Assembly (NCBI RefSeq): GCF_034351645.1
Contig: NZ_CP133782.1
Location: 5,610,001-5,674,000 of the forward strand
Origin: Pseudomonas sp. DC1.2
GTDB lineage: Bacteria > Pseudomonadota > Gammaproteobacteria > Pseudomonadales > Pseudomonadaceae
DNA length: 64,000 nucleotides
Direction: 5' to 3'
The notes under the pieces were generated by a model. The model had not been told where the DNA came from and made no database searches. It saw only the letters and a program-made list of their open reading frames with translations. Positions 1-64,000 of the stretch are shown here, in pieces (positions within the stretch are counted from its first letter, which is position 1; the number at the start of each line of letters is the position of its first letter). The position numbers and the translations under genes were made by a program.

Positions 1-854
1 TCCTTGTCCTTGAGATTAAGCAGGCTGGTGGCGCCCAACAGGTCCGCGCCGTTCTCGCGCTGCGCCATAAATCGTGCGGTGGCGGAGGTCGCCCCGCCTT
101 CAGACAGGCAGTACACCGATGCGCCCGACGCAGTGAGCCGTGGCGCCGCATCGGCATGTACCGAAATAAACATGTCAGCGCTGTGCTTGCGAGCAATCTC
201 CACGCGCTTGCGCAGCGGCACAAAGAAGTCGTCGTTGCGCACCAGTTTCACGTCAAAGCCTTTCTCGCGCTTCAAGCGTTTCGCCAGCAATTGTGCAATC
301 GATAGCACCACGTCTTTTTCCCGCTCACCTTTAGCGCCGACCGCGCCCGGGTCTTTGCCTCCATGGCCGGGATCGACCACCACAATGATGTCGCGCTTGG
401 GGTGAACCTTGTTGATGATCGATTCACGCAACGGCGCCGCCGCGATCTGCAACGGCGCGGCGGTCTTCATATCGAGTACCAATCGGTGCCCTTGCCCATC
501 CTGTGGCGGCAGCAAAAAACTATTGAGCTGCACCGGCCCGCTGAGGTCGAGAACAATCCGCGTGTCGCTCTGGCCGAAATGGCCGGAGCGGATCGAGCGA
601 ATCACTGTGTTATTCAGCGCTAGCTGACTGAAGTCACCACTGAGACTCGCGCCGCTCAGGTCGATGATCAACCGTTCAGGCGCACTCAAAGAAAAGGTTT
701 TGTACTGCACGGGCCCGCTCAAATCGAACACCAATCGCAACTTATCGTCCGAACGCCACAGTCGCGCATTGCGCACCTGCGTCGCCGAAACACTGAAGGG
801 TAAAACGAAAGCCGCGCTGGCCAGAATCAGGTTGAGCAAATGACGTCTGTGCAT
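1..854 (-). CDS. amiA: N-acetylmuramoyl-L-alanine amidase, partial (3' end beyond window)
   Basis: Zinc-dependent periplasmic amidase that cleaves the stem peptide from MurNAc in peptidoglycan. About 284 codons are visible from ATG at 854. They hold a hydrophobic export signal (residues 5-24), an AMIN targeting domain (about 28-130) and the start of an Amidase_3 catalytic domain from about 155. Expected zinc ligands are present: H164 in DPGHGG, a Glu in GEREK (177-179) and H233 in SVHAD. The gene runs off the left edge. It is divergent from folE2 and shares the Zur-type site at 893-909, matching the zinc-regulated amidase next to folE2 in P. aeruginosa (PA5538). I infer that it is induced by zinc starvation as a replacement amidase. 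The symbol follows that synteny. Confidence 0.88.
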   Translation of the reverse strand, partial: MHRRHLLNLILASAAFVLPFSVSATQVRNARLWRSDDKLRLVFDLSGPVQYKTFSLSAPERLIIDLSGASLSGDFSQLALNNTVIRSIRSGHFGQSDTRIVLDLSGPVQLNSFLLPPQDGQGHRLVLDMKTAAPLQIAAAPLRESIINKVHPKRDIIVVVDPGHGGKDPGAVGAKGEREKDVVLSIAQLLAKRLKREKGFDVKLVRNDDFFVPLRKRVEIARKHSADMFISVHADAAPRLTASGASVYCLSEGGATSATARFMAQRENGADLLGATSLLNLKDK

Positions 855-892
855 GGTGAAAGCTCGCTCGCGAAAAAGCATCGTCGATTTGA

Positions 893-909
893 ATGTAATA
901 ATATAACAT
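893..909. promoter_or_regulatory. Zur-type operator between amiA and folE2
   Basis: ATGTAATAATATAACAT is a 17-bp near-perfect palindrome centred on 901, with one mismatched pair. It lies in the 85-bp gap between the divergent starts at 854 and 940. It fits the Pseudomonas Zur consensus as I recall it (ATGTTATA-N-TATAACAT). Its position suits repression of both promoters when zinc is sufficient. Confidence 0.8.
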
Positions 910-939
910 GCCAAATCAACTCCCACGATGGACCTGCTC

Positions 940-1836
940 ATGAACGCCCAGACTCTGCCGGATATCGCCGCGCAGGCCTCACGCCAAGCCCTGCCACTGG
1001 AGTGGGTGGGCATGTGCGGCATTGCCCTTCCTGTTTTATTCGATGGCCAACGGCTGAGCGCCAAGGTCGACGCTGGCGTTAGCCTGGACGAGGGCGACGC
1101 ACGCGGTATTCATATGTCGCGGCTCTACTTGGCGCTGGAAATGCTTGAGCAAGAAAGCCTCACACCCGCACGACTTCGCGAAGTCTTGAAGCGCTTTCTC
1201 GCAACGCACACCGGGCTTTCCAAGTGCGCTTACCTAAAAATCCACATCGGTCTAATGCTCAAAAGACCGGCGCTGATCAGTCCTTTGGCCGGTTGGAAAA
1301 CCTATCCAGCGACGATTGAAGCGCAGGTAAAACACGAGATGTTCCACGTGGAACTTAAAATCGACGTCCCTTACTCCTCAACATGTCCTTGCTCAGCGGC
1401 GTTATCACGCCAGTTGATCCAGCAGCAATTCGTCGATGACTTTGCCAGCGCACCGTTGCAACACGCCGACGTTCTGGCGTGGCTCGGTTCCACCGAAGGG
1501 ATCGTCGCGACCCCTCACAGCCAACGCAGCATGGCTCACCTGACGCTGCGTCTCGCCGACTACCTCGACGATTTTCCGCTGATTGCGGTGATCAATGACG
1601 CTGAAGCAGCGCTTGGCACCGCTGTGCAAACGGCGGTGAAACGCGCCGACGAGCAAGCGTTTGCGTTGGCCAATGGTCAGAATCTGATGTTCTGCGAGGA
1701 CGCCGCCCGACGCTTGAATCTGGCCTTGAAACGCTCCCCCGGCATCAAGGCATTCCACGTGCGCGTGGTGCATGCCGAAAGCCTTCACGCTCATGACGCA
1801 GTGGCCGAAAGCCGCTGGCAGTGGGAAGCAGCATGA
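940..1836 (+). CDS. folE2: GTP cyclohydrolase FolE2 (zinc-independent, type IB)
   Basis: Converts GTP to 7,8-dihydroneopterin triphosphate, the first step of folate synthesis, and replaces the zinc-dependent FolE when zinc is scarce. The protein has about 298 residues and carries the family segments RGIHMSRL and STCPCSAALSRQ (active-site Cys region). I chose ATG 940 because relatives begin MNA-TLPDIAAQAS; an in-frame ATG at 928 is the alternative, and neither has a strong ribosome binding site. It is the first gene of a tightly packed operon and its stop overlaps the next start (ATGA). A parS-like 16-mer at 1340-1355 lies inside the coding sequence. Confidence 0.95.
   Translation: MNAQTLPDIAAQASRQALPLEWVGMCGIALPVLFDGQRLSAKVDAGVSLDEGDARGIHMSRLYLALEMLEQESLTPARLREVLKRFLATHTGLSKCAYLKIHIGLMLKRPALISPLAGWKTYPATIEAQVKHEMFHVELKIDVPYSSTCPCSAALSRQLIQQQFVDDFASAPLQHADVLAWLGSTEGIVATPHSQRSMAHLTLRLADYLDDFPLIAVINDAEAALGTAVQTAVKRADEQAFALANGQNLMFCEDAARRLNLALKRSPGIKAFHVRVVHAESLHAHDAVAESRWQWEAA
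1340..1355. other. parS-like ParB binding site 1
   Basis: TGTTCCACGTGGAACT contains the perfect 14-bp palindrome GTTCCACGTGGAAC, matching the chromosomal parS sequence of Pseudomonas (TGTTCCACGTGGAACN). It sits within folE2, encoding part of HEMFHVELK. The same 16-mer recurs at 14563-14578. Confidence 0.85.
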
Positions 1837-2504
1837 TTCGTTGCCGGGCCCTACGCTGGGGCGCACCGGGACAACCACTTACGCCCGCCATCGATATCGA
1901 ATTATCCAAAGGCAGTCTGACGGCGATTATCGGTGCCAACGGATCAGGAAAAAGCAGCCTGCTGAAAGTCATCGCCGGTCTGCAAAAACCGCTGGCCGGG
2001 AACGTAATCCTCGATGTACCACGCAAGAGCAGACTTTCGTTCCTTCCACAGCAGCAGCACCTCGACCGACAATTCCCCATCAGCCTGCAAGAGTTGATCG
2101 CCGCAGGCTTCTGGGGCAGTAAACAATCGGCAGCGCTGCGCGCACAACGCCTGAAGTCAGCACTGGAAGACTGGTGCCTGACCGGGTTGGAGCATCGGCC
2201 CTTAATGGCGCTTTCCGGTGGTGAATTGCAGCGCGCCTTACTCGCCCGTTTAAGCCTCGCCGACGCCCCTCTGCTGCTCATGGATGAGCCGCATGCTGCG
2301 CTTGACGAACTGGGTCAGGAATTGTTGTGGAAACACATTCACGCCTGGCATGACGAAGGCCGGACCCTCGTAGTGGTGTGTCATGACCTGAGCGCGGTGC
2401 GGCGGCACATTCCGCAAACCCTGCTGATAAAAAGCAGCGGCTGCACCCTCGGCCTCAGCACCGAGCTGATTCGCCAACAACCGCAAACGCAGGTGGCTTG
2501 CTGA
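1833..2504 (+). CDS. Metal ABC transporter ATP-binding protein (Zn/Mn type)
   Basis: Energises metal import with the permease and binding protein that follow. It has about 223 residues with Walker A GANGSGKSS near the N-terminus, signature LSGGE, and Walker B LLLMDEPHAALDE followed by the switch VCHD. The start is ATG 1833, which overlaps the folE2 stop and has GGAAG upstream; the longer reading from 1821 has no ribosome binding site. It belongs to the ZnuC/AztA class of cluster-9 transporters. Placement in a Zur-controlled operon points to zinc as substrate. Confidence 0.92.
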   Translation: MIRCRALRWGAPGQPLTPAIDIELSKGSLTAIIGANGSGKSSLLKVIAGLQKPLAGNVILDVPRKSRLSFLPQQQHLDRQFPISLQELIAAGFWGSKQSAALRAQRLKSALEDWCLTGLEHRPLMALSGGELQRALLARLSLADAPLLLMDEPHAALDELGQELLWKHIHAWHDEGRTLVVVCHDLSAVRRHIPQTLLIKSSGCTLGLSTELIRQQPQTQVAC

Positions 2505-3370
2505 TGATCGCCGCCACCCACCTTTGGCAACCGTTCCAAGAGTTTGTATTTATGCGCCGGGCGCTGCTCGGCGGCCTGGTGCTGGCGTGCAGCACCGCAC
2601 CACTTGGCGTGTTTTTGATCTTGCGCCGCATGAGCCTGATCGGCGATGCAGTGGCTCATGGCATTCTGCCCGGTGCCGCACTGGGCTTTTGGTTTGCCGG
2701 TTTAAGTCTTCCCGCGCTGACCCTTGGCGGACTCGGTGCCGGCCTGAGCATGGCCGGACTTGCGGCGTGGATCACCCGCCGCACCGGCCTGCGCGAGGAC
2801 GCCAGCCTCGCCGCGATTTACCCAATTTCACTGGCCAGCGGCGTGTTAATCCTCGGCATCGCCGGCAAACGCCTCGATCTGCTGCACCTGCTCTTCGGCT
2901 CGGCGCTGGCGGTCGATGGGCCGACATTGACGGGCATGCTCTGGGTTTCGGGTTTCAGCCTGATAGCGATGGCGCTGATCTACAAGCCACTCTTGCTGGA
3001 TACCCTTGACCCGCTCTTCTTGCAAACCGTCAGCCGCCTCGGCCCGCTCGCCCACGGCGTATTCCTGACCTTGGTCGTGCTGAATCTGGTGATCGGGTTC
3101 CAAGCCATCGGCGCGTTGATGGTGGTGGGCTTGATGATGTTGCCGGCCGCCGCCTCACGATTCTGGAGCCGACGCTTGCCGGTATTAATGGGTATCTCAG
3201 CCGTACTCGGTTGCTTGTCCGTGTGGTTCGGTTTGCTGCTGTCGTTCTATTACTCGCTGCCCAGTGGTCCGGCCATCGTGCTGGTGGCTGGCAGCTTATA
3301 CCTGCTGTCCGTGGTGTTCGGTCCGGTGCATGGTTTGTTGCGCCGCCCGCCTTTGCTCACATCCCAATGA
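2504..3370 (+). CDS. Metal ABC transporter permease (ABC-3 family)
   Basis: Inner-membrane channel of the metal importer, about 288 residues with roughly eight hydrophobic segments. Family features include LILRRMSLIGDAVAHGILPGAA near the N-terminus and GFQAIGALMVVGLMMLPAAASR in the C-terminal half. The start is ATG 2504, overlapping the preceding stop; a TTG at 2498 also opens the frame but is less likely. It is homologous to ZnuB/AztB and is translationally coupled to the ATPase and the binding protein. Confidence 0.92.
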   Translation: MIAATHLWQPFQEFVFMRRALLGGLVLACSTAPLGVFLILRRMSLIGDAVAHGILPGAALGFWFAGLSLPALTLGGLGAGLSMAGLAAWITRRTGLREDASLAAIYPISLASGVLILGIAGKRLDLLHLLFGSALAVDGPTLTGMLWVSGFSLIAMALIYKPLLLDTLDPLFLQTVSRLGPLAHGVFLTLVVLNLVIGFQAIGALMVVGLMMLPAAASRFWSRRLPVLMGISAVLGCLSVWFGLLLSFYYSLPSGPAIVLVAGSLYLLSVVFGPVHGLLRRPPLLTSQ

Positions 3371-3381
3371 GGTGTTTCCCG

Positions 3382-4257
3382 ATGCGCGCTTTACTCGTGC
3401 TGTTCAGTTTGATGCTGTCACTGTCGGTGTCTGCCGCCGAAAAGCTGCAAGTGGTCACCAGCTTCAGCATCCTCGCAGACATGACCCATCAGGTCGGCGG
3501 CGATCATATCCAGATCACCAACATGGTTGGCCCGGATGCCGATGCCCACACCTACGAGCCAACCCCGGATGATGCCAAAGCGTTGCTCAAAGCCAGGCTC
3601 ATCATCAAGAACGGACTCGGCTTCGAGCCATGGCTGGATCGTCTGGTAACCAGTACCGAAACTAACGCCCAGGTCATCAGCGCGAGCCACGGTGTCATTC
3701 CTCGCTCGATGGATGAAGACGGCGAAACCATTCCGGACCCGCACGCCTGGCACAACCTGGCGAACACCGAGCTGTACATCGCTAACATCACCAAAGCACT
3801 GATCACCGCCGATCCTGCAAACAAAGCCGATTACCAACGCAACAGCCAGGCATACCTGAAACAGATCTACGCCCTGCTCGCCGAAGCGAAAGCCAAGCTC
3901 GGCTCACTGCCGCCGGGTAATCGCAAAATAGTGACCTCCCATGACGCCTTCGGCTACCTCGGCCAAGCCTACAGCATCGACTTCATGGCACCTCAAGGTC
4001 TGTCCACCGAGCGTGAACCTTCGGCCGCCGAAGTCGCGGCGCTGATTACCCAGATTCGCCAGGCCAAGGTCAAAGCGGTGTTCATGGAAAACATCAAAGA
4101 CGCTCGTCTGCTCAAACAAATCGCCGACGAAAGTGGCGCGCAGATCGGCGGCACGCTGTACTCCGACGCACTCGCGGCTACCGGCCCAGCCAGCACGTTC
4201 ACCGGGCTGTTCAAGTACAACCTCAACACCTTGTACGAGGCGTTGAGCAAGCCATGA
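3382..4257 (+). CDS. Periplasmic metal-binding protein of the ABC importer (AztC/TroA-like)
   Basis: Captures the metal in the periplasm for the ABC importer. Start ATG 3382 has GAGG (3369-3372) nine bases upstream and opens a signal peptide ending VSAA (residues 1-19). Probable ligands sit in DAHTYEP, DPHAWHN, TSHDAFGY and LYSDAL. The His-His-His-Asp pattern fits TroA/AztC. There is no His-rich loop of the kind seen in classical ZnuA, so it is probably a second zinc system rather than the primary Znu. Mn cannot be excluded from sequence, but the Zur site and neighbours favour Zn. The stop overlaps the next start (ATGA at 4254). Confidence 0.9.
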   Translation: MRALLVLFSLMLSLSVSAAEKLQVVTSFSILADMTHQVGGDHIQITNMVGPDADAHTYEPTPDDAKALLKARLIIKNGLGFEPWLDRLVTSTETNAQVISASHGVIPRSMDEDGETIPDPHAWHNLANTELYIANITKALITADPANKADYQRNSQAYLKQIYALLAEAKAKLGSLPPGNRKIVTSHDAFGYLGQAYSIDFMAPQGLSTEREPSAAEVAALITQIRQAKVKAVFMENIKDARLLKQIADESGAQIGGTLYSDALAATGPASTFTGLFKYNLNTLYEALSKP

Positions 4258-4814
4258 TCCGTAAGAATCCTTCGGGCGATCTGCCGTTGATTGCGGAGTC
4301 TGCCTACGTGGACAAAACCGCAATCATCTGCGGCAAAGTGGTGATCGGCGAGAACGTGTTCGTCGGCCCTTACGCGGTAATTCGCGCGGACGAAGTCGAT
4401 GCCTCGGGCGAAATGGAGCCGATCACCATCGGCGCCAACTCGAACATTCAGGACGGCGTGGTCATTCACTCCAAGTCCGGTGCAGCGGTGACCATCGGCG
4501 AGTTTAGCTCCATCGCTCACCGCTCGATCGTTCACGGTCCTTGCACCGTCGGCAACCGGGTATTCATCGGTTTCAACAGCGTGCTGTTCAACTGCGTGGT
4601 CGGTGATGGCTGCGTGGTGCGGCATAACTCTGTGGTCGACGGTCGGGACTTACCCGACGCCTTCTACGTACCTTCCACGACCCGCATCGGGCCCGGCACC
4701 GACCTGTCGCAGTTCCCGCCAGTGAGCGTCAGCGCCTCAGAGTTTTCCGAGGACGTGGCGCGGACCAACGTGGATTTGGTGCGCGGCTACAAAGCCCTGC
4801 AAAACGAGTTTTGA
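4254..4814 (+). CDS. Gamma-class carbonic anhydrase (LbH fold)
   Basis: A 186-residue left-handed beta-helix protein of the gamma carbonic anhydrase / acetyltransferase-like family. Hexapeptide repeats run from about residue 22 to 135 (VVIGENVFVGPYAVIRADE and VTIGEFSSIAHRSIVHG, for example). His residues expected to bind metal are present in VVIHS, IAHRSIVHG and VRHNSVV. Gamma enzymes can use Fe or Co instead of Zn, which suits a zinc-sparing operon. The P. aeruginosa counterpart beside folE2 is PA5540. The start overlaps the preceding stop by 4 bp. Confidence 0.9.
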   Translation: MIRKNPSGDLPLIAESAYVDKTAIICGKVVIGENVFVGPYAVIRADEVDASGEMEPITIGANSNIQDGVVIHSKSGAAVTIGEFSSIAHRSIVHGPCTVGNRVFIGFNSVLFNCVVGDGCVVRHNSVVDGRDLPDAFYVPSTTRIGPGTDLSQFPPVSVSASEFSEDVARTNVDLVRGYKALQNEF

Positions 4815-4816
4815 CC

Positions 4817-6154
4817 ATGAGCAGCGTGCTGATTCGCAATGCCCGCCTAGTGAATGAAGGACGCGAATTCGATAGCGATCTGCTGGTGAGCAACGGCCGC
4901 ATCGTGAAGATCGCCAGCAGCATCCAGGACGAACAGGCCGAGGTAGAAATCGACGCCGACGGCCAGTGGCTGCTGCCAGGCATGATCGACGATCAGGTGC
5001 ATTTTCGCGATCCGGGCGCACCTGACAAAGGCAGTTTCTATACCGAATCTCGCGCAGCGGTGGCCGGCGGCATCACCAGTTTCATGGACATGCCGAACAC
5101 CGCTCCCGCCACACTCACCCTGCAAGCACTCGCCGATAAAAAGCGCCGAGCGGCGATCCATTCCGTCGCCAACTATGGCTTCCACTTCGGCGTCAGCAAC
5201 GACAACCTCGACACCGTCGCGGCACTCAATCCATGCGAAGTGGCCGGCGTCAAAGTGTTCATGGGCGCCTCCACCGGCAACATGCTGGTGGACGATCCAC
5301 GCGTTCTTGAGCGATTGTTCGCCAACGTACCCACGATTCTGTTGGCCCACTGCGAACACACACCCAGCATCGGAGCCAATGCCGCGAACCTGCAAGCGCT
5401 GTTCGGCGAGCACATTCCGGCGGCGGCCCATCCATTGATCCGCGATGCCGAAGCCTGCTTTCGCTCTTCGTCATTGGCTGTGGACCTGGCCAGACGTCAT
5501 GGCACCCGACTGCACGTTCTGCACCTGACCACCGCTCGGGAGCTGGCGCTGTTCGAAGACAAACCGCTGGCACAGAAACGCATCACCGCCGAAGTCTGTC
5601 TGCACCACTTGCTGTTCGATGATCGGGACTATTCGCAGCTGGGTAACTTGATCAAGTGCAACCCGGCCATCAAGTCTCAGGCCGACCGCGATGCGTTGCG
5701 TCAGGCCTTGTTGAGTCATCGCCTGGACGTCATTGGCAGCGATCATGCCCCCCACACCTGGGCAGAAAAGCAGCAATCCTATCGCTTGGCGCCCTCGGGC
5801 TTACCCTTGGTGCAGCATGCCTTGCCCGCACTGCTGGAACTGGTAGCGGACAAGGTGCTGCCGATCACTACCCTCGTGGCTAAAACCAGCCATCGGGTGG
5901 CCGATCTATTTGCCATTCCCGACCGGGGTTATCTGCGCGAAGGGTATTGGGCCGACCTGGTGCTGATCAAATCCGAGCCGGACGGCGTCGCCGTTTCCCA
6001 GCAACCCATCCTCTCGCAATGCGGGTGGACGCCGTTCGCGTATCACCGCTTTCGACACCGCGTCAGCACCACGCTGGTGTCAGGGCAATTGGCTTGGCAC
6101 GGCAGTCGGCTACAGGACAACTGTCAGGGATTACCCCTGCGTTTCATGCGCTGA
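4817..6154 (+). CDS. pyrQ: Dihydroorotase, alternative (zinc-starvation paralogue)
   Basis: Class I dihydroorotase of 445 residues catalysing ring closure of carbamoyl aspartate in pyrimidine synthesis. Metal-site signatures are visible: DDQVHFRDPG (about 58-67), HFGVSND, LLAHCEH, VLHLTTARE and GSDHAPHT. Start ATG 4817 follows the carbonic anhydrase stop by two bases; TTG 4811 is in frame but unlikely. It is the last gene of the folE2 operon and corresponds by position to P. aeruginosa PA5541 (pyrQ). I infer that it keeps pyrimidine synthesis running when the usual PyrC is short of zinc. Confidence 0.92.
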   Translation: MSSVLIRNARLVNEGREFDSDLLVSNGRIVKIASSIQDEQAEVEIDADGQWLLPGMIDDQVHFRDPGAPDKGSFYTESRAAVAGGITSFMDMPNTAPATLTLQALADKKRRAAIHSVANYGFHFGVSNDNLDTVAALNPCEVAGVKVFMGASTGNMLVDDPRVLERLFANVPTILLAHCEHTPSIGANAANLQALFGEHIPAAAHPLIRDAEACFRSSSLAVDLARRHGTRLHVLHLTTARELALFEDKPLAQKRITAEVCLHHLLFDDRDYSQLGNLIKCNPAIKSQADRDALRQALLSHRLDVIGSDHAPHTWAEKQQSYRLAPSGLPLVQHALPALLELVADKVLPITTLVAKTSHRVADLFAIPDRGYLREGYWADLVLIKSEPDGVAVSQQPILSQCGWTPFAYHRFRHRVSTTLVSGQLAWHGSRLQDNCQGLPLRFMR

Positions 6155-6209
6155 GCTACTGGCGAACGTAAAACGTAACGTCGCGGTGCGGTGGGCGATG
6201 GCAACGCTT

Positions 6210-6731
6210 TTAAGCCCTGGGTTTAACGGTGCCGCAATCCTGCCCCAGCCAAACCGCACGGGTGTCCAGGCTGCCCTTTTGCTGAATACCGGTGGCGTTG
6301 AAGGTGCCGTTGACCTTGGTCGTGAACTCACGATCGCCAAGGAAGGTGGCGACACCGGTCCCTTGGGCTTTCGGACAGCTAAAGCGGAATGTCCACTGAT
6401 TGCCATTGCGCCCGGTGATTTCCTGCTTGCAGCCCGACTGAGGGTCCGTCAGCGGAATGTTGTCGGACTGTACTTGAGCCTGAGTCAGACAGGCACGAAT
6501 GCCCTTGCCGCCCATGGTGATGCCCTGCTTTTCGAGCGCCGCTCGCTGCTCCGGGGTCATCTGGCTTTGCAGCTGACCCAGAATCAACTGCAAATCCGGA
6601 AGGTTCTGGTCATCGACCTTCATGTTGCTTGAAGTCAGCTCCCACAACCCCGGCTGTAGCATCTGCGCCTGAGCGACCACCGGAAGTGCTAAACCCAAGG
6701 CCAAGGCCAAACCCAGCAGACGAACATTCAT
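6210..6731 (-). CDS. DUF3617 domain protein, exported
   Basis: A 173-residue protein with a clear signal peptide (residues 1-20, ending VAQAQ) and a DUF3617 body beginning MLQPGLWELTSSNMKV. A small C-terminal beta-rich region carries two Cys (GCKQEI and FSCPKAQ) plus QDCGT near the end. Start ATG 6731 has AGGAGT at 6738-6743. Family function is unknown. It converges with the dihydroorotase, whose stop is 55 bp away; I see no strong hairpin terminator in that gap. Confidence 0.85.
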   Translation of the reverse strand: MNVRLLGLALALGLALPVVAQAQMLQPGLWELTSSNMKVDDQNLPDLQLILGQLQSQMTPEQRAALEKQGITMGGKGIRACLTQAQVQSDNIPLTDPQSGCKQEITGRNGNQWTFRFSCPKAQGTGVATFLGDREFTTKVNGTFNATGIQQKGSLDTRAVWLGQDCGTVKPRA

Positions 6732-6862
6732 CGAATAACTCCTGATCAATAGTGGCCGTTAGACGTCAGCCTGATGCTTCGGTTCATGGGGCAATTAAAT
6801 AGCGACATTCTGCACGGAACATGGTCTGTTAAGCATCGATTCTTCAGGAGCAAGGCTGTCCC

Positions 6863-8302
6863 ATGGATTATTTTGGACCGCATGTTTTCGGTTACGTGAT
6901 TGCGCTGCTGCATTCGTTAGGCCTGATCGCCGCCATCCACGCCGTATTGACCGTGCGCACCGCCCAAGGCTCAATCGCCTGGGCCCTCTCGTTGCTGTTC
7001 ATTCCCTACCTGACCCTGATCCCGTATCTGGTCTTCGGCCGCAGCACCTTCGACGGTTACATCAAGGCGCGACGTCAAGCCAACGAAGAAATGCGCAAAG
7101 CCATTTCCGAGCTGAACTGGCGTCCTTGGGTCGAGGAAGCGTTGGCTGCCCGCGCCTCCAGCGCTTACGCATCCTTGAGGGCGATGCCAAAATTGGGCCG
7201 CATGCCGTGTCTGGCGAATAACGAAGTGCGCCTGCTGATCAACGGTACCGCCACGTTCGATGCGATTTTCGACGCCATCAGCCACGCCAAAGAAGCGGTG
7301 CTGATCCAGTTTTTCATCATCCACGACGATCATCTTGGCCAACGGTTGCACGCCCTGCTGCTGCGCAAAGCCGCCGAAGGCGTGGCCATTTACTTGCTCT
7401 ACGATCGCATTGGCAGTCACTCGCTGCCCCGTCGCTACGTGCAATCGTTACGTGATGCCGGCGCAGAGGTCAAAGCCTTTGCCACTCGCAGCGGCTGGCT
7501 CAACCGGTTTCAGGTGAATTTCCGCAACCATCGCAAGATCGTGGTGGTCGACGGAGTCCTGGGCTTCGTCGGCGGGCACAACGTCGGCGACGAATACATG
7601 GGCGAAAAACCGCCCCTCGCACCTTGGCGCGATACTCATGTGCAAGTACGCGGTCCCGTGGTGGCCTGTATGCAGGAATCCTTCGCTGAGGACTGGTTCT
7701 GGGCTGCTCGCTCACTGCCGCCGCTGATCCTGCCGGACGCTTATCCGGACGACGGCGTACTGTGCCAGTTGCTCGCCAGCGGCCCGGCGGACGCCTACGA
7801 AACCTGTTCGCTGTTCTTCGTCGAAGCCATCCATGCCGCGACGGAACGGGTGTGGATCACCAGCCCCTACTTCATCCCTGACGAAGCTGTGTTCGCGGCG
7901 CTACGCCTGGCGGTACTGCGGGGCGTAGATGTGCGGATTCTACTGCCCTCACGTCCCGATCACCGGGTCGTCTATGCCGCGTCCAGCCTGTATGCCTTCG
8001 AAGCAGTACGCGCCGGCGTAAGAATGTTTCGCTACCAGCCAGGCTTCCTGCATCAAAAAGTGGTGTTGATCGACAGCGAAATCAGCGCCATTGGCAGCGC
8101 CAACATGGACAACCGCTCGTTCCGGCTGAATTTTGAAGTGATGTTGCTGACAGTCGACAGCGTGTTTGCCGCCGAGGTGGAGCAGATGCTCAATGACGAC
8201 TTCGCCCAAGCGCATGAGATCGCCAAAGAAGAAAGCCGCAAAACCCACCGCCTGCAAAAGGTTGGCATGCGGGTCGCGCGGCTGATTTCACCGATTCTTT
8301 AA
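6863..8302 (+). CDS. clsA: Cardiolipin synthase
   Basis: Condenses two phosphatidylglycerols to cardiolipin in the inner membrane. The 479-residue length is normal for ClsA. Two N-terminal membrane segments (about 5-27 and 33-54) precede two phospholipase-D domains, each with an HKD motif: HRKIVVVDG near residue 222 and HQKVVLID near 400. Start ATG 6863 follows AGGAG at 6846-6850 by a slightly long spacer. It converges with cfa, the two stops overlapping at 8299-8302, so both neighbours act on membrane phospholipids. Confidence 0.95.
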
Positions 8303-9483
8303 GAGAAGTAGATGTCGTCCCGGGACCAGGGCAGGTCATGGCTGCCATCGGCGTAGGCTTTCACGGCAAGGATTTGATGCAGGTTGATCCAGCCTTTGGC
8401 GAACGCATAAGCGCAACCGGCCAGGTACAGCCGCCAGATCCGCAGGGCCTGCTCAGGCACCTGTTTGGCGGCGGCCTCGAGGTTGTCTTCCAGACGCTCA
8501 CTCCAGTGGTCCAGCGTGCGGGCGTAATGCAGACGCAAACTCTCGACATCAACGATCTCTAAACCGGCGTCGCTGATCTCGGCCGAAATCATCGCCAGGT
8601 GCGGTAACTCTCCATTGGGAAACACGTACTTCTCGATGAAATCACCCGCACCGCGGCCCACGGGGCGGCCGTCGATGTGCTTGGCCGTGATCCCGTGGTT
8701 CATCACCAAACCGCCCTCCTTCACCGCACCGAACAACGTCTTGCAGTATTGGGCCAGGTTCGCGTGCCCCACGTGCTCGAACATGCCGACACTGACCACC
8801 TTATCGAAGCGTTCGTCCTGAGGCAGATCACGGTAGTCCAGCAACTGCAGCTCGACCTGATCGTCCAGGCCTTCAGCGCTTACTCGCTCACGGGCGAGAG
8901 CCAGTTGCTCTTTACTCAGCGTAATTCCGAACACTTTCACGCCAAATTCCCGCGCGGCATAACGTGCCAGTCCGCCCCAACCACAGCCCACATCCAGCAG
9001 GTATTCACCCGGCTGTAGCCGCAGCTTACGGCACAGGTGGCGGAACTTGGCTTGTTGGGCTTGTTCTAGGGTTTCGCTGCCCGTCTCGAAATAAGCACAG
9101 GAATACGCCATGTCACTGTCGAGCCACAGCTGATAAAAGGCGTTGGAGAGGTCGTAATGATAGGAAATGGCTTTCGCGTCGCCTTCCTTGTCATGAAAGG
9201 AGCGGATCGGCTGACTGTCTGCATCGCCCAGCAACGCCTGGCTCCACTCATCGCAGACGCGGATCACCTCGCTGATCGAACCTTCCAGTTCAAGTTTGCC
9301 TTCGACAAATGCCGCCCCCAGCAAGTCGAGGCTTGGGTGAGTGAACTGACTCACCATGTGTGGATCCTTGACCACAATCGTAACGCTGGGCGCCGGCCCT
9401 AAATTGAATTCATGGCCGTCCCAGAGCCGCAGGCGTAGCGGTAGGTGCAGATTCTGTAAGGCCGGTGGAAGTTGCGCGAACAT
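8299..9483 (-). CDS. cfa: Cyclopropane-fatty-acyl-phospholipid synthase
   Basis: Adds a methylene from S-adenosylmethionine across the double bond of phospholipid acyl chains, typically in stationary phase or acid stress. The protein has 394 residues. The SAM site reads [16 protein letters not shown], followed by the family segment [10 protein letters not shown] and the bicarbonate/active-site region near [12 protein letters not shown]. Start ATG 9483 has a GGGGGA ribosome site; the longer frame from 9528 is not needed. A perfect 16-bp palindrome at 9499-9514 lies immediately upstream of the start. Confidence 0.93.
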
Positions 9484-9498
9484 GAAAAATCCCCCTTG

Positions 9499-9514
9499 TT
9501 TCAGACGTCTGAAA
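9499..9514. promoter_or_regulatory. 16-bp perfect palindrome in the cfa leader
   Basis: TTTCAGACGTCTGAAA is fully self-complementary and begins 16 bases upstream of the cfa start codon. It could be an operator or a small leader hairpin near the ribosome binding site. No regulator is identified. Confidence 0.5.
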
Positions 9515-9567
9515 TGAGGGTAGACCATCCTGAAAAAATAGCCGGCTATCTATTTAGCAGCCATTTC

Positions 9568-10356
9568 TCAAGGTTCGCGACGCTCTAGCCAGCCGTCGTA
9601 AATCCACTGCTTCAGCCAAGTGACCGCCTGAAGCGAGGCCCCCTCTCCATAGATGACTACCAAATCGAGGCACAGTTCTGAAAAGCTAGCCCCTTGCTTG
9701 GTCATGTATTTTAGAGCGCTCGCCTCGGCCCCCGCGAGACAGCGGTAATGGCAAACCAGCCCAGCGCGCCAGATGACTAAAGTCTCGGGCTCGTCGACAG
9801 CGACTGACCTCGGAAAATCCGTCTCCGCTTTCACTGCACGCCATAGCGCAATGCTGTTGAACGCACACGGAATGGACTGCACGCTGGGGCCCAGACTGAC
9901 ACGCAAGGTCGCCCAATCTTCGGCCGGTAGCTGGACCATGTCCTGCACCGTCAGCGACCGACCGACCGGCGCATCGAATGCTAGCGTAAATGCCCATTCC
10001 ACTGCCGCCAACTCTGCCAATGCTGCGCTTTGCTCAGGAACCAGATATTGGCGGATGAACGCCTCAAACCCCTTGCCCAGCCACCGCAGGCTGTAATGGT
10101 TCGACGGAAACTGACGAATATAGGCCGCGACCAGCTGTTCGAATTCATCATCGCCGAGCCAATGCCAGAGCGTCGGATAGTCACCGCGCAGCACTTCCTG
10201 AAGCCTGGCCTGATACGCATGGTGATAAATCGCCAAACCGGCGCCAACGTCCAGGCTGGGACCACCGATCAAACTCCTCGACAACGCGGGATTGGGCGCT
10301 GCCGTGTCGCCCAACAGATAATCTTCAAAAGCCAGTTGCCAGTCGTTCAGGCGCAT
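9568..10356 (-). CDS. bufC: BufC-like partner protein (DUF2063)
   Basis: A 262-residue protein with an N-terminal DUF2063 domain (RLNDWQLAFEDYLLGD, then LAIYHHAYQARLQEVL and the segment DYPTL--LGDDEF) and a C-terminal partner domain. In bufferin systems this protein works with the MNIO enzyme to recognise the precursor. Start ATG 10356 has GGAGG upstream and overlaps the end of the MNIO gene by 10 bp, so translation is coupled. It is the last gene of the three-gene operon; I see no DoxX-type membrane gene after it, unlike many relatives. Confidence 0.85.
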   Translation of the reverse strand: MRLNDWQLAFEDYLLGDTAAPNPALSRSLIGGPSLDVGAGLAIYHHAYQARLQEVLRGDYPTLWHWLGDDEFEQLVAAYIRQFPSNHYSLRWLGKGFEAFIRQYLVPEQSAALAELAAVEWAFTLAFDAPVGRSLTVQDMVQLPAEDWATLRVSLGPSVQSIPCAFNSIALWRAVKAETDFPRSVAVDEPETLVIWRAGLVCHYRCLAGAEASALKYMTKQGASFSELCLDLVVIYGEGASLQAVTWLKQWIYDGWLERREP

Positions 10357-11192
10357 ATCGACCTCCGGGCGAGCACACGGTCCCCCAGCTCTCGAGCCTT
10401 TTGCAACTCGGTGAGCAACGCTTCGAGCGGCGGAAAATGATCGTCGCGTTCCAGCAACGTGGCCACGGGACCGAGGTGCTCCAAGGTCTGTTGATACAAC
10501 GCCCAGACCGGGTCGCTGACCGGGTGGTCGTGGGTGTCGATCACATAGTCGCCATAGTCGCTGTGACCGGCCAAATGCAGTTGGCGGACTTTGCTCGCCG
10601 GCAGTCCCTGAATGAATTGCCAGGGATCGAAACCATGATTACGCGAGCTGACATACACGTTGTTCACATCGAGCAATAGCTCGCAACCGGTGAGCCAACT
10701 GAGGGTCGCCAGAAACTCCCACTCGCTGAAATCATCCCCTGCGGCGCGCACGTAACTGGAGACATTTTCCAACACCAGCGGTCGTTGCAATACGTCCTGG
10801 ACCTGACGGACCCGAGCGGCCACGTAATAGAGGCTTTCCTCGGTGTAGGGCAGAGGCAGCAAGTCATGGAGCTGATGGGCATTGCCACGGCTCCAGCACA
10901 AATGATCGGAGATCCACGCGGGTTTGACCCTATCGGCCAGGCGCTTGAGTTGATTCAGGTAGTTCGGATCGAGGGCATGTGGACCGCCGATGGACAGCGA
11001 CACACCGTGCATCACCAGCGGATAACGCTCGGCAATCGCATCGAGGTAATGCAGGGCTTTACCGCCCGGCACCATGAAGTTTTCGGAGACGATTTCGAAC
11101 CAGTCCACGCTCGGCGACTGTTCGAGAATCTGTTGATAGTAGGCACTGCGTAAACCCAGGCCATAGCCCAGACAAGGAAGGGAAGCAGACAT
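10347..11192 (-). CDS. bufB: BufB-like MNIO enzyme (DUF692)
   Basis: Multinuclear non-haem iron oxidative enzyme, 281 residues, TIM-barrel type. Members convert Cys of a precursor peptide to thiooxazole or related heterocycles. The likely metal-ligand segments are present in order: MHGVSLS, WISDHLCW, LVLENVSSY, LLLDVNNVYVSS, HLAGH, DTHDHPV and LERDD. Start ATG 11192 has GAGGAG seven bases upstream; the longer frame from 11246 lacks support. It is flanked by the Cys-rich precursor gene and the DUF2063 partner, the diagnostic bufferin arrangement. Confidence 0.9.
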   Translation of the reverse strand: MSASLPCLGYGLGLRSAYYQQILEQSPSVDWFEIVSENFMVPGGKALHYLDAIAERYPLVMHGVSLSIGGPHALDPNYLNQLKRLADRVKPAWISDHLCWSRGNAHQLHDLLPLPYTEESLYYVAARVRQVQDVLQRPLVLENVSSYVRAAGDDFSEWEFLATLSWLTGCELLLDVNNVYVSSRNHGFDPWQFIQGLPASKVRQLHLAGHSDYGDYVIDTHDHPVSDPVWALYQQTLEHLGPVATLLERDDHFPPLEALLTELQKARELGDRVLARRSICA

Positions 11193-11257
11193 TGGCGGAC
11201 TCCTCGCAAAGTCGCCGCAGTGACCAAAAAACCACTGCGGCTGCAATCAGTAGTCGG

Positions 11258-11512
11258 TTATTCGCCGACCTTGCCACCTTCTTTTGCGCACTGGTCCTGT
11301 GTCATGGCCTTGAAGCCGTGGCCCTTGCAGGCGGCCTGACCTTTACAGGCATTGTCGACAGTCTTGCAGTCGTTCATGCCTTTGCAAGACGTCACACCGT
11401 AGCAGTGAACGTTTACCGCGTCGGCAGCCTGGACTTGAGTGGCAACACCGGCAAACATCGTTGCAGCGGCGAGAGCGAGAGCGGCACCAGCAGCGGCAGT
11501 TTTGAAAGTCAT
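11258..11512 (-). CDS. bufA: Bufferin-type precursor peptide (DUF2282, BufA1-like)
   Basis: An 84-residue secreted peptide. Residues 1-29 form a signal peptide ending VQAAD. The mature part has six Cys: VHCYGV, TSCKG, DCKT, ACKG, ACKGHGF and QCAK. Repeated CKG units and conserved length fit DUF2282 bufferin precursors, whose Cys are modified by the MNIO enzyme to make copper-binding peptides. Start ATG 11512 has GAGGA upstream. It is the first gene of the operon with bufB and bufC. The role in metal buffering is inferred from the family; the metal and modification sites are not shown by sequence alone. Confidence 0.88.
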   Translation of the reverse strand: MTFKTAAAGAALALAAATMFAGVATQVQAADAVNVHCYGVTSCKGMNDCKTVDNACKGQAACKGHGFKAMTQDQCAKEGGKVGE

Positions 11513-11620
11513 TTTTAAATCCTCAGCAAAGTCAGGGGGTGTCGGCTGGACGGTTGTTCAGTCCCGACTTAGCACTAGAGAGCACTGCCCCGACGGCGTT
11601 ACAGAGGATGCAAAAAACTT
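11513..11620 (-). promoter_or_regulatory. Upstream region of the bufferin operon
   Basis: The 108-bp gap carries the leader of bufA. Read on the minus strand it contains GTAACG followed 16 bases later by TCTCTA, which could be an ECF-sigma type promoter. This is weak and based on appearance only. Confidence 0.25.
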
Positions 11621-13531
11621 TTAGAGGCTGTCCTTGAGTTTAAGCAGCGGCTCCTGAAAACGCAGGAGACGACCCGCATTCCCCAGCACCAACAAGGTGC
11701 TCAAATTGTGCAGCAACGCCGCAATCATCGCCCCCGCCGCACCGAGCCAGCCAAATGCCGCGAAGGCGACAATCGCCAGCGTCCAGCCGAGGCCAATGAT
11801 GACGTTGACCTGCAACGTCTGTCGGCATTGGCGACTCAAGCGCACACACGTCCCAAGCCGTCGCAGGTCGCTGCCGATCAGCACGATGTCGGCCGACGCC
11901 AGGGCAATGTCCGCGCCGCCCGCACCCATCGCCACACCGACCACCCCGGCTTTCAGCGCCAGAGAGTCGTTGATGCCATCACCGACCACCATGGGCCGGA
12001 AACCGTTGTCGATTTCCGTGAGCACGCGATTGAGCTTGTCTTCAGGCAACGCCTGAGCTTGGACGTTGCTGATGCCGACATCACGCGCCAACGTATTCGC
12101 GACGCTTTGCCGATCGCCGGTGAGCAGCAACTGCCGCCCCAAACCGAGTTCACGCAACTCATTCAGGGCAAACCTGGCCTCGGGTTTAACGCTGTCAGCC
12201 AGCAGCAGCCAAGCGAGAAATTCACCGTTGAGTGCCAACCCGGCAATCGGCCCATCGTGCTCGGGAATGGCGGTGGTAGAGATACCCAACTGTGCGAACA
12301 GCTCCGGACGACCAAGCGCCGCCTCACCCTGCTCCGTCATCGCGACGACGCCCAGGCCTTGACGCTCATGGATGTCAAACAGCGGCCAAAAGTGCTCTTG
12401 TGTCACCAGACCGGCGAGCGCACGACTCACCGGGTGACTGCTTGCCGAGCCGAGGCTGGCGGCGAGTGCCTGGACGTGACGACGGTCTTCAAACGGGCTT
12501 TCGATGGATTGCAGGCGCAACGTTCCGAATGTCAGCGTGCCGGTCTTGTCCACCACCAGCGACGTAAGGTCTGCCAGCTCTTCAAGGAACGCCGAGCTGC
12601 GGATCAGAATCCCATGACGCGCGGCCACCGCCACTCCGGCAATCGCCGTGGCCGGTGCCGACAATACCAACGCACACGGACACGCAGCCACCAACACCGC
12701 GAGCATCGCCTGGGCATCGTTGGTCACGAACCACGTCACCGCCGCCAGCAACAACACCAGCACCATGTAGCTGCCGGCGTATCGCTCAAGCAAACGCGTA
12801 ATCGGTGGCTTGGAGCGCTCAGCGCTTTGCATCAGCGCGATCACTTTCCCCAAGGTCGATTCGTTGCCGGTGCGGGTCACTTCAATGCGCAACAGGCCAT
12901 CGAGGTTAATCGCCCCGCCGAACACCGGCATGCCCACGTCGGCCTCCAACGGCACCGACTCGCCGGTAATTGAAGCGGTGTCCAGGCTGGCCTGACCGGA
13001 CAAGACCCGGCCATCCGCCGGCACCCGATCACCGGCCCGCACCTCAACGATGTCGCCGGCCTTGAGGATGCCGTTGTCGACTTCAAGGATGGTGCCGTCG
13101 GCTTGAACTTTGCGCGCATGGCTGCGGGTGAGTTTGCCAAGGGCGTGAATGGCTTCCTGGGAACCGATCACACTGCGCTCTTCCAGCACGTGGCCGAAGA
13201 TCATGATGATCGGCAGCAGCGCGGCGGTGAGCAAATCGCCGGTGGCCCACGCACCGAGCATCGCCAACGCGATCAACTGATCCGTGATCCCGTGCAGGCT
13301 CGGATAACGCAGGCTGTACCAAGCCGAGCGCATCACCGGTACGGCAACCAGCAAAGAAGCAAAACCAAGCAGCAGTTGACTGACGCCCGTCTGCTGCGGC
13401 GACACCCAGCGCCAGATTAAGCCGAGCCCCAGCAAGCCTAGAGCGAGCATGGCCAGGGTCAATTGGCGGGCGGCGCTTCGCTGTTCAGCCGAGGACAATA
13501 GGCTCGGTGCGGCGGCGGTTGGGGCAGTCAT
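11621..13531 (-). CDS. hmtA: P1B-type metal ATPase, HmtA-like
   Basis: A 636-residue heavy-metal P-type ATPase without an N-terminal HMA domain. TGES lies at 189-192, the membrane metal motif CPC at 284-286, the phosphorylation site DKTGT at 328-332, SHPVS near 369 and GDGIND in the hinge. About six to eight membrane segments frame these. It is the last gene of an operon with three SPFH proteins, an arrangement I recall for P. aeruginosa PA2435-PA2439, where HmtA (PA2435) is reported to import Zn and Cu and the operon rises under zinc depletion. A Zur-like site precedes the operon. Direction of transport and metal are inferred. The start overlaps the preceding stop (ATGA). Confidence 0.85.
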   Translation of the reverse strand: MTAPTAAAPSLLSSAEQRSAARQLTLAMLALGLLGLGLIWRWVSPQQTGVSQLLLGFASLLVAVPVMRSAWYSLRYPSLHGITDQLIALAMLGAWATGDLLTAALLPIIMIFGHVLEERSVIGSQEAIHALGKLTRSHARKVQADGTILEVDNGILKAGDIVEVRAGDRVPADGRVLSGQASLDTASITGESVPLEADVGMPVFGGAINLDGLLRIEVTRTGNESTLGKVIALMQSAERSKPPITRLLERYAGSYMVLVLLLAAVTWFVTNDAQAMLAVLVAACPCALVLSAPATAIAGVAVAARHGILIRSSAFLEELADLTSLVVDKTGTLTFGTLRLQSIESPFEDRRHVQALAASLGSASSHPVSRALAGLVTQEHFWPLFDIHERQGLGVVAMTEQGEAALGRPELFAQLGISTTAIPEHDGPIAGLALNGEFLAWLLLADSVKPEARFALNELRELGLGRQLLLTGDRQSVANTLARDVGISNVQAQALPEDKLNRVLTEIDNGFRPMVVGDGINDSLALKAGVVGVAMGAGGADIALASADIVLIGSDLRRLGTCVRLSRQCRQTLQVNVIIGLGWTLAIVAFAAFGWLGAAGAMIAALLHNLSTLLVLGNAGRLLRFQEPLLKLKDSL

Positions 13532-14586
13532 TGTGCAGCTCCCTGAATGATCAGGCGGGAATCGTCTTTCGGATCAACCATGGTCACCGAACCCGCCTGA
13601 CGGAGGATCTTCGGTATCCGTTCGCGGTACAGGCGCAGCAACATTTGCGGGTCAGTGCCCTGCTGTTGCGCCGTCGCCAGGCTCAGCACCGTCGCGGTGT
13701 CGGCCGAGGCTTTGGCCAAACGCTCACTGGCCTGGGCGTGGGCTACTTGCAACGCCCGGTCGGCTTGTTGGTTAGCGGTCTGAGTCAGCTTCTCGGCATC
13801 GGTGCGGGCGTTGGCCACGGCCTTGTCGGCTTGCTGGCTGGCCGTCAACACCGCGTTAAAGGCATTCACCGCCGGGCCAGGCAAACTGGATTGCACATCC
13901 ACTCGGGCCACCTCGATGCCGAGGCCAAGACCGGTGGCTTTCAGGTCGGCCAAGCGCTGATTGATGCCTTGCACCAGGTCGCCTCGCAAGCGTTCGCGGC
14001 GCTCGGCAGCCTGGTTATCGGCGCCAATCAGTTCGGGGCGTGCGACCAGAATGGTGTCCAGATCGCGGGCGGCGGTGAGCGCCACAGCGCTGCGTGTAAC
14101 CAACCGATCCAGCGCGGGCACTACATGTTCGCCCTGAAGCACGAACGCGTAGGGCTCGGTGACCTTGTAAAAGACCCGCACATCGAGTTGCACAACGCCG
14201 GCATCCCCGGTCAGCAAATAACCAGAGCCGGCCAACGCGTCACTCAAAGGTGTGGCAAACGTGGCGACCCGATCAGCTTGCAGAGCGACGTCGCTGCGCA
14301 GCAGGTTTTCGACCCGACGCTCGATCACTCGCTCCGCCGACGGCAGCAAAATCACCTGCTCGAACGGTTGCGGCCAAGCCAGCAGTAAACCCGCATTTTG
14401 AATACGGTCCAGCGCACCGAAGTGCAAAACCACCGCGCGATTTTGCGGGTCGATTTGCCGAACATTGGAGAACGCCCACGCCAAAGCGGCCAATACAGTG
14501 ACCGCGTAAAGCCCTAGAAAAGCCAAACGCCCAGCCTGAATCCAGGGGCTACTGAACTCGTTTGTTCCACGTGGAACTACATTCAT
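13528..14586 (-). CDS. SPFH/HflC-like membrane protein
   Basis: A 352-residue protein with one N-terminal membrane segment (about 18-38) followed by an SPFH/prohibitin domain (RQIDPQNRAVVLHFGAL and on) and an Ala/Gln-rich coiled-coil tail. Classical HflC modulates the FtsH protease. Here three SPFH paralogues sit with a metal ATPase, so a scaffold or quality-control role for that pump is more likely. Start ATG 14586 overlaps the upstream stop by 4 bp, and its stop overlaps the ATPase start. A parS-like 16-mer occupies codons 3-8. Confidence 0.85.
   Translation of the reverse strand: MNVVPRGTNEFSSPWIQAGRLAFLGLYAVTVLAALAWAFSNVRQIDPQNRAVVLHFGALDRIQNAGLLLAWPQPFEQVILLPSAERVIERRVENLLRSDVALQADRVATFATPLSDALAGSGYLLTGDAGVVQLDVRVFYKVTEPYAFVLQGEHVVPALDRLVTRSAVALTAARDLDTILVARPELIGADNQAAERRERLRGDLVQGINQRLADLKATGLGLGIEVARVDVQSSLPGPAVNAFNAVLTASQQADKAVANARTDAEKLTQTANQQADRALQVAHAQASERLAKASADTATVLSLATAQQQGTDPQMLLRLYRERIPKILRQAGSVTMVDPKDDSRLIIQGAAQ
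14563..14578. other. parS-like ParB binding site 2
   Basis: TGTTCCACGTGGAACT, identical to the 16-mer at 1340-1355, lies at the 5' end of the HflC-like gene, where the opposite strand is read as VVPRGT. The reading frame and peptide differ from site 1, so the identity is at DNA level. Confidence 0.85.
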
Positions 14587-15617
14587 GGCTGCGATCCGGA
14601 CTTGTTATCCAGACTCGGCGGTCCGTCAACCAAGACGCGAAACGGCGCCGCGTCGGTGCGCAGGATCAGTTTGGTGTCTGGCGTAACGAGGGTGCCCAGG
14701 GTGTCGAGAGAACGCAGCAGGTTATAAAGCTGCGGCGAGCCAGCATAGGCACGCCCGTAAATTTGAGCCGCTTCGACGCGAGATTGGGCTTCGATGTCAG
14801 CGGCCTTAATCGTGGCGTCGGCCTGAACGATTCGCGCGTCACGCTCGGCGGCGGAGCGGATTTGCGCCGCCTCACGCTTGCCAATCGCGGTGCGTTCGGT
14901 GGCGATTGTTTCACGCTCAGCGCGCATACGGTCGACGGTGGCGGTGAGCGTCACCGAGGGCAACGTCAGGCGCTCGATACCGACTTGCAGCACTCGCACG
15001 CCATAGGTGTCCAGTAACTGCTGATCGATTTGCTGACGTAACTGCGCTTCGAAATCAGCAATGTGTACCTGATTGGCGTCGGTATTGACCAGGTTAGCCA
15101 AGTCAAAACTACTGGCGGTGGTTTCCAGCGCCGAGCCGACAAAGGTCCGAATCTGCCGCGCAGCTTCATCCGGCTGGTTCTGCACAGCGCGCATGAAACG
15201 CTGCACGTTGTCCGGATCGGCCTGAACCTGCCACGCCACGTAAGCCTGAACGATGATGCGCAATCCGTCTCGGGTGCCGACGTCTTGCAAACCGCTGGAG
15301 GTGGTGCGAAGCCTTAAGTCCACCGGGATTGCCGCTTCGAACGGCGCCGGCCAGCGCCAACTCAGCCCCGGCGCCAGAAGGACCCGCGACGGGTTACCGA
15401 AACGGGTAATCACCGTGGCCTCCCCTGAGCGCACTTGCACCAGGCTCGCCGCCGCCACGGCAAACGCCACCAGCAACGCGGCCCACCCCATGCGCCGCCA
15501 TGGGAAAGGACCCGCTATTTGCGGATCGCCATGATGGTGATGACCGTGGTGATGCCCGCCGTGACCGTGATCGTGGCCCGTGTGGTCATCATGTTCGTGT
15601 GTAGGCGACTGGCTCAA
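14583..15617 (-). CDS. SPFH/HflK-like membrane protein with His-rich N-terminus
   Basis: A 344-residue protein. The first 30 residues hold 13 His with Asp and Gly (HDHGHGGHHHGHHHHGD), a likely cytosolic metal-binding tail. A membrane segment follows at about 45-62, then an SPFH domain starting RSGEATVITRFGNP. The C-terminal helical part (MRAERETIATERTAI and on) is typical of HflK. The start overlaps the upstream stop (ATGA), and the stop overlaps the HflC-like start. The His tail fits zinc or copper handling with the adjacent ATPase. Confidence 0.87.
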   Translation of the reverse strand: MSQSPTHEHDDHTGHDHGHGGHHHGHHHHGDPQIAGPFPWRRMGWAALLVAFAVAAASLVQVRSGEATVITRFGNPSRVLLAPGLSWRWPAPFEAAIPVDLRLRTTSSGLQDVGTRDGLRIIVQAYVAWQVQADPDNVQRFMRAVQNQPDEAARQIRTFVGSALETTASSFDLANLVNTDANQVHIADFEAQLRQQIDQQLLDTYGVRVLQVGIERLTLPSVTLTATVDRMRAERETIATERTAIGKREAAQIRSAAERDARIVQADATIKAADIEAQSRVEAAQIYGRAYAGSPQLYNLLRSLDTLGTLVTPDTKLILRTDAAPFRVLVDGPPSLDNKSGSQP

Positions 15618-17578
15618 TTGGCAGCTCCTGGCTGAGCGGTTTTACGCAGCGGCGCAGGGTCAGCCGGCAACGTGAACGTGCGGAGGTCAATGGTCGGCGC
15701 GTTGCTGCTGCCGCCCAGGCGATGGTCGAGCACCAGCAACTTGGCGCTGGCCAAGCCCTGGGTCAGTTGACTGAGGTATTGCTCCAGCACGAAGGCCTGC
15801 CCCGCACGGGCGTAAGCTTTTCGCTCAGCCGTGAATTTCAGATCGGCCGCTTGGGCCTCCGCGTTGATTTCGTGAGCGCGGGCAGTCGCCTGATCACGGG
15901 CGACGCTGGCCTGCAACTGCGCCTGGTTGGTGGCTTCTGCCGCCGCACCGCGTTCCCGCGCGATCAGCGCTTGAGCACCAATCTGCGCAGCCTGAACCGC
16001 GTGATACGCATTGGCAGCGCCGGCCGGCGGATGAATCGCTTCGACCACCGTGGCGAGAATTTCCACCCCACTGTCGAGTGTCTTCAGATCAGCCTGCACC
16101 GCCTTGCCGATTTTTTCACCGAGCCCCACCCGGTCCTCACCCAGCAAACCGTCCAGGGTTCGCGAGGCAAAGTCATGCACCAGAATCCGGCTGGCCGTGC
16201 TGCGTATCAGCGTTGGGACATCGGCACTGCTGTAAGTCGCGGCCAACGCGTCCCGGTCGCTCAAGCCAATGCGATAGACAAAACGCACGTCCATATTGAC
16301 GATCTGGAAGCTCTGCTTATCGGCACGGCTGCTGGCAATGACTTGAGATTTGTCATTCACGTGGCTCGCGTCCCACAAGCGATTGGCAATTGCCGGGGCA
16401 GGGCCTTCGGCAGGCTCGGCGAGCACTGGCACCGACGTCTCACCGACGCTGGTAGCAAGCTCATGGACCACACCGTTTTCGACACTCAAAACTCGCCCCA
16501 ACGGCCACGGCAAACCCACATGCAAGCCCGGCCCGAACACCGCCACCGGTTCGCCAAAACGCTCGTAGATACCTCGTCCTTGAAGGGGGATCTCATGCAC
16601 ACCGGTCAGCGACCAGCCGATCAGCGCCACTGCCGCCAGCACCGGCAAAAACGCCCGACGCATATACGTGAAGGCCCAAATCTGCCGCAGGTCGATGCCG
16701 AAGCGGTTGTGCAATTCATGCTGCAACGCCAGCAAGGGTTGTGGCGGCCAGCGCAGCACATCGGCGACGAAGCTTCGCGCCAGCAAGGTGGGCTCAACAG
16801 TTTCGCGCGGCGCACTGAACAGCGATAACGCGGCGCGCAGCAGCAACTCGGCCGCCACCAACCCCGGCAGCAAACCAATCAGCACCGCCAGCCTCACCGG
16901 CCATACCGAGGTTTCGCTGGCAAACAATAAGCACAGAGCGCTCAACACCAGGCAAATGATTGCCACGCGGGTCAGTTGCGCCAGCGGCGCTGCTTCCGGC
17001 CATTGGCTTGTGTTTTCCTGGGCCAGTTGACGCTCCAGCACCAGCAAGCCGAAAGCCAAGAGCAGGGACAACACGGCACCGACACTCGCCGCCAAGCCCT
17101 GCGCGACAGGGTTCAAGCTCAGGTTCCAGACTTGCATGATGCTGAACAACGTCAACAGCGCCCAACCAGCCAACCAGAATGTCGGCGCGCCAATCTGCGC
17201 CAGCAGATGCACCCAGCGCTGCCCAATCCGGTCCAGCATCCGCTCGTACCCACTCACGGGTTCAACCCGTTCGCTCTCTACGACCTCTGGCACCGCTACC
17301 GTCGGATGCAGCGCCCTCACCCGCCATTGCGTGACCCACCATGCAGATTGCAGGCCGGCGACCAACACCAATAAAGCGGCGCTTTGATTAACCAGCAACG
17401 CCCCCCAAAGCGACTGCGGCGCAAACAGCGCAACAAAAACCGCCAGCACCAGCCCGACCGCCGACAAGGCACTCAAGCCGATAGCGAACTGCCGTAAGCG
17501 CCGCCCGTGAAAGAGCGCCTGCTGAAAACGCGGCAACCCGGCTATTGGCGTTTCATCGGCATCTAGATCGACTTGCAT
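15614..17578 (-). CDS. Large SPFH protein with multi-span membrane N-terminus
   Basis: About 654 residues from ATG 17578, which has GGGGT just upstream; ATG 17617 is an in-frame alternative. The N-terminal 270 residues contain around six hydrophobic segments, followed by another segment (ALIGWSLTGVHEIPL). An SPFH domain (RGIYERFGEPVAVFGPGLH) and a coiled-coil tail complete it. This is much longer than ordinary HflK and looks like a fused polytopic membrane domain plus prohibitin domain. It is the first gene of the four-gene operon ending with the P-type ATPase, the genes overlapping by 4 bp each. Confidence 0.8.
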   Translation of the reverse strand: MQVDLDADETPIAGLPRFQQALFHGRRLRQFAIGLSALSAVGLVLAVFVALFAPQSLWGALLVNQSAALLVLVAGLQSAWWVTQWRVRALHPTVAVPEVVESERVEPVSGYERMLDRIGQRWVHLLAQIGAPTFWLAGWALLTLFSIMQVWNLSLNPVAQGLAASVGAVLSLLLAFGLLVLERQLAQENTSQWPEAAPLAQLTRVAIICLVLSALCLLFASETSVWPVRLAVLIGLLPGLVAAELLLRAALSLFSAPRETVEPTLLARSFVADVLRWPPQPLLALQHELHNRFGIDLRQIWAFTYMRRAFLPVLAAVALIGWSLTGVHEIPLQGRGIYERFGEPVAVFGPGLHVGLPWPLGRVLSVENGVVHELATSVGETSVPVLAEPAEGPAPAIANRLWDASHVNDKSQVIASSRADKQSFQIVNMDVRFVYRIGLSDRDALAATYSSADVPTLIRSTASRILVHDFASRTLDGLLGEDRVGLGEKIGKAVQADLKTLDSGVEILATVVEAIHPPAGAANAYHAVQAAQIGAQALIARERGAAAEATNQAQLQASVARDQATARAHEINAEAQAADLKFTAERKAYARAGQAFVLEQYLSQLTQGLASAKLLVLDHRLGGSSNAPTIDLRTFTLPADPAPLRKTAQPGAAN

Positions 17579-17625
17579 ATCACCCCAGTGTTTTACGTTG
17601 CGGACATCACTACCCATCACAACTC

Positions 17626-17638
17626 GTTACGATATAAC
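17626..17638. promoter_or_regulatory. Zur-like site upstream of the SPFH/P-type ATPase operon
   Basis: GTTACGATATAAC matches the recalled Zur core GTTATA-N-TATAAC except at two positions and is part of the inverted repeat CGTTA-N5-TAACG (17625-17639). It lies 48 bp upstream of the ATG at 17578. It is weaker than the site at 893-909 and needs experimental support. Confidence 0.5.
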
Positions 17639-18106
17639 GAAAGTGGTGAAATTTCTGTTCTAGATCGCGCGGCCATCCGCACATCGGGGGGTGATCCGCG
17701 CCGGCGAGGGGTTAAGTGACGATAGTCGAGTTTCTTGATCGGATCGTCCACGTGTCGGCAGTCAAGCCGCAAGAGCACGGCAACTGACGCTCACCACGCA
17801 GGGCGCCAGCTCCAAGTTGCGTTCAAACATTCCCCATGCCAGTGGCTCGCCCGAAGACATCGATAAAAACCTATGAAGCGGCTGCGTTGCGTTACGCCAC
17901 ACTACGCAGTCTTGGGATATAAACACGCAAGCCGACAAGAACAATAAGGCTAGACGTTACAACGTAGACACTATTTAAAATCATCCCCTTCAACGGGTTA
18001 TTTCTGTTAATGCCCCTACTAAGGAGCCGAACAATCAACAACGATATAAAAAGACAATGTTTATATAAATGCCCAGATTAGCGTTCACAACGACGCGGCA
18101 TTCGAT
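17639..18106. other. Non-coding stretch between the SPFH operon and the Lrp regulator
   Basis: About 470 bp with no convincing gene. The first part must hold the promoter of the minus-strand SPFH operon. From about 17940 to 18090 it is AT-rich. I see no RNA gene or strong terminator. Confidence 0.4.
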
Positions 18107-18580
18107 CTACAGCGGCAAATGTTCTAAAGGCAACGCCCCAGGCGCCTTTACCGTGTGAATTGCAAAGTTGCTGCGGATATCGCTCACCCCTGGCAGTTTC
18201 AGCAGTTGACCGGTGAGAAAGCGGTCATAAGCGCGCAGGTCCGGCACCACCACCTGCAGCAAAAAATCCGATTCCCCAGACACCAGAAACGCCGAAATCA
18301 CTTCCGGCAACGACGTCACTGCCCGGCGAAAAGCTTCAGCCTGTTCATCGTTGTGGCGCTCGACCCTGACCCCGACAAACACCGTTAGCCCAAGCCCGAC
18401 TTCATCGCGGTCGAGGTTGGCCTGGTAACCGCGAATCACCCCGGCCTCTTCGAGCATCCTGACCCGGCGTAAACACGGCGAGGCGGACAGTCCGATCTCG
18501 TCCGCCAGTTGCACGTTGCTCAGACGACCGTCGCGTTGCAGGGCGGCGAGAATTTTGCGGTCGTAGGCATCCAGTTTCAT
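18107..18580 (-). CDS. Lrp/AsnC family transcriptional regulator
   Basis: A 157-residue regulator. An N-terminal winged helix (KLDAYDRKILAALQRDGRLSNVQLADEIGLSASPCLRRV) is followed by the RAM ligand-binding domain (about 65-145). Start ATG 18580 matches the family N-terminus; the extension to 18607 has no support. It is divergent from the LysE-type exporter at 18728 with a 147-bp shared gap, a frequent regulator-exporter pairing, so it probably controls that gene in response to an amino acid. Confidence 0.92.
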   Translation of the reverse strand: MKLDAYDRKILAALQRDGRLSNVQLADEIGLSASPCLRRVRMLEEAGVIRGYQANLDRDEVGLGLTVFVGVRVERHNDEQAEAFRRAVTSLPEVISAFLVSGESDFLLQVVVPDLRAYDRFLTGQLLKLPGVSDIRSNFAIHTVKAPGALPLEHLPL

Positions 18581-18727
18581 GGTTTGGCAGATCCTGATGG
18601 TTAACACGTCATAACGTGGCAGGTTATGCCAACCTTGTGGGTTTTAGAAGCGGACTACGCAAGCACCCACCCTGCCCTCTCGGCCTAGACTGCCCCTGCC
18701 AACTCGACAACGAATGGAGGGACACAC

Positions 18728-19357
18728 GTGGCACAACTCTGGCTGTATTTCATGGCGCTGGCGGTGGTGTACCTGCTGCCCGGCCCAGACATGATTCTGC
18801 TGTTGCAGACCGGCGCCCGTCAGGGCAAAAGCGCCGCGCTGGCCACGGCGGTCGGACTGGGTGTTGCCCGAGCATGTCATGTGGCCTTGGCCGCGCTGGG
18901 GTTGGCGGCGCTGTTCAAGGCTGCGCCCTGGACCTTCGACGTGGTGCGCCTGACCGGGGCCGCGTACCTGCTGTGGATCGGCATCCATTGCCTGCGCAGC
19001 ACTTTGTTGCCGAGCCTGGACGGGGCAGACACCACCAACGCTCATCCCCGTTGGCACGACGCCATCCGGCGCGGCTTACTGACCAACCTGCTCAACCCCA
19101 AAGCCTTGCTGTTCTGCTCGGTGTTACTGCCGCAATTCATCGATCCTCACGCCGGCTCGGTGCTTGCGCAGTTTGCGACCCTGGGCGTGCTCTTGGTCGG
19201 CACCGGCTTACTGTTCGACAGCGCCTACGCGCTGACGGGCGCCGCGCTGGGCCGTTGGCTGCAACGCAGCCCTTCGGCCCAACGAATGCAACAGTGGCTG
19301 TTCGGCAGCCTGTTGATCGGTTTCGCGCTGCGACTGACCTTTGTCCAACAGGCCTGA
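18728..19357 (+). CDS. LysE/RhtB family amino-acid exporter
   Basis: A 209-residue inner-membrane protein with about six hydrophobic segments and the family signature GPDMILLLQTGARQGK near residue 20. Members export amino acids or related metabolites. The start is GTG 18728, with GGAGG at 18717-18721. It is divergent from the Lrp-type regulator, which probably controls it. The substrate cannot be told from sequence. The stop is 3 bp from the converging stop at 19361. Confidence 0.9.
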   Translation: MAQLWLYFMALAVVYLLPGPDMILLLQTGARQGKSAALATAVGLGVARACHVALAALGLAALFKAAPWTFDVVRLTGAAYLLWIGIHCLRSTLLPSLDGADTTNAHPRWHDAIRRGLLTNLLNPKALLFCSVLLPQFIDPHAGSVLAQFATLGVLLVGTGLLFDSAYALTGAALGRWLQRSPSAQRMQQWLFGSLLIGFALRLTFVQQA

Positions 19358-19360
19358 GCC

Positions 19361-21496
19361 TTACGGCGCGTGGCGGCGGCGGCGGCGACTGATCAACAGC
19401 CAGGCCGCCGCTGCCGCCATGCCCAGCCCCGCTAACAGCAACGGCCATTTATAGGGCCGCAGCGCCGAGCGAACCGGGTTCACTGCCTCGGTGATATACC
19501 GCTTGTTCGCGGCATCAAAGTCGGGAGACGCGCATTGATGACCGAAGTTCTCCGCCCAATCCACATACGGCCCTTGCTTCACGTAACGCTCATAGAAGGC
19601 GCTTTGCTCTTCTAGGCTTGAATCCCAACCCGCCGCCTGACACAACACCGCGGCAAAGGCTTGGCTGGAGTGAGGCAATAAATCTGCCGCCTGGCTGGCC
19701 AATTTAGTGGCCACATAACGATAGTGGTAGCGCTCATCCGGTTGCGCGAGGGTGGCTTGCCGACGTTGCACTTCACCTTCCGCCACCAGCGGGCCGACGT
19801 TCAGTTCTGGCGTCTGCAAACTGTAATTGCCGCCGAACGTGGCGAAGTCAGGTGCCATCTCATAACCGAGAAGCTCCATGCCCGAGTGGCGCGCCAGGGC
19901 CCCGGCATTGAACAACGCGGCGGCGCGGTTGGTCGGCCACCAGTCGGACTGTGCTTGCTGACGCAACTGCCCATAAGCCCGGGCTTTGTTTTGCAAATCG
20001 ACGTTGTCGAAATAGGCCGGCGCCTCATCGTAGCGCCCCTCGCGCAACAAGCGTCGGCCGAGCACATTGCGCAGGCTCGCCGCCACCGGCAATTGCACGT
20101 AATTGTTGCGATCCTGCTGGCTCAGCGGCGCCGGCGCGGGCACCTGCGTGTCAACGTAATGTTTGAGTTCGTCGAGGGTCAGCACCCGCTCGGCGACGGT
20201 GGCCGCGTCAAACCAGTAAAGGCTTTGACTGCGATAGAGCTGATCGAAGGCTTGCAAATAATCACCGCGCTGCAAGGCCAGAATCGCGCTTTCAGCCTCG
20301 ACCCGGCACTTGGGTTTCACCGTTTCGAAATCCCAATCCGGCGTCCGACGCTCACCCCAGGATTCAGTCTGCGGGAACGCCTGCGCTGCTTTTGCATAGG
20401 CTGCGGCGGCAGCGGTTTTGTCGCCGTCGCGCAGTGCCAGTTTGGCCCGCAACCACCAGGCCAAGCCACCGTCGCCCGCCTGCTCGAGAAAGGCTTTGGC
20501 GCTGACGTAGTCACCTTGCTGATAATTCATCGCCGCCAACCGATCGGCGTTGTCGAGGCTGCCCTGAGTGCTCTTTTTCAGCAGTTGGACCAGTTTTTTC
20601 TCGCTCTGCGGTTGATCACCGAATGACCAGCCGATTCGGCTGATCAACGACGCGGTGACCAGTTGCTGCACGGCTTTGCCCTGAAGCAGCACCGCCAGTT
20701 GGTCTTCCGGCATGGCAGACAGATCGTTCATCAACAGCTTGAGTGAGGAATACCCCACCGCCGAGCCCTGCAGATTTTGACTGACGTAGAGTTCGATAGC
20801 CGTGTTCCAGTCGCCGGCTGTACGCGCCACCCGCGCTTCTTCACCGAGGCTGGCGACGCCGAGTTCCAGTGGGTCACTGAAGCCGTCGATGGCTAATTGG
20901 CGGGTCTGTTCGAAAGCCGCTTTCGCCTGGGCCAGCAGCTCAGGACCGGCGGGCGCTTCAGTGCTCATGGCAAACAGCGCACGCCCCAGCGAGTAGGCAG
21001 CCCAAGTGCTGCGCAGCGCGCGTTGCTCCACCGGCAGCGCCAGTACCTTATGGAAGTACTCGGCGGCCAACCCATGGTCTCCGGCACTGAAGGCGGCGGC
21101 ACCGGCCAAGTACAGCCGCAGTTCGGCAGGTAGAGGCTCGCCCTGCCGCTCAACCTCGCGGGCATCGGTCAGCGTGCGCAATTGCGTTACCAACGCTTGC
21201 TGCTGAGCCGTCAAACCGCTTTGTTCGGCCTTGTCGCGTTCCACGGTGTAATCGGGCGCATCGCCGTAGCCAGCGTCCGGGCTGTGGGTCGCGGCGGTAA
21301 CCTGCTTGAGCCCGGCGATAGCCTGCCCGAGGCGATTGATCTCAACGTTGAAGTTACCTTCCGGCAATTGCGCCAGGGACTGGCCACGGTTGTCCAGCAG
21401 GCGCATGGGGAAGTCCGGGCCGCAGGCCAACGCCGAACCCAGCGGCAAGCTGAGGCTCAGGCACAGCAGATGGCCGGGCCAGTTACGGGTAAACAT
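19361..21496 (-). CDS. Large exported protein of unknown function, repeat-helical
   Basis: A 711-residue protein. A signal peptide ends near SALACGPDF (the Cys may or may not be lipidated, as the box is not ideal). A long body rich in Ala and Leu helices resembles tetratricopeptide-type repeats (for example AAEYFHKVLALPVEQRALRS and LAAMNYQQGDYVSAKAFLEQ). One membrane segment near the C-terminus is followed by an Arg-rich end. Start ATG 21496 has AAGGAGG upstream. It overlaps the DUF3142 gene by 14 bp and is co-transcribed with it. I do not recognise a function. Confidence 0.8.
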   Translation of the reverse strand: MFTRNWPGHLLCLSLSLPLGSALACGPDFPMRLLDNRGQSLAQLPEGNFNVEINRLGQAIAGLKQVTAATHSPDAGYGDAPDYTVERDKAEQSGLTAQQQALVTQLRTLTDAREVERQGEPLPAELRLYLAGAAAFSAGDHGLAAEYFHKVLALPVEQRALRSTWAAYSLGRALFAMSTEAPAGPELLAQAKAAFEQTRQLAIDGFSDPLELGVASLGEEARVARTAGDWNTAIELYVSQNLQGSAVGYSSLKLLMNDLSAMPEDQLAVLLQGKAVQQLVTASLISRIGWSFGDQPQSEKKLVQLLKKSTQGSLDNADRLAAMNYQQGDYVSAKAFLEQAGDGGLAWWLRAKLALRDGDKTAAAAAYAKAAQAFPQTESWGERRTPDWDFETVKPKCRVEAESAILALQRGDYLQAFDQLYRSQSLYWFDAATVAERVLTLDELKHYVDTQVPAPAPLSQQDRNNYVQLPVAASLRNVLGRRLLREGRYDEAPAYFDNVDLQNKARAYGQLRQQAQSDWWPTNRAAALFNAGALARHSGMELLGYEMAPDFATFGGNYSLQTPELNVGPLVAEGEVQRRQATLAQPDERYHYRYVATKLASQAADLLPHSSQAFAAVLCQAAGWDSSLEEQSAFYERYVKQGPYVDWAENFGHQCASPDFDAANKRYITEAVNPVRSALRPYKWPLLLAGLGMAAAAAWLLISRRRRRHAP

Positions 21497-22679
21497 TCGA
21501 ACCTCCTTGATCAATTTTTGTGCAACGTGCCCAGCCGATGGCGCGTTGTCCGCCAGCCGCCATTCGACCTTCGCGCAGGCGAGTGAAGGTAAGCAGATCC
21601 GGGCTTTGTTGCAACGCGTAACCGGCCAACGCATCGGCGCCATCGCAGCCGCGCACTGCCAGTGTCAGGCGCTGTGGCCAAGCACTGTCGAGGTTGCCTT
21701 GATTGCTGAGGCCGATGTCATAAAGACCTGCGTGCTCCGATAGTTTCAGACTCAAATGGCTTTCAAGAGCCTCACCACGCGCCACGGCGCGCAGGGTCGT
21801 CAAGCTCCAGGCTCGGCGATCAGCGTCCAGAGGCAAGCGGAACCAGATCAACCCGACTAGATGAGCCGGCGGGTCTGCGCGCAAGTCCAGGGCCAGTTGG
21901 CTCAGTTGCCGTGGGTCGGCCAACAACTCCCGGCGCTTGCCACCGCGCGCGAGGGACACTTCACTTTCCACGACCGGCGCGCCGCCGGCATCTGGCAACA
22001 ACGCCACACCGTAGGCCGGCAATGCCAGATAGAACGGTTTGCGGGTGATCTGACTCCAGGCCTTGGCCCATTGTTTAGCCTGATCGGCATCGAACAAACC
22101 ACGGCGCGGATCGCTCACCGCGTGAACCTGTAACACGCTGCTGTCGACTGCCGCCAGTATGGCGGGCAACTCCGGACTGTCGAGCCAGGCCGGTAATGCG
22201 GTGATGCTCAGGGGCAGAGAGGTTGGCAGTGCGCCGCGTAGATGCGTGAGAAATTTCTCATAGTCAGGTAGGCGGGCATTTCCTGCATCGTGGTCTATTT
22301 CCACGCCGGACAGGGTCAGGCCCCGCCCTTGCCAATCGGCGACCAGCTTCAGGACCTGCGCCGTCACGTCATCCTGATGCAGCGCCTTGAGCTGGCCATC
22401 GAGACGGATCACCGCAATCAGCGGTCGAGCATCGCGTTTTAGCAACGCCGGATCGATCCGCGCCCAACGCCAGCCTTCCTGTGGAAACGCCTGCAACGCC
22501 AGTACCCGCAAGGTCGAGAAGTCGGCACGGCTGTCACGCAGCGCGGCATCGTGATCCGAGGTCCATTGGCGTTGCCATACGTAGAGTTGCTGGTCGAGTG
22601 GCGGCGCTTCTTTGCGCTCGCAACCGTTGAGCATCAGCAACGCGGCGAAGAGAACTGACAAACGAATGAAAAACCCCAT
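21483..22679 (-). CDS. DUF3142 lipoprotein
   Basis: A 398-residue probable lipoprotein: the signal ends in the lipobox LNGC (Cys about 20). The body has the DUF3142 pattern, a TIM-barrel glycosidase-like fold with an Asp-rich strand (LSGVEIDHDAGNARLPDY near residue 127). No enzymatic activity is established for the family. Start ATG 22679. It is the first gene of a pair with the large exported protein, which begins inside its 3' end. Confidence 0.82.
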   Translation of the reverse strand: MGFFIRLSVLFAALLMLNGCERKEAPPLDQQLYVWQRQWTSDHDAALRDSRADFSTLRVLALQAFPQEGWRWARIDPALLKRDARPLIAVIRLDGQLKALHQDDVTAQVLKLVADWQGRGLTLSGVEIDHDAGNARLPDYEKFLTHLRGALPTSLPLSITALPAWLDSPELPAILAAVDSSVLQVHAVSDPRRGLFDADQAKQWAKAWSQITRKPFYLALPAYGVALLPDAGGAPVVESEVSLARGGKRRELLADPRQLSQLALDLRADPPAHLVGLIWFRLPLDADRRAWSLTTLRAVARGEALESHLSLKLSEHAGLYDIGLSNQGNLDSAWPQRLTLAVRGCDGADALAGYALQQSPDLLTFTRLREGRMAAGGQRAIGWARCTKIDQGGSNVYP

Positions 22680-22772
22680 GAAACACCTGATCCCTGCACA
22701 CCCAGGGCTACAGGGTACACAAAACCTGTGGCAACGAGCTTACGCCCTCCGGAAAACGGCTCAGGGCTTATC

Positions 22773-23635
<863 letters not shown>

Positions 23636-23642
<7 letters not shown>

Positions 23643-24790
23643 GAAGTGGCTCCAGAGGACGGGGCGGCAATTTGGGGAGCGCTCAGGCGTTTGACCAGAG
23701 CCGCGCCGCGATGACGCATGGGCATTTCGATGAAGCGGTAGTTGAGCTCACTCAACAGTACGATCAGCCCGCCAGCCAGCAGGATCATCAGGATTGGGTG
23801 ACCGGCCGGACTCGGCAGACCAACGGCCTGCAAGCGGAAGGTGAACTCGCGTACCAGCAGATAGGCTGGAATATGAATCAGGTAAATGCCGTAGGAACGG
23901 CCGCCGATCCAGATCATCAGATCCTTCAACAATCCCTTGGGCATCAGGTAATCACGGTTGTAGGACGCGACCCAGACGAGCACCGCGCAGAGCGCAGCGA
24001 TCGCGCCAATGCGGTAGTTGGTGAACGTAAAGCGATCCGTGGCCAGCACACTCAGCGCCAATGCCAACACGATAAACAACCCCGGCCCGGCCCATGGCCG
24101 ACGCAAGAAAGTCGGTTCAAAACGCCGGTATCCAGGGTGCGCACTCCACATCGCCAACAGCACGCCAAGGGCCAACGCGTCTGTGCGCACCACCATCAGG
24201 ATCGGCGTGCGCAACGTCAATGACTGCACAGCGACGAGCGCCAGCAAGGCCCAGACCAAATGCTTGCGGCAGACCAGAATCACCAGCGGGAACAGCAGGT
24301 AAAACTGCTCCTCCAGCGACAGGCTCCAGTACACAAAACTGGTGCCGTATTCGTAGTGATAAAAGCTGTCGGCAAAGCGGAAGTTGGCGTATTGCGCGAG
24401 CCCGGCCAGCGTCGCTTGAAGGTTGGCCTGCAACGTACCAAAGGCCCCGGAACGGTTAAGAAAAACACACGCCAGCAGCATCAGCGCCAGCCACAACCAG
24501 GCCGAAGGCAATAACCGAAAAGCTCGACGTAGCCAAAAGTTACGTGTCTGCTGCCAATACTCCTGACGGCTGCTGCAACCTTGCAACGCTGGAATCAGAC
24601 TGCGGGCGATGACGAATCCCGAGATCGCAAAAAACAGATCGACCCCCCACCACGGCTGAGCCCAGGCATGGATTTTTTCCAACAGCGGCACCGTGTCGGT
24701 GAACAAACTGCCTTGCAGGTGATGGAACAACACTCCCAGCACCGCAATGCCCCGCAGCAACTCAATGTCCATGATCCGTTTGCTGCTCAT
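23636..24790 (-). CDS. O-acyltransferase, OafA/YrhL (acyltransferase-3) family
   Basis: A 384-residue polytopic membrane protein with about ten hydrophobic segments. Family motifs seen: ELLRGIAVLGVLFHH at the N-terminus with the conserved His, WSLSLEEQFYLLFPL, and YGIYLIHIPAYLL. Such enzymes transfer acetyl groups to LPS or other surface sugars. Start ATG 24790 has GGAGC upstream and overlaps the preceding methyltransferase stop by 4 bp; ATG 24772 is also possible. Membership of the five-gene set suggests acetylation of the A-band polymer or its cap. Confidence 0.87.
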
Positions 24791-25674
24791 ACCAAGCTCC
24801 CTGGCGTGTCGGCAATGCCCCACGGTTTACGCGCGATGATCACCTGACTCTTGGGCATGAATTGATCGAGCACCTGCTTGATCGCCAAGCCGTCAGGTTG
24901 TGCCAGCAGGTCTTGCCAGGTTTTCGCCCAGCTCTCCATCAGCGGCGGATACGGCGCTTGTATCCGGTCGCGCACCGCTCCTCCCAGATCTCGCCCGGCG
25001 GCCCGTTCGCTGGCCCAGAAAAAGATCATGCCCATGACCCAGAAAAAACCGCTGGCTTGACGATGCTCAATCACCAGACCGGCATCTTCGACCATCGCGG
25101 CAAACCGTTCGGGCGTGAAGATCTGCACGTGATTGGGCGATTGAAAATAGCTGGCCGGGGCGATGCCCTGCTGCAAATGCTCGCCCACCGGTGCCGGAAC
25201 ACTCAGCAGATACAAGGCACCGGGCCGGCCCATGCGCACCAATTCGGCCATGAAGGGTTCAGGCTGATCGATATGTTCGAGCACTTCCATGCACACGACT
25301 TTGCTCGCGCAGCCATCCGCCAGGGGCAGCGGCAAGCTATTACTCACCAGCCCGAGGTTTTGCTTGTCGGACTGCGCGTCCACCTGACGGGCCAAATCGC
25401 GAACCTTGGCGTGTTCACTGTCAGTGAAAATGACCGACGCGCCCTGACGCACCGCAAACAAGGTGGCTACGCCCTCACCGCAACCAACGTCCAGCAACGT
25501 ATCGTCCGCCGTGATGGCAAAGCCCTTAAGCAGTTCGCCGCTGTCACCGAGAAACCAGCCGTCGAGCACTGCGTCGTGCAACCCCACATCCCTGGGGGAT
25601 ACAGCGCGGCACACCGCAGGCAAAGGTTCGGCTTGCACCGCTGGAAACAGCCGTTGGATCAGCGCGCGGATCAT
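24787..25674 (-). CDS. Class I SAM methyltransferase (polysaccharide modification)
   Basis: A 295-residue paralogue of the methyltransferase at 22803-23642. They share LLDVGCGEG-type motif I, EVLEHIDQPEPF, LYLLSVPAPVGE, YFQSPNHVQIF and the end KSQVIIARKP. Start ATG 25674 overlaps the glycosyltransferase stop by 4 bp. Two such paralogues in one operon may methylate different positions or sugars. The acceptor is not known from sequence. Confidence 0.85.
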   Translation of the reverse strand: MIRALIQRLFPAVQAEPLPAVCRAVSPRDVGLHDAVLDGWFLGDSGELLKGFAITADDTLLDVGCGEGVATLFAVRQGASVIFTDSEHAKVRDLARQVDAQSDKQNLGLVSNSLPLPLADGCASKVVCMEVLEHIDQPEPFMAELVRMGRPGALYLLSVPAPVGEHLQQGIAPASYFQSPNHVQIFTPERFAAMVEDAGLVIEHRQASGFFWVMGMIFFWASERAAGRDLGGAVRDRIQAPYPPLMESWAKTWQDLLAQPDGLAIKQVLDQFMPKSQVIIARKPWGIADTPGSLV

Positions 25675-26975
25675 GCCTCGGGGGTTTCCATGACAGGCGC
25701 CGCACGAGAGGCGAACAGTTGCTCGAAAAAATGCTTCAAGCGTTGTTCAGCAGTGGCTTGGCTACAAAAGGTTTCGAGGCTCTTCACCGCATGGGCAGAA
25801 AGCCGGGCATAGCGCTCGGGGTCATCACGGGCCACGTCATAACTGGCCCGATAGGCTGCGCACAACGACGCCCAGTGGGTCACGTAACGCAGCGTGCGGT
25901 AAGCCTTGCGTGGGTCGTGGGGCCAAGCGGTCAGCTCATCCGTGGTGTCGATGAGGAAGGCGTTGTCGGCATCCAGGTAATCGATCATCGCCGTGGTACG
26001 CGGCGCCACGGCCGGTTTGCCACACGACATGAACTCCATCAGCGGCAGGCACTGGCCTTCGCCATAGGCGGTGTTCACTACGTAGCTTGTGGCCTGCACC
26101 AGACGCTCGTAATCGGCGTCGGCCAAGTAGCCGTAAATAAGCACGATGCGGCAGCGGTAGGACTGGTTTTTGTACAAGTGATGAAGGATGTCGGTCAGGG
26201 CTTCTTCAGCATCGTGGTGAGTCAGCTTGAACACCAGCGTGGCATCTTCCACGTCGCGAAAAGTCACGCAGAAAGCACTGAGCATGTCTTCCCAGTTCTT
26301 GCGCCCGTCACCGGGGTTGAACACCGAGGTGTAGATCACCCCGTCGAGGACAAGCTCATGCTCGCGAGCCGGGGCCTTGAAATCGATGCCCTTGCCCGTG
26401 CGCAAATGCGCAGGTCCGAAGGCCCGCAGGTCAAGTTGTCGGCTGTCCGCCAGCAGCCCTTTGATCTTCAATCGAACTTGCCTGGCGATCGGCTGACGCT
26501 GCAACTGCGCGCCCCGCGCGGCAAAACGATCCCACACAGGCGCCGGCACCGCAACGATGGGGTACTCAGCCCCCATCGCCTCGCGCACCGCGTTGACCGT
26601 GTAACTGGAGTGGGTGATCGCCGCGCCCGAAGCGTGCAACACCGTGCGCCAGTCATTGCGCGGCTCACCCGCGAACGGCTCGTTGGGAATGGTGCTGAAC
26701 TCCCACGCGAACACCGCCAGGGTCGGGCACGCAAAGTGTACCGGCGTGCGGTGCGGCGGCGAAAACGACAGGAACACGCACTCTTCACCACGGGACAGGC
26801 AGTCCAGGTAAAGGGCATCGACTTCCGTCTGCGGATCACGGACCTCGACCACACGACCCAAGCGTTCCAGCACGGGTCGGTACTCTTTGAGCACAAAGTA
26901 ATAGCTGTACTCCGAGCGACCCAGGTTCTGCGCAATGGTGTGCTGATTGGTTTCCGAATGAATGATGATCAGCAT
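25671..26975 (-). CDS. Glycosyltransferase, GT4-like (A-band associated)
   Basis: A 434-residue glycosyltransferase with a GT-B fold. The nucleotide-sugar side carries YTSVFNPGDGRKNWEDML and the acidic motif EGQCLPLMEFMSCGKPAV. It is a paralogue of the next gene: the N-termini share LGR-EYSYYFVLK-YRPVLE. Start ATG 26975 overlaps that gene's stop. It probably adds a sugar at the end or core side of the A-band polymer; the specificity is unknown. Confidence 0.85.
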   Translation of the reverse strand: MLIIIHSETNQHTIAQNLGRSEYSYYFVLKEYRPVLERLGRVVEVRDPQTEVDALYLDCLSRGEECVFLSFSPPHRTPVHFACPTLAVFAWEFSTIPNEPFAGEPRNDWRTVLHASGAAITHSSYTVNAVREAMGAEYPIVAVPAPVWDRFAARGAQLQRQPIARQVRLKIKGLLADSRQLDLRAFGPAHLRTGKGIDFKAPAREHELVLDGVIYTSVFNPGDGRKNWEDMLSAFCVTFRDVEDATLVFKLTHHDAEEALTDILHHLYKNQSYRCRIVLIYGYLADADYERLVQATSYVVNTAYGEGQCLPLMEFMSCGKPAVAPRTTAMIDYLDADNAFLIDTTDELTAWPHDPRKAYRTLRYVTHWASLCAAYRASYDVARDDPERYARLSAHAVKSLETFCSQATAEQRLKHFFEQLFASRAAPVMETPEA

Positions 26976-28534
26976 GGGGCGTTATCCGTCACGGCCGCAG
27001 GCTTTGAGGCCTGCGGTGCCAGCCCGAAGAAGTCCGACAAACGTTGCTGCACCGGAGCGAACGCGCAGTAATCGTGCATGCGCTCGATGGCGGCGCAAGA
27101 CATGCGCTGATACGCCTGTGGTTGCTCCTTGGCCATCCGGTAACTGTTTTCGTAGGCGGTTTTCAATGAACCCCAGTCCGGCCGATAGCGCAAGGTGCGG
27201 TAGATGATGCGCGTGTCCTGCGGCCAGATAGTCAGCTCTTCGCTGGACGCGACCACAAACGCTACCTGCTCATCGATGTAGTCCTCCATCGCCGTGTGAT
27301 GAGGCGCAATCACCGGTTTGCCGCTGGCCATAAACTCCATCAACGGCAGACACAAGCCTTCACAGCGCGAAGCATTCACATAAAAACTGGCGGCTTCGTA
27401 AAGCCGGGCGTATTGCGCATCGTCCAAGTAACCGTGCATCACCACCACCCGACAGGCGAAGGGCGACAATTGCGCGAGTAACGTCATCAGCTCGCTGTAG
27501 TAGGACGACAGGTCACTTTGAGTAATCTTCAGCACCAGTGTGGCGTCGTTGGTTTCGCGAAACGCCCAGCAAAACGCCGTGATTAACTGATGCCAGTTTT
27601 TACGACCGTCACAGGGGTTGAACACCGTGACGTAGACCACGCCGTCCACGCAGGTTTCGACCTGGGCCGTGGTATCGGGCAAGTCCAGCAGGACCTCGGC
27701 CGGCGCCACCGAGGGCAAAGGACCGGCGATGGCGGGAACGTATTTGGCCAGTTTCGAATGGCCGGCGTCGGACAACAGATCGCGCAGCCCTTCCCAATAC
27801 CAATGGCTCAGGTACCGCGTGCGGCGCTCCCCCGGTAGCCCCTTGCCCAATAGACTCAGGCACCACAGGCGCAAAAAGTGCCTGGCGATGACAAAACGTC
27901 GCTTCAAGGTCAGCGGTGGTGGCGACAACGCATCCAGCTCGGCCTGCTGCTCAGCGGTCAGTGGCGGCGCAATCAAGGCGTCGGCAGACAGCCCAAGCGT
28001 GCGGCTGTCGAAGAGGCAACCCTTGATCGCCAGGGACGAGCCCGGATTGACCGGAGCACTGGTGTGATGACTACGAATGGCCGCGAAGTTTTCCCACAAG
28101 GGAGTTGGTAATACCAACACAGGGAAGTCGTCACCCATAGCCCGGCGAATCGCCCGAGCCGTATGGCTGGAGAGCGTGATAACCCGGCCCTGGCGCGCGA
28201 GCATTTGCGTCCAGTCCTGTCGCGGGTCGTTGTCCCACTGCTCATCGGGAATCGAGTCGAACTCCCAGGCCACCACACACATCGTCGGGCACTTCAGGTC
28301 GTTCGGGGTTTTTTGCGGGGGCGTGAAGGACAGGAAAAGGCTGTCTTCGCCAGCGGCCAGCAGCTGCGCGTAGAGGGGGTCGACCTCACCCACGCAGGAC
28401 ACCAGATGCACCCGGCCAAGGCTTTCCAGTACCGGGCGATAGGCCTTGAGCACAAAGTAGTAACTGTATTCGGGACGACCGAGGCTTTGGCTGATGGAAC
28501 CGTCGTTGACGTCCGAGTAAAGAATGAAATTCAT
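26969..28534 (-). CDS. Glycosyltransferase, GT4-like, first gene of modification operon
   Basis: A 521-residue GT-B glycosyltransferase. It has the same layout as its neighbour plus an insertion of about 85 residues in the middle (about 190-275). Motifs: YVTVFNPCDGRKNWHQLI and EGLCLPLMEFMASGKPVI. Start ATG 28534. It heads a minus-strand operon of five overlapping genes and is divergent from rmd. Its order and type match P. aeruginosa PA5455/PA5456. Confidence 0.85.
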   Translation of the reverse strand: MNFILYSDVNDGSISQSLGRPEYSYYFVLKAYRPVLESLGRVHLVSCVGEVDPLYAQLLAAGEDSLFLSFTPPQKTPNDLKCPTMCVVAWEFDSIPDEQWDNDPRQDWTQMLARQGRVITLSSHTARAIRRAMGDDFPVLVLPTPLWENFAAIRSHHTSAPVNPGSSLAIKGCLFDSRTLGLSADALIAPPLTAEQQAELDALSPPPLTLKRRFVIARHFLRLWCLSLLGKGLPGERRTRYLSHWYWEGLRDLLSDAGHSKLAKYVPAIAGPLPSVAPAEVLLDLPDTTAQVETCVDGVVYVTVFNPCDGRKNWHQLITAFCWAFRETNDATLVLKITQSDLSSYYSELMTLLAQLSPFACRVVVMHGYLDDAQYARLYEAASFYVNASRCEGLCLPLMEFMASGKPVIAPHHTAMEDYIDEQVAFVVASSEELTIWPQDTRIIYRTLRYRPDWGSLKTAYENSYRMAKEQPQAYQRMSCAAIERMHDYCAFAPVQQRLSDFFGLAPQASKPAAVTDNAPC

Positions 28535-28961
28535 GGCATCCCACGATGAAACCGCCCTGCGGACAGCCCCACTCTATGACGGCAAGGCCACGGATCGAGT
28601 CGGCATTTGCGTGCCCTCGTCCATCGTCTTCTTGCTCGTCTACGTTCTTGTTTTAATGGTCAGTTTCAGGGGGTTTAAAAACAACCCGACGCAACCTTGA
28701 GTAATCGTGACGAGGGGCATTCTAAACACATCCGTTGAGGATTCGTGAACCGCCCAGCGAGAAAAACAGGGCTACGCTAACGAGAACTGATCAGTCACGG
28801 TTGGACCTGTTGAAATTGCTCCGCAATTGGCACAGATTGACACCCAAACAACTACAACAAGATATTTCGCACGTCTTTCGACCCAAAATCCAACAGGTCC
28901 GTAAGACATTTCCGCAAAGCCTGTGGGGAATTGACGAAATGTATGATCAAGGGGCCGCTGT
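28535..28961. promoter_or_regulatory. Divergent promoter region of the LPS locus
   Basis: This 427-bp gap separates the starts at 28534 (minus) and 28962 (plus) and must contain both promoters. It is AT-richer than the flanking genes. It holds the hairpin AATTGC-TCC-GCAATT (28814-28828), nested between GGACCTGTTG (28803-28812) and its exact complement CAACAGGTCC (28891-28900). No JUMPstart element was recognised. Confidence 0.5.
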
Positions 28962-30844
<1,883 letters not shown>

Positions 30845-30847
30845 GTC

Positions 30848-32290
30848 ATGCTGATTCCAGTGATTCTCTCCGGCGGTGCCGGGACCCGTTTGTGGCCGGT
30901 TTCTCGCGAAGGTCATCCCAAGCCGTTCATGACCCTGCCCGATGGCCAGTCGCTGCTGGGCAAGACCTATCGGCGTGCGGCTGGCCTGCTCGATGGCTGG
31001 GGCGATATCGTCACCGTGACCAACCGCGAGTACTACTTCCAGAGCAAGGATCACTACCAGGACGCGCAACTGTCCCGTCATCGCGGGCACTTCCTGCTCG
31101 AACCGACCGGCCGCAACACCGCCCCAGCCATCGCCGCGGCGGCGCTGTCGCTGCAAGCCCTGCACGGTGACGCCGCAATCATGGTGGTGATGCCGGCCGA
31201 TCATTTGATCGTCAATGTCGAGGCCTTGCAGAGTGCGGTCGAGCATGCCGTGAAGCTGGCCAAGACCGGCTACCTGGTGACGTTCGGCGTAGAACCGACG
31301 GCGCCGGAAACCGGCTTCGGCTACATCGAGACCGGCGCGCCGCTGGACGACAAAGGCGCGGCCAGGGTGCAGCGCTTTGTTGAAAAGCCCGACCTGCAAA
31401 CCGCTACTCATTACCTCGAAAGCGGCAACTTCCTGTGGAACTCGGGCATGTTTTGCTTCGCTGTGACCACCCTGTTGGCCGAGTTGCAGGTTCACGCCCC
31501 CGAGTTACTGGAACAGACGCGCGCCTGCATGGCCGCCAGCGCAGCGGTGGAAACCGGCGGGGGTCTGCAACAGGAATTGTCGCCTGCCCTGTTTGCCGAA
31601 ATCACCGACATCTCCATCGACTACGCCTTGATGGAGCGTTCCGACAAAGTCGTCGTGGTGCCCGCCGGATTCGACTGGAGCGACATCGGCTCCTGGGGCG
31701 CAGTGGCCGCATTGGTGCCGGCGGATGCGCACAACAATCGCGCCAGTGGCGAAGCGATTTTTATCGATAGCCACAACAACTTCGTGCAGAGCGAAGGCCG
31801 GCTGGTTGCCGCCGTGGGTGTGGATAACCTGATCATCGTCGATACCGCCGACGCGGTACTGGTGGCCCACGCCGACCGCGCCCAGGATGTGCGCCGGGTG
31901 GCCAAGCAACTCAAGGATAAAAAACACGAAGCCTATCGCCTCCACCGCACGGTCAGCCGACCGTGGGGCACTTACACCGTGCTCGAGGAAGGCCTGCGCT
32001 TCAAGATCAAGCGCATTGTGGTCAAGCCAGGTGCCAAGTTGTCGTTGCAAATGCACCACCACCGCAACGAACACTGGGTGGTGGTCGAAGGCATGGCCAA
32101 GGTCACCAACAATGGCACCGGCACGCACTTGGTGGCCAAGAACGAATCTACGTTCATTGCCGCCGGGCACAAACACCGTCTGGAAAATCCGGGAGTGATC
32201 GACTTGGTGATCATCGAAGTGCAAAGCGGCGAATACTTGGGCGAGGACGATATCGTTCGCTTCGAAGACCAATATGGCAGGACGGTTTGA
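30848..32290 (+). CDS. wbpW: Mannose-1-phosphate guanylyltransferase / mannose-6-phosphate isomerase
   Basis: Bifunctional 480-residue enzyme making mannose-1-P and GDP-mannose for the pathway. The nucleotidyltransferase half begins ILSGGAGTRLWPVSREGHPK and has FVEKP. The C-terminal cupin half has GAKLSLQMHHHRNEHW, the type II phosphomannose isomerase zinc site. AAGGAG lies seven bases before ATG 30848. The stop abuts the wzm start. Confidence 0.95.
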   Translation: MLIPVILSGGAGTRLWPVSREGHPKPFMTLPDGQSLLGKTYRRAAGLLDGWGDIVTVTNREYYFQSKDHYQDAQLSRHRGHFLLEPTGRNTAPAIAAAALSLQALHGDAAIMVVMPADHLIVNVEALQSAVEHAVKLAKTGYLVTFGVEPTAPETGFGYIETGAPLDDKGAARVQRFVEKPDLQTATHYLESGNFLWNSGMFCFAVTTLLAELQVHAPELLEQTRACMAASAAVETGGGLQQELSPALFAEITDISIDYALMERSDKVVVVPAGFDWSDIGSWGAVAALVPADAHNNRASGEAIFIDSHNNFVQSEGRLVAAVGVDNLIIVDTADAVLVAHADRAQDVRRVAKQLKDKKHEAYRLHRTVSRPWGTYTVLEEGLRFKIKRIVVKPGAKLSLQMHHHRNEHWVVVEGMAKVTNNGTGTHLVAKNESTFIAAGHKHRLENPGVIDLVIIEVQSGEYLGEDDIVRFEDQYGRTV

Positions 32291-33088
32291 ATGCTGCTTT
32301 CTCTGTACCGCTCGTTGTGGAGCTATCGAGGATTCATCCTCGGTAGCGTCAAGCGGGAGTTCCAAGCGCGTTACCGCAACTCCTTGTTCGGTGCCCTGTG
32401 GACCGTACTCAACCCGCTGTCGATGATCATCGTCTATACCGTAATTTTTTCTCACATCATGCGTGCACGTCTGCCGGGGGTGGATGACGGCATGGCGTAC
32501 AGCGTCTACCTCTGCGCCGGCCTGCTGACCTGGGGACTGTTTTCGGAAATCACCGTGCGCAGCCAGAATATGTTTCTGGAGAACGCCAACCTGTTAAAGA
32601 AAATCAGTTTTCCGCGCCTCTGTCTGCCGGTCATTGTGCTGCTCAACGCCGGGATCAACTTTGCGATCATCATCGGCCTGTTTATGGGTTTTTTACTGAT
32701 CACCGGGCGCTTGCCAGGCTTGGCCTTGCTGGCGCTGCTCCCCTTGTTGGCGCTGCAAGTGATGTTCTGCGCCGGGTTGGGCATGATCCTGGGCGTGCTG
32801 AACGTGTTCTTTCGCGATGTCGGACAGTTCTTCGGCATTTGCCTGCAATTCTGGTTCTGGCTGACGCCGATTGTTTACCCCATCAGCATCCTGCCGGAGT
32901 GGGTTCAGCGCCTGCTGCAACTCAACCCCCTGACCAACCTGATCACCAGCTACCAAAACCTGTTTCTCTACGGCCAATGGCCGCTCTGGAGTTCCCTGCT
33001 GCCAATCTTCGTCAGCGGTGTGCTGTTCTGCGTGATCGGGCTGCGGCTGTTTCGCCAGCGGGTCGGCGAAATGGTGGATGAACTCTGA
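32291..33088 (+). CDS. wzm: A-band polysaccharide ABC transporter permease
   Basis: Inner-membrane channel that exports the finished polymer. A 265-residue ABC-2 type protein with six hydrophobic segments, preceded by the family N-terminus VKREFQARYRNSLFGALWTVLNPL. Start ATG 32291 directly follows the wbpW stop. It pairs with Wzt. Confidence 0.94.
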   Translation: MLLSLYRSLWSYRGFILGSVKREFQARYRNSLFGALWTVLNPLSMIIVYTVIFSHIMRARLPGVDDGMAYSVYLCAGLLTWGLFSEITVRSQNMFLENANLLKKISFPRLCLPVIVLLNAGINFAIIIGLFMGFLLITGRLPGLALLALLPLLALQVMFCAGLGMILGVLNVFFRDVGQFFGICLQFWFWLTPIVYPISILPEWVQRLLQLNPLTNLITSYQNLFLYGQWPLWSSLLPIFVSGVLFCVIGLRLFRQRVGEMVDEL

Positions 33089-34341
33089 TGGGATATGTAC
33101 GCGTTAACGGCCTGGGCAAGGCCTACAAGCAATACCCTACGCGCTGGAGCCGACTGGCCGAGTGGTTGATCCCGTTTTCGCCGATCCGCCATCGCCAGCA
33201 CTGGGTGCTGCAAGACGTGACTTTCGAGATCGCGCCGGGTGAAGCGGTGGGCATCGTCGGCATCAACGGCGCCGGCAAAAGCACCTTGCTGAAGATGATC
33301 ACCGGCACCACCCAGCCCACGTGCGGCACCCTCCAGCTCGAAGGCCGGGTCGCCGCCCTATTGGAACTGGGCATGGGGTTTCACGCAGATTTTACCGGCC
33401 GGCAGAACGCTGTCATGGCCGGGCAACTGCTGGGGATGTCCATTGAAGACATCACGGCATTGATGCCGCAGATCGAGCATTTTGCCGAAATCGGCGACGC
33501 TATCGATCAACCGGTACGCACCTATTCCAGCGGCATGCAGATGCGCCTGGCGTTCAGTGTGGCCACCGCCCGACGCCCAGACATCTTGATCGTTGACGAA
33601 GCATTGTCGGTGGGCGATGCCTACTTCCAGCACAAAAGCTTTGACCGTATCCGCAGCTTCCGCAAAGCCGGCACCACCTTGCTGATCGTGTCCCACGACC
33701 GTTCGGCGATCCAGTCGATCTGCGACTCGGCAATCCTGTTGGACCAAGGCCGTATGGCCATGCACGGCACGCCCGAAGCGGTCATGGATTACTACAACGC
33801 CTTGCTCGCCGAACGTGAAGGCCAGACCGTGCGTCAAGAAATGCTCGCCGGCGGTCAGGTGCAAACCGTTTCCGGCACCGCAGAGGCGGCCATCCTCAGC
33901 GTGCGTCTACTGGATGACCGCGAACGCTCAATCGATGCCGCCGAAGTCGGTCAACCGGTGGTGCTGGAAGTACACGTTGAGGTCCGACAGGACATCGAAC
34001 GGCTGGTGCTGGGCTTCCTGATCAAGGACCGCCTGGGGCAGGCCATGTACGGCATCAACACCCACCGCCAAGACAAAGCCCTGACCGACCTGCACGCCGG
34101 GGAACGGATCACTTACCGCTTCGCGTTTGTCATGGGCCTGGGCAAAGGCAACTATTCGGTGGCACTCAGCCTGTCGCGACTGGACTCGCACCTGGACCGC
34201 AACTTCGAATGGCGCGACTACGGGCTGGTTTTCCACGTCATCAATAACCGCCACGAAGACTTCGTCGGCTGCTCATGGTTGGGGGCCAGAACCGTCATCA
34301 CGCGCACGGGCGAGTCGATAGCCTCGGAGAACGCGCCATGA
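33088..34341 (+). CDS. wzt: A-band polysaccharide ABC transporter ATPase
   Basis: A 417-residue ATPase with Walker A GINGAGKSTLL, signature YSSGMQMRLAF and Walker B ILIVDEALSVGD in the first 240 residues. A C-terminal beta-sandwich of about 150 residues (from AAILSVRLLDDRE) follows, of the type that recognises the polymer's terminal modification in Wzt of O9a-like systems. That fits the methyltransferase and acyltransferase genes upstream as cap-forming enzymes. It overlaps wzm by 1 bp and wbpX by 4 bp. Confidence 0.94.
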   Translation: MGYVRVNGLGKAYKQYPTRWSRLAEWLIPFSPIRHRQHWVLQDVTFEIAPGEAVGIVGINGAGKSTLLKMITGTTQPTCGTLQLEGRVAALLELGMGFHADFTGRQNAVMAGQLLGMSIEDITALMPQIEHFAEIGDAIDQPVRTYSSGMQMRLAFSVATARRPDILIVDEALSVGDAYFQHKSFDRIRSFRKAGTTLLIVSHDRSAIQSICDSAILLDQGRMAMHGTPEAVMDYYNALLAEREGQTVRQEMLAGGQVQTVSGTAEAAILSVRLLDDRERSIDAAEVGQPVVLEVHVEVRQDIERLVLGFLIKDRLGQAMYGINTHRQDKALTDLHAGERITYRFAFVMGLGKGNYSVALSLSRLDSHLDRNFEWRDYGLVFHVINNRHEDFVGCSWLGARTVITRTGESIASENAP

Positions 34342-35705
34342 CTCGCCTCCTGGTGGAATGCACTTATGTGTTTCAGCACCCCAAGGTCAATTCGGGGATT
34401 CAGCGGGTGGTGCGCAACGTCATCAATCAGTTGCCGGACACGGTGAATGATGTGGCATGCATCCCCGTCGTAATACTCAGGGGCAAGCTGTACCGCGTGC
34501 TCCAACTGGCGCCTCTGAACACCCCGTTTTTTAATGGCCTGATGACGTTCGGCAGTCGGCTGGAACGCGTGGCCCATCGTTTTTGGCAAGGGCATCAGCG
34601 CCTCGACCAGCGCTGCTCTTCACGCTGGACTCGGCGGGCGCTGTACGTGGCTTACCGCCTCATGGTGCTGTCGTGCTTCAGCGTGCCACTGCGCCTGATC
34701 GATCAGGTCAACCAGTATCAATTGCCCAAGCGTTGCGCGCCGTTGCAGCACCAGCCTGGCGATCAACTGGTGCTACTGGATTCGTCCTGGCATGCCGATT
34801 TCTTCCCGTTAGCCGAACAGCTCAAACGTGAAGGCGTGGGCATTGTGTCGGTGATTTACGACTTGATTCCTCTGACCCACCCGCAGTTCTACGACGAGCG
34901 ACTGCCGCAGATCTTCAATCAATGGTTTGACTGGATCGCCAAAACCGCCGACGGCTATATGGCGATTTCGGCCACGGTGCGCGACCAGGTGCGAGAGGAG
35001 TTGCAGCGCCGGGTCGGTCCGGCCAAGGCGCAATCGCTGTGGTTCGACTATTTTCACTTGGGCAGCGAACTGGACCTCAAGGAAGACAGCGCCGCCGTGG
35101 AGCCGCGCCTGATCCGCCTATTCGAAACGCCGGCCCCCGTGTTCCTGATGGTCAGTACCATCGAGCCGCGTAAAAACCACGACTACCTGCTGGACGCCTT
35201 CGAACGCGCCTGGGCGTCGGGTTCAAAAGCACGGCTGTGCATCGCCGGCCACATCGGCTGGAAGTGCGACGCACTGCTCGCTCGGGTCCGTACTCACCCG
35301 CAATTGAATCAACGGCTGTTCATGTTCAACGACCTGAGCGACACCAGCCTCGAACACGCCTACTCCCACGCCAGTGCGCTGGTGTTTCCTTCCTACGTCG
35401 AGGGCTTCGGCCTGCCGTTAGTGGAAGCGATGCAGCGTGGCTTGCCCGCCATGGGCAGCGACATTGCGATCTTCCGCGAAATCGGTGGCGAGTTTATGGC
35501 CTACTTTGACCTCACCGACCCCCAAAGCCTGGCAGACCTGGTCGCCGGATTCGAAAACAGCAGCCAGTTCCCGGCCCTGCGCAACGTCAAGGACTGGCGC
35601 TGGATCGGCTGGCGTGAAGCCAGTGTGCAATTGGCCGAACGGACACTGCGCAATCTTCAATCGGCGCCAGTGGAGCAAGCGAGGCACCATGCGAATTGCC
35701 CTTAA
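34338..35705 (+). CDS. wbpX: D-rhamnosyltransferase WbpX (GT4)
   Basis: A 455-residue GT-B glycosyltransferase, close to the length of P. aeruginosa WbpX. The N-terminal segment VNSGIQRVVRNVINQL and C-terminal STIEPRKNHDYLLDAFE and PSYVEGFGLPLVEAM (E-x7-E motif) are present. Start ATG 34338 overlaps the wzt stop by 4 bp. The assignment rests on order (wzt-wbpX-wbpY-wbpZ) and family. It polymerises the D-rhamnan with WbpY. Confidence 0.9.
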   Translation: MTRLLVECTYVFQHPKVNSGIQRVVRNVINQLPDTVNDVACIPVVILRGKLYRVLQLAPLNTPFFNGLMTFGSRLERVAHRFWQGHQRLDQRCSSRWTRRALYVAYRLMVLSCFSVPLRLIDQVNQYQLPKRCAPLQHQPGDQLVLLDSSWHADFFPLAEQLKREGVGIVSVIYDLIPLTHPQFYDERLPQIFNQWFDWIAKTADGYMAISATVRDQVREELQRRVGPAKAQSLWFDYFHLGSELDLKEDSAAVEPRLIRLFETPAPVFLMVSTIEPRKNHDYLLDAFERAWASGSKARLCIAGHIGWKCDALLARVRTHPQLNQRLFMFNDLSDTSLEHAYSHASALVFPSYVEGFGLPLVEAMQRGLPAMGSDIAIFREIGGEFMAYFDLTDPQSLADLVAGFENSSQFPALRNVKDWRWIGWREASVQLAERTLRNLQSAPVEQARHHANCP

Positions 35706-36819
35706 CGCCCGAATCCTCCAGGCCCCGCGTGCCGGCATCGGCCATTACGTCGCCGAGCTGGTGAGCGCCCTCGCCGGCGAGCCGGATGTCGAGCTGTCAC
35801 TGTTTCATGGCTGGGGCTGGAGTTCAGCATTGCCCGAGGCAGCCATGCCCGGTTATTCACGGCTAACGCCCCTGCTTCGGCAAATTCCCGGGGCGTATCA
35901 AGCACGACGCTGGCTGGAGCAGAGACGCTTCAACCAGGGTCGCGCCCAGGAAATCGACCTCTATCACGAGCCTAGCCTGTGGCCGCTGTCATTCGACGGC
36001 CCGACGGTCATCACCCTGCATGACCTGACCCACCTGCACTATCCCGACACCCAACCGCCGGCCCGCTTGAGAGAGATCGAGCGCCGGCTGGCGGACGGCG
36101 TGCAACAGGCCAAGGTGATTCTCACCGACTCGCAGTACATCGCCGACGAAGCCCAAAGGTATTTCGCCCTGCCAGCCGAGCGTTTTGTCGTCGCGCCGCT
36201 GGGTGTGGCTGCCCGTTTTCACCCGCGTGAGCCCGAGACAATCGACGCCGTACTCAAGGCCCATGGGGTCGATGCACGCGACTACTTCCTTTGCGTCGGC
36301 ACCTTGGAACCGCGCAAAAACCTGACCCTGGCCCTGCGCGCCCATGCGCGCCTGACGCAGGCCGATCGCCAACGCTTTCCGCTGTTGATCGTCGGCATGG
36401 CCGGCTGGCGGCGCGATCAGTTCAGCGCTGAGTTGGCGAAAGCCCTGGCCGCCGGTCATGTCTGTTTGTTGGGGTACCTGCCCGACGAGCAAGTGGCCCA
36501 GCTGTTGGCCGGCGCCCGAGCGCTGATTTTTCCGTCCCTGTACGAAGGCTTTGGCCTCCCGGTACTGGAGGCCATGGCCAGCGGCACGCCTGTCATCCTG
36601 AGCAGATTTTCAGCCATGCCGGAGGTTGCCGGCGCAGCGGGCAACTATATTGAACCTGACGAGCCAGACGGCTTGCGCGATGCCATGAGCCGTCTGATCG
36701 ACGACAAAATGCATTGGCAGGCATGCCGAGAAGCGGGACTACAACAAGCGAAGATTTTTTCCTGGGAGCGTTGCGCGAAGATGACAACTCGCGCTTACCG
36801 CCAGGCATTGGGAGGTTGA
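35689..36819 (+). CDS. wbpY: D-rhamnosyltransferase WbpY (GT4)
   Basis: A 376-residue GT4 glycosyltransferase with the N-terminal ARILQAPRAGIGHYVAEL and motifs GTLEPRKNLTLALRAH and PSLYEGFGLPVLEAMASGTP. Start ATG 35689 has GAGG five bases upstream and overlaps the wbpX end by 17 bp. It is named by position in the conserved A-band order. Confidence 0.9.
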   Translation: MRIALNARILQAPRAGIGHYVAELVSALAGEPDVELSLFHGWGWSSALPEAAMPGYSRLTPLLRQIPGAYQARRWLEQRRFNQGRAQEIDLYHEPSLWPLSFDGPTVITLHDLTHLHYPDTQPPARLREIERRLADGVQQAKVILTDSQYIADEAQRYFALPAERFVVAPLGVAARFHPREPETIDAVLKAHGVDARDYFLCVGTLEPRKNLTLALRAHARLTQADRQRFPLLIVGMAGWRRDQFSAELAKALAAGHVCLLGYLPDEQVAQLLAGARALIFPSLYEGFGLPVLEAMASGTPVILSRFSAMPEVAGAAGNYIEPDEPDGLRDAMSRLIDDKMHWQACREAGLQQAKIFSWERCAKMTTRAYRQALGG

Positions 36820-37950
36820 ATGCGAGTTCTTCATTTTTTTAAGACGTACCTCCCCGACTCGGTCGGCGGGATCGAACAAGTGATCTTCCAACTGTGCGAA
36901 AGCGGTGCCCAGCATGGCATCGAAGGGCAAGTCCTGACACTGAGCAATGATCCAACCCCAGCCGTGGTGCAACTGGGACAACACCAAGTGCATCGGGCCA
37001 AACTCGACATTCAGTTCGCCTCCACGGGGTTTTCCTGGAGCGTGTTCAAGCAGTTTCGCGAACTGGCTGCCGAAGCTGACGTGGTCAATTACCATTTCCC
37101 CTGGCCGTTCATGGACCTGGTGCATTTTGCCAGCGGCATGAACAAACCCAGCGTGGTCACCTACCACTCGGACATCGTTCGCCAGAAACACCTGCTCAAA
37201 CTCTACCGGCCATTGATGAACCGCTTCCTGGCCAGTGCCGACCGGATCGTCGCCGCCTCGCCCAACTATTTGCACACCAGCGATGTGTTGCAGCAGTTTC
37301 AAGACAAAACCCGTGTCATCCCTTATGGCTTGAACAAGGCAAGTTATCCACAGCCTGACCCTGAGCGCATGGCCCAATGGCAGCGCAAGCTTGGGGATAA
37401 GTTTTTCTTGTTCGTGGGTGTAATGCGCTATTACAAAGGCCTGCACATCCTGCTCGACGCCTTGAAAGACGTGGACTACCCGGTGGTGATCGTCGGTGCC
37501 GGCCCGCTGGAAACGGAATTGCATGCCCAGGCCGCCGCATTGGGTTTGCGCAACATTCATTTCCTCGGACGGCTCGGTGACGAAGACAAAGTCGCGTTGC
37601 TGCAACTGAGCTACGCCATTGTTTTCCCTTCGCACCTGCGCTCCGAAGCGTTTGGCATCTCACTGCTGGAAGGGGCGATGTACGGAAAACCAATGATCTC
37701 CAGCGAAATCGGCACTGGGACCAGCTACATCAATATCCATAACGAAACCGGGTTAGTGGTGCCGCCGAGCAATCCGCAGGCCTTTCGCGAAGCCATGCGC
37801 ACCCTGTGGGAAAACCCAACGCTGGCCGCCGCCATGGGTGTGAAGGCACAGGCCCGCTATCGTCGTTTGTTCACGGCAGACGAAATGGGCCGTAAGTGGA
37901 CGCAGTTGTACCAAGAGTTGCTGCAAGAGAAGTCGCTGTCCTACGCCTAA
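36820..37950 (+). CDS. wbpZ: Glycosyltransferase WbpZ (GT4)
   Basis: A 376-residue GT4 glycosyltransferase thought to add the first rhamnose to the lipid-linked primer. N-terminus FFKTYLPDSVGGIEQVIFQL; donor-site motif FPSHLRSEAFGISLLEGAMYG (E-x7-E). GGAGG precedes ATG 36820, which follows the wbpY stop directly. It is the last gene of the operon, ahead of the terminator at 37959-37980. Confidence 0.92.
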   Translation: MRVLHFFKTYLPDSVGGIEQVIFQLCESGAQHGIEGQVLTLSNDPTPAVVQLGQHQVHRAKLDIQFASTGFSWSVFKQFRELAAEADVVNYHFPWPFMDLVHFASGMNKPSVVTYHSDIVRQKHLLKLYRPLMNRFLASADRIVAASPNYLHTSDVLQQFQDKTRVIPYGLNKASYPQPDPERMAQWQRKLGDKFFLFVGVMRYYKGLHILLDALKDVDYPVVIVGAGPLETELHAQAAALGLRNIHFLGRLGDEDKVALLQLSYAIVFPSHLRSEAFGISLLEGAMYGKPMISSEIGTGTSYINIHNETGLVVPPSNPQAFREAMRTLWENPTLAAAMGVKAQARYRRLFTADEMGRKWTQLYQELLQEKSLSYA

Positions 37951-37958
37951 CGCCAAGT

Positions 37959-37980
37959 GGGAGCGAGCACGCTCGCTCCC
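37959..37980. terminator. Terminator after wbpZ, possibly bidirectional
   Basis: A perfect 10-bp inverted repeat GGGAGCGAGC / GCTCGCTCCC with a 2-nt spacer is followed by TTT. It sits between the converging ends of wbpZ and the oxidoreductase gene. Confidence 0.8.
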
Positions 37981-37992
37981 TTTCAACACCGG

Positions 37993-40023
37993 TTACAGGT
38001 CCAATACCAGCGGTTGCGCACCCTGCGCCGGCACCGCACAACAAATCAGCACCTGCCCGTCCTCCGGCATATCGCCCGGAGGCTGTGGATAACTCACTTG
38101 TCCACTGATCAGCCGGGTCTTGCAGGTCCCACAGGATCCGCCTCGGCAACTGAAGTCCGGGCGCAAGCCGCAGCTTTGCGCGAACGTCAGCAAACTACCG
38201 CTCTGCGGTTGCCAGTTCGCTTGCTTGGCGGAGCGTTGGAATACCACGGGCACCGCGGTCGTTGCCGCCGGTGGTTGTTCAATCACCACCGCGTCGGGGT
38301 CGAGTCGTCGGCGCAAAGTTGATGGACCGAACGTTTCGGCGTGAATCCGCGAATCACGGATGTCGAGGTCCCGCAGGCTCTCGTACATACCTTGAGTAAA
38401 ACTGCCCGGGCCACAGAGGACAAAATCCAGCTGATCGTAGTCTTCGACGTCGAGGATGGTGTGCAACAGCGCGGTGTCGATGCGTCCAGTCAGGTCGAAG
38501 TCTTCGCCCTCACGTGCCTCGGCTTCCGGCTGACTCAAAAGGCGCAGCACACGAACGCTGTCACCGGTCTGTTGCAGCAACTGATTGAGCTCTCGGCGAA
38601 ACGGTTGCTCGGCCAAGGTCCGCGAACTCTGAAAGAACCAGGTCGGCCGAATACGCCGCGTCCGCAGCCCTTGATAAACCACTTCCCGCACCATCGATAA
38701 CAAGGGCGTCACGCCGACCCCAGCGGCTAACAACACCAGCGGCCGAGGTTCATGCGGCGCCACGGTGAAATGCCCTTGAGGGGCACGGACTTGCACTAGA
38801 TCGCCCACGCGAACCTGCTCATGCAGGTGCGAAGACACCCGCCCTTCACGCTTCACACTGATACGAAAAAAATCATCGGACGGCGCACTCGACAGGCTGT
38901 ACGTGCGGATATGCACCTCGCCCTCAATCGTCACGCGCAGCGGCAAATGCTGACCCGCCTGGAACACCGGCAATCCGCCATCCCCAACCGGCTCAAGATA
39001 GAGCGAACGAATGCTGTCGCTTTCCCGCTCGATCCGCGCCACCCGTAGCGAACGCCAGCGGTCGCCGAGCGCGTGGGCTTGCAGACGAGCCGCCACCTGC
39101 GGCCAAGTGCCGGTCATCAGACTGTTGGGCGACATGCCATCGAACCGCCAGCGCAAAGCCACCGCGGCCGGCCGCCGCACCAATTTTTCAACCTCAAATG
39201 TCCACAGCCGCTCGGCGCCTTGAAAGGCTTCGATGTGCGGACTGTCGAGGATGATCTCGGTGCGACCGCTGAGGTGTAGCAGGTCGCCGGTCTCGAAATC
39301 AATGAACAACAAACCGGCCCGTGGATTGAGCAACAGATTGCCCAGGGTATTGAAATACAGGTTGCCGGCGAAATCCGGAATGGTCAGGCGATTGCCGTCG
39401 ATGTGTACGAATCCTGCCTGGCCACCGCGGTGCGAAACATCCACTGAACGTTGGCCATCGACGTCCACATAGCTGGCGACAAAGAAGGTATCAGCCTCAC
39501 TGATCATCGCTTTGGCCGCCTGATCCAGCCCCTCAAGACGTTGAGCGCTGCGGGTCGACGGGTCCGCCAGTGGCACCGAGCGAAACTGGCGCTGTTGGAT
39601 GTATTGCGGGCAATTACCAAATGATTGCACCACCGTCACACCGAAGCCGCTAGCGGTCATGCCCCCCACATGGCCGTTGAGACGGTTACGGCGACGGGTG
39701 TGCAGTTCGATGCCCAACAGACCAATCGATGCACCGTCGTGCAATTGCGCAGGGTCATCGCTGTCAGGCAGGCTGTCGATCTGCAACAGCGTCGGCTCGG
39801 GGGAATGAGTAAAGCCCGGTGGTCCCTCAAGAAGGCTGGCCCACGGGTTGCCATCGGCATCCACTGCGCCGTACAGCATGAACGGCAGTTGCCGATAGAA
39901 GCCACGGTGTTGGTCCGGTATCTCGCTGCGCATAATCTGACGCCCGAACGCTTTCATTCGCTCGGCCACACCGGCATGCGTCTGCAACTGCTGCTCGCCA
40001 GCGTGCCAGGGTGAACGTTCCAT
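37993..40023 (-). CDS. Fused PNPOx-like / flavin reductase / 2Fe-2S oxidoreductase
   Basis: A 676-residue three-part protein. The N-terminal third is a pyridoxamine-phosphate-oxidase-like flavin domain (FMLYGAVDADGNPWASLLEG). The middle is a ferredoxin-reductase module with the FAD motif RTYSLSS and NAD site LLAAGVGVTPLLSM. The C-terminus is a plant-type 2Fe-2S ferredoxin, CRGGSCGTC plus a distal Cys in LICC. It probably moves electrons from NAD(P)H to an unknown acceptor. It lies 21 bp after the GST gene and is likely co-transcribed with it. The substrate is unknown. Confidence 0.88.
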   Translation of the reverse strand: MERSPWHAGEQQLQTHAGVAERMKAFGRQIMRSEIPDQHRGFYRQLPFMLYGAVDADGNPWASLLEGPPGFTHSPEPTLLQIDSLPDSDDPAQLHDGASIGLLGIELHTRRRNRLNGHVGGMTASGFGVTVVQSFGNCPQYIQQRQFRSVPLADPSTRSAQRLEGLDQAAKAMISEADTFFVASYVDVDGQRSVDVSHRGGQAGFVHIDGNRLTIPDFAGNLYFNTLGNLLLNPRAGLLFIDFETGDLLHLSGRTEIILDSPHIEAFQGAERLWTFEVEKLVRRPAAVALRWRFDGMSPNSLMTGTWPQVAARLQAHALGDRWRSLRVARIERESDSIRSLYLEPVGDGGLPVFQAGQHLPLRVTIEGEVHIRTYSLSSAPSDDFFRISVKREGRVSSHLHEQVRVGDLVQVRAPQGHFTVAPHEPRPLVLLAAGVGVTPLLSMVREVVYQGLRTRRIRPTWFFQSSRTLAEQPFRRELNQLLQQTGDSVRVLRLLSQPEAEAREGEDFDLTGRIDTALLHTILDVEDYDQLDFVLCGPGSFTQGMYESLRDLDIRDSRIHAETFGPSTLRRRLDPDAVVIEQPPAATTAVPVVFQRSAKQANWQPQSGSLLTFAQSCGLRPDFSCRGGSCGTCKTRLISGQVSYPQPPGDMPEDGQVLICCAVPAQGAQPLVLDL

Positions 40024-40044
40024 AACGGCAACTCCTCGCGCCTG

Positions 40045-40671
40045 TCAGGCGGTTTTTTGCAGCCCAGCGACGGTGCGCGGCATGCCGATAAACCCCGGTA
40101 ACGCTTCAATCCGTACCAGCCAAGCACGGATATTGGCGTAGTCCTCAAGCGACACATTGCCTTCCGGCGCATGGGCGATGTAACTGTAGGCCGAGATGTC
40201 AGCGATGGTCGGCTCACTGCCAACCAAGTAGTGAGTCGTGGCCAGTTCCTGATCAATCACCTTGAGCAACGCGTGGGCGTTCGCGATGACCTCCTGCGCG
40301 TTGTAAGAGGCACCAAACACGGTGATCAGCCGGGCGCGAGCGGGGCCCGACGCAAGGGGCCCAGCAGCCACCGACAACCAGCGCTGCACCTTGGCCGCGC
40401 CGACCGGGTCAGTCGGTAACCAGCGACCGTTGCCATATTTTTGCGCCAGGTACACCAAAATCGCATTCGAGTCCGCCAGCACCACGCCCTGATCATCAAG
40501 GACCGGCACCAGGCCAAATGCATTGAGCGCCAGGAACTCCGGCTGTTTGTGCTCGCCTTTGGCCAGGTCGACGAAGATCAGTTCGGTCGGCAGTGCGAGC
40601 AGCGACAGCATCAGCTCCACACGATGAGCGTGGCCAGAGCGTGGAAAGTTGTAGAGTTTGAAGGTGTGCAT
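40045..40671 (-). CDS. Glutathione S-transferase
   Basis: A 208-residue cytosolic GST with a thioredoxin-fold N-terminal domain ([18 protein letters not shown] with a likely catalytic Ser, then [18 protein letters not shown]) and an all-helical C-terminal domain. Start ATG 40671 has AAAGGA about nine bases upstream; ATG 40680 sits too close to it. It precedes the oxidoreductase on the same strand and follows the LysR gene, which may control both. The substrate is unknown. Confidence 0.9.
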
Positions 40672-40797
40672 GGTCGGCATCCTTTGGATGGCGCCGCTGG
40701 GAAGGATCGGCGCCGAGGGAAGCCATCATCTACCCGCCGTAAAAACAACAGAATAGGCAGGTAACGCAATCCATTATTTCATCCAGTGCAATAACTA

Positions 40798-41700
40798 TCA
40801 GGCATGAAGGGCCGGATGCTCGCGCAGCATGCTCACTGCAAAATCCACGAAACTGCGAATTCGTACCGGGGCGTTGCGTCCGCCCTGGTAGACCACATGA
40901 ATCGGCAATGGCGGCAGCTCAAAGTCAGCCAGGACAATTTCCAGGTCACCGGCAGCCACCTTGCTCGCCACTTGATAAGACAGGACACGGGTCAGGCCCA
41001 GGCCAAGACACGCGGCACTGATAGCCGCCTGATTAGCGGTCACCACGAGTCGAGGTTCCGGGCGCACATTGAGCGGTTGGCCGTTTTCAAGAAAAGACCA
41101 GTTTCTAAACTGGCCGACGGACGAGGAGGCGATCACCGGCAACCGTGACAATGCTTCGGGGTGCAAAGGCCTGCCATGGATCTGCAGGTAAGCGGGTGAG
41201 CCGCAGACCACTCGCCGCACTTCACCGACGCGAATCGCGTGCTGATTGCTGTCGGGCAATTCGCCGATGCGCACGGCGACATCAATGCCCTCCTCGACCA
41301 TGCTCGCCACGCGATCCAGCAGCAATGCATTAATGCTCACCTCAGGAAACTGTTTGAGATAGCCCACGATCACGGGCGTCACAAACAAGTCACCGAACAA
41401 AACCGGCGCCGTCACCGTCAGTTGACCACGAGGTTGCGCATGACTGCCCGCCGCCGAATCCTCGGCTTCCTGCAACTCAGCGAGAATTCGCCGACAGTCT
41501 TCCAGGTAACGCTGCCCCGCCTCACTCACGTTCACGCTACGGGTGGTGCGTATCAACAATTGCGTGCCAATACGCAACTCCAATGCCGCCACCGCCCGAG
41601 TGACGCTGGCCGCTGATAACCCTAAACGCCGCGCCGCCGCCGAGAAGCCTTGCTCCTGAACGACGGTGGAGAAAACCTGCATTTCCTGAAAGCGGTCCAT
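40798..41700 (-). CDS. LysR family transcriptional regulator
   Basis: A 300-residue LysR-type regulator. The helix-turn-helix is at the N-terminus (GFSAAARRLGLSAASVTRAVAALE) with a substrate-binding domain from about residue 90. Start ATG 41700 has AGGGAA eight bases upstream. Its stop lies 127 bp before the GST start on the same strand. It probably regulates the GST and oxidoreductase genes. Confidence 0.92.
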   Translation of the reverse strand: MDRFQEMQVFSTVVQEQGFSAAARRLGLSAASVTRAVAALELRIGTQLLIRTTRSVNVSEAGQRYLEDCRRILAELQEAEDSAAGSHAQPRGQLTVTAPVLFGDLFVTPVIVGYLKQFPEVSINALLLDRVASMVEEGIDVAVRIGELPDSNQHAIRVGEVRRVVCGSPAYLQIHGRPLHPEALSRLPVIASSSVGQFRNWSFLENGQPLNVRPEPRLVVTANQAAISAACLGLGLTRVLSYQVASKVAAGDLEIVLADFELPPLPIHVVYQGGRNAPVRIRSFVDFAVSMLREHPALHA

Positions 41701-41721
41701 GGGCATGTTCCCTGTTCAAAT

Positions 41722-41752
41722 AAAAAAACCGCAGCCAAAGCTGCGATTTTTT
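41722..41752. terminator. Bidirectional-type terminator upstream of the LysR gene
   Basis: CGCAGC-CAAA-GCTGCG with a run of A on the left and T on the right forms a stem with U-tracts in both directions. No gene is seen to need it on the right side, suggesting that a gene has been lost or displaced. Confidence 0.65.
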
Positions 41753-41903
41753 GCTGGTCAACAACATAGCTTGTGATACCGACTGCATGCACCTTGGATT
41801 GATCCATGGAGTCGTTTTATCAGCCATTTTTATGCGTACCTCGCCGCGAAAGCTCCAACATCAGCAGCGTGAACGAGATTACGGGTTTCAGCTTGATCAA
41901 AAG

Positions 41904-41929
41904 AAAACCCCTGTGAGCTCAGGGGTTTT
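41904..41929. terminator. Orphan hairpin terminator
   Basis: AAAACCCCT / AGGGGTTTT form a 9-bp stem around GTGAGCTC. The stem ends in T's on one strand and A's on the other, so it could work both ways. No coding gene ends beside it. Confidence 0.65.
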
Positions 41930-41972
41930 GCGTCATGTCACAGCTACTTTTTTAGAACCCGAGGTGATTTTT

Positions 41973-42104
41973 GAGAATTAAAACTGTCGCAGAAGGCCCT
42001 CGTTTTTCGCGGCGTCCAGCTCGTTTGCGAAATATCGCAAAACTGTCGCAACCTCCCCAAAAGCCGGTCAAGGCGAGTGCTCTAGAGAATTAAAACTGTC
42101 GCAG
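41973..42104. repeat. Spaced direct repeats GAGAATTAAAACTGTCGCAG
   Basis: The 20-mer occurs perfectly at 41973-41992 and 42085-42104. The inner 12-mer AAAACTGTCGCA recurs a third time at 42039-42050. All have the same orientation at spacings of 59 and 53 bp. The pattern resembles arrays of transposase-binding sites at the end of a Tn7- or Tn402-like transposon, but no transposase gene is adjacent. Confidence 0.75.
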
Positions 42105-42282
42105 CCATAAACGACGCGGCGTCCCGCCCGATCAAGAGTGCCAATCGGGGTAAGGGCGATCCTCGGACTGACGGCTGACCGTCCTTGCACTGTGGGTGGT
42201 CAGACGCAGTTCCCTTCAACACCCGAGCTCTGGTATCAAGCGATGGCACAAGGCCTTCCACCCAAAGCCTGAGCGAACTATA

Positions 42283-42298
42283 CTGTTTATATATACAG
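42283..42298. promoter_or_regulatory. LexA (SOS) box overlapping a -10 element
   Basis: CTGTTTATATATACAG matches the LexA consensus CTG(T)-N8-(A)CAG of gamma-proteobacteria perfectly. TATACT at 42279-42284 overlaps it as a possible -10. It lies 51 bp upstream of the ATG at 42350. Confidence 0.85.
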
Positions 42299-42349
42299 AT
42301 TCATGTACGCGTTCCATCCTCTCTCGTCTCAAACAGATTGGAGCAATTG

Positions 42350-43333
42350 ATGCCAACAACCGACTTCATGGACTTCAAGACCTTAGCGGACATCCAAGGT
42401 CACTTTGACATTGCCCTCGATCTGCTGCTTAAGAAAGAAAATTTCGGGCACGGGGAGTGGCCATATAAGCTCTATCAACGTGAAGCAAGCTGCCAGTATG
42501 AAAAGCTTGGTAAGCAATGTGGTCAGCCTCACCAGAAAGGTTACGTCGTCAGTTGTACTGATGGTTCAGTGGTTCTGATCGGCAATTGCTGTGCCCACAA
42601 GTACCTCAGCCTAGATGATGAATCGCTCAAAGCAGGCTTCACGCAGCTTGATGCGAACCGGCGGCAATCAATCCGCCGTCGGAGAGTGGAATCCCTGCTC
42701 AAGAAGCGGCAATCCTACGTAGAGCAGGGCAAAGCCCTTCACATGCACCACCGGGATGTGCAAGCTCGAATCTCAGAGCTCTACAACGCGCTCCCCCGGC
42801 AGATTTGGCAAAAACTAATCGAACGCTGGAAGGCTAATAGGCTGGAGGTGATCTGGGAATATCAGATAACCAAGACAGGCACCGAGAATGGCCGGAAGGT
42901 TGTTGAAAGAAATTGGTACCCGAGCTCCTACGGCAAGCTCATCGGTTTGGGAGCGTGGCTTGAGTGGGACCATCAAATGTACGCCGGCCAGATATCGGAT
43001 TACCGTAAACAGCTCGAGCTCATCCCGACCAAAGACCAGTTGACGAACGCTGAAATCGATCATGCAGAGGCCACTCTCAATAATGTGGCTGCTATCACGA
43101 GCCTGGAGCGAGAGCTTGGAGCTATGTCCAAAATGATGAGCGATTTTGTCGAACCATCCAATTTGGTACGTGCAGTTCAGCTCACCAGCAATCAAGCCGT
43201 TCGGGCGGAGACCGTGATCGCTGTGCACCGTTTGACGGGGGAAACTCTTGCAACGACGCCCGAGAGGTTCGTTGCGGATATTGATGTAGAGCTCAAGCGC
43301 AAACACGAGGCAACCGGATTACGTATTCAGTAG
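42350..43333 (+). CDS. SOS-box gene of unknown function
   Basis: A 327-residue predicted cytosolic protein with no family I recognise. Its N-terminal part has clustered Cys/His (EASCQYEKLGKQC, VVSCTDG, GNCCAHKYL) that could bind zinc. The middle is basic and helical (RRQSIRRRRVESLLKKRQSY) with likely coiled coil, and a later part is Trp-rich (YQITKTG to LGAWLEWDH). Start ATG 42350 has GGAG six bases upstream; the open frame continues upstream to 42185 but passes through the LexA box. Composition is AT-richer than the core genes. A role in the damage response is inferred from the operator alone. Confidence 0.75.
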   Translation: MPTTDFMDFKTLADIQGHFDIALDLLLKKENFGHGEWPYKLYQREASCQYEKLGKQCGQPHQKGYVVSCTDGSVVLIGNCCAHKYLSLDDESLKAGFTQLDANRRQSIRRRRVESLLKKRQSYVEQGKALHMHHRDVQARISELYNALPRQIWQKLIERWKANRLEVIWEYQITKTGTENGRKVVERNWYPSSYGKLIGLGAWLEWDHQMYAGQISDYRKQLELIPTKDQLTNAEIDHAEATLNNVAAITSLERELGAMSKMMSDFVEPSNLVRAVQLTSNQAVRAETVIAVHRLTGETLATTPERFVADIDVELKRKHEATGLRIQ

Positions 43334-43435
43334 TGAAGAACATCAGGACGTAGGCGCTAATGCTGGATGGCCATCGTCCCATTTCACGGTTCAATTGTGA
43401 CCATAACTACAAGCTGCGAAGAAGGATAATCGTGG

Positions 43436-43903
43436 ATGTCTGGCAACATGATTCCCTTTGGCGAGTGTGGCGGGCAGTTGCTCCAGGCTGACGAAGTCGC
43501 CAATGGACTGAGGTGCGTATGCCCTAAGTGCCATCGGGCTTTGGTGGCGGCGAATGAGGGCACTAAAGTCTTTCCCTATTTTCCCCAACAGCAGAGCGCC
43601 TCCGAGGGCGGTCATCCGGCATGCGTAACACGTAGAGCCATTGAGTTGATTCTTGCGGAACTGCCGGAGCTGGATCGAAAACGTTCTGGAGAACGCAGGC
43701 CTAGCGAACTGATGGAAACACCGCACTCACTCGTGTGCCGGTACAGCACGCGAGCGAGCGCCCACGGGCGTCACTCCTCGAACAGTGCCTTGGCGGGCAA
43801 ACGCCGACGCCTGAGGTACATCCACACCGCCATGATACTCAACGCACTTAACGGCAGGCCGTGGAACAGCACAATCACCTGCGCCGGGCTCCAGGCCAGA
43901 TAG
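43436..43903 (+). CDS. Small zinc-ribbon protein, probably a truncated remnant
   Basis: The frame of 155 codons starts at ATG 43436 with AAGGA upstream. Its first 70 residues have a zinc-ribbon look (RCVCPKCHRALVAANEGTKVFPYF, then HPACVTRRAIELI), recalling the N-terminal part of CoiA-like nuclease proteins. The last 45 codons overlap the 3' end of the converging MFS gene and read as low-complexity, so the original gene was probably longer and cut near 43740. The family assignment is tentative. Confidence 0.4.
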   Translation: MSGNMIPFGECGGQLLQADEVANGLRCVCPKCHRALVAANEGTKVFPYFPQQQSASEGGHPACVTRRAIELILAELPELDRKRSGERRPSELMETPHSLVCRYSTRASAHGRHSSNSALAGKRRRLRYIHTAMILNALNGRPWNSTITCAGLQAR

Positions 43904-45012
43904 AACGGCCCGACGATGAGCATTCCCACGCCGAAGCCGGTCATCTGGATCAGCGTCAATAAGCTGAACAGCGGCAAACGTAGCGCCTCAGGTTCACGCT
44001 GGGCACGCGATATCAAGGCCACTTCGGCCATTCCATCGCCCACGCCCGCCCAGACAATAAACACCAGCGCCAGCCACAACTGCGCCTGCTGGAAGGTCAG
44101 GATGAAGCCAGTCGACATCAGCGCGACTCCGACCATGAACAAGCGCTCCATGCCTTGAATGCCGCATCCTTTCAACAGTGCATTGGCCAAACGCGCCCCG
44201 GCAAACTTGCCGCATGCCCACACTGCCAATAAATAGCCCATGACCGTGTTCACGGTATCGGGGGCAATGAGCTGAGACAGCACCGGAAACCCGACGTTGT
44301 GTGCTGCACTGCCCAGGGTATCAAGCAGGCTGATGAGCAACATCGCCGCTAGCACAGGCGTACTGCGTAGCCCCTGCTTGAGTGCGTGCCACTCTCCCGA
44401 CAGCCCTTTGTGCGCCACGGGAGATACCGCATACAACGCCCGCAGCGGAACAATCAGGATGGCGGCCAGCAAGTAAGTCGCGATATTGGTTGCAAAGACG
44501 GCCTCAAATCCGCCTTCTGCGATCAACAATCCCGACAGCAGGCTGCCGAATATTGCTCCCGTGGCGGCCGCGGACGTCAGCCAGGCATTAGTGTTCACAC
44601 GCAGGCCGGGGGCAACCCAGGTAGGCAACTGGCTATTGAGGCCGATCGCAAAAAGGGAATTGCATAACCCGATGCCGAACGCGATGAAAGGCAGGATGCT
44701 CAGCTGGTGGGCCGGTGCCAGTAAGAGCAACGGAGTCAATAGCATAGCTCTGGAGAGATCCAGCCCGGCCAATGCGCCTCGTCCGGGAAAGTGCCTGAAA
44801 AAGCTGATCCCGAACAGGCTGGCGACAATGCCGCCCGCGACTCGACACGCCAGGAACACACTGACGAACACCACGCTTTGGCTTAGCCAATAGACGTAGG
44901 TCGATAAAGCCACCATGTTAAGAAAGGCACCAAAATCGGAAACGCCTCTGGCGAATACGATCAGGCGTCCGTTGCGGGCGGACCGGGGAAGCGCAAGGTC
45001 GTCATTGAGCAT
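43771..45012 (-). CDS. MFS transporter, probable product exporter
   Basis: A 413-residue major facilitator with about 12 hydrophobic segments, ending in a basic tail (YLRRRRLPAK). It has the layout of small-molecule exporters found at the end of biosynthetic operons. Start ATG 45012 overlaps the dioxygenase end by 11 bp; GTG 45021 is also in frame. It is the last gene of the minus-strand cluster, so I infer export of, or self-resistance to, the cluster product. Confidence 0.85.
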   Translation of the reverse strand: MLNDDLALPRSARNGRLIVFARGVSDFGAFLNMVALSTYVYWLSQSVVFVSVFLACRVAGGIVASLFGISFFRHFPGRGALAGLDLSRAMLLTPLLLLAPAHQLSILPFIAFGIGLCNSLFAIGLNSQLPTWVAPGLRVNTNAWLTSAAATGAIFGSLLSGLLIAEGGFEAVFATNIATYLLAAILIVPLRALYAVSPVAHKGLSGEWHALKQGLRSTPVLAAMLLISLLDTLGSAAHNVGFPVLSQLIAPDTVNTVMGYLLAVWACGKFAGARLANALLKGCGIQGMERLFMVGVALMSTGFILTFQQAQLWLALVFIVWAGVGDGMAEVALISRAQREPEALRLPLFSLLTLIQMTGFGVGMLIVGPFYLAWSPAQVIVLFHGLPLSALSIMAVWMYLRRRRLPAKALFEE

Positions 45013-45733
45013 GACCCGCACCCTCTACGTTAGCGGGCAGGCGTCGGAATCCGACAAGCAGCAGGTCGCGGCTGGCGGGCAGATCGCCGCTCAATGGGAG
45101 AACCAAGCCGGCGCGGTGGTAGACCTTGCTGTCGTTGATCGCGATGGTTTCCAGGAAATGCTCCATGGGCACGCTGAGCAGACATCTGTCAGCTTCCTGC
45201 GAGGCGTAGATCTCAGAGACCACAGGCACCGTATTGCACGCGTCGATGAAGTGCATGAACACCCAGTCAAGCCCATCCTGATGAATCCCCGAGGTTGTCG
45301 GGCTGCCGGTTGGTTTATCCGCCTTGACCCGAAACTGGTGGATATCAATGGCGTACATATGCTTGCCTAACTGCGGACCAATAGCAGCAATGTCGGTGGC
45401 CAGAAGCCGCTGCAAGAGCGGATGGGAGATAAAACCTTCCTCTGAATAACTCAGGGCATTCACCCCTTGGCGGTACTCAATTGGGTAAACGACCGAGGAG
45501 GCGTAATTGGCATCTCTGTTCATCTGCAAATGCCCGTTGGGCGCTAAGCGATAGCGCAGAATCCGCCGCTCGCGGTGGGTGTACTCTCTGAACGCCTCGT
45601 CCCGGACCAGGTTCGACCAGTAGGCCCGGAAGCTGTGTTCCTCCTCTTGCTCGATGTGCAGCAACTCGCGGAAGTGACGTCCATGCCAATAATGATGCTG
45701 GCTCAAGTGAGCCGAAATCTGTGAGCTATCCAT
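45002..45733 (-). CDS. 2-oxoglutarate/Fe(II) dioxygenase family protein
   Basis: A 243-residue member of the 2OG-Fe_Oxy_2 group, which includes free amino-acid hydroxylases such as isoleucine dioxygenase. Iron ligands appear as H151-x-D153 (GIHQDGLDW) and H206 (VYHRAG), with a likely 2OG-binding Arg at 222. Start ATG 45733 lies 5 bp beyond the ATP-grasp stop; the open frame runs further upstream but overlaps that gene. It probably hydroxylates an amino-acid building block of the cluster product. Confidence 0.85.
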   Translation of the reverse strand: MDSSQISAHLSQHHYWHGRHFRELLHIEQEEEHSFRAYWSNLVRDEAFREYTHRERRILRYRLAPNGHLQMNRDANYASSVVYPIEYRQGVNALSYSEEGFISHPLLQRLLATDIAAIGPQLGKHMYAIDIHQFRVKADKPTGSPTTSGIHQDGLDWVFMHFIDACNTVPVVSEIYASQEADRCLLSVPMEHFLETIAINDSKVYHRAGLVLPLSGDLPASRDLLLVGFRRLPANVEGAGHAQ

Positions 45734-45737
45734 AGCG

Positions 45738-47102
45738 CTATCCTGCGGAGGGGTCGATAACTGCGTTGAGGTTTTGCCGGACCGCATCATGCAGTGCACA
45801 GGCGTGGGCAACATCGTCGACTTTGGCCCAGCATTTGAGCAGGTAATGCTCTTCAATATCGGCGTCGAGATAGCCACCGGCTTCCTGCACGGCGTATTCC
45901 ACCACAGCCGGGTGATCGTCCAAGTACCCTAGCCCTTCAAAACCTTTGAAACAGCCACTGCTTTCGGGATAAACCGCCAGCATGGCGTAGCTTTGCGTTG
46001 CCGCACCGACTTTGCGTTGCACGGTATCAAGCAGCGTGTCGACTGCCGGATCACGCAACAGCAGGGAGACATACAGCTGATACGGATCGAAGCCTGCGAG
46101 ATCGCGCAAAGCGGCATTAACGTACAACCCACCCAATCGGGGGTTGATCTCAATGACCACAGGCCCCTGCTCCGTCATGCGAAATTCGAAATGCGCGAGC
46201 GCGTCAGTCAGGCCTAATGCCTGCAAGCAGGCAGCGGCGTAACTGCGGATCTGGTCACACTGCTGCGCCGTGAACGAAACAGGAGGCGTAATCAACAGAT
46301 TCTCCAACACGGTGCCGCTGCGCTCTGTCAGCAGTAGCTTTTCGTTGATCAGCACGGGATAAATTCGATTGCCCGCCGCCACACATTCCACCGTGCCTTC
46401 AACGCCCTCGATAAATCCCTCAAGCATGAGGCTTCGACCCGGAATGTACTCACGTGAAGTCCCGTCGTCGTTGGGCAAGGTATGGGCGCACCCGTAGAAA
46501 TCGGCACATGCGGCTTCACCGTGACGCGCGACAAACTGCACATAGTGATCTCGCAACTGCGCCCAGTTCGAACAACGCTTGATAAAAGCCGACGCGCCGC
46601 CAAACGCAGGCTTGGCAATCAGCGGGTAGCCCACCCGGGCGGCGCCCTCTTCCAGCTCTTTTTCATCATTGCACAGCGCAAAAGGAACTGAGCGCAACCC
46701 GTGCTTTTGCAGGGCGCGACGCATCAGGTACTTGTTGTTGCACGCGGCTATGGCCTCGGCCGACGCAGAAACCAGACCGAGCTTTTGGCACACCCTTGCG
46801 ACGATACAACCCACTTGCCCTTGGGCAGAAGCATGTCCCGCATGACAAAAGATGGCTCGCACGGTGTACCGATCCTGAAGCTCGTCGACCAGCTCTAAAA
46901 TAGTTTGCTCGCTCAGGGTTTCAAGCAAGAACACCTCGTCACTGTCCTGCTCCAACCGTTGCAGTTGGTTGCGCCCACAGACTCCTGCGATCAGGCACAG
47001 CAGCCCTTGCAAGCGAGCAGCGGCAAAGTGTGGTTCACGGTAGCGATAGCGCACAGAGGGGCCGTCGTCGATATCAATAAACAGAATAGCGTCTTGCTTC
47101 AT
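45738..47102 (-). CDS. ATP-grasp ligase B
   Basis: A 454-residue ATP-grasp enzyme of the kind that forms amide bonds between amino acids via acyl phosphates. The ATP-binding segments are YPLIAKPAFGGASAFI near residue 175 and the metal-binding FRMTEQGPVVIEINPRLGG near 310. The N-terminal 120 residues form the pre-ATP-grasp domain. It shares the fold but little obvious sequence with ATP-grasp A at 49680-50975, so two couplings are plausible. The gaps to its neighbours are 30 and 4 bp. Confidence 0.88.
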   Translation of the reverse strand: MKQDAILFIDIDDGPSVRYRYREPHFAAARLQGLLCLIAGVCGRNQLQRLEQDSDEVFLLETLSEQTILELVDELQDRYTVRAIFCHAGHASAQGQVGCIVARVCQKLGLVSASAEAIAACNNKYLMRRALQKHGLRSVPFALCNDEKELEEGAARVGYPLIAKPAFGGASAFIKRCSNWAQLRDHYVQFVARHGEAACADFYGCAHTLPNDDGTSREYIPGRSLMLEGFIEGVEGTVECVAAGNRIYPVLINEKLLLTERSGTVLENLLITPPVSFTAQQCDQIRSYAAACLQALGLTDALAHFEFRMTEQGPVVIEINPRLGGLYVNAALRDLAGFDPYQLYVSLLLRDPAVDTLLDTVQRKVGAATQSYAMLAVYPESSGCFKGFEGLGYLDDHPAVVEYAVQEAGGYLDADIEEHYLLKCWAKVDDVAHACALHDAVRQNLNAVIDPSAG

Positions 47103-47132
47103 CGTTGTTCACCACGTCTAGTCAAAGGCTGC

Positions 47133-48287
47133 TCATGCATCGTGCCAACTGCACCGATGACCGTTCCAACTCTGGAACGTGTAATAACGCTGACCATCGC
47201 GCATTTCAAAGCGGGGCAGCTCATCGGGCTTATCGAAATCCATGATGGGCACCGTGAATTTGCCTTGGGCATGGGGAAGCACGTATTCAGGCATGGCGAT
47301 ATTGGAAACGCGCCGTTTGAGGCATTTCATCAGCGCGATCGCGTGGCTGATAGACGCTTTGTATTCACTGGCACCGGGAGAAAACGGCATGAAGTGGTAT
47401 AGGTAATAGGGCTTGACGCCCATGCGGTAGAGATCGATGAATAGTGTGTGAAGCGTCTGCTCATCGTCGTTGACGCCGCGTAGCAACGGCATGTTCGAAA
47501 AGACGATCGGCACTACCGACTGAATACGTTTAACGGCACGTGCAAAGTCGTCACTCAATTCAAGCGGGTGGCAGACATGTAGGCCGAATGCATTGACCTT
47601 GTATTTTTCCAGCATCGCCACCAGCTCGTCGGTCACGCGAAACGGGTTGAAACTCAAGGCCCGCGAGTGGATACGAATCAGCAGGTCATCACTGATCGAG
47701 CGCAGCGCCGCCAGGTTTTCCTCCAGCTTGCGATCGGACAGCATTAACGGATCGCCACCGCTGAGAATGACTTCCTCAATGGCAGGCGTATTACGGATAT
47801 ATTCAAGGGAATCGAGAAAAGAGTTGGTATTGGCGTTGGGCTTCTCGGTCCCCACTTGCAGAGTCCGCAGCGCCTCGAAGCAGAACTGACAATAGGCGTT
47901 GCAGGTATTGGTCATGCGCAGGATGACGCGGTTATCGTATTTATGCTGGCAGATCGGTGTTTTCATTTCATGGTGCAACTCCCAGTTCTCAGAAATACCA
48001 TCGTAATCATCCTGGGCAAGTTCGTTCCAGTAGGGCACTACCTGCCGCCAAAGTGGATGTTCCAGCACACTGCCAGCGTTGCGCGACCGCATGATCAAAT
48101 CAATATAGTAGGGCGTGATCTGCAACTTGCGTCCTTGTAAGTTGTGCACGATATGGGCCGTCACGTCGTCGCCCCAACCGCCGCAGGCCTCACGCAGTGA
48201 GCGCTCATCGCGCACGGCGTTTTTCTGTTGCCAGCGCCAGTCGCTCCATTGGTTTTCAACATGGATAACCTGATTGATTGTCGTCAT
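47133..48287 (-). CDS. KamA-like radical SAM aminomutase
   Basis: A 384-residue protein of the lysine 2,3-aminomutase family. The radical SAM cluster motif C129-x3-C133-x2-C136 (CNAYCQFC) is present, then the SAM site EEVILSGGDPLMLSD. A likely PLP lysine is K343 in HAQGKFTVP, aligned with GGKIPV of characterised aminomutases. These enzymes make beta-amino acids; relatives act on lysine, glutamate or arginine, and I cannot tell which. Upstream is the 147-bp gap 48288-48434, the only sizeable gap inside the cluster, so it may start a second transcript. Confidence 0.88.
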   Translation of the reverse strand: MTTINQVIHVENQWSDWRWQQKNAVRDERSLREACGGWGDDVTAHIVHNLQGRKLQITPYYIDLIMRSRNAGSVLEHPLWRQVVPYWNELAQDDYDGISENWELHHEMKTPICQHKYDNRVILRMTNTCNAYCQFCFEALRTLQVGTEKPNANTNSFLDSLEYIRNTPAIEEVILSGGDPLMLSDRKLEENLAALRSISDDLLIRIHSRALSFNPFRVTDELVAMLEKYKVNAFGLHVCHPLELSDDFARAVKRIQSVVPIVFSNMPLLRGVNDDEQTLHTLFIDLYRMGVKPYYLYHFMPFSPGASEYKASISHAIALMKCLKRRVSNIAMPEYVLPHAQGKFTVPIMDFDKPDELPRFEMRDGQRYYTFQSWNGHRCSWHDA

Positions 48288-48434
48288 TGACCGAATGCCT
48301 CCCTCAGTAAATATTTACAACACGGTAGTTAATATCGCACTGATCAGAACGTGCGGGCGTGGCTAAAACCAATGAGTGAAACATCGACTCAATTGTTCTA
48401 TTTGAATAGTGGTCCGCCATTGGGGACCGAATAC
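48288..48434 (-). promoter_or_regulatory. Possible internal promoter region of the cluster
   Basis: This AT-rich 147-bp gap ahead of the aminomutase gene carries an inverted repeat TGAGT (48374-48378) / ACTCA (48388-48392) separated by nine bases. It may be an operator. No clear -35/-10 pair was fixed. Confidence 0.3.
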
Positions 48435-49652
48435 TTATGTCTGGCGTAAATCGCGCAAGGTAGGAATTTTTTCCCGCGCGCTGACCCAAAATGCCGCGTC
48501 GGGTTCAACCTGGATCGTCGCGACGCCGCGTCGCAATCCTTCCGCCAACGCCGGCATTGCCATCAGGGCGGATTCCATATCGGCACGCGCTGCTTGGGCG
48601 TCGGTAAAGTGGGTCAAATCACCCGTTACACACAGGTGATCTTTACCCGCATCGCCGCTGGTCAGTGTCAGCTGCAGAGCGAATGGCTGGCCGCAGTGCT
48701 GCCATATCGTTTCGCTCACCTGGGATAGGCTTAATAAATTACCGCAGAAGTTAAAACTTTTATCACTGCGCCCGTGCAACACCAAGGTGCCGACCCGCGG
48801 GTTAGAAGTGGGTAATAAAGTCGCCAGGTCTCCGGTGTCATAACGTAATACCGGAACCCGAGGTGCTTTCAAGTCGCTAAGGTACAACTTGCCTTGCTCA
48901 TCAACTTCCGCCAATACCCATTTACTCAAGAAATCATAATGTCCCGGCGGGTGCTCGGGAGTCGATACGCCTACCAATCCTACTTCGGTATTGCCATAAA
49001 TACCGTAAAACGCGGCGTTTGGCCAAACCGTACGGATATAGCGCTGCTTGGCCGCGGAGAAGGCCTCGCCAATATAGATAACCTTGCGAATATCCAGCTT
49101 CACATGCGCCTGCACCGCCCAGTGCGCGGCTTGAATAATACCGCCAGGTGTTGCCAACAAGGCCGATACGCCGGCGTCTCGGCATATCTGCAGACAGGTT
49201 TGAGGGCAATCCTGTGCGTCCAAACGACCAACCGGCAAAAGGGTGCACCCAATGGGTTCCAATAAACGCGAAAGCCCTTCATATAAACAACCAAACCCGC
49301 CAGGCACCAATAAATTGGCCACCACATCGCGGCTGGAAAATACCCGCTGCCCTAGAAAGCGGCGGATCTCCAGAGAATAAGCATCACGTAATTCGCCGAC
49401 GGCATAATCACTGGCAACCACTAAAGGAGAGGCCGTGGTACCTGATGAACTGATCAGATAGCACTGACGCAAACCACCTGCCTGTCGAAGTTTCTCCGAT
49501 CGCTCATGCAGATCGGCTTTTGAAGCCTGAGGATAAAGCCGGTCGAACTGCTCATAGTTCAGCACTCGCGGATAGCCCGCGTAACCGGCATCGTGATAGT
49601 GCTGAACCATTCGGCCGAACGACTGCGTATCAAAAAAAGAGTGATTGATCAT
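48435..49652 (-). CDS. Adenylate-forming enzyme B (PaaK-like)
   Basis: A 405-residue member of the phenylacetate-CoA-ligase branch of the ANL superfamily. The phosphate loop is ISSSGTTASPLVV, the adenine-site region is YGIYGNTEVG, and the hinge/ribose Asp region is VLRYDTGDLATL. It is a paralogue of the enzyme at 56545-57786 with the same length and layout. It probably activates an acyl or amino acid for loading onto ACP or CoA. Start ATG 49652; 27 bp follow the ATP-grasp stop. Confidence 0.86.
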   Translation of the reverse strand: MINHSFFDTQSFGRMVQHYHDAGYAGYPRVLNYEQFDRLYPQASKADLHERSEKLRQAGGLRQCYLISSSGTTASPLVVASDYAVGELRDAYSLEIRRFLGQRVFSSRDVVANLLVPGGFGCLYEGLSRLLEPIGCTLLPVGRLDAQDCPQTCLQICRDAGVSALLATPGGIIQAAHWAVQAHVKLDIRKVIYIGEAFSAAKQRYIRTVWPNAAFYGIYGNTEVGLVGVSTPEHPPGHYDFLSKWVLAEVDEQGKLYLSDLKAPRVPVLRYDTGDLATLLPTSNPRVGTLVLHGRSDKSFNFCGNLLSLSQVSETIWQHCGQPFALQLTLTSGDAGKDHLCVTGDLTHFTDAQAARADMESALMAMPALAEGLRRGVATIQVEPDAAFWVSAREKIPTLRDLRQT

Positions 49653-49679
49653 GCAAGCTGTCTTCCCTGCAGGGTCTTG

Positions 49680-50975
49680 CTAAAAATAGGCGCGGTACTC
49701 ATCCCTGAGAAACTGCCACGCGGTCGGCGTTAATGCCGCACCGTTCAAGACGGTCTCGGTCCATCGTTCAAATGCTGCCAGGTCGTCCCAAAGAACCGTT
49801 TCGTCTTGATGGGAAAACGCCGCATTCATTGATGACGAAAACAAATCGGTGGTGGTCTTGAAGCGCTCGCCCACTTCGACTGAAGCCTGAAGCCCGATGA
49901 AACTTTCGAGCGGTGCAAGCGCTTCGTCTGCGCCGTTGAATACACCCGGCGCCATACTGATGACGTCACTGATAATGCCGCGCCTGATCAGCCTGGCTGA
50001 ACCGACCTCGCCGCCCCCTGCAAAACTGGTGGCGTATAGTTGACCCAACAAATGCGGCTCATAACAATGTTCGAACAGCATCGGCGTAATGGTCCCGTGC
50101 AACCGCGCGCCGACTTCGATCATGACCGGCCCAGCCGGACTATCAAGCAACTCCATATGGATCGCGCCCGTATGAATACCCAACGCGCACGCGGCCTGTT
50201 GCGCGTAGGCGACCAGCGCACGAAGACGTTCGCAGTCCGGGTCCAGTAAAAAGGTAAACTTCTTCACGAAGGGGCAGCTATCAATTCCCAGTTCATCGCA
50301 CCGAATATAACGACAGACCGATGAAACAACGTACTTGCCCGCCTGCGCCACCATGTCGACAACGTACTCTTTGCCGGTGATGAATGGCTGCAGCACAAAG
50401 CAGTCATTATTGGACCATGTCGATGAAAAACCGCCCCAATCCGCGCCCAGAAAAGCCCGCTCCAGTTCAATACGGTTGCGGCAAAACACGACCCCTTCCC
50501 CTCCTGCGGAGGATTGCGGTTTGAATACACAGGGATAAGCCTCCCAACACGGGAGTAGCGAGAGGGCCGCCGAGAGTCCGTCCAGCACGCAAGTCGGTAT
50601 TGCGGCCAAACCGGCCTGTGCGAGCGCCCGGTGCATGGCATCTTTATGACGACGGAGCCCGGAGTGCGCCGGGTCATTGCCCGTCAGCCCGTGTCGCTGG
50701 CTCAGGCGCTCGGCAAGCGCAACGCCGTTTTCGCTGCCGGCCAGGATAATATCGAACGGCAGTTCCTCCGGCCCCGGCACCTGCTCGGCCGAGATGAAGA
50801 TGCCGTGATAAAGCTCGGCGTTGAACTCACCTTTCTTTTTCTCGCTCAATGATGGCATCCGGCTGACTTTATCCATCTCGATGACGGCATAACAGTCGAC
50901 ACCTTGTGCCTTCAAATACCCGACCAACAGGTTCGCATTGGAGACGGGGTTGGTTATCAGACAGCGCTTGGTCAT
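49680..50975 (-). CDS. ATP-grasp ligase A
   Basis: A 431-residue ATP-grasp protein. N-terminal Rossmann-like part (KRCLITNPVSNANLLVGYLK), ATP lid YPCVFKPQSSAGGEGVVFCR and metal site AIHMELLDSPAGPVMIEVGARLHG. Such proteins in biosynthetic clusters ligate amino acids. Start ATG 50975 is 5 bp from the end of the NAT remnant. If the IS in the NAT gene is polar, expression of this gene and those downstream could be reduced. Confidence 0.86.
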   Translation of the reverse strand: MTKRCLITNPVSNANLLVGYLKAQGVDCYAVIEMDKVSRMPSLSEKKKGEFNAELYHGIFISAEQVPGPEELPFDIILAGSENGVALAERLSQRHGLTGNDPAHSGLRRHKDAMHRALAQAGLAAIPTCVLDGLSAALSLLPCWEAYPCVFKPQSSAGGEGVVFCRNRIELERAFLGADWGGFSSTWSNNDCFVLQPFITGKEYVVDMVAQAGKYVVSSVCRYIRCDELGIDSCPFVKKFTFLLDPDCERLRALVAYAQQAACALGIHTGAIHMELLDSPAGPVMIEVGARLHGTITPMLFEHCYEPHLLGQLYATSFAGGGEVGSARLIRRGIISDVISMAPGVFNGADEALAPLESFIGLQASVEVGERFKTTTDLFSSSMNAAFSHQDETVLWDDLAAFERWTETVLNGAALTPTAWQFLRDEYRAYF

Positions 50976-51322
50976 TGGTGTTAACCCCTGCCGATCCCGG
51001 GCGGTAAGTGGTGAAATCTTTCCGGAGAAAGCGTGATATTGAAGTGTGATTTGAGCAGGCCGATCAATTCGTCAAGCGTGCGCGCGGTATAGCTCGTGCG
51101 ACGCTTTGCGTGAACACACACCAACGTCCCGTTCTGCAGAAGATCGCCGCCTTCCCAATGAGGCCGGGCACAAATGAAATTGCCGGCAAACAGTGAAGTG
51201 GGTGAATGGGTGTTATAGAAGTGCGTGACACGAAACTCTTCATAGGGATAGTCAGCATCCCGAACCACCAACAAACCTTGCCAGGTGGACTGGCCCCTAT
51301 CAAACCGGACACCTGCACCCCG

Positions 51323-52195
51323 TTAAATTGATGCCGCTGCCAAACGCCTAAACTCCCGTGGTGAACGGTATTTCAGCGCGCTGTGCGGATGCTCCTCGTT
51401 GTAATGCTCAAAGGCAATCGTCAGGTTACGCAAGGCTGTTTCCCGGTCAGGTTTGGGCATGTGCGCGACGTAGTCGCGTTTCATCGTTTTGACGAAGCTC
51501 TCGGCCATGCCGTTGCTCTGCGGGCTACGCACCGGTGTGGTCACCGGTTGCAAACCGATCTGTCGGGCAAACTGGCGTGTCTGTTCAGCGATGTAGGCCG
51601 AGCCATTGTCGCTCAGCCATTGCACCGGGGTGGCAGGCGCCTCTTCACCGAAGCGTTTTTCCACCGCCTCCAGCATCAGATCACGGATATCGTCGCCGCT
51701 GTACCCGGTCGGGCTGGCCACCCAACCGATGGCTTCGCGGTCGCAGCAGTCCAGGGCAAAGGTCACGCTCAGCTTGGCGTTATCATCACAGCGAAACTCA
51801 AACCCGTCCGAGCACCACCGGGTATCGCTGGTGGCCACGGCAATTCGGCCTTCGTGACGGCGTGCCACACCCGGTTGTTTAATCCGTCGCTCCAGCAGCA
51901 ACTGATGATCGCGCATGACGCGATAAACCCGCTTGACGTTGATCGGCGCCTGACTCTGCTTTTCACGCCGACGACGCAGCAACCCCCACACACGGCGGTA
52001 CCCGTAGCTGGGCAGTTCACTCACTTCAGCCTGAATTTCTTCGACCAGTGCGGCATCGTCCAGCGCAGGGCGACGCCGCTCGACCTGAGCATTTGGGTTG
52101 AGTCGAACCGTCAATTGCGAGCGCGCTACACCGAGACTTTCACTGATCAGCTTCACTGGTCGTCCCCCGGCAACAAGGGTGAGTGCGCAATCCAT
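51323..52195 (-). CDS. IS2-group transposase OrfB (DDE integrase)
   Basis: A 290-residue DDE transposase with QRW-type entry [50 protein letters not shown] (DDE Glu region) and [17 protein letters not shown] 52195 overlaps orfA in another frame. An A-run at 52195-52198 may allow the -1 frameshift that makes OrfAB in IS2. It looks intact. Confidence 0.92.
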
Positions 52196-52539
52196 TTTCG
52201 CGACCGAGCAATCTCCACAGCTTCCTGAAGGATCTCGACCTGCATGGTTTTCTTGCCAAGCATGCGCTGTAGCTCGCGGATCTGCTTGAGCGCATCGGCC
52301 AGCTCGGAAGCGGGCACCACGCTCTCCCCAGCACTGACAGCCGAGAGACTGCCGCTCTGATAGAGCTTGCGCCACTGAAACAACTGGTTGGCATTCACGC
52401 CATTCTGTCGAGCCACCACCGAGACGCTTTGCCCCGGTTGCAGGCTCTCGCGAACCATGGCCAGTTTTTGCTCCGGGCTCCAGCGGCGACGCCGCTCCTG
52501 ACCCAAAAGCTCCCCACCCTTATCGTTTCTATTAGTCAT
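52153..52539 (-). CDS. IS2-group OrfA (helix-turn-helix)
   Basis: A 128-residue protein with an HTH_8-type domain ([40 protein letters not shown]) and a leucine-zipper-like part ([20 protein letters not shown]). Start ATG 52539; GTG 52545 is also in frame. It overlaps orfB by 43 bp. Confidence 0.92.
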
Positions 52540-53156
52540 ATACACAGTCGTTTGCCTATCCCTTATGTTAAGGGGGAAACGGTGTCCTGTCTTTCAGGGG
52601 GCTCGTCCACCAGGACTCACCGCGCAGGTACTCCACCAACCACTCCCGTGTGACCAGCCGTTTGACACGGTAACGATGACAGCCCTGCACTTGCGTCACC
52701 TGATCGTCACGTTCATCCAGTGAAAGCGGCCTTATCGGACCACGCAGGCCAAACCCGACATCACACAGCCAGCGCCGTCCCTCCACATCGACCAACAGCG
52801 CCATATGGGTGGACAGCTCCCGGCATACGCCATTCTGAAAGGTCTTGGCCAACGTGCGTCGGACCTGGAACCCAAGGCTGAGCAGTGCTTGAGCAAAAAT
52901 GCCATTCATCTGTGTGCAGCCGCCGCCCCGCTGTTCGTGGACGATTTTCTGAGCTACATCGTCCAGCAAGAAAGGCACCTGAGCATCCAGGAAGCCATCC
53001 GCCATATCGAAGGGAATATGGGCGATGTGCGCCTCATGCAACCGGGCTAGGCAGGCAAAATCCGCCCCGACGGCATTCGGCCCGCCCAATCGCTGAAAGT
53101 ATCCGGCCAACCATGGCGGGCTTACCGACTGCACAGCGGGGCTGACTTTGAAGGTC

Positions 53157-53879
53157 TCACCCCACATTTTCGCCATTCCCTACACGCAATACAGTGCCCA
53201 GAGTGGACAGTTGTCGAGTGGCCAGCAAACACACGATTTGTGCAACTTCATCCGCTGTCATGACGCGCCTTGCAGGTATCGACTTCAGGATCTCTCTGGC
53301 CTGCTCACCGGCGAACGTCTGAAACATGTCCGTGTCCACGAAGCCCGGCGATACACAGTTGACGCGGACATCGAAGCGCGCAAGTTCAACTGACAGGCCC
53401 AGGCTCAAGCGCTCTATCGCCGCTTTAGCGCAGCCATAGGCCGTGTTGCCCAACTTGATCTTTTGCGCGGCCACCGAGCCGATATTAATGATATTGCCGT
53501 GGCGCGCCTTCGCCATGAGCGGCGCGAACACTTCACAAAAATTCAGGGTGCCGCCAAAGTTGTTGGCCATCACCTGTGCAAACGAGGACGGCTCCTGACT
53601 CAGAAACAGCCCGTCACGTGTAATGCCTGCGTTATTGACCAATACCGAGGGCAGAGGATAGTCGATGAGTTGCGCCTGGAAGCGCTCGACCTGGCCCCGA
53701 TCGCTACCATCAACGCGTGCGGTGATGACGCGTGCGCCGAACTCGCCAGACAGTCGGTCAGCGGCGGCCTCATCGTTTTGATATGTGGCGAAAACGGTGA
53801 AGTCCTGCGCGATCAACTTGGCGACGATCGCACGGCCTATTCCCCGCGTTCCCCCGGTAACGATAGCGATATCAGTCAT
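53157..53879 (-). CDS. 3-oxoacyl-ACP reductase (FabG-like SDR)
   Basis: A 240-residue short-chain dehydrogenase: cofactor loop TGGTRGIG, NNAGI, and catalytic N107, S135 (INIGSVA), Y148 and K152 (YGCAK). It reduces beta-ketoacyl-ACP in chain building. Start ATG 53879 overlaps the dehydratase stop by 8 bp, and its end overlaps the NAT gene. It is a cluster-dedicated copy rather than the housekeeping FabG. Confidence 0.9.
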   Translation of the reverse strand: MTDIAIVTGGTRGIGRAIVAKLIAQDFTVFATYQNDEAAADRLSGEFGARVITARVDGSDRGQVERFQAQLIDYPLPSVLVNNAGITRDGLFLSQEPSSFAQVMANNFGGTLNFCEVFAPLMAKARHGNIINIGSVAAQKIKLGNTAYGCAKAAIERLSLGLSVELARFDVRVNCVSPGFVDTDMFQTFAGEQAREILKSIPARRVMTADEVAQIVCLLATRQLSTLGTVLRVGNGENVG

Positions 53880-54213
53880 ACATGACGCTCCCTCGGCAAT
53901 GTATAGAATGTGAGGTTTTCAGGATAAAACCGATCTCTTTAGCCTCTGGAAGATCAAGCCCTGAAAACTGCAACTGCAAACAGGCGCCCGGCGTTATCGG
54001 CTTGATGAAAACCACACGCTTGACCCGTACCGCACTCTGCGACAGTAACTGTCTACAGCATGCCAGCACGAAGCCGACCGTGAACGCCCCTGGAACAATC
54101 GGATAGCCCGGAAAATGCTCATCAAAAATCGGCGCAACGGCATCCACTTCAACATGCACCGTAGTGTTTGAGTTGATCAATTCGAGGGCAGTATTGAAAA
54201 CCTCATAGCGCAC
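53872..54213 (-). CDS. FabZ-like hotdog dehydratase with altered active site
   Basis: A 113-residue hotdog protein with the motif HFPGYPIVPGAF (H33). In FabZ the catalytic Glu follows this motif (PGVLIVEA), but here the equivalent position is Gly (PGAFTVGF). It could be a variant dehydratase of the kind seen in type II polyene systems, or non-catalytic. The start is GTG 54213, with AGGAGA upstream, overlapping the end of the membrane-protein gene by 11 bp. Confidence 0.78.
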   Translation of the reverse strand: MRYEVFNTALELINSNTTVHVEVDAVAPIFDEHFPGYPIVPGAFTVGFVLACCRQLLSQSAVRVKRVVFIKPITPGACLQLQFSGLDLPEAKEIGFILKTSHSIHCRGSVMYD

Positions 54214-54751
54214 GGTTTCGCTCTCCTTGAGCCAAGTAAACTTCCGGGTACTTCTGGGTAAAAACAACTGCACACAGAATGGTGAAGTAAGACATCAGCA
54301 GATAAATCGGCCAGTCGTCCAAATCAATCAAACTTGCCAAGCCAAACCCAAAGTTAAGCGTGAATACCGCGTTCCACACCAACGTAATTTTTTTATTGAT
54401 ATGAATGAACGGCGGCGTATTCCAGAATTCCCGGGGTGTTTCCAACCTCGCATACTGCAACGTAAAGGGTTTACCGACGCAGTAGGACACCCACCCTGTA
54501 ATAGCCAACAAGCCATAAATCAAAGGCTTGGTAAATGATAGACTGAAAAAACTGGGTTGAACATAAGAGACGCCGGCGATCAAAACAAAACCACACGCGA
54601 CACTCCAGTCAATGACGAACTTATTTTTCAAGCTTTTATAACAAAGCGCCACCAGCACCAACAATGACAATAAAGCAGCTTCAACATAATTCCCGGTGCG
54701 CCACTCGAGAAAGTACGGAAACAGCAAGGGTGGAACAAGCAGATTAATCAT
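54203..54751 (-). CDS. Small multi-span membrane protein, unknown
   Basis: About 182 residues with five to six hydrophobic segments and no recognised family. Start ATG 54751 is a guess among GTG 54754, ATG 54751 and TTG 54769. AT-rich compared with neighbours (see 54290-54780), hinting at separate origin. It is embedded in the cluster, with its end overlapping the dehydratase start, so it is probably co-translated. Confidence 0.65.
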   Translation of the reverse strand: MINLLVPPLLFPYFLEWRTGNYVEAALLSLLVLVALCYKSLKNKFVIDWSVACGFVLIAGVSYVQPSFFSLSFTKPLIYGLLAITGWVSYCVGKPFTLQYARLETPREFWNTPPFIHINKKITLVWNAVFTLNFGFGLASLIDLDDWPIYLLMSYFTILCAVVFTQKYPEVYLAQGERNRAL

Positions 54752-54781
54752 CACGAAGTCATCCCACAACAGTAGAACGCA

Positions 54782-55171
54782 TTAAGTGTCGGCACGCTGC
54801 TCATTCATGGGCCGCAGGGCCATGACCGTAACTGAGCACAACAGATCATTATGAGCCGCTGAGACGGCCGATGAATAAATCTGCACAGTTCCGCCCTGCT
54901 GCTCCCTGGAAACCTGTCCGAACAAATAACCGATTTGCCGAATGTCGGCCGTACTCAGTTGACGCAGGGATACCGGTAGAAAGCGCTCACTTGCGGCGCC
55001 TGCATCCACCGTCGCACGCACGCACCGCACCGCGAATTGATGACAAAGTTCTACAGTGACAAGGGTGGCGTCAAAGCGTGACAGAAACGTCGCCAGCAAA
55101 TCCGGATCAAGCCGAACGCGAAAAAGCGGTCCGTGCCTTTCCAACTCTGGACACAGATCAAGGTAATTCAT
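54782..55171 (-). CDS. Small cytosolic protein, possible hotdog thioesterase
   Basis: 129 residues from ATG 55171, with AGGG upstream. The alternation of beta-rich stretches (ATLVTVELCHQFAVRCVRATVD; GTVQIYSSAVSAAHNDLLCSVTVMAL) would fit a hotdog fold such as a thioesterase, the one expected activity otherwise missing from the cluster. No catalytic motif confirms this. Confidence 0.55.
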   Translation of the reverse strand: MNYLDLCPELERHGPLFRVRLDPDLLATFLSRFDATLVTVELCHQFAVRCVRATVDAGAASERFLPVSLRQLSTADIRQIGYLFGQVSREQQGGTVQIYSSAVSAAHNDLLCSVTVMALRPMNEQRADT

Positions 55172-55228
55172 GCCAAGTACCCTCATCGCCTCATCAGGCT
55201 CTTTATTATTGAAAACTCAGGGACTCGT

Positions 55229-55756
55229 TCATTTCTTGTTTGCACAGGCAACGTCAACTTCGCTGTGACGGGAAAATGCATTCAGGATCGACAACATTTT
55301 CCACGCCCGGCCGCACAACAATCCAATGGTTAAACCCGAGGCAGCGCCTATCAGCAGTCGCATTGGCAAGGAGCCGGCAAATAGGGGGTCTGTCGCCTGT
55401 TGATAGCCGATAAAGTATTTAATCGCGAAAAAAAACATCGATAGCACCAGTAACTTGAATGACCCCGGTACCGAGATAGAATGACGAGCCTCACCCTCGG
55501 TAATACCGTGATAGTCAAACCACCGCATAGCGATCATCCCCCCCACGAACACGCCTGCTATCCAACTGCCCATCGACACCCAGGGTTGAGTGGCATAGTC
55601 CATGGCCATCAAGGACCAGGCTACGAATATCGCCGGGCTGAGCAACAGTGAGCGACGGGTTTCATTACTTTTGAAGCACGCCATTACACCGTAATAAAGC
55701 AGCAGAAAAAAAACGGCGTAAACCCACAGCGGTGTTTCGCGCAATATGACTAACAT
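55229..55756 (-). CDS. DUF6622-like membrane protein
   Basis: A 175-residue membrane protein with about five hydrophobic segments, N-terminus MLVILRETPLWVYAVFFLLL and a basic start to the loops. It resembles the uncharacterised DUF6622 family. Start ATG 55756 has GAGGG upstream, 8 bp after the nicotianamine-synthase-like stop. Role in the cluster unknown. Confidence 0.7.
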   Translation of the reverse strand: MLVILRETPLWVYAVFFLLLYYGVMACFKSNETRRSLLLSPAIFVAWSLMAMDYATQPWVSMGSWIAGVFVGGMIAMRWFDYHGITEGEARHSISVPGSFKLLVLSMFFFAIKYFIGYQQATDPLFAGSLPMRLLIGAASGLTIGLLCGRAWKMLSILNAFSRHSEVDVACANKK

Positions 55757-55764
55757 GGTATCCC

Positions 55765-56544
55765 TCAATCGTAGGATCGAACGCCGTAGATGGCACTGCT
55801 GATCGGGCAGCCTGAAAGGTGAGTGAGCAACTCCAACTGTTGTTGGCTGGGTAAACCTACCGGGCGATAAATAAACTGTTTCCAACCCTCGGTATCGCGC
55901 AACACAATTCGAAGTTGCGGCTTGCGGCAGGTATCAAGAATGCGCTGCAGGACGTTGGATCGTCCGGAAACCGTCATGGACAGCACAACGACATCGTATT
56001 CACCGTAATCAAAATCCGCGCCGTCAGCCTCGACCAGACTTAAGCGCTCACGGGGTATATCCAGTGCGCTGAATACTACGTCCAGCCCTTGCCGCGCTCG
56101 CACAATCGCCGTGGGGTCAATGTCAATTCCCGTGACGACAAACTCGGTTTTCTGCACATACAGCAAAATACTCAGCGGCATGGCGCCCACACCCACTTGG
56201 CACAGTTTTCCATGGTGGGAGTCGAGGCCAGTGAGTTCGCTGCTGACCATACGTTGATAAATGCGATAGAAAAACCGGCTGAGTGGACTGCTCTCAGTCA
56301 ATAACGTGTTCCATTGATGACTCAGCGCCGACTCAAAAAGCTGCTCTATTTCCAGCACTTTGCGCTGGCAGTCTTCAATGCGGTATCGTTCAGCACGCTC
56401 TGAGTGTTCGTAAGGGGCGATACGTTGATAGCTGTTCAGCAAGATCAACAAATCCGAATACGCATGAAAAAGCTCATCCAGCCACCCCGCTTCTGTTGGG
56501 ATGGCCAGCAACCTTTCGATACGCCGTCCTGGCTCAGCATCCAT
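55765..56544 (-). CDS. Nicotianamine-synthase-like aminobutyryltransferase
   Basis: A 259-residue protein with the layout of bacterial nicotianamine synthase / CntL proteins: an N-terminal helical bundle, then a Rossmann SAM site VGVGAMPLSILLYV, the acidic strand VVTGIDIDPTAIVRA, VVVLSMTV, and LRIVLRDTEGWKQFIYRPV. In this family SAM donates an aminobutyrate group rather than methyl, to an amine such as histidine in staphylopine. There is no opine dehydrogenase here, so a metallophore of that class is not indicated. Start ATG 56544 directly follows the adenylation enzyme's stop. Divergence means simple methyl transfer cannot be excluded. Confidence 0.72.
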   Translation of the reverse strand: MDAEPGRRIERLLAIPTEAGWLDELFHAYSDLLILLNSYQRIAPYEHSERAERYRIEDCQRKVLEIEQLFESALSHQWNTLLTESSPLSRFFYRIYQRMVSSELTGLDSHHGKLCQVGVGAMPLSILLYVQKTEFVVTGIDIDPTAIVRARQGLDVVFSALDIPRERLSLVEADGADFDYGEYDVVVLSMTVSGRSNVLQRILDTCRKPQLRIVLRDTEGWKQFIYRPVGLPSQQQLELLTHLSGCPISSAIYGVRSYD

Positions 56545-57786
56545 TCAGGCAACTCCAACGCGCGGGCGCTCATCACGCAGTGCTGGCAGTTTTTGTCGTG
56601 CGTTGAACTTAAATCGCTCGCGTCCCACGATGGATACCTCGGCGACGCCACGCCGCAGTGCTTCGCCAAATTTTGGAATCTGACTCAGCGCCGACTCCAC
56701 TCGCGCCCGTAAGCCTTCATCCACTTCAATGTCCGGCAGGTCCAGAGCCACCTCCACGCGGTCCCGACCCTGTTCGGCCGGTTTGAGCGTGACCTGGCAC
56801 CACGTTGCATCCACGTCTGCAACCGCAAGCTGTTGACGGACCTGGTCCAGGCGGATTTTATGTCCTCCCAGACTGAACTCCTCGCCCACCCTCTCGCCAA
56901 TGGTCAAGTAGAACTCAGGGCTGGCGGGTTCAGAAAATAGCGCGCCATAGTCGCCTATTCTGTAGCGAATAAGCGGCACGACCGGCGCCCTCAGATCGGT
57001 CACCAATAACTCCCCTTGATCGCTGATTTCGACGAAAAACCAATCGGAGAGCAGCAGATGCTGGCCGGGGCCCATCTGTGGCGTGTTGATCGCGGCGAAC
57101 CCCAACTCCGTTGCGCCATAAATGCTGTAAAAATGCGCGTCGGGCCATTGTTCACGGACAAACGTGCGCTTGGAGGCGTGAAAGGCTTCGCCAACAAACA
57201 CCACTTTGCGAACCGGCAGCGACACGCCCGCCCGCAATGCCGCTTGCGCAACCTGCACAATGCCACTGGGAGATCCCACCAGCACATCGACGTGAAAGCG
57301 TTCCAGCAGATCGAGCAAGAGCGCATCGTTGGCCAAGGTATCCGGGCGGCCCACGGGGAGAATGGTCACCCCGATGCTTTCGAGCAAACGGCACATGCCC
57401 TCATAACTGTTTCCCAGGCCACCTGCTGTCAGCAGATTGGCAACGATGTCATCGGCACTGAAGACATGCTTGGCCATCGCGACACGCACTTGATAGGGAT
57501 AGCTGTGTTCTGTGACGCCCTGCAAAAATTTATTCGCAAGAATGACAGGGCCGCTTGTCGTACCGGAGGTCGACACCACATAACAACCCTGCATTTTTCC
57601 CGCACCAAGCAACTGCCGTCCCGAGGCCGACAGTGCACTTTTATCCATGACGGGATAGGCGTCGACAAACCTCTGGTAATCCTCGACTGGCTCAAGCGCG
57701 CCAGGGTAACCATCACGCAGGTAACCCATGATCATTTGATTAAACTTATCAACTGGAAAATCTGTCCGGCGTTGGATTGTTTGCAT
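56545..57786 (-). CDS. Adenylate-forming enzyme A (PaaK-like)
   Basis: A 413-residue ANL-type enzyme: phosphate loop VSTSGTTSGPVILA, YSIYGATELGFA, and LIRYRIGDYGALF. It is a paralogue of enzyme B at 48435-49652. It may activate the starter acid for the ACP. It sits between the KS (14-bp gap) and the nicotianamine-synthase-like gene (no gap). The substrate is unpredictable from sequence. Confidence 0.86.
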   Translation of the reverse strand: MQTIQRRTDFPVDKFNQMIMGYLRDGYPGALEPVEDYQRFVDAYPVMDKSALSASGRQLLGAGKMQGCYVVSTSGTTSGPVILANKFLQGVTEHSYPYQVRVAMAKHVFSADDIVANLLTAGGLGNSYEGMCRLLESIGVTILPVGRPDTLANDALLLDLLERFHVDVLVGSPSGIVQVAQAALRAGVSLPVRKVVFVGEAFHASKRTFVREQWPDAHFYSIYGATELGFAAINTPQMGPGQHLLLSDWFFVEISDQGELLVTDLRAPVVPLIRYRIGDYGALFSEPASPEFYLTIGERVGEEFSLGGHKIRLDQVRQQLAVADVDATWCQVTLKPAEQGRDRVEVALDLPDIEVDEGLRARVESALSQIPKFGEALRRGVAEVSIVGRERFKFNARQKLPALRDERPRVGVA

Positions 57787-57800
57787 CCTGCAACCCCTTA

Positions 57801-59063
57801 TTAGGCGTCAATTCGGCGAAAGATCATTGAGGCTGCCAGTCCACCCATCCCAAACGAGTTCTTGAGACAGTATTCGATGTCGGCGCTCTGCGTCTGACCT
57901 ATTATGTTGGCCTTGCACTGCGGGTCCGGGGTCTCAAGGTTGCGCGTCCCCGGAATGAAGCCTTCCCTCAAACCAATCAGGGTATTGAGTGTTTCCATGG
58001 CCCCTGCCGCGGCGATCATATGCCCGTGCAGTGATTTATTGGCGGTGACCGGCACTCGCTCCGATAACACTGAGCAAATAGCAGCTGACTCGTGCAGATC
58101 ATTCAACACGGTTGAGGTGCCATGGGCATTGACCAACCCTATTTGACTGGGGTTGAGCCCGGCACTGGCCAGTGCCCGAATCATTGAAAGTTTCATCTCC
58201 CGGGATTCAGGATCGGGCTTCACAATATGGCTGGCGTTCATGCTCGCCCCATACCCGACGATTTCCATCAAAGGCACCGCGCCTCTCCTGAGCGCATGGG
58301 TGTAACTCTCCAATAAGAACAGCACCGCGCCCTCAGCCGGCACATAACCTGAACGGCGCGTATCAAAGGGACGCGACAAACCATCAAACGGTAATGAAGC
58401 GTCGGTGCAAATCACATCGACCGATTCGAGGCCGATATAGTGCTCGGGCGTTACTTTGGCGCTGGCACCGCCGACGATAGCGGCATCCACTCGCCCGCGA
58501 GCAACCTGTTCAAATCCCGTACCAATTGCCTGCAGTGAAGCCGCGCACAGCCCCAGGTGCACCATGCTCGGGCCATGGAATGGAATCTGCGCATGGACCT
58601 GACGCAATACCTGAGTTGAATCCAGGCGGGCAAAATCACTGATGCGATAGTGCTTTTCCATCATCTCGGCCATATTGGTAAATGCCTTGTCAGCGCCCCG
58701 CTGCAAGTCATAAACAAAATCAACGGTTTGATGGATATCCGGAACAGGTTCATCAACGCCCAGGAAACATCCAATACGCTGCGGCGAGAAATGACTCAGG
58801 TCCACACCGGGCCATGCCATTAATCCCTTAACCGCATTATTGATATACAGCTCGTCCCAGGAGCGACTGCGTTTTGATGTGGACACGCGCATGTTGCCAA
58901 CCTCTGGCACGCCCGCGAAATGGCTTTTGAACGAAGCCGTATCGAACTTCTGTATTTCACGAATGCCGGATGTACCGTCACGCAATGCCGCAGTGACCGA
59001 ATCATAGGTATTGCCCAGAGGCGTACAACAGCCCAAGGCGGTGATGACCACGCGTTCTCTCAT
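57801..59063 (-). CDS. Beta-ketoacyl-ACP synthase (KS), catalytically complete
   Basis: 420 residues. The condensing triad is C173 (HLGLCAASLQA), H314 (VNAHGTST) and H348 (LHGHMIAAAG), with K343. The Cys context differs from the usual DTACSS. It probably elongates the acyl chain with the chain-length-factor-like partner. Start ATG 59063 overlaps that gene's stop (ATGA). The longer frame from 59126 overlaps the neighbour and lacks support. Confidence 0.9.
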   Translation of the reverse strand: MRERVVITALGCCTPLGNTYDSVTAALRDGTSGIREIQKFDTASFKSHFAGVPEVGNMRVSTSKRSRSWDELYINNAVKGLMAWPGVDLSHFSPQRIGCFLGVDEPVPDIHQTVDFVYDLQRGADKAFTNMAEMMEKHYRISDFARLDSTQVLRQVHAQIPFHGPSMVHLGLCAASLQAIGTGFEQVARGRVDAAIVGGASAKVTPEHYIGLESVDVICTDASLPFDGLSRPFDTRRSGYVPAEGAVLFLLESYTHALRRGAVPLMEIVGYGASMNASHIVKPDPESREMKLSMIRALASAGLNPSQIGLVNAHGTSTVLNDLHESAAICSVLSERVPVTANKSLHGHMIAAAGAMETLNTLIGLREGFIPGTRNLETPDPQCKANIIGQTQSADIEYCLKNSFGMGGLAASMIFRRIDA

Positions 59064-60202
59064 GACGCGTCTCCCGATACGGGCCGGTCGATAGGCAGAT
59101 GTTGCAACTTTTTGATTACGGCGCACGCACAGCCGATGCCGATCCCCATGCCATTGACCAGTAGTGTGCGGCCAACTTCAACGCTCTTGTCGGCCAACGC
59201 ACAGGCAAGGTCCACAAGGCCACTGGTACTTCCCGCATAACCTGTATAGGGTTTGTAACGACGAATATCGACGTTCGGGAGGGCCTTGAACACCGCTGCA
59301 TTCTCGACCTGACGCAGGTTAGGCGCGCCGTTGTCATACATCACAACCACTGGTTTTTCGCCGATCACTGCAGCAGGCAAGCCGCTGAGCAAGGCCTCCC
59401 AATCCGCCTGCTGTGAATGGATTTTCCCGTCGAAACGACTATGGACAGAGACAATCTGCGCAAGCGCGACATGACCGGAGCGTTGCAACAGGGCGGCATT
59501 TTCCAGCATCAATGCAACCGCGCCATGGGTAACGTTGACTTTATCGGTTTGCGACCGGTGCGGGTCCGACTCAATCAGACCCATCTTGCGGAACGCTTCA
59601 AAGTTATCAACTTTGATCATATCCCCGACTCCACACAATAAAGCGCCTCCCTGCGCCTCGTCCTCAAGTTTGAATAGCGCATGCTCCAATAGGGACAGCC
59701 CGCCCAGTGACATACTGCGCAAGGGATAACCCCCTCCGATAAATCCGAAGAACTTGGCAATGTGGTACAGGTTATTAGTCGGCAACTTTCGAAATAACCG
59801 AAGTGGATGAACGCTGCCGGCAACACGTCCTAACACCGCGTGTACATCAACTGCCGTCAGTTCCGGGCGCTTGATACGGTATTCGTAAAGAATTTCGTAA
59901 AAGTCCCGGACGGTTTCAGCGGTGGTATAGACATTAATAAGCGCACGCGCCTCTTCGCTAAAGGCAAGCTGTTGTTGCGCCATTGCACATGCGGCATCCG
60001 CGACTGTAAGGCTGTATATTGCTGCGTCGGATAATATTGCCCTGTCTTCACGGGCAATACCTTTTGCCATCTGCGCAGACAAAACCGCAGCCCCTTTGGA
60101 CGCTGCTTCAGCGGTTACAAAAGCGGCCTCTTGCCGAGCGATATCGGCCAGGTCTAGCCCGGCCTGACGTACGGCGACTCCAGTCAAGTAAACACTAGCC
60201 AT
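59060..60202 (-). CDS. KS-like protein lacking the active-site Cys (chain-length factor type)
   Basis: A 380-residue thiolase-fold protein similar in outline to ketosynthases. The nucleophile-elbow segment reads SMSLGGLSLLEHAL with Gly in place of Cys, and no AHGT motif is visible. This is the pattern of chain-length factors, which pair with an active KS in type II polyketide systems. Start ATG 60202 overlaps the ACP stop by 8 bp. It forms an ACP-CLF-KS block with its neighbours. Confidence 0.82.
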   Translation of the reverse strand: MASVYLTGVAVRQAGLDLADIARQEAAFVTAEAASKGAAVLSAQMAKGIAREDRAILSDAAIYSLTVADAACAMAQQQLAFSEEARALINVYTTAETVRDFYEILYEYRIKRPELTAVDVHAVLGRVAGSVHPLRLFRKLPTNNLYHIAKFFGFIGGGYPLRSMSLGGLSLLEHALFKLEDEAQGGALLCGVGDMIKVDNFEAFRKMGLIESDPHRSQTDKVNVTHGAVALMLENAALLQRSGHVALAQIVSVHSRFDGKIHSQQADWEALLSGLPAAVIGEKPVVVMYDNGAPNLRQVENAAVFKALPNVDIRRYKPYTGYAGSTSGLVDLACALADKSVEVGRTLLVNGMGIGIGCACAVIKKLQHLPIDRPVSGDAS

Positions 60203-60557
60203 GAGCGAGTGCCTCTAGACGCCGGGAACAGAACTCCGGTGTCCAGAAACGACCAATCTTATTCGGCTCAACCACATCGCTATCCGCAACTTGCAGGATG
60301 TCGCGAGCCATCTCCCGCCCGCGGACGGTCCACTGACTGTCCACGCACAATGCTGGATCCGCCATCATTTTATGGAACGGCCACAAGTACTCTGGCTCCA
60401 CATCGGGGTTGATCTGCGACTTGACTTCAAAGCAGAAGTCGATGAAATCAATCGACGTAAATCCGATTTGATCAAATGACTGGTCACTGGGAATTGACTC
60501 TGGACCATCCAGAAAAAGAATGTCTGCTGCGATCTCTTTTATTTTGACCAAGTACAT
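60195..60557 (-). CDS. Acyl carrier protein with C-terminal extension
   Basis: 120 residues from ATG 60557, with GAAGGGG upstream; GTG 60566 is also in frame. The phosphopantetheine site is the Ser of GFTSIDFIDF (S35), a variant of GxDSL. The first 80 residues match an ACP; the remaining 40 (about 80-120, QWTVRGREMARDILQ and on) extend beyond a standard ACP. It heads the cluster. No phosphopantetheinyl transferase is in the window, so a genomic one would be needed. Confidence 0.82.
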   Translation of the reverse strand: MYLVKIKEIAADILFLDGPESIPSDQSFDQIGFTSIDFIDFCFEVKSQINPDVEPEYLWPFHKMMADPALCVDSQWTVRGREMARDILQVADSDVVEPNKIGRFWTPEFCSRRLEALAHG

Positions 60558-60830
60558 ATCAATCACACCCCTTCATCCATGTTTTTCTAAAACTTGAGCG
60601 GCAGAAAAGACAGTCGACTTTGTTGTTTTTATGATTGGATTCAATAAAGACTAATCAAATAGATATAACTCTGTCAAAATTTTTTACAAAGATTTTTTAC
60701 AGCCCGACGAACGGCAGCCACTAATTAAACGACGATAAAATACGCAGCACTTGAATAGGGCTGAGTAATGCGAAATCTACGGCTTACTTAAAATTATCTT
60801 CTTCTAACAAGCTGGGATCAGTGTGTTTTA
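60558..60830. promoter_or_regulatory. Upstream region of the biosynthetic cluster
   Basis: An AT-rich gap of 273 bp between the RND gene end (60831) and the ACP start, containing the probable main promoter of the cluster (the most AT-rich part is 60590-60700). No operator or terminator was fixed. Confidence 0.45.
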
Positions 60831-63800
60831 TTACCGAGTCATTACAGGGATCCCATCCACCTCGACCTTTTGCACCTCGCTCTTCGCCAATAACGTATAG
60901 ACGCACGGCAGGACAAATAACGTGAATAGCGTGCCAATCGACATCCCGGTGGCAATCACCATACCGATATCATACCGACTTACCGCTCCCGCACCGGTCG
61001 CAAGAATCAACGGCACCATGCCAAACACCATCGCCGCCGTGGTCATCAATACTGGCCGCAAGCGAATGGAAGCCGCCTCTTCTACCGCTTCACGGGCCGA
61101 CAAGCCTTTGTCTTTACGCAACTGGTTGGCGAATTCGACGATCAGAATCCCGTGTTTGCTGATCAAACCGATCAACGTCACCAGCCCCACTTGGGTGTAG
61201 ATGTTCAGGCTCGACCAGCCAAGGAACAAGGGAATCAGCGCTCCGCAAATCGACATCGGCACCGTCACCAGTATCACCAACGGATCACGGAAGCTCTCGA
61301 ACTGCGCCGCCAACACTAGGAAAATAATGGCCAACGCCAAACCAAAGGTCATCCAAAGTGCGCTACCTTCTTGGACGAACTGCCGTGATTCGGCGCTGTA
61401 GTCAAATGCATACCCTGGCGGCGCTTCTTCGACGGCAATCTGCTTCACCGTCTCGATGGCCTCTGCCATTCCTACCAATGGAAAGCCCGAGATCAATGCC
61501 GAGTTGAGCTGCTGGAACTGGTTCAACTGCCGTGGTCGCGCCCGGTCGGTGATGCGGATCAACGTCGAAAGCGGCAACAATTCGCCATTGGTGTTTCTGA
61601 CGTAGTAACTGTTCAGCCACTCGGGGTTGTCGCGGTAGGCCCTCTCGACCTGGGCTATCACTTTGTAGCTACGCCCTTCAAGGGTGAACCGGTTGATTTC
61701 CGCCTCGCCCAGCAATGTCGCCAGCGTACTGCCAAGATCCTGCATCGACACGCCCATCTGCGCCGCCTTGGCGCGATCGATGTCTATCACCACTTCCGGT
61801 TTATCGAACGCCAGGTCGATATCGACAAAAGCGAACTTGCCCGTCTCCATGGCGCGCGTCTTCACCCGATCGGCCACTTTCAGCAACGATTCATAATCGC
61901 TGGCGGTGTTGATGACGAAACCAAACGGCAAGCCTTCGCCAGTACCTGGAAGCGAAGGCAGGTTAAAGCCAAAAATTTGTAGACCGGGGATCTGCGCCAG
62001 TCGACCTTGCAGTTCGGGCAGGATCTGCATTTGGGTGCGGTTGCGCTCATTCCATGGTTTGAGCAGGAAGCCGCCAATCCCGGACTGCACGCCGTTATAG
62101 CCGTTGATCTGGAAAGACGAGTAGTACTCCGGGAAGGCTTTGAAGATATCGATGAATTCGTCGGTGTAAGTATTCAAGTAATTCAGGTTGGTCGGTTGAG
62201 GCGCACTGGACATCATGAAAATGATGCCTTGGTCTTCAGCCGGCGCCAGCTCCGACTTGGTGAATTTGAGGAACACTGGAATCAGGCACAACACAATCAC
62301 GGCAAACACCAGTACCACTGGCCGTGTATTCAGAGTGCCATGCAGCAGCAGTTGATAACGCCGTTTGAGGCTTTCGAAAATACGGTCCAGTCGGTGGGCG
62401 AGCCCCGAACTGCTGGCCTCGGGACGAAGCAACAGAGCGCACATCATCGGCGAAAGTGTCAACGCGACAATGCCGGAAATCACCACCGCACCGGCCAGAG
62501 TCAAGGCGAATTCCTTGAACAGTGCACCGGTCAAACCATCCAGGAACCCAATTGGCGCATAGACCGCCGCCAAAGTGACGGTCATGGAAATCACCGGCAG
62601 GGCAATTTCCCGCGCGCCCTCAAGCGCCGCGTCCATCGGTCCCTTGCCGTCCTCGATATGTCGGTGAATATTTTCGACCACGACGATCGCATCGTCTACC
62701 ACCAGACCGATCGCCAGGACCATCGCCAATAGAGTCAGCAGGTTGATCGAGTACCCCATCATCTGCATGAAGAACATTACGCCAATCATCGACAGCGGAA
62801 TGGTGACCACCGGGATCACTACCGACCTTAGCGCCCCCAAAAACAGGAACACCACCACGATCACGATCAGCACAGCTTCAAACAGCGTCTTCACCACTTC
62901 ATTGATCGACGCCTGGATAAATTGTGTGGCGTCATAGGCTATATCTACCTTGAGGCTGGGCGGCAGTTGAGTCTCCAGCTCAGGCATGAGCTTGCGTACT
63001 TCCTTGATCACGTCCAGCGGGTTGGCGCTCGGTGTCGCCTTGATGGCGATGTAAACCGAAGGTGTGCCACCAAAGGAGCTGATGGCGTTGTAGTTTTCCG
63101 CACCCATTTCCACCCGCGCCACATCCCCCAATAACACTCGGCTATCGCCATCGGTTTTCAGGGTGATGGCAGCAAAGGCTTCGGCGGTTTTCAGATCGGT
63201 ACTGGCGTTAATACTGGTAACCACATATTCGCCTTTTACCTCACCGGCAGCCGAAAGGTAGTTGTATCGGCGTACCGCTGCGGTGACATCGTTGGCGCTC
63301 AAGCCGAACCCCGCAAGCTTCACCGGGTCGAGCCACAGGCGCATGGCAAATACCTGACTGCCGAGGATTTCGGCTTCGGCCATCCCAGGCAGCGTGGCGA
63401 GCTTGGGCTGGATTACCCGAGACAGGTAGTCGGTGATTTGCGAATTATTCAGTTGCCGGCTGGAAAAGCTGATGTACATGAGCGCCGAGGCGTCAGCGGC
63501 CTCCTTGCTCAGCACCGGGTCTTCGGCGTCCTGTGGCAGCTTGTTCTTGACCTCGTTAGCCTTGGCCAACAGTTCGGTAAACAGACGATCGCTGTTAGAC
63601 CCGATGCGTGCGTAGATCGAAATCACCGAAAAATTCTGGCGGCTGACCGACGTCATATAGTCAATGCCCTCGGCACTGGCCAGGCTTTGCTGCAACGGTT
63701 GGGTGATATAGCCCTGAATGGTTTCGGCATTCGCACCTGGGTATGCGGTAGTGACTGTGATCAGTGCGTTCTCCATCTTCGGGAATTGCCGCAACGCCAG

Positions 63801-63893
63801 CTTGCTGTAAGCCTGAAACCCCAGCAGCATGATCAACAGACTGACCACCACGGCCAACACCGGGCGGCGAATGAAAACATCGGTGAACTTCAT
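60831..63893 (-). CDS. RND multidrug efflux permease (HAE-1 type)
   Basis: Inner-membrane proton/drug antiporter of 1020 residues, normal for HAE-1 pumps. The N-terminus FTDVFIRRPVLAVVVSLLIM, the proton-relay Asp pair in LAIGLVVDDAIVVVENIHRH, and a large periplasmic loop region in each half are present. It most resembles, from memory, MexW/MuxB-type transporters of Pseudomonas. Start ATG 63893 overlaps the adaptor stop (ATGA). Its stop lies 273 bp from the biosynthetic cluster start on the same strand. It could export the product, but such pumps are also common core genes. Confidence 0.93.
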   Translation of the reverse strand: MKFTDVFIRRPVLAVVVSLLIMLLGFQAYSKLALRQFPKMENALITVTTAYPGANAETIQGYITQPLQQSLASAEGIDYMTSVSRQNFSVISIYARIGSNSDRLFTELLAKANEVKNKLPQDAEDPVLSKEAADASALMYISFSSRQLNNSQITDYLSRVIQPKLATLPGMAEAEILGSQVFAMRLWLDPVKLAGFGLSANDVTAAVRRYNYLSAAGEVKGEYVVTSINASTDLKTAEAFAAITLKTDGDSRVLLGDVARVEMGAENYNAISSFGGTPSVYIAIKATPSANPLDVIKEVRKLMPELETQLPPSLKVDIAYDATQFIQASINEVVKTLFEAVLIVIVVVFLFLGALRSVVIPVVTIPLSMIGVMFFMQMMGYSINLLTLLAMVLAIGLVVDDAIVVVENIHRHIEDGKGPMDAALEGAREIALPVISMTVTLAAVYAPIGFLDGLTGALFKEFALTLAGAVVISGIVALTLSPMMCALLLRPEASSSGLAHRLDRIFESLKRRYQLLLHGTLNTRPVVLVFAVIVLCLIPVFLKFTKSELAPAEDQGIIFMMSSAPQPTNLNYLNTYTDEFIDIFKAFPEYYSSFQINGYNGVQSGIGGFLLKPWNERNRTQMQILPELQGRLAQIPGLQIFGFNLPSLPGTGEGLPFGFVINTASDYESLLKVADRVKTRAMETGKFAFVDIDLAFDKPEVVIDIDRAKAAQMGVSMQDLGSTLATLLGEAEINRFTLEGRSYKVIAQVERAYRDNPEWLNSYYVRNTNGELLPLSTLIRITDRARPRQLNQFQQLNSALISGFPLVGMAEAIETVKQIAVEEAPPGYAFDYSAESRQFVQEGSALWMTFGLALAIIFLVLAAQFESFRDPLVILVTVPMSICGALIPLFLGWSSLNIYTQVGLVTLIGLISKHGILIVEFANQLRKDKGLSAREAVEEAASIRLRPVLMTTAAMVFGMVPLILATGAGAVSRYDIGMVIATGMSIGTLFTLFVLPCVYTLLAKSEVQKVEVDGIPVMTR

Positions 63894-64000
63894 AGCGCAC
63901 CTTCAGCGAGGGCTGGTTGGTCAGGCACTGCTGGCTGATTCTTGTCAGGGCTGATGGCGACAGGGGTACCGGTTTCCAGCTTGAGCTGGCCGGCGCTGAC
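63890..64000 (-). CDS. RND periplasmic adaptor, C-terminal end only
   Basis: The last 36 codons of a gene whose 5' part lies beyond the window. The readable end (VSAGQLKLETGTPVAI, then a Pro/Gln-rich tail ending in LAEGAL) and the 4-bp overlap with the RND permease start fit a membrane-fusion protein such as MexV. Assignment rests mainly on context. Confidence 0.75.
   Translation of the reverse strand, partial: VSAGQLKLETGTPVAISPDKNQPAVPDQPALAEGAL

What the first reader, a model, noticed from the sequence alone, without database searches (positions are those of the whole stretch)
43771..60557. Unrecognised hybrid biosynthetic cluster: type II KS/CLF/ACP plus ATP-grasp, aminomutase and nicotianamine-synthase-like enzymes
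Seen: about 17 tightly packed minus-strand genes encoding ACP, CLF-like protein, KS, two PaaK-like adenylation enzymes, a nicotianamine-synthase-like protein, FabZ-like and FabG-like enzymes, a NAT homologue, two ATP-grasps, a KamA-like radical SAM enzyme, a 2OG dioxygenase and an MFS exporter. Known: KS/CLF/ACP with KR and DH make reduced or polyene acyl chains; KamA enzymes make beta-amino acids; ATP-grasps and NAT homologues form amides. Inference: an acyl chain joined to hydroxylated or beta-amino-acid units, possibly extended by an aminobutyryl group from SAM. I know of no characterised cluster with this combination.
Basis: partly seen in the sequence, partly recalled or inferred. Interest (0 to 1): 0.92.

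Follow-up and report, generated by a model that had tools for sequence, protein, structure and literature searches.

The report
Mobile polyketide and amino-acid gene cluster
A Pseudomonas chromosome carries a mobile set of 17 genes that looks like an unstudied pathway joining a built-up carbon chain to modified amino acids; a rare, conserved core of it also occurs in a Roseobacter, and one of its genes is broken here by a jumping element.

Summary
It is one unit. NAS and the second adenylation enzyme come and go together. The KamA-like, second ATP-grasp, dioxygenase and MFS genes stand in the cluster only here and in P. palleroniana. The CLF is a triad-less ketosynthase fold; DH/HYP may be a split-site dehydratase like ApeI:ApeP. 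Best reading: a reducing type II PKS makes an acid-primed chain that NAT releases as an amide, with amino-acid ligases adding amino acids. All chemistry is inferred and the product is unknown. Beta-lysine is unlikely, since lysine-recognising residues (recalled) are missing. A cispentacin-like ring-forming KS pair is the main rival. Ten searches of open-access papers listed no such cluster. New variant of a known kind.

The parts
60195..60566 (-). ACP, likely start ATG at 60557 (core gene 1)
   Evidence: PF00550 24.1 bits, cut-off 20.8; GF[ST]SIDF with its Ser in 6 of 6 loci aligned; HMM matches ApeF 1.2e-06
59060..60202 (-). CLF-like KS partner (core 2)
57801..59126 (-). ketosynthase, likely start near 59069 (core 3)
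   Evidence: PF00109/PF02801; Cys-His-His in 6 of 6 rows; FabF model 276.8 bits, cut-off 493.75
56545..57786 (-). A1, PaaK-like adenylate-forming enzyme, proposed starter loader (core 4)
   Evidence: PF00501 36.2 bits, cut-off 29.9; nearest solved: phenylacetate-CoA ligase 2.3e-06, AjiA1 3.5e-04
55765..56544 (-). NAS-like enzyme, proposed SAM aminobutyryl transferase or cyclase (in 4 of 7 loci)
   Evidence: PF03059 32.9 bits, cut-off 27.1; CntL chains 7e-05; alignment; whole genomes
55229..55759 (-). TM1, membrane protein DUF6622 (core 5)
   Evidence: PF20327 30.8 bits, cut-off 27; in all 7 loci
54782..55186 (-). HYP, hotdog-fold protein, proposed DH partner (core 6)
54203..54751 (-). TM2, membrane protein (core 7)
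   Evidence: VC0807 family 16.6 bits, cut-off 65; best but weak match among 18 APE proteins is ApeG, 0.013, hhalign probability 1.9%
53872..54273 (-). DH, FabZ/ApeI-like hotdog (core 8)
   Evidence: PF07977 below cut-off; ApeI 4.9e-09, hhalign probability 85.9%; HFPxxP His in 6 of 6 rows
53157..53879 (-). KR, FabG-like ketoreductase (core 9)
   Evidence: PF00106 148.9 bits; ApeQ 6e-36; S-Y-K pattern in 6 of 6
52610..53176 (-). NAT, 5' piece (core 10; broken by the IS; the open frame runs on into the IS to 52568)
   Evidence: PF00797 115.8 bits; NAT is one open frame in the other 6 loci
51286..52609 (-). IS3-family element inside NAT (TnpA 52153-52545, TnpB 51323-52375)
   Evidence: boundaries and 5-base overlap; of 19 TnpB matches in this genome 17 print 100% identity
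50981..51285 (-). NAT, 3' piece
   Evidence: PF00797 29.4 bits, cut-off 22.8
49680..50975 (-). ATPg1, L-amino-acid-ligase-like ATP-grasp (core 11)
   Evidence: PF13535 43.2 bits; solved L-amino acid ligase 6.2e-33
48435..49652 (-). A2, second PaaK-like adenylation enzyme (4 of 7 loci, always with NAS)
   Evidence: PF00501 23.7 bits, below cut-off; A2 clade support 90/98
47133..48287 (-). KamA-like radical SAM enzyme
   Evidence: TIGR00238 202.9 bits, cut-off 199.2; 2a5h 1.2e-44; 2 of 6 whole genomes
45738..47102 (-). ATPg2, second ATP-grasp, amino-acid-ligase-like
   Evidence: PF02655 47.3 bits; L-amino acid ligases 1.9e-08, BacD 1.4e-07
45002..45877 (-). 2OG-Fe dioxygenase of the amino-acid hydroxylase family
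   Evidence: PF10014 108.5 bits; 9dqp 1.6e-11, L-isoleucine-4-hydroxylase 7.5e-08
43771..45021 (-). MFS exporter
   Evidence: PF07690 42.4 bits, cut-off 33.4
60831..63893 (-). RND pump that moves with the cluster (its membrane-fusion partner runs past the right end of the window)
   Evidence: NF007133 2100.1 bits, cut-off 1763; inside the unit shared with P. palleroniana, window numbering 43663-65257; partner HlyD_D23

Best explanation
A stand-alone, reducing type II polyketide pathway that ends in an amide. (1) A1 adenylates a carboxylic acid and loads it on the ACP. (2) KS, with a catalytically dead KS-fold partner (CLF), extends it with malonyl units. (3) KR reduces, and a DH/HYP pair removes water, with the catalytic His on DH and the acid on HYP, giving an unsaturated chain. 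(4) The NAT-family amide synthase lifts the chain off onto an amine, and ATPg1, an L-amino-acid-ligase-like enzyme, joins an amino acid to another acid or amine, so that the core product is an N-acyl amino-acid or dipeptide-like amide. (5) Larger versions add a SAM-derived amino acid unit (NAS), activated by A2. (6) The window and P. palleroniana version also changes amino acids (2OG hydroxylase, KamA-like rearrangement) and joins them with ATPg2; MFS and the co-travelling RND pump export the product or protect the cell. In this strain step 4 is broken by an IS. Shown: gene set, conservation, the HYP fold and, less surely, the CLF fold, presence or absence of catalytic residues, the broken NAT, the shared mobile unit. 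Inferred: every chemical step, their order and the product.
For: Same gene order in 7 loci of 6 genomes. KS triad and KR pattern intact and CLF triad lost in 6 of 6 rows. CLF model has the KS fold. DH, KR and ACP match the E. coli aryl polyene proteins ApeI, ApeQ and ApeF. DH keeps the His and HYP keeps Glu-x-x-x-Gln; ApeP has a like ELMAQ and no HFP motif; ApeI:P is Foldseek's fifth hit for HYP. NAT homologues AsuC2 and ColC2 are proposed to join a type II PKS chain to an amine, for AsuC2 from a knockout (PMC11213898, section 9 read). ATP-grasps match L-amino acid ligases and the dioxygenase matches amino-acid hydroxylases. NAS is present in exactly the 4 of 6 genomes whose cluster also has A2, and the A2 proteins group together.
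Against: No metabolite is known and no substrate was tested. HYP is as close to hotdog thioesterases as to FabZ, no Foldseek hit of HYP reaches E 0.001, and neither HMM nor hhalign ties it to ApeP. The DH of G363 has Glu at the acid position, so the split site is not universal. The CLF model is of low confidence, and HMM and hhalign do not tie the CLF to ApeC. The KS passes no curated cut-off among the NCBIfam matches shown; FabF scores highest, and among APE proteins it matches ApeR better than the elongating ApeO. A1 is only weakly like ApeH by HMM (0.0026; hhalign probability 83%). Only one ACP was found for two adenylation enzymes.
Confidence: 0.5

Rival explanations
1. The KS and its partner work like AmcF-AmcG (KS-CYF) of cispentacin and, by proposal, coronafacic acid: A1 loads a keto-diacid such as 2-oxoglutarate, one condensation is followed by ring closure, the hotdog protein decarboxylates, and the pathway makes a cyclopentane acid that is joined to amino acids.
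For: The set ACP, hotdog, KS, motif-less KS partner and adenylation enzyme parallels amcB, E, F, G, H; AmcG too lacks known motifs, and AmcE keeps the FabZ His (PMC10698177, sections read). The window CLF has no family match.
Against: The KS scores 155 bits with the AmcF model (cut-off 325), less than ApeO (166.5) and ApeR (181.2) of the aryl polyene cluster, so there is no special AmcF kinship. ApeC, a known CLF, also gives no NCBIfam match, so lack of a family says little. A dedicated KR in all 7 loci fits reduction cycles. AmcG, AmcE and AmcH themselves were not compared.
Confidence: 0.17
2. A lipid or pigment pathway of the aryl polyene sort: the product is an acyl chain fixed to a membrane anchor, TM1 and TM2 being membrane assembly proteins, and the amino-acid genes a head group.
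For: Two membrane proteins in all 7 loci; TM2's best, weak match is ApeG; DH, KR and ACP resemble the APE set; an RND pump travels with the cluster.
Against: No lysophospholipid acyltransferase, glycosyltransferase, LolA or LolB-like gene among the 17 as in the APE list; NAT and ATP-grasp point to an amide; an MFS pump is present.
Confidence: 0.15
3. An opine-like or amino-acid metallophore pathway in which NAS is the central enzyme and the KS half supplies a side chain.
For: NAS/CntL family; export genes.
Against: NAS is missing from 3 of 7 loci and from 2 of 6 genomes; no opine dehydrogenase or metal-uptake family among the 17 genes; the KS core is in all loci.
Confidence: 0.08
4. Two unrelated operons lying side by side.
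For: The tail genes (KamA-like, ATPg2, 2OG, MFS) stand in the cluster in only 2 of 7 loci.
Against: NAT and ATPg1 belong to the core in 7 of 7 loci; A2 and NAS sit at two different places of the cluster yet come and go together.
Confidence: 0.05

Closest known systems
Aryl polyene (APE) type II PKS, E. coli CFT073 cluster
   Same: Stand-alone KS, CLF, ACP, KR, two hotdog proteins and an acyl-ACP loading enzyme; DH, KR, ACP and KS match by HMM
   Different: One KS instead of two, matching ApeR better than ApeO; no lipid-anchoring or Lol genes; has NAT, ATP-grasp and, here, NAS and KamA-like genes; CLF and HYP not matched by sequence
Asukamycin and colabomycin (manumycin type), AsuC2/ColC2
   Same: Type II PKS chain passed to an amine by a NAT-family protein (PMC11213898, section 9)
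   Different: Those are Streptomyces clusters; for asukamycin the amine is 3-amino-4-hydroxybenzoate. No gene for such a precursor was recognised among the 17; ATP-grasps, NAS and a KamA-like gene stand here instead. Their sequences were not compared
Cispentacin / coronafacic acid KS-CYF system (AmcF-AmcG)
   Same: ACP, KS, motif-less KS partner, adenylation enzyme and hotdog protein
   Different: KS not specially AmcF-like; has KR, HYP, NAT; no class-III aminotransferase (AmcC kind) among the 17 genes
Staphylopine synthase CntL / nicotianamine synthase
   Same: NAS Pfam family and SAM-site region
   Different: Far under the CntL cut-off (24.2 of 350 bits); sits in a PKS cluster; no opine dehydrogenase among the 17 genes
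Lysine/arginine 2,3-aminomutase (KamA family)
   Same: Passes the KamA family cut-off; CxxxCxxC visible
   Different: Lysine-recognising Asp residues (recalled) face Pro, and the PLP lysine is not aligned

Membership tests
Reducing (highly reducing) type II PKS | KS with intact Cys-His-His | tested here: met
   6 of 6 rows aligned
Reducing (highly reducing) type II PKS | KS-fold partner lacking the catalytic triad | tested here: met
   with the caution that the model is of low confidence and the alignment is at low identity
Reducing (highly reducing) type II PKS | dedicated ACP, KR and DH in the cluster | tested here: met
   DH is below Pfam's cut-off but matches ApeI 4.9e-09
Reducing (highly reducing) type II PKS | repeated extension giving a polyene | not testable with these tools
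   needs enzymes or product
Aryl polyene cluster | anchoring and Lol-type transport genes (ApeD, ApeJ, ApeL, ApeN kinds) | tested here: not met
   no such family among the 17 genes against the list
Cispentacin-type KS-CYF | KS passes the AmcF model cut-off | tested here: not met
   155 of 325 bits; ApeO 166.5 and ApeR 181.2 as controls
Cispentacin-type KS-CYF | KS partner homologous to AmcG | tested here: inconclusive
   no AmcG-named family came up, but I do not know that the library holds one, and AmcG itself was not at hand
Cispentacin-type KS-CYF | starter 2-oxoglutarate and ring closure | not testable with these tools
   biochemistry
NAT-type amide synthase of PKS clusters | NAT family with Cys-His-Asp (triad motif recalled) and location in a PKS cluster | tested here: met
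   PF00797; RGGGCTQMNG, STHM and CDVGFG visible in the window's 5' piece; interrupted in the window, one open frame in the other 6 loci (for five, for the own second copy)
NAT-type amide synthase of PKS clusters | amide formation shown | not testable with these tools
   biochemistry
Nicotianamine synthase family | NAS Pfam cut-off (27.1 bits) passed | tested here: met
   32.9 bits; 32.0 in R. cerasinus
Nicotianamine synthase family | catalytic Glu and Tyr (MtNAS Glu81, Tyr107; PMC10491745 passages) | tested here: inconclusive
   an invariant Glu and Tyr precede the SAM motif in 3 of 3 rows, but MtNAS was not aligned
Lysine 2,3-aminomutase | NCBIfam AblA cut-off and lysine-recognising Asp pair | tested here: not met
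   205.2 of 525.4 bits; Pro at both Asp places (residue roles recalled)

The most novel reading that the evidence does not exclude
A so far undescribed class of natural product pathway, shared sparsely by Pseudomonas, a Roseobacter and an unnamed relative, in which two paired, half-dead enzymes (KS with a triad-less partner, and a dehydratase with His and acid on different subunits) build a chain that is capped with a SAM-derived, aminobutyryl or possibly azetidine-type amino acid made by a NAS relative, activated by its own adenylation enzyme (A2) and joined by NAT and amino-acid ligases.
Probability: 0.25. Interest if true: 0.82.

Novelty: new variant of a known kind. Interest (0 to 1): 0.66.

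Why it matters
Reducing type II polyketide systems outside the actinobacteria are known mostly as aryl polyene pigments (general knowledge). This is a compact, rare one in Gram-negative bacteria that ends in amino-acid chemistry, and so points to products unlike those known. Three features can be tested at once: a split-site dehydratase, a KS partner outside every curated family searched, and a nicotianamine-synthase relative used in the assembly of a polyketide. Natural versions with the 11 core genes, with NAS and A2 added, and with 17 genes form a ready-made series for finding what each added enzyme does. The cluster also moves between genomes.

Tried and rejected
Considered and rejected or left weak: (a) chance cluster or two operons: rejected by gene order in 7 loci. 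(b) Lysine 2,3-aminomutase making beta-lysine: weak. (c) Furanomycin cluster of P. fluorescens SBW25: six passages of PMC3662646 seen; they hold no gene list to compare, so nothing decided. (d) AmcF kinship: no special score. (e) TM2 as ApeG, HYP as ApeP and CLF as ApeC by sequence: HMM E-values 0.013, none listed and 0.62, hhalign probabilities 1.9, 0.4 and 0.8%, so not shown. (f) No CLF relative in plasmids or viral contigs (two short patterns); KS against plasmids gave matches in 1275 records, all under 60% identity, the ten listed mostly named fabF. (g) Viral fold library for HYP: nothing useful. (h) CLF matches in five further Gammaproteobacteria (of 369 genomes) lie in frames of 336-432 aa and cover a third to just over half of the model; one in G307 covers 49 positions. 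They were not counted as members and their contexts were not looked at. (i) 2OG relatives elsewhere: weak matches at other places in R. cerasinus, P. frederiksbergensis and this genome, not in the clusters.

Literature: ten searches with an answer. Searches found no paper holding all their terms. No listed title described this gene set, but lists were capped (in one search, 20 of 191 papers), abstracts were seen only by their first lines, and only open-licence PMC papers are held. MIBiG itself and antiSMASH could not be run. In PMC11963402 (five passages) the antiSMASH tables of three P. palleroniana strains are cut off in my view, so they do not show whether this cluster was called.

Full report
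What is there. The window lies in a 5.82-Mb, single-contig genome. It is a Pseudomonas: the same-genus genome G158 holds its copy on a contig of the same length (280716) as the P. palleroniana record found by name. On the minus strand at 43771-60566 lie 17 genes, counting the split NAT once: ACP, CLF, KS, A1, NAS, TM1, HYP, TM2, DH, KR, NAT, ATPg1, A2, KamA-like, ATPg2, 2OG and MFS. NAT is interrupted by an IS3-family element at about 51286-52609; the two flanks overlap by 5 bases when aligned to the intact P. palleroniana gene. Of 19 matches of its transposase in the genome 17 print 100% identity, so the spread looks recent. I did not remove the insert or join the pieces.

One unit, in rare relatives. 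The CLF was used as the tag because it has no match in the curated families searched. Matches: own genome (2 copies) and 2 others among 298 Pseudomonas genomes; 3 of 398 genomes across the phylum, namely the own genome, G363 and a 49-position scrap in G307; 1 of 198, 1 of 292 and 1 of 25 in the family, order and genus of G363, each time G363 itself; 6 of 369 in the class, of which one is the own genome and five are partial, weak matches that I do not count. A scan of named genomes by two short peptide patterns gave 4 loci: P. palleroniana LMG 23076, Pseudomonas sp. Irchel s3h17, P. frederiksbergensis 39A2 and Roseobacter cerasinus. Such a scan finds only what carries the patterns. Altogether 7 loci in 6 genomes. 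R. cerasinus is an alphaproteobacterium of the Roseobacteraceae. In all seven loci the same 11 genes stand in the same order and strand: ACP, CLF, KS, A1, TM1, HYP, TM2, DH, KR, NAT, ATPg1. The HYP match in G363 covers only part of the protein; its frame was then read.

Modules. Three Pseudomonas loci, including the second copy in this genome (L003/L004/L024), have the core only. The window, P. palleroniana, R. cerasinus and G363 have NAS between A1 and TM1 and A2 after ATPg1: both or neither, although the two genes sit at different places. Whole-genome searches agree for NAS: 4 of 6 genomes, in the clusters. The A2 proteins of the window, R. cerasinus and G363 group together (support 90/98, below the program's own star mark), so the NAS plus A2 module is probably old. 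KamA-like, ATPg2, 2OG and MFS were found at the cluster only in the window and P. palleroniana; for Irchel s3h17 only 2.7 kb beyond ATPg1 was held, but whole-genome searches found the KamA-like gene in 2 of 6 genomes, and 2OG relatives outside these two only as weak matches at other places. The loci of R. cerasinus and G363 instead have a LytTR regulator and what is, in G363, a phosphopantetheinyl transferase by Pfam (in R. cerasinus by sight) before the cluster, and a CrtI-like FAD oxidoreductase after it.

Dehydratase. DH keeps the HFPxxP histidine in 6 of 6 rows; P. frederiksbergensis is not among the rows. At the place of the FabZ acid (position recalled) it has Gly in the four Pseudomonas rows, Ala in R. 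cerasinus and Glu in G363. HYP, which Pfam and NCBIfam do not name, folds as a hotdog (pLDDT 84.1; hotdog hits, none of Foldseek's at E 0.001 or better) and has an invariant Glu46-x-x-x-Gln50 (7 of 7 rows). In the E. coli APE proteins, ApeP has a like ELMAQ and no HFP motif, while ApeI has both His and Asp. The solved ApeI:P heterocomplex is Foldseek's fifth hit for HYP, though thioesterases score as well or better, and hhalign does not tie HYP to ApeP (0.4%). I read DH and HYP as a pair that shares one active site; the thioesterase reading of HYP stays open.

Relation to aryl polyenes. HMMs of the cluster families against the 18 APE proteins gave: KS-ApeR 8.2e-49, KS-ApeO 5.8e-41, KR-ApeQ 6e-36, DH-ApeI 4.9e-09, ACP-ApeF 1.2e-06, A1-ApeH 0.0026, TM2-ApeG 0.013; HYP, CLF, NAS, TM1, A2 and ATPg1 gave nothing better than 0.2. 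It looks like a reducing type II PKS but is not an APE cluster: the anchoring and Lol genes are absent. PMC8253772 (passages) says that ApeH of a related cluster loads 4-hydroxybenzoate on the ACP without a CoA intermediate, and that is the kind of role I give A1.

Amide half. NAT homologues join polyketide chains to amines: RifF and, for type II PKS chains, AsuC2 and ColC2 (PMC11213898, section 9 read in full); its table of NAT genes in MIBiG lists no Pseudomonas or Roseobacter entry. The own second-copy NAT matches solved NATs (best 4.7e-32) and the GdmF amide synthase (6e-09). ATPg1 matches a solved L-amino acid ligase at 6.2e-33, ATPg2 more weakly, with BacD. The 2OG enzyme matches L-isoleucine-4-hydroxylase and relatives. 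NAS passes its Pfam cut-off and its nearest solved relative by sequence is CntL. NAS enzymes transfer the aminobutyryl part of SAM, and other SAM enzymes cyclise it to azetidine-2-carboxylate (PMC10491745, passages). The KamA-like enzyme passes the KamA family cut-off but not those of the specific aminomutases listed; against 2a5h, Pro stands opposite D293 and D330, and the nearest Lys to K337 is two columns away (my reading of the alignment; the roles of these residues are recalled). Its substrate is therefore probably not lysine.

Main rival. The cispentacin paper (PMC10698177; introduction and three results sections read) shows a KS with a motif-less partner (AmcG, CYF) that condenses once and closes a ring, with an adenylation enzyme, an ACP and a decarboxylating hotdog protein: five genes that have counterparts here. 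Against it: the KS scores lower with the AmcF model than ApeO and ApeR do (155 against 166.5 and 181.2 bits), and KR is in all 7 loci. I could not compare AmcG itself, so I leave this at 0.17.

Mobility and state. The stretch shared with P. palleroniana at 97% runs from window 43663 past the window's end to 65257 and takes in the RND pump and its membrane-fusion partner; the flanks differ, chemotaxis-like genes (by sight) in P. palleroniana and TnsD/TniQ genes plus glmS here. The RND gene looks like an extra one: a second place in this genome is 81% alike over its end. The core-only copy in this genome is bracketed by a 448-base, 98% direct repeat. These look like islands. In the window strain NAT is broken; whether the intact NAT of the second copy stands in for it is unknown.

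Verdict. A real, rare, conserved biosynthetic system. Its anatomy combines known parts (reducing type II PKS, NAT-family amide synthase, amino-acid ligases, a NAS relative) in a way I did not find described in ten searches of open-access papers. The product is unknown. New variant of a known kind, with a fair chance of being a new class of product.

Noticed in passing
G000:C1, about 1743060-1751846 (L003 15061-19901, L024, L004 1-3946): Second, core-only copy of the pathway in the same genome, between flagellar/chemotaxis genes and fliK-like/ccm-like genes (by sight), bracketed by a 448-base 98% direct repeat that holds an FlhB-C-like frame.
   Followed up: partly
right of the window, L052 2215-10766 (window numbering about 65714-74265): A TnsD/TniQ gene that passes both Pfam cut-offs and a weaker TniQ-like gene beside glmS, with two neighbours that I read as TnsA/TnsB-like by sight only (no Pfam or NCBIfam match); no TnsC-like frame was seen between them and the cluster. 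It looks like a Tn7-like insertion at glmS next to the cluster.
   Followed up: partly
51286-52609: 17 of 19 transposase matches of this IS3-family element print 100% identity, a sign of recent spread in this genome.
   Followed up: partly
L006 3508-3990 (P. frederiksbergensis 39A2, G053:C44): The core cluster there lies beside what looks, by sight, like an integrase-type frame.
   Followed up: no
42185-43333 +: A 382-aa frame just beyond the cluster's left end has no Pfam match.
   Followed up: no
L013 8392-9231, L021 5744-7265, L023 2986-4620, L021 18505-19998: The R. cerasinus and G363 clusters carry a LytTR regulator and a phosphopantetheinyl transferase (Pfam in G363, by sight in R. cerasinus) upstream and a CrtI/CrtD-like FAD oxidoreductase downstream, suggesting a desaturation step in place of the Pseudomonas tail genes.
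   Followed up: partly
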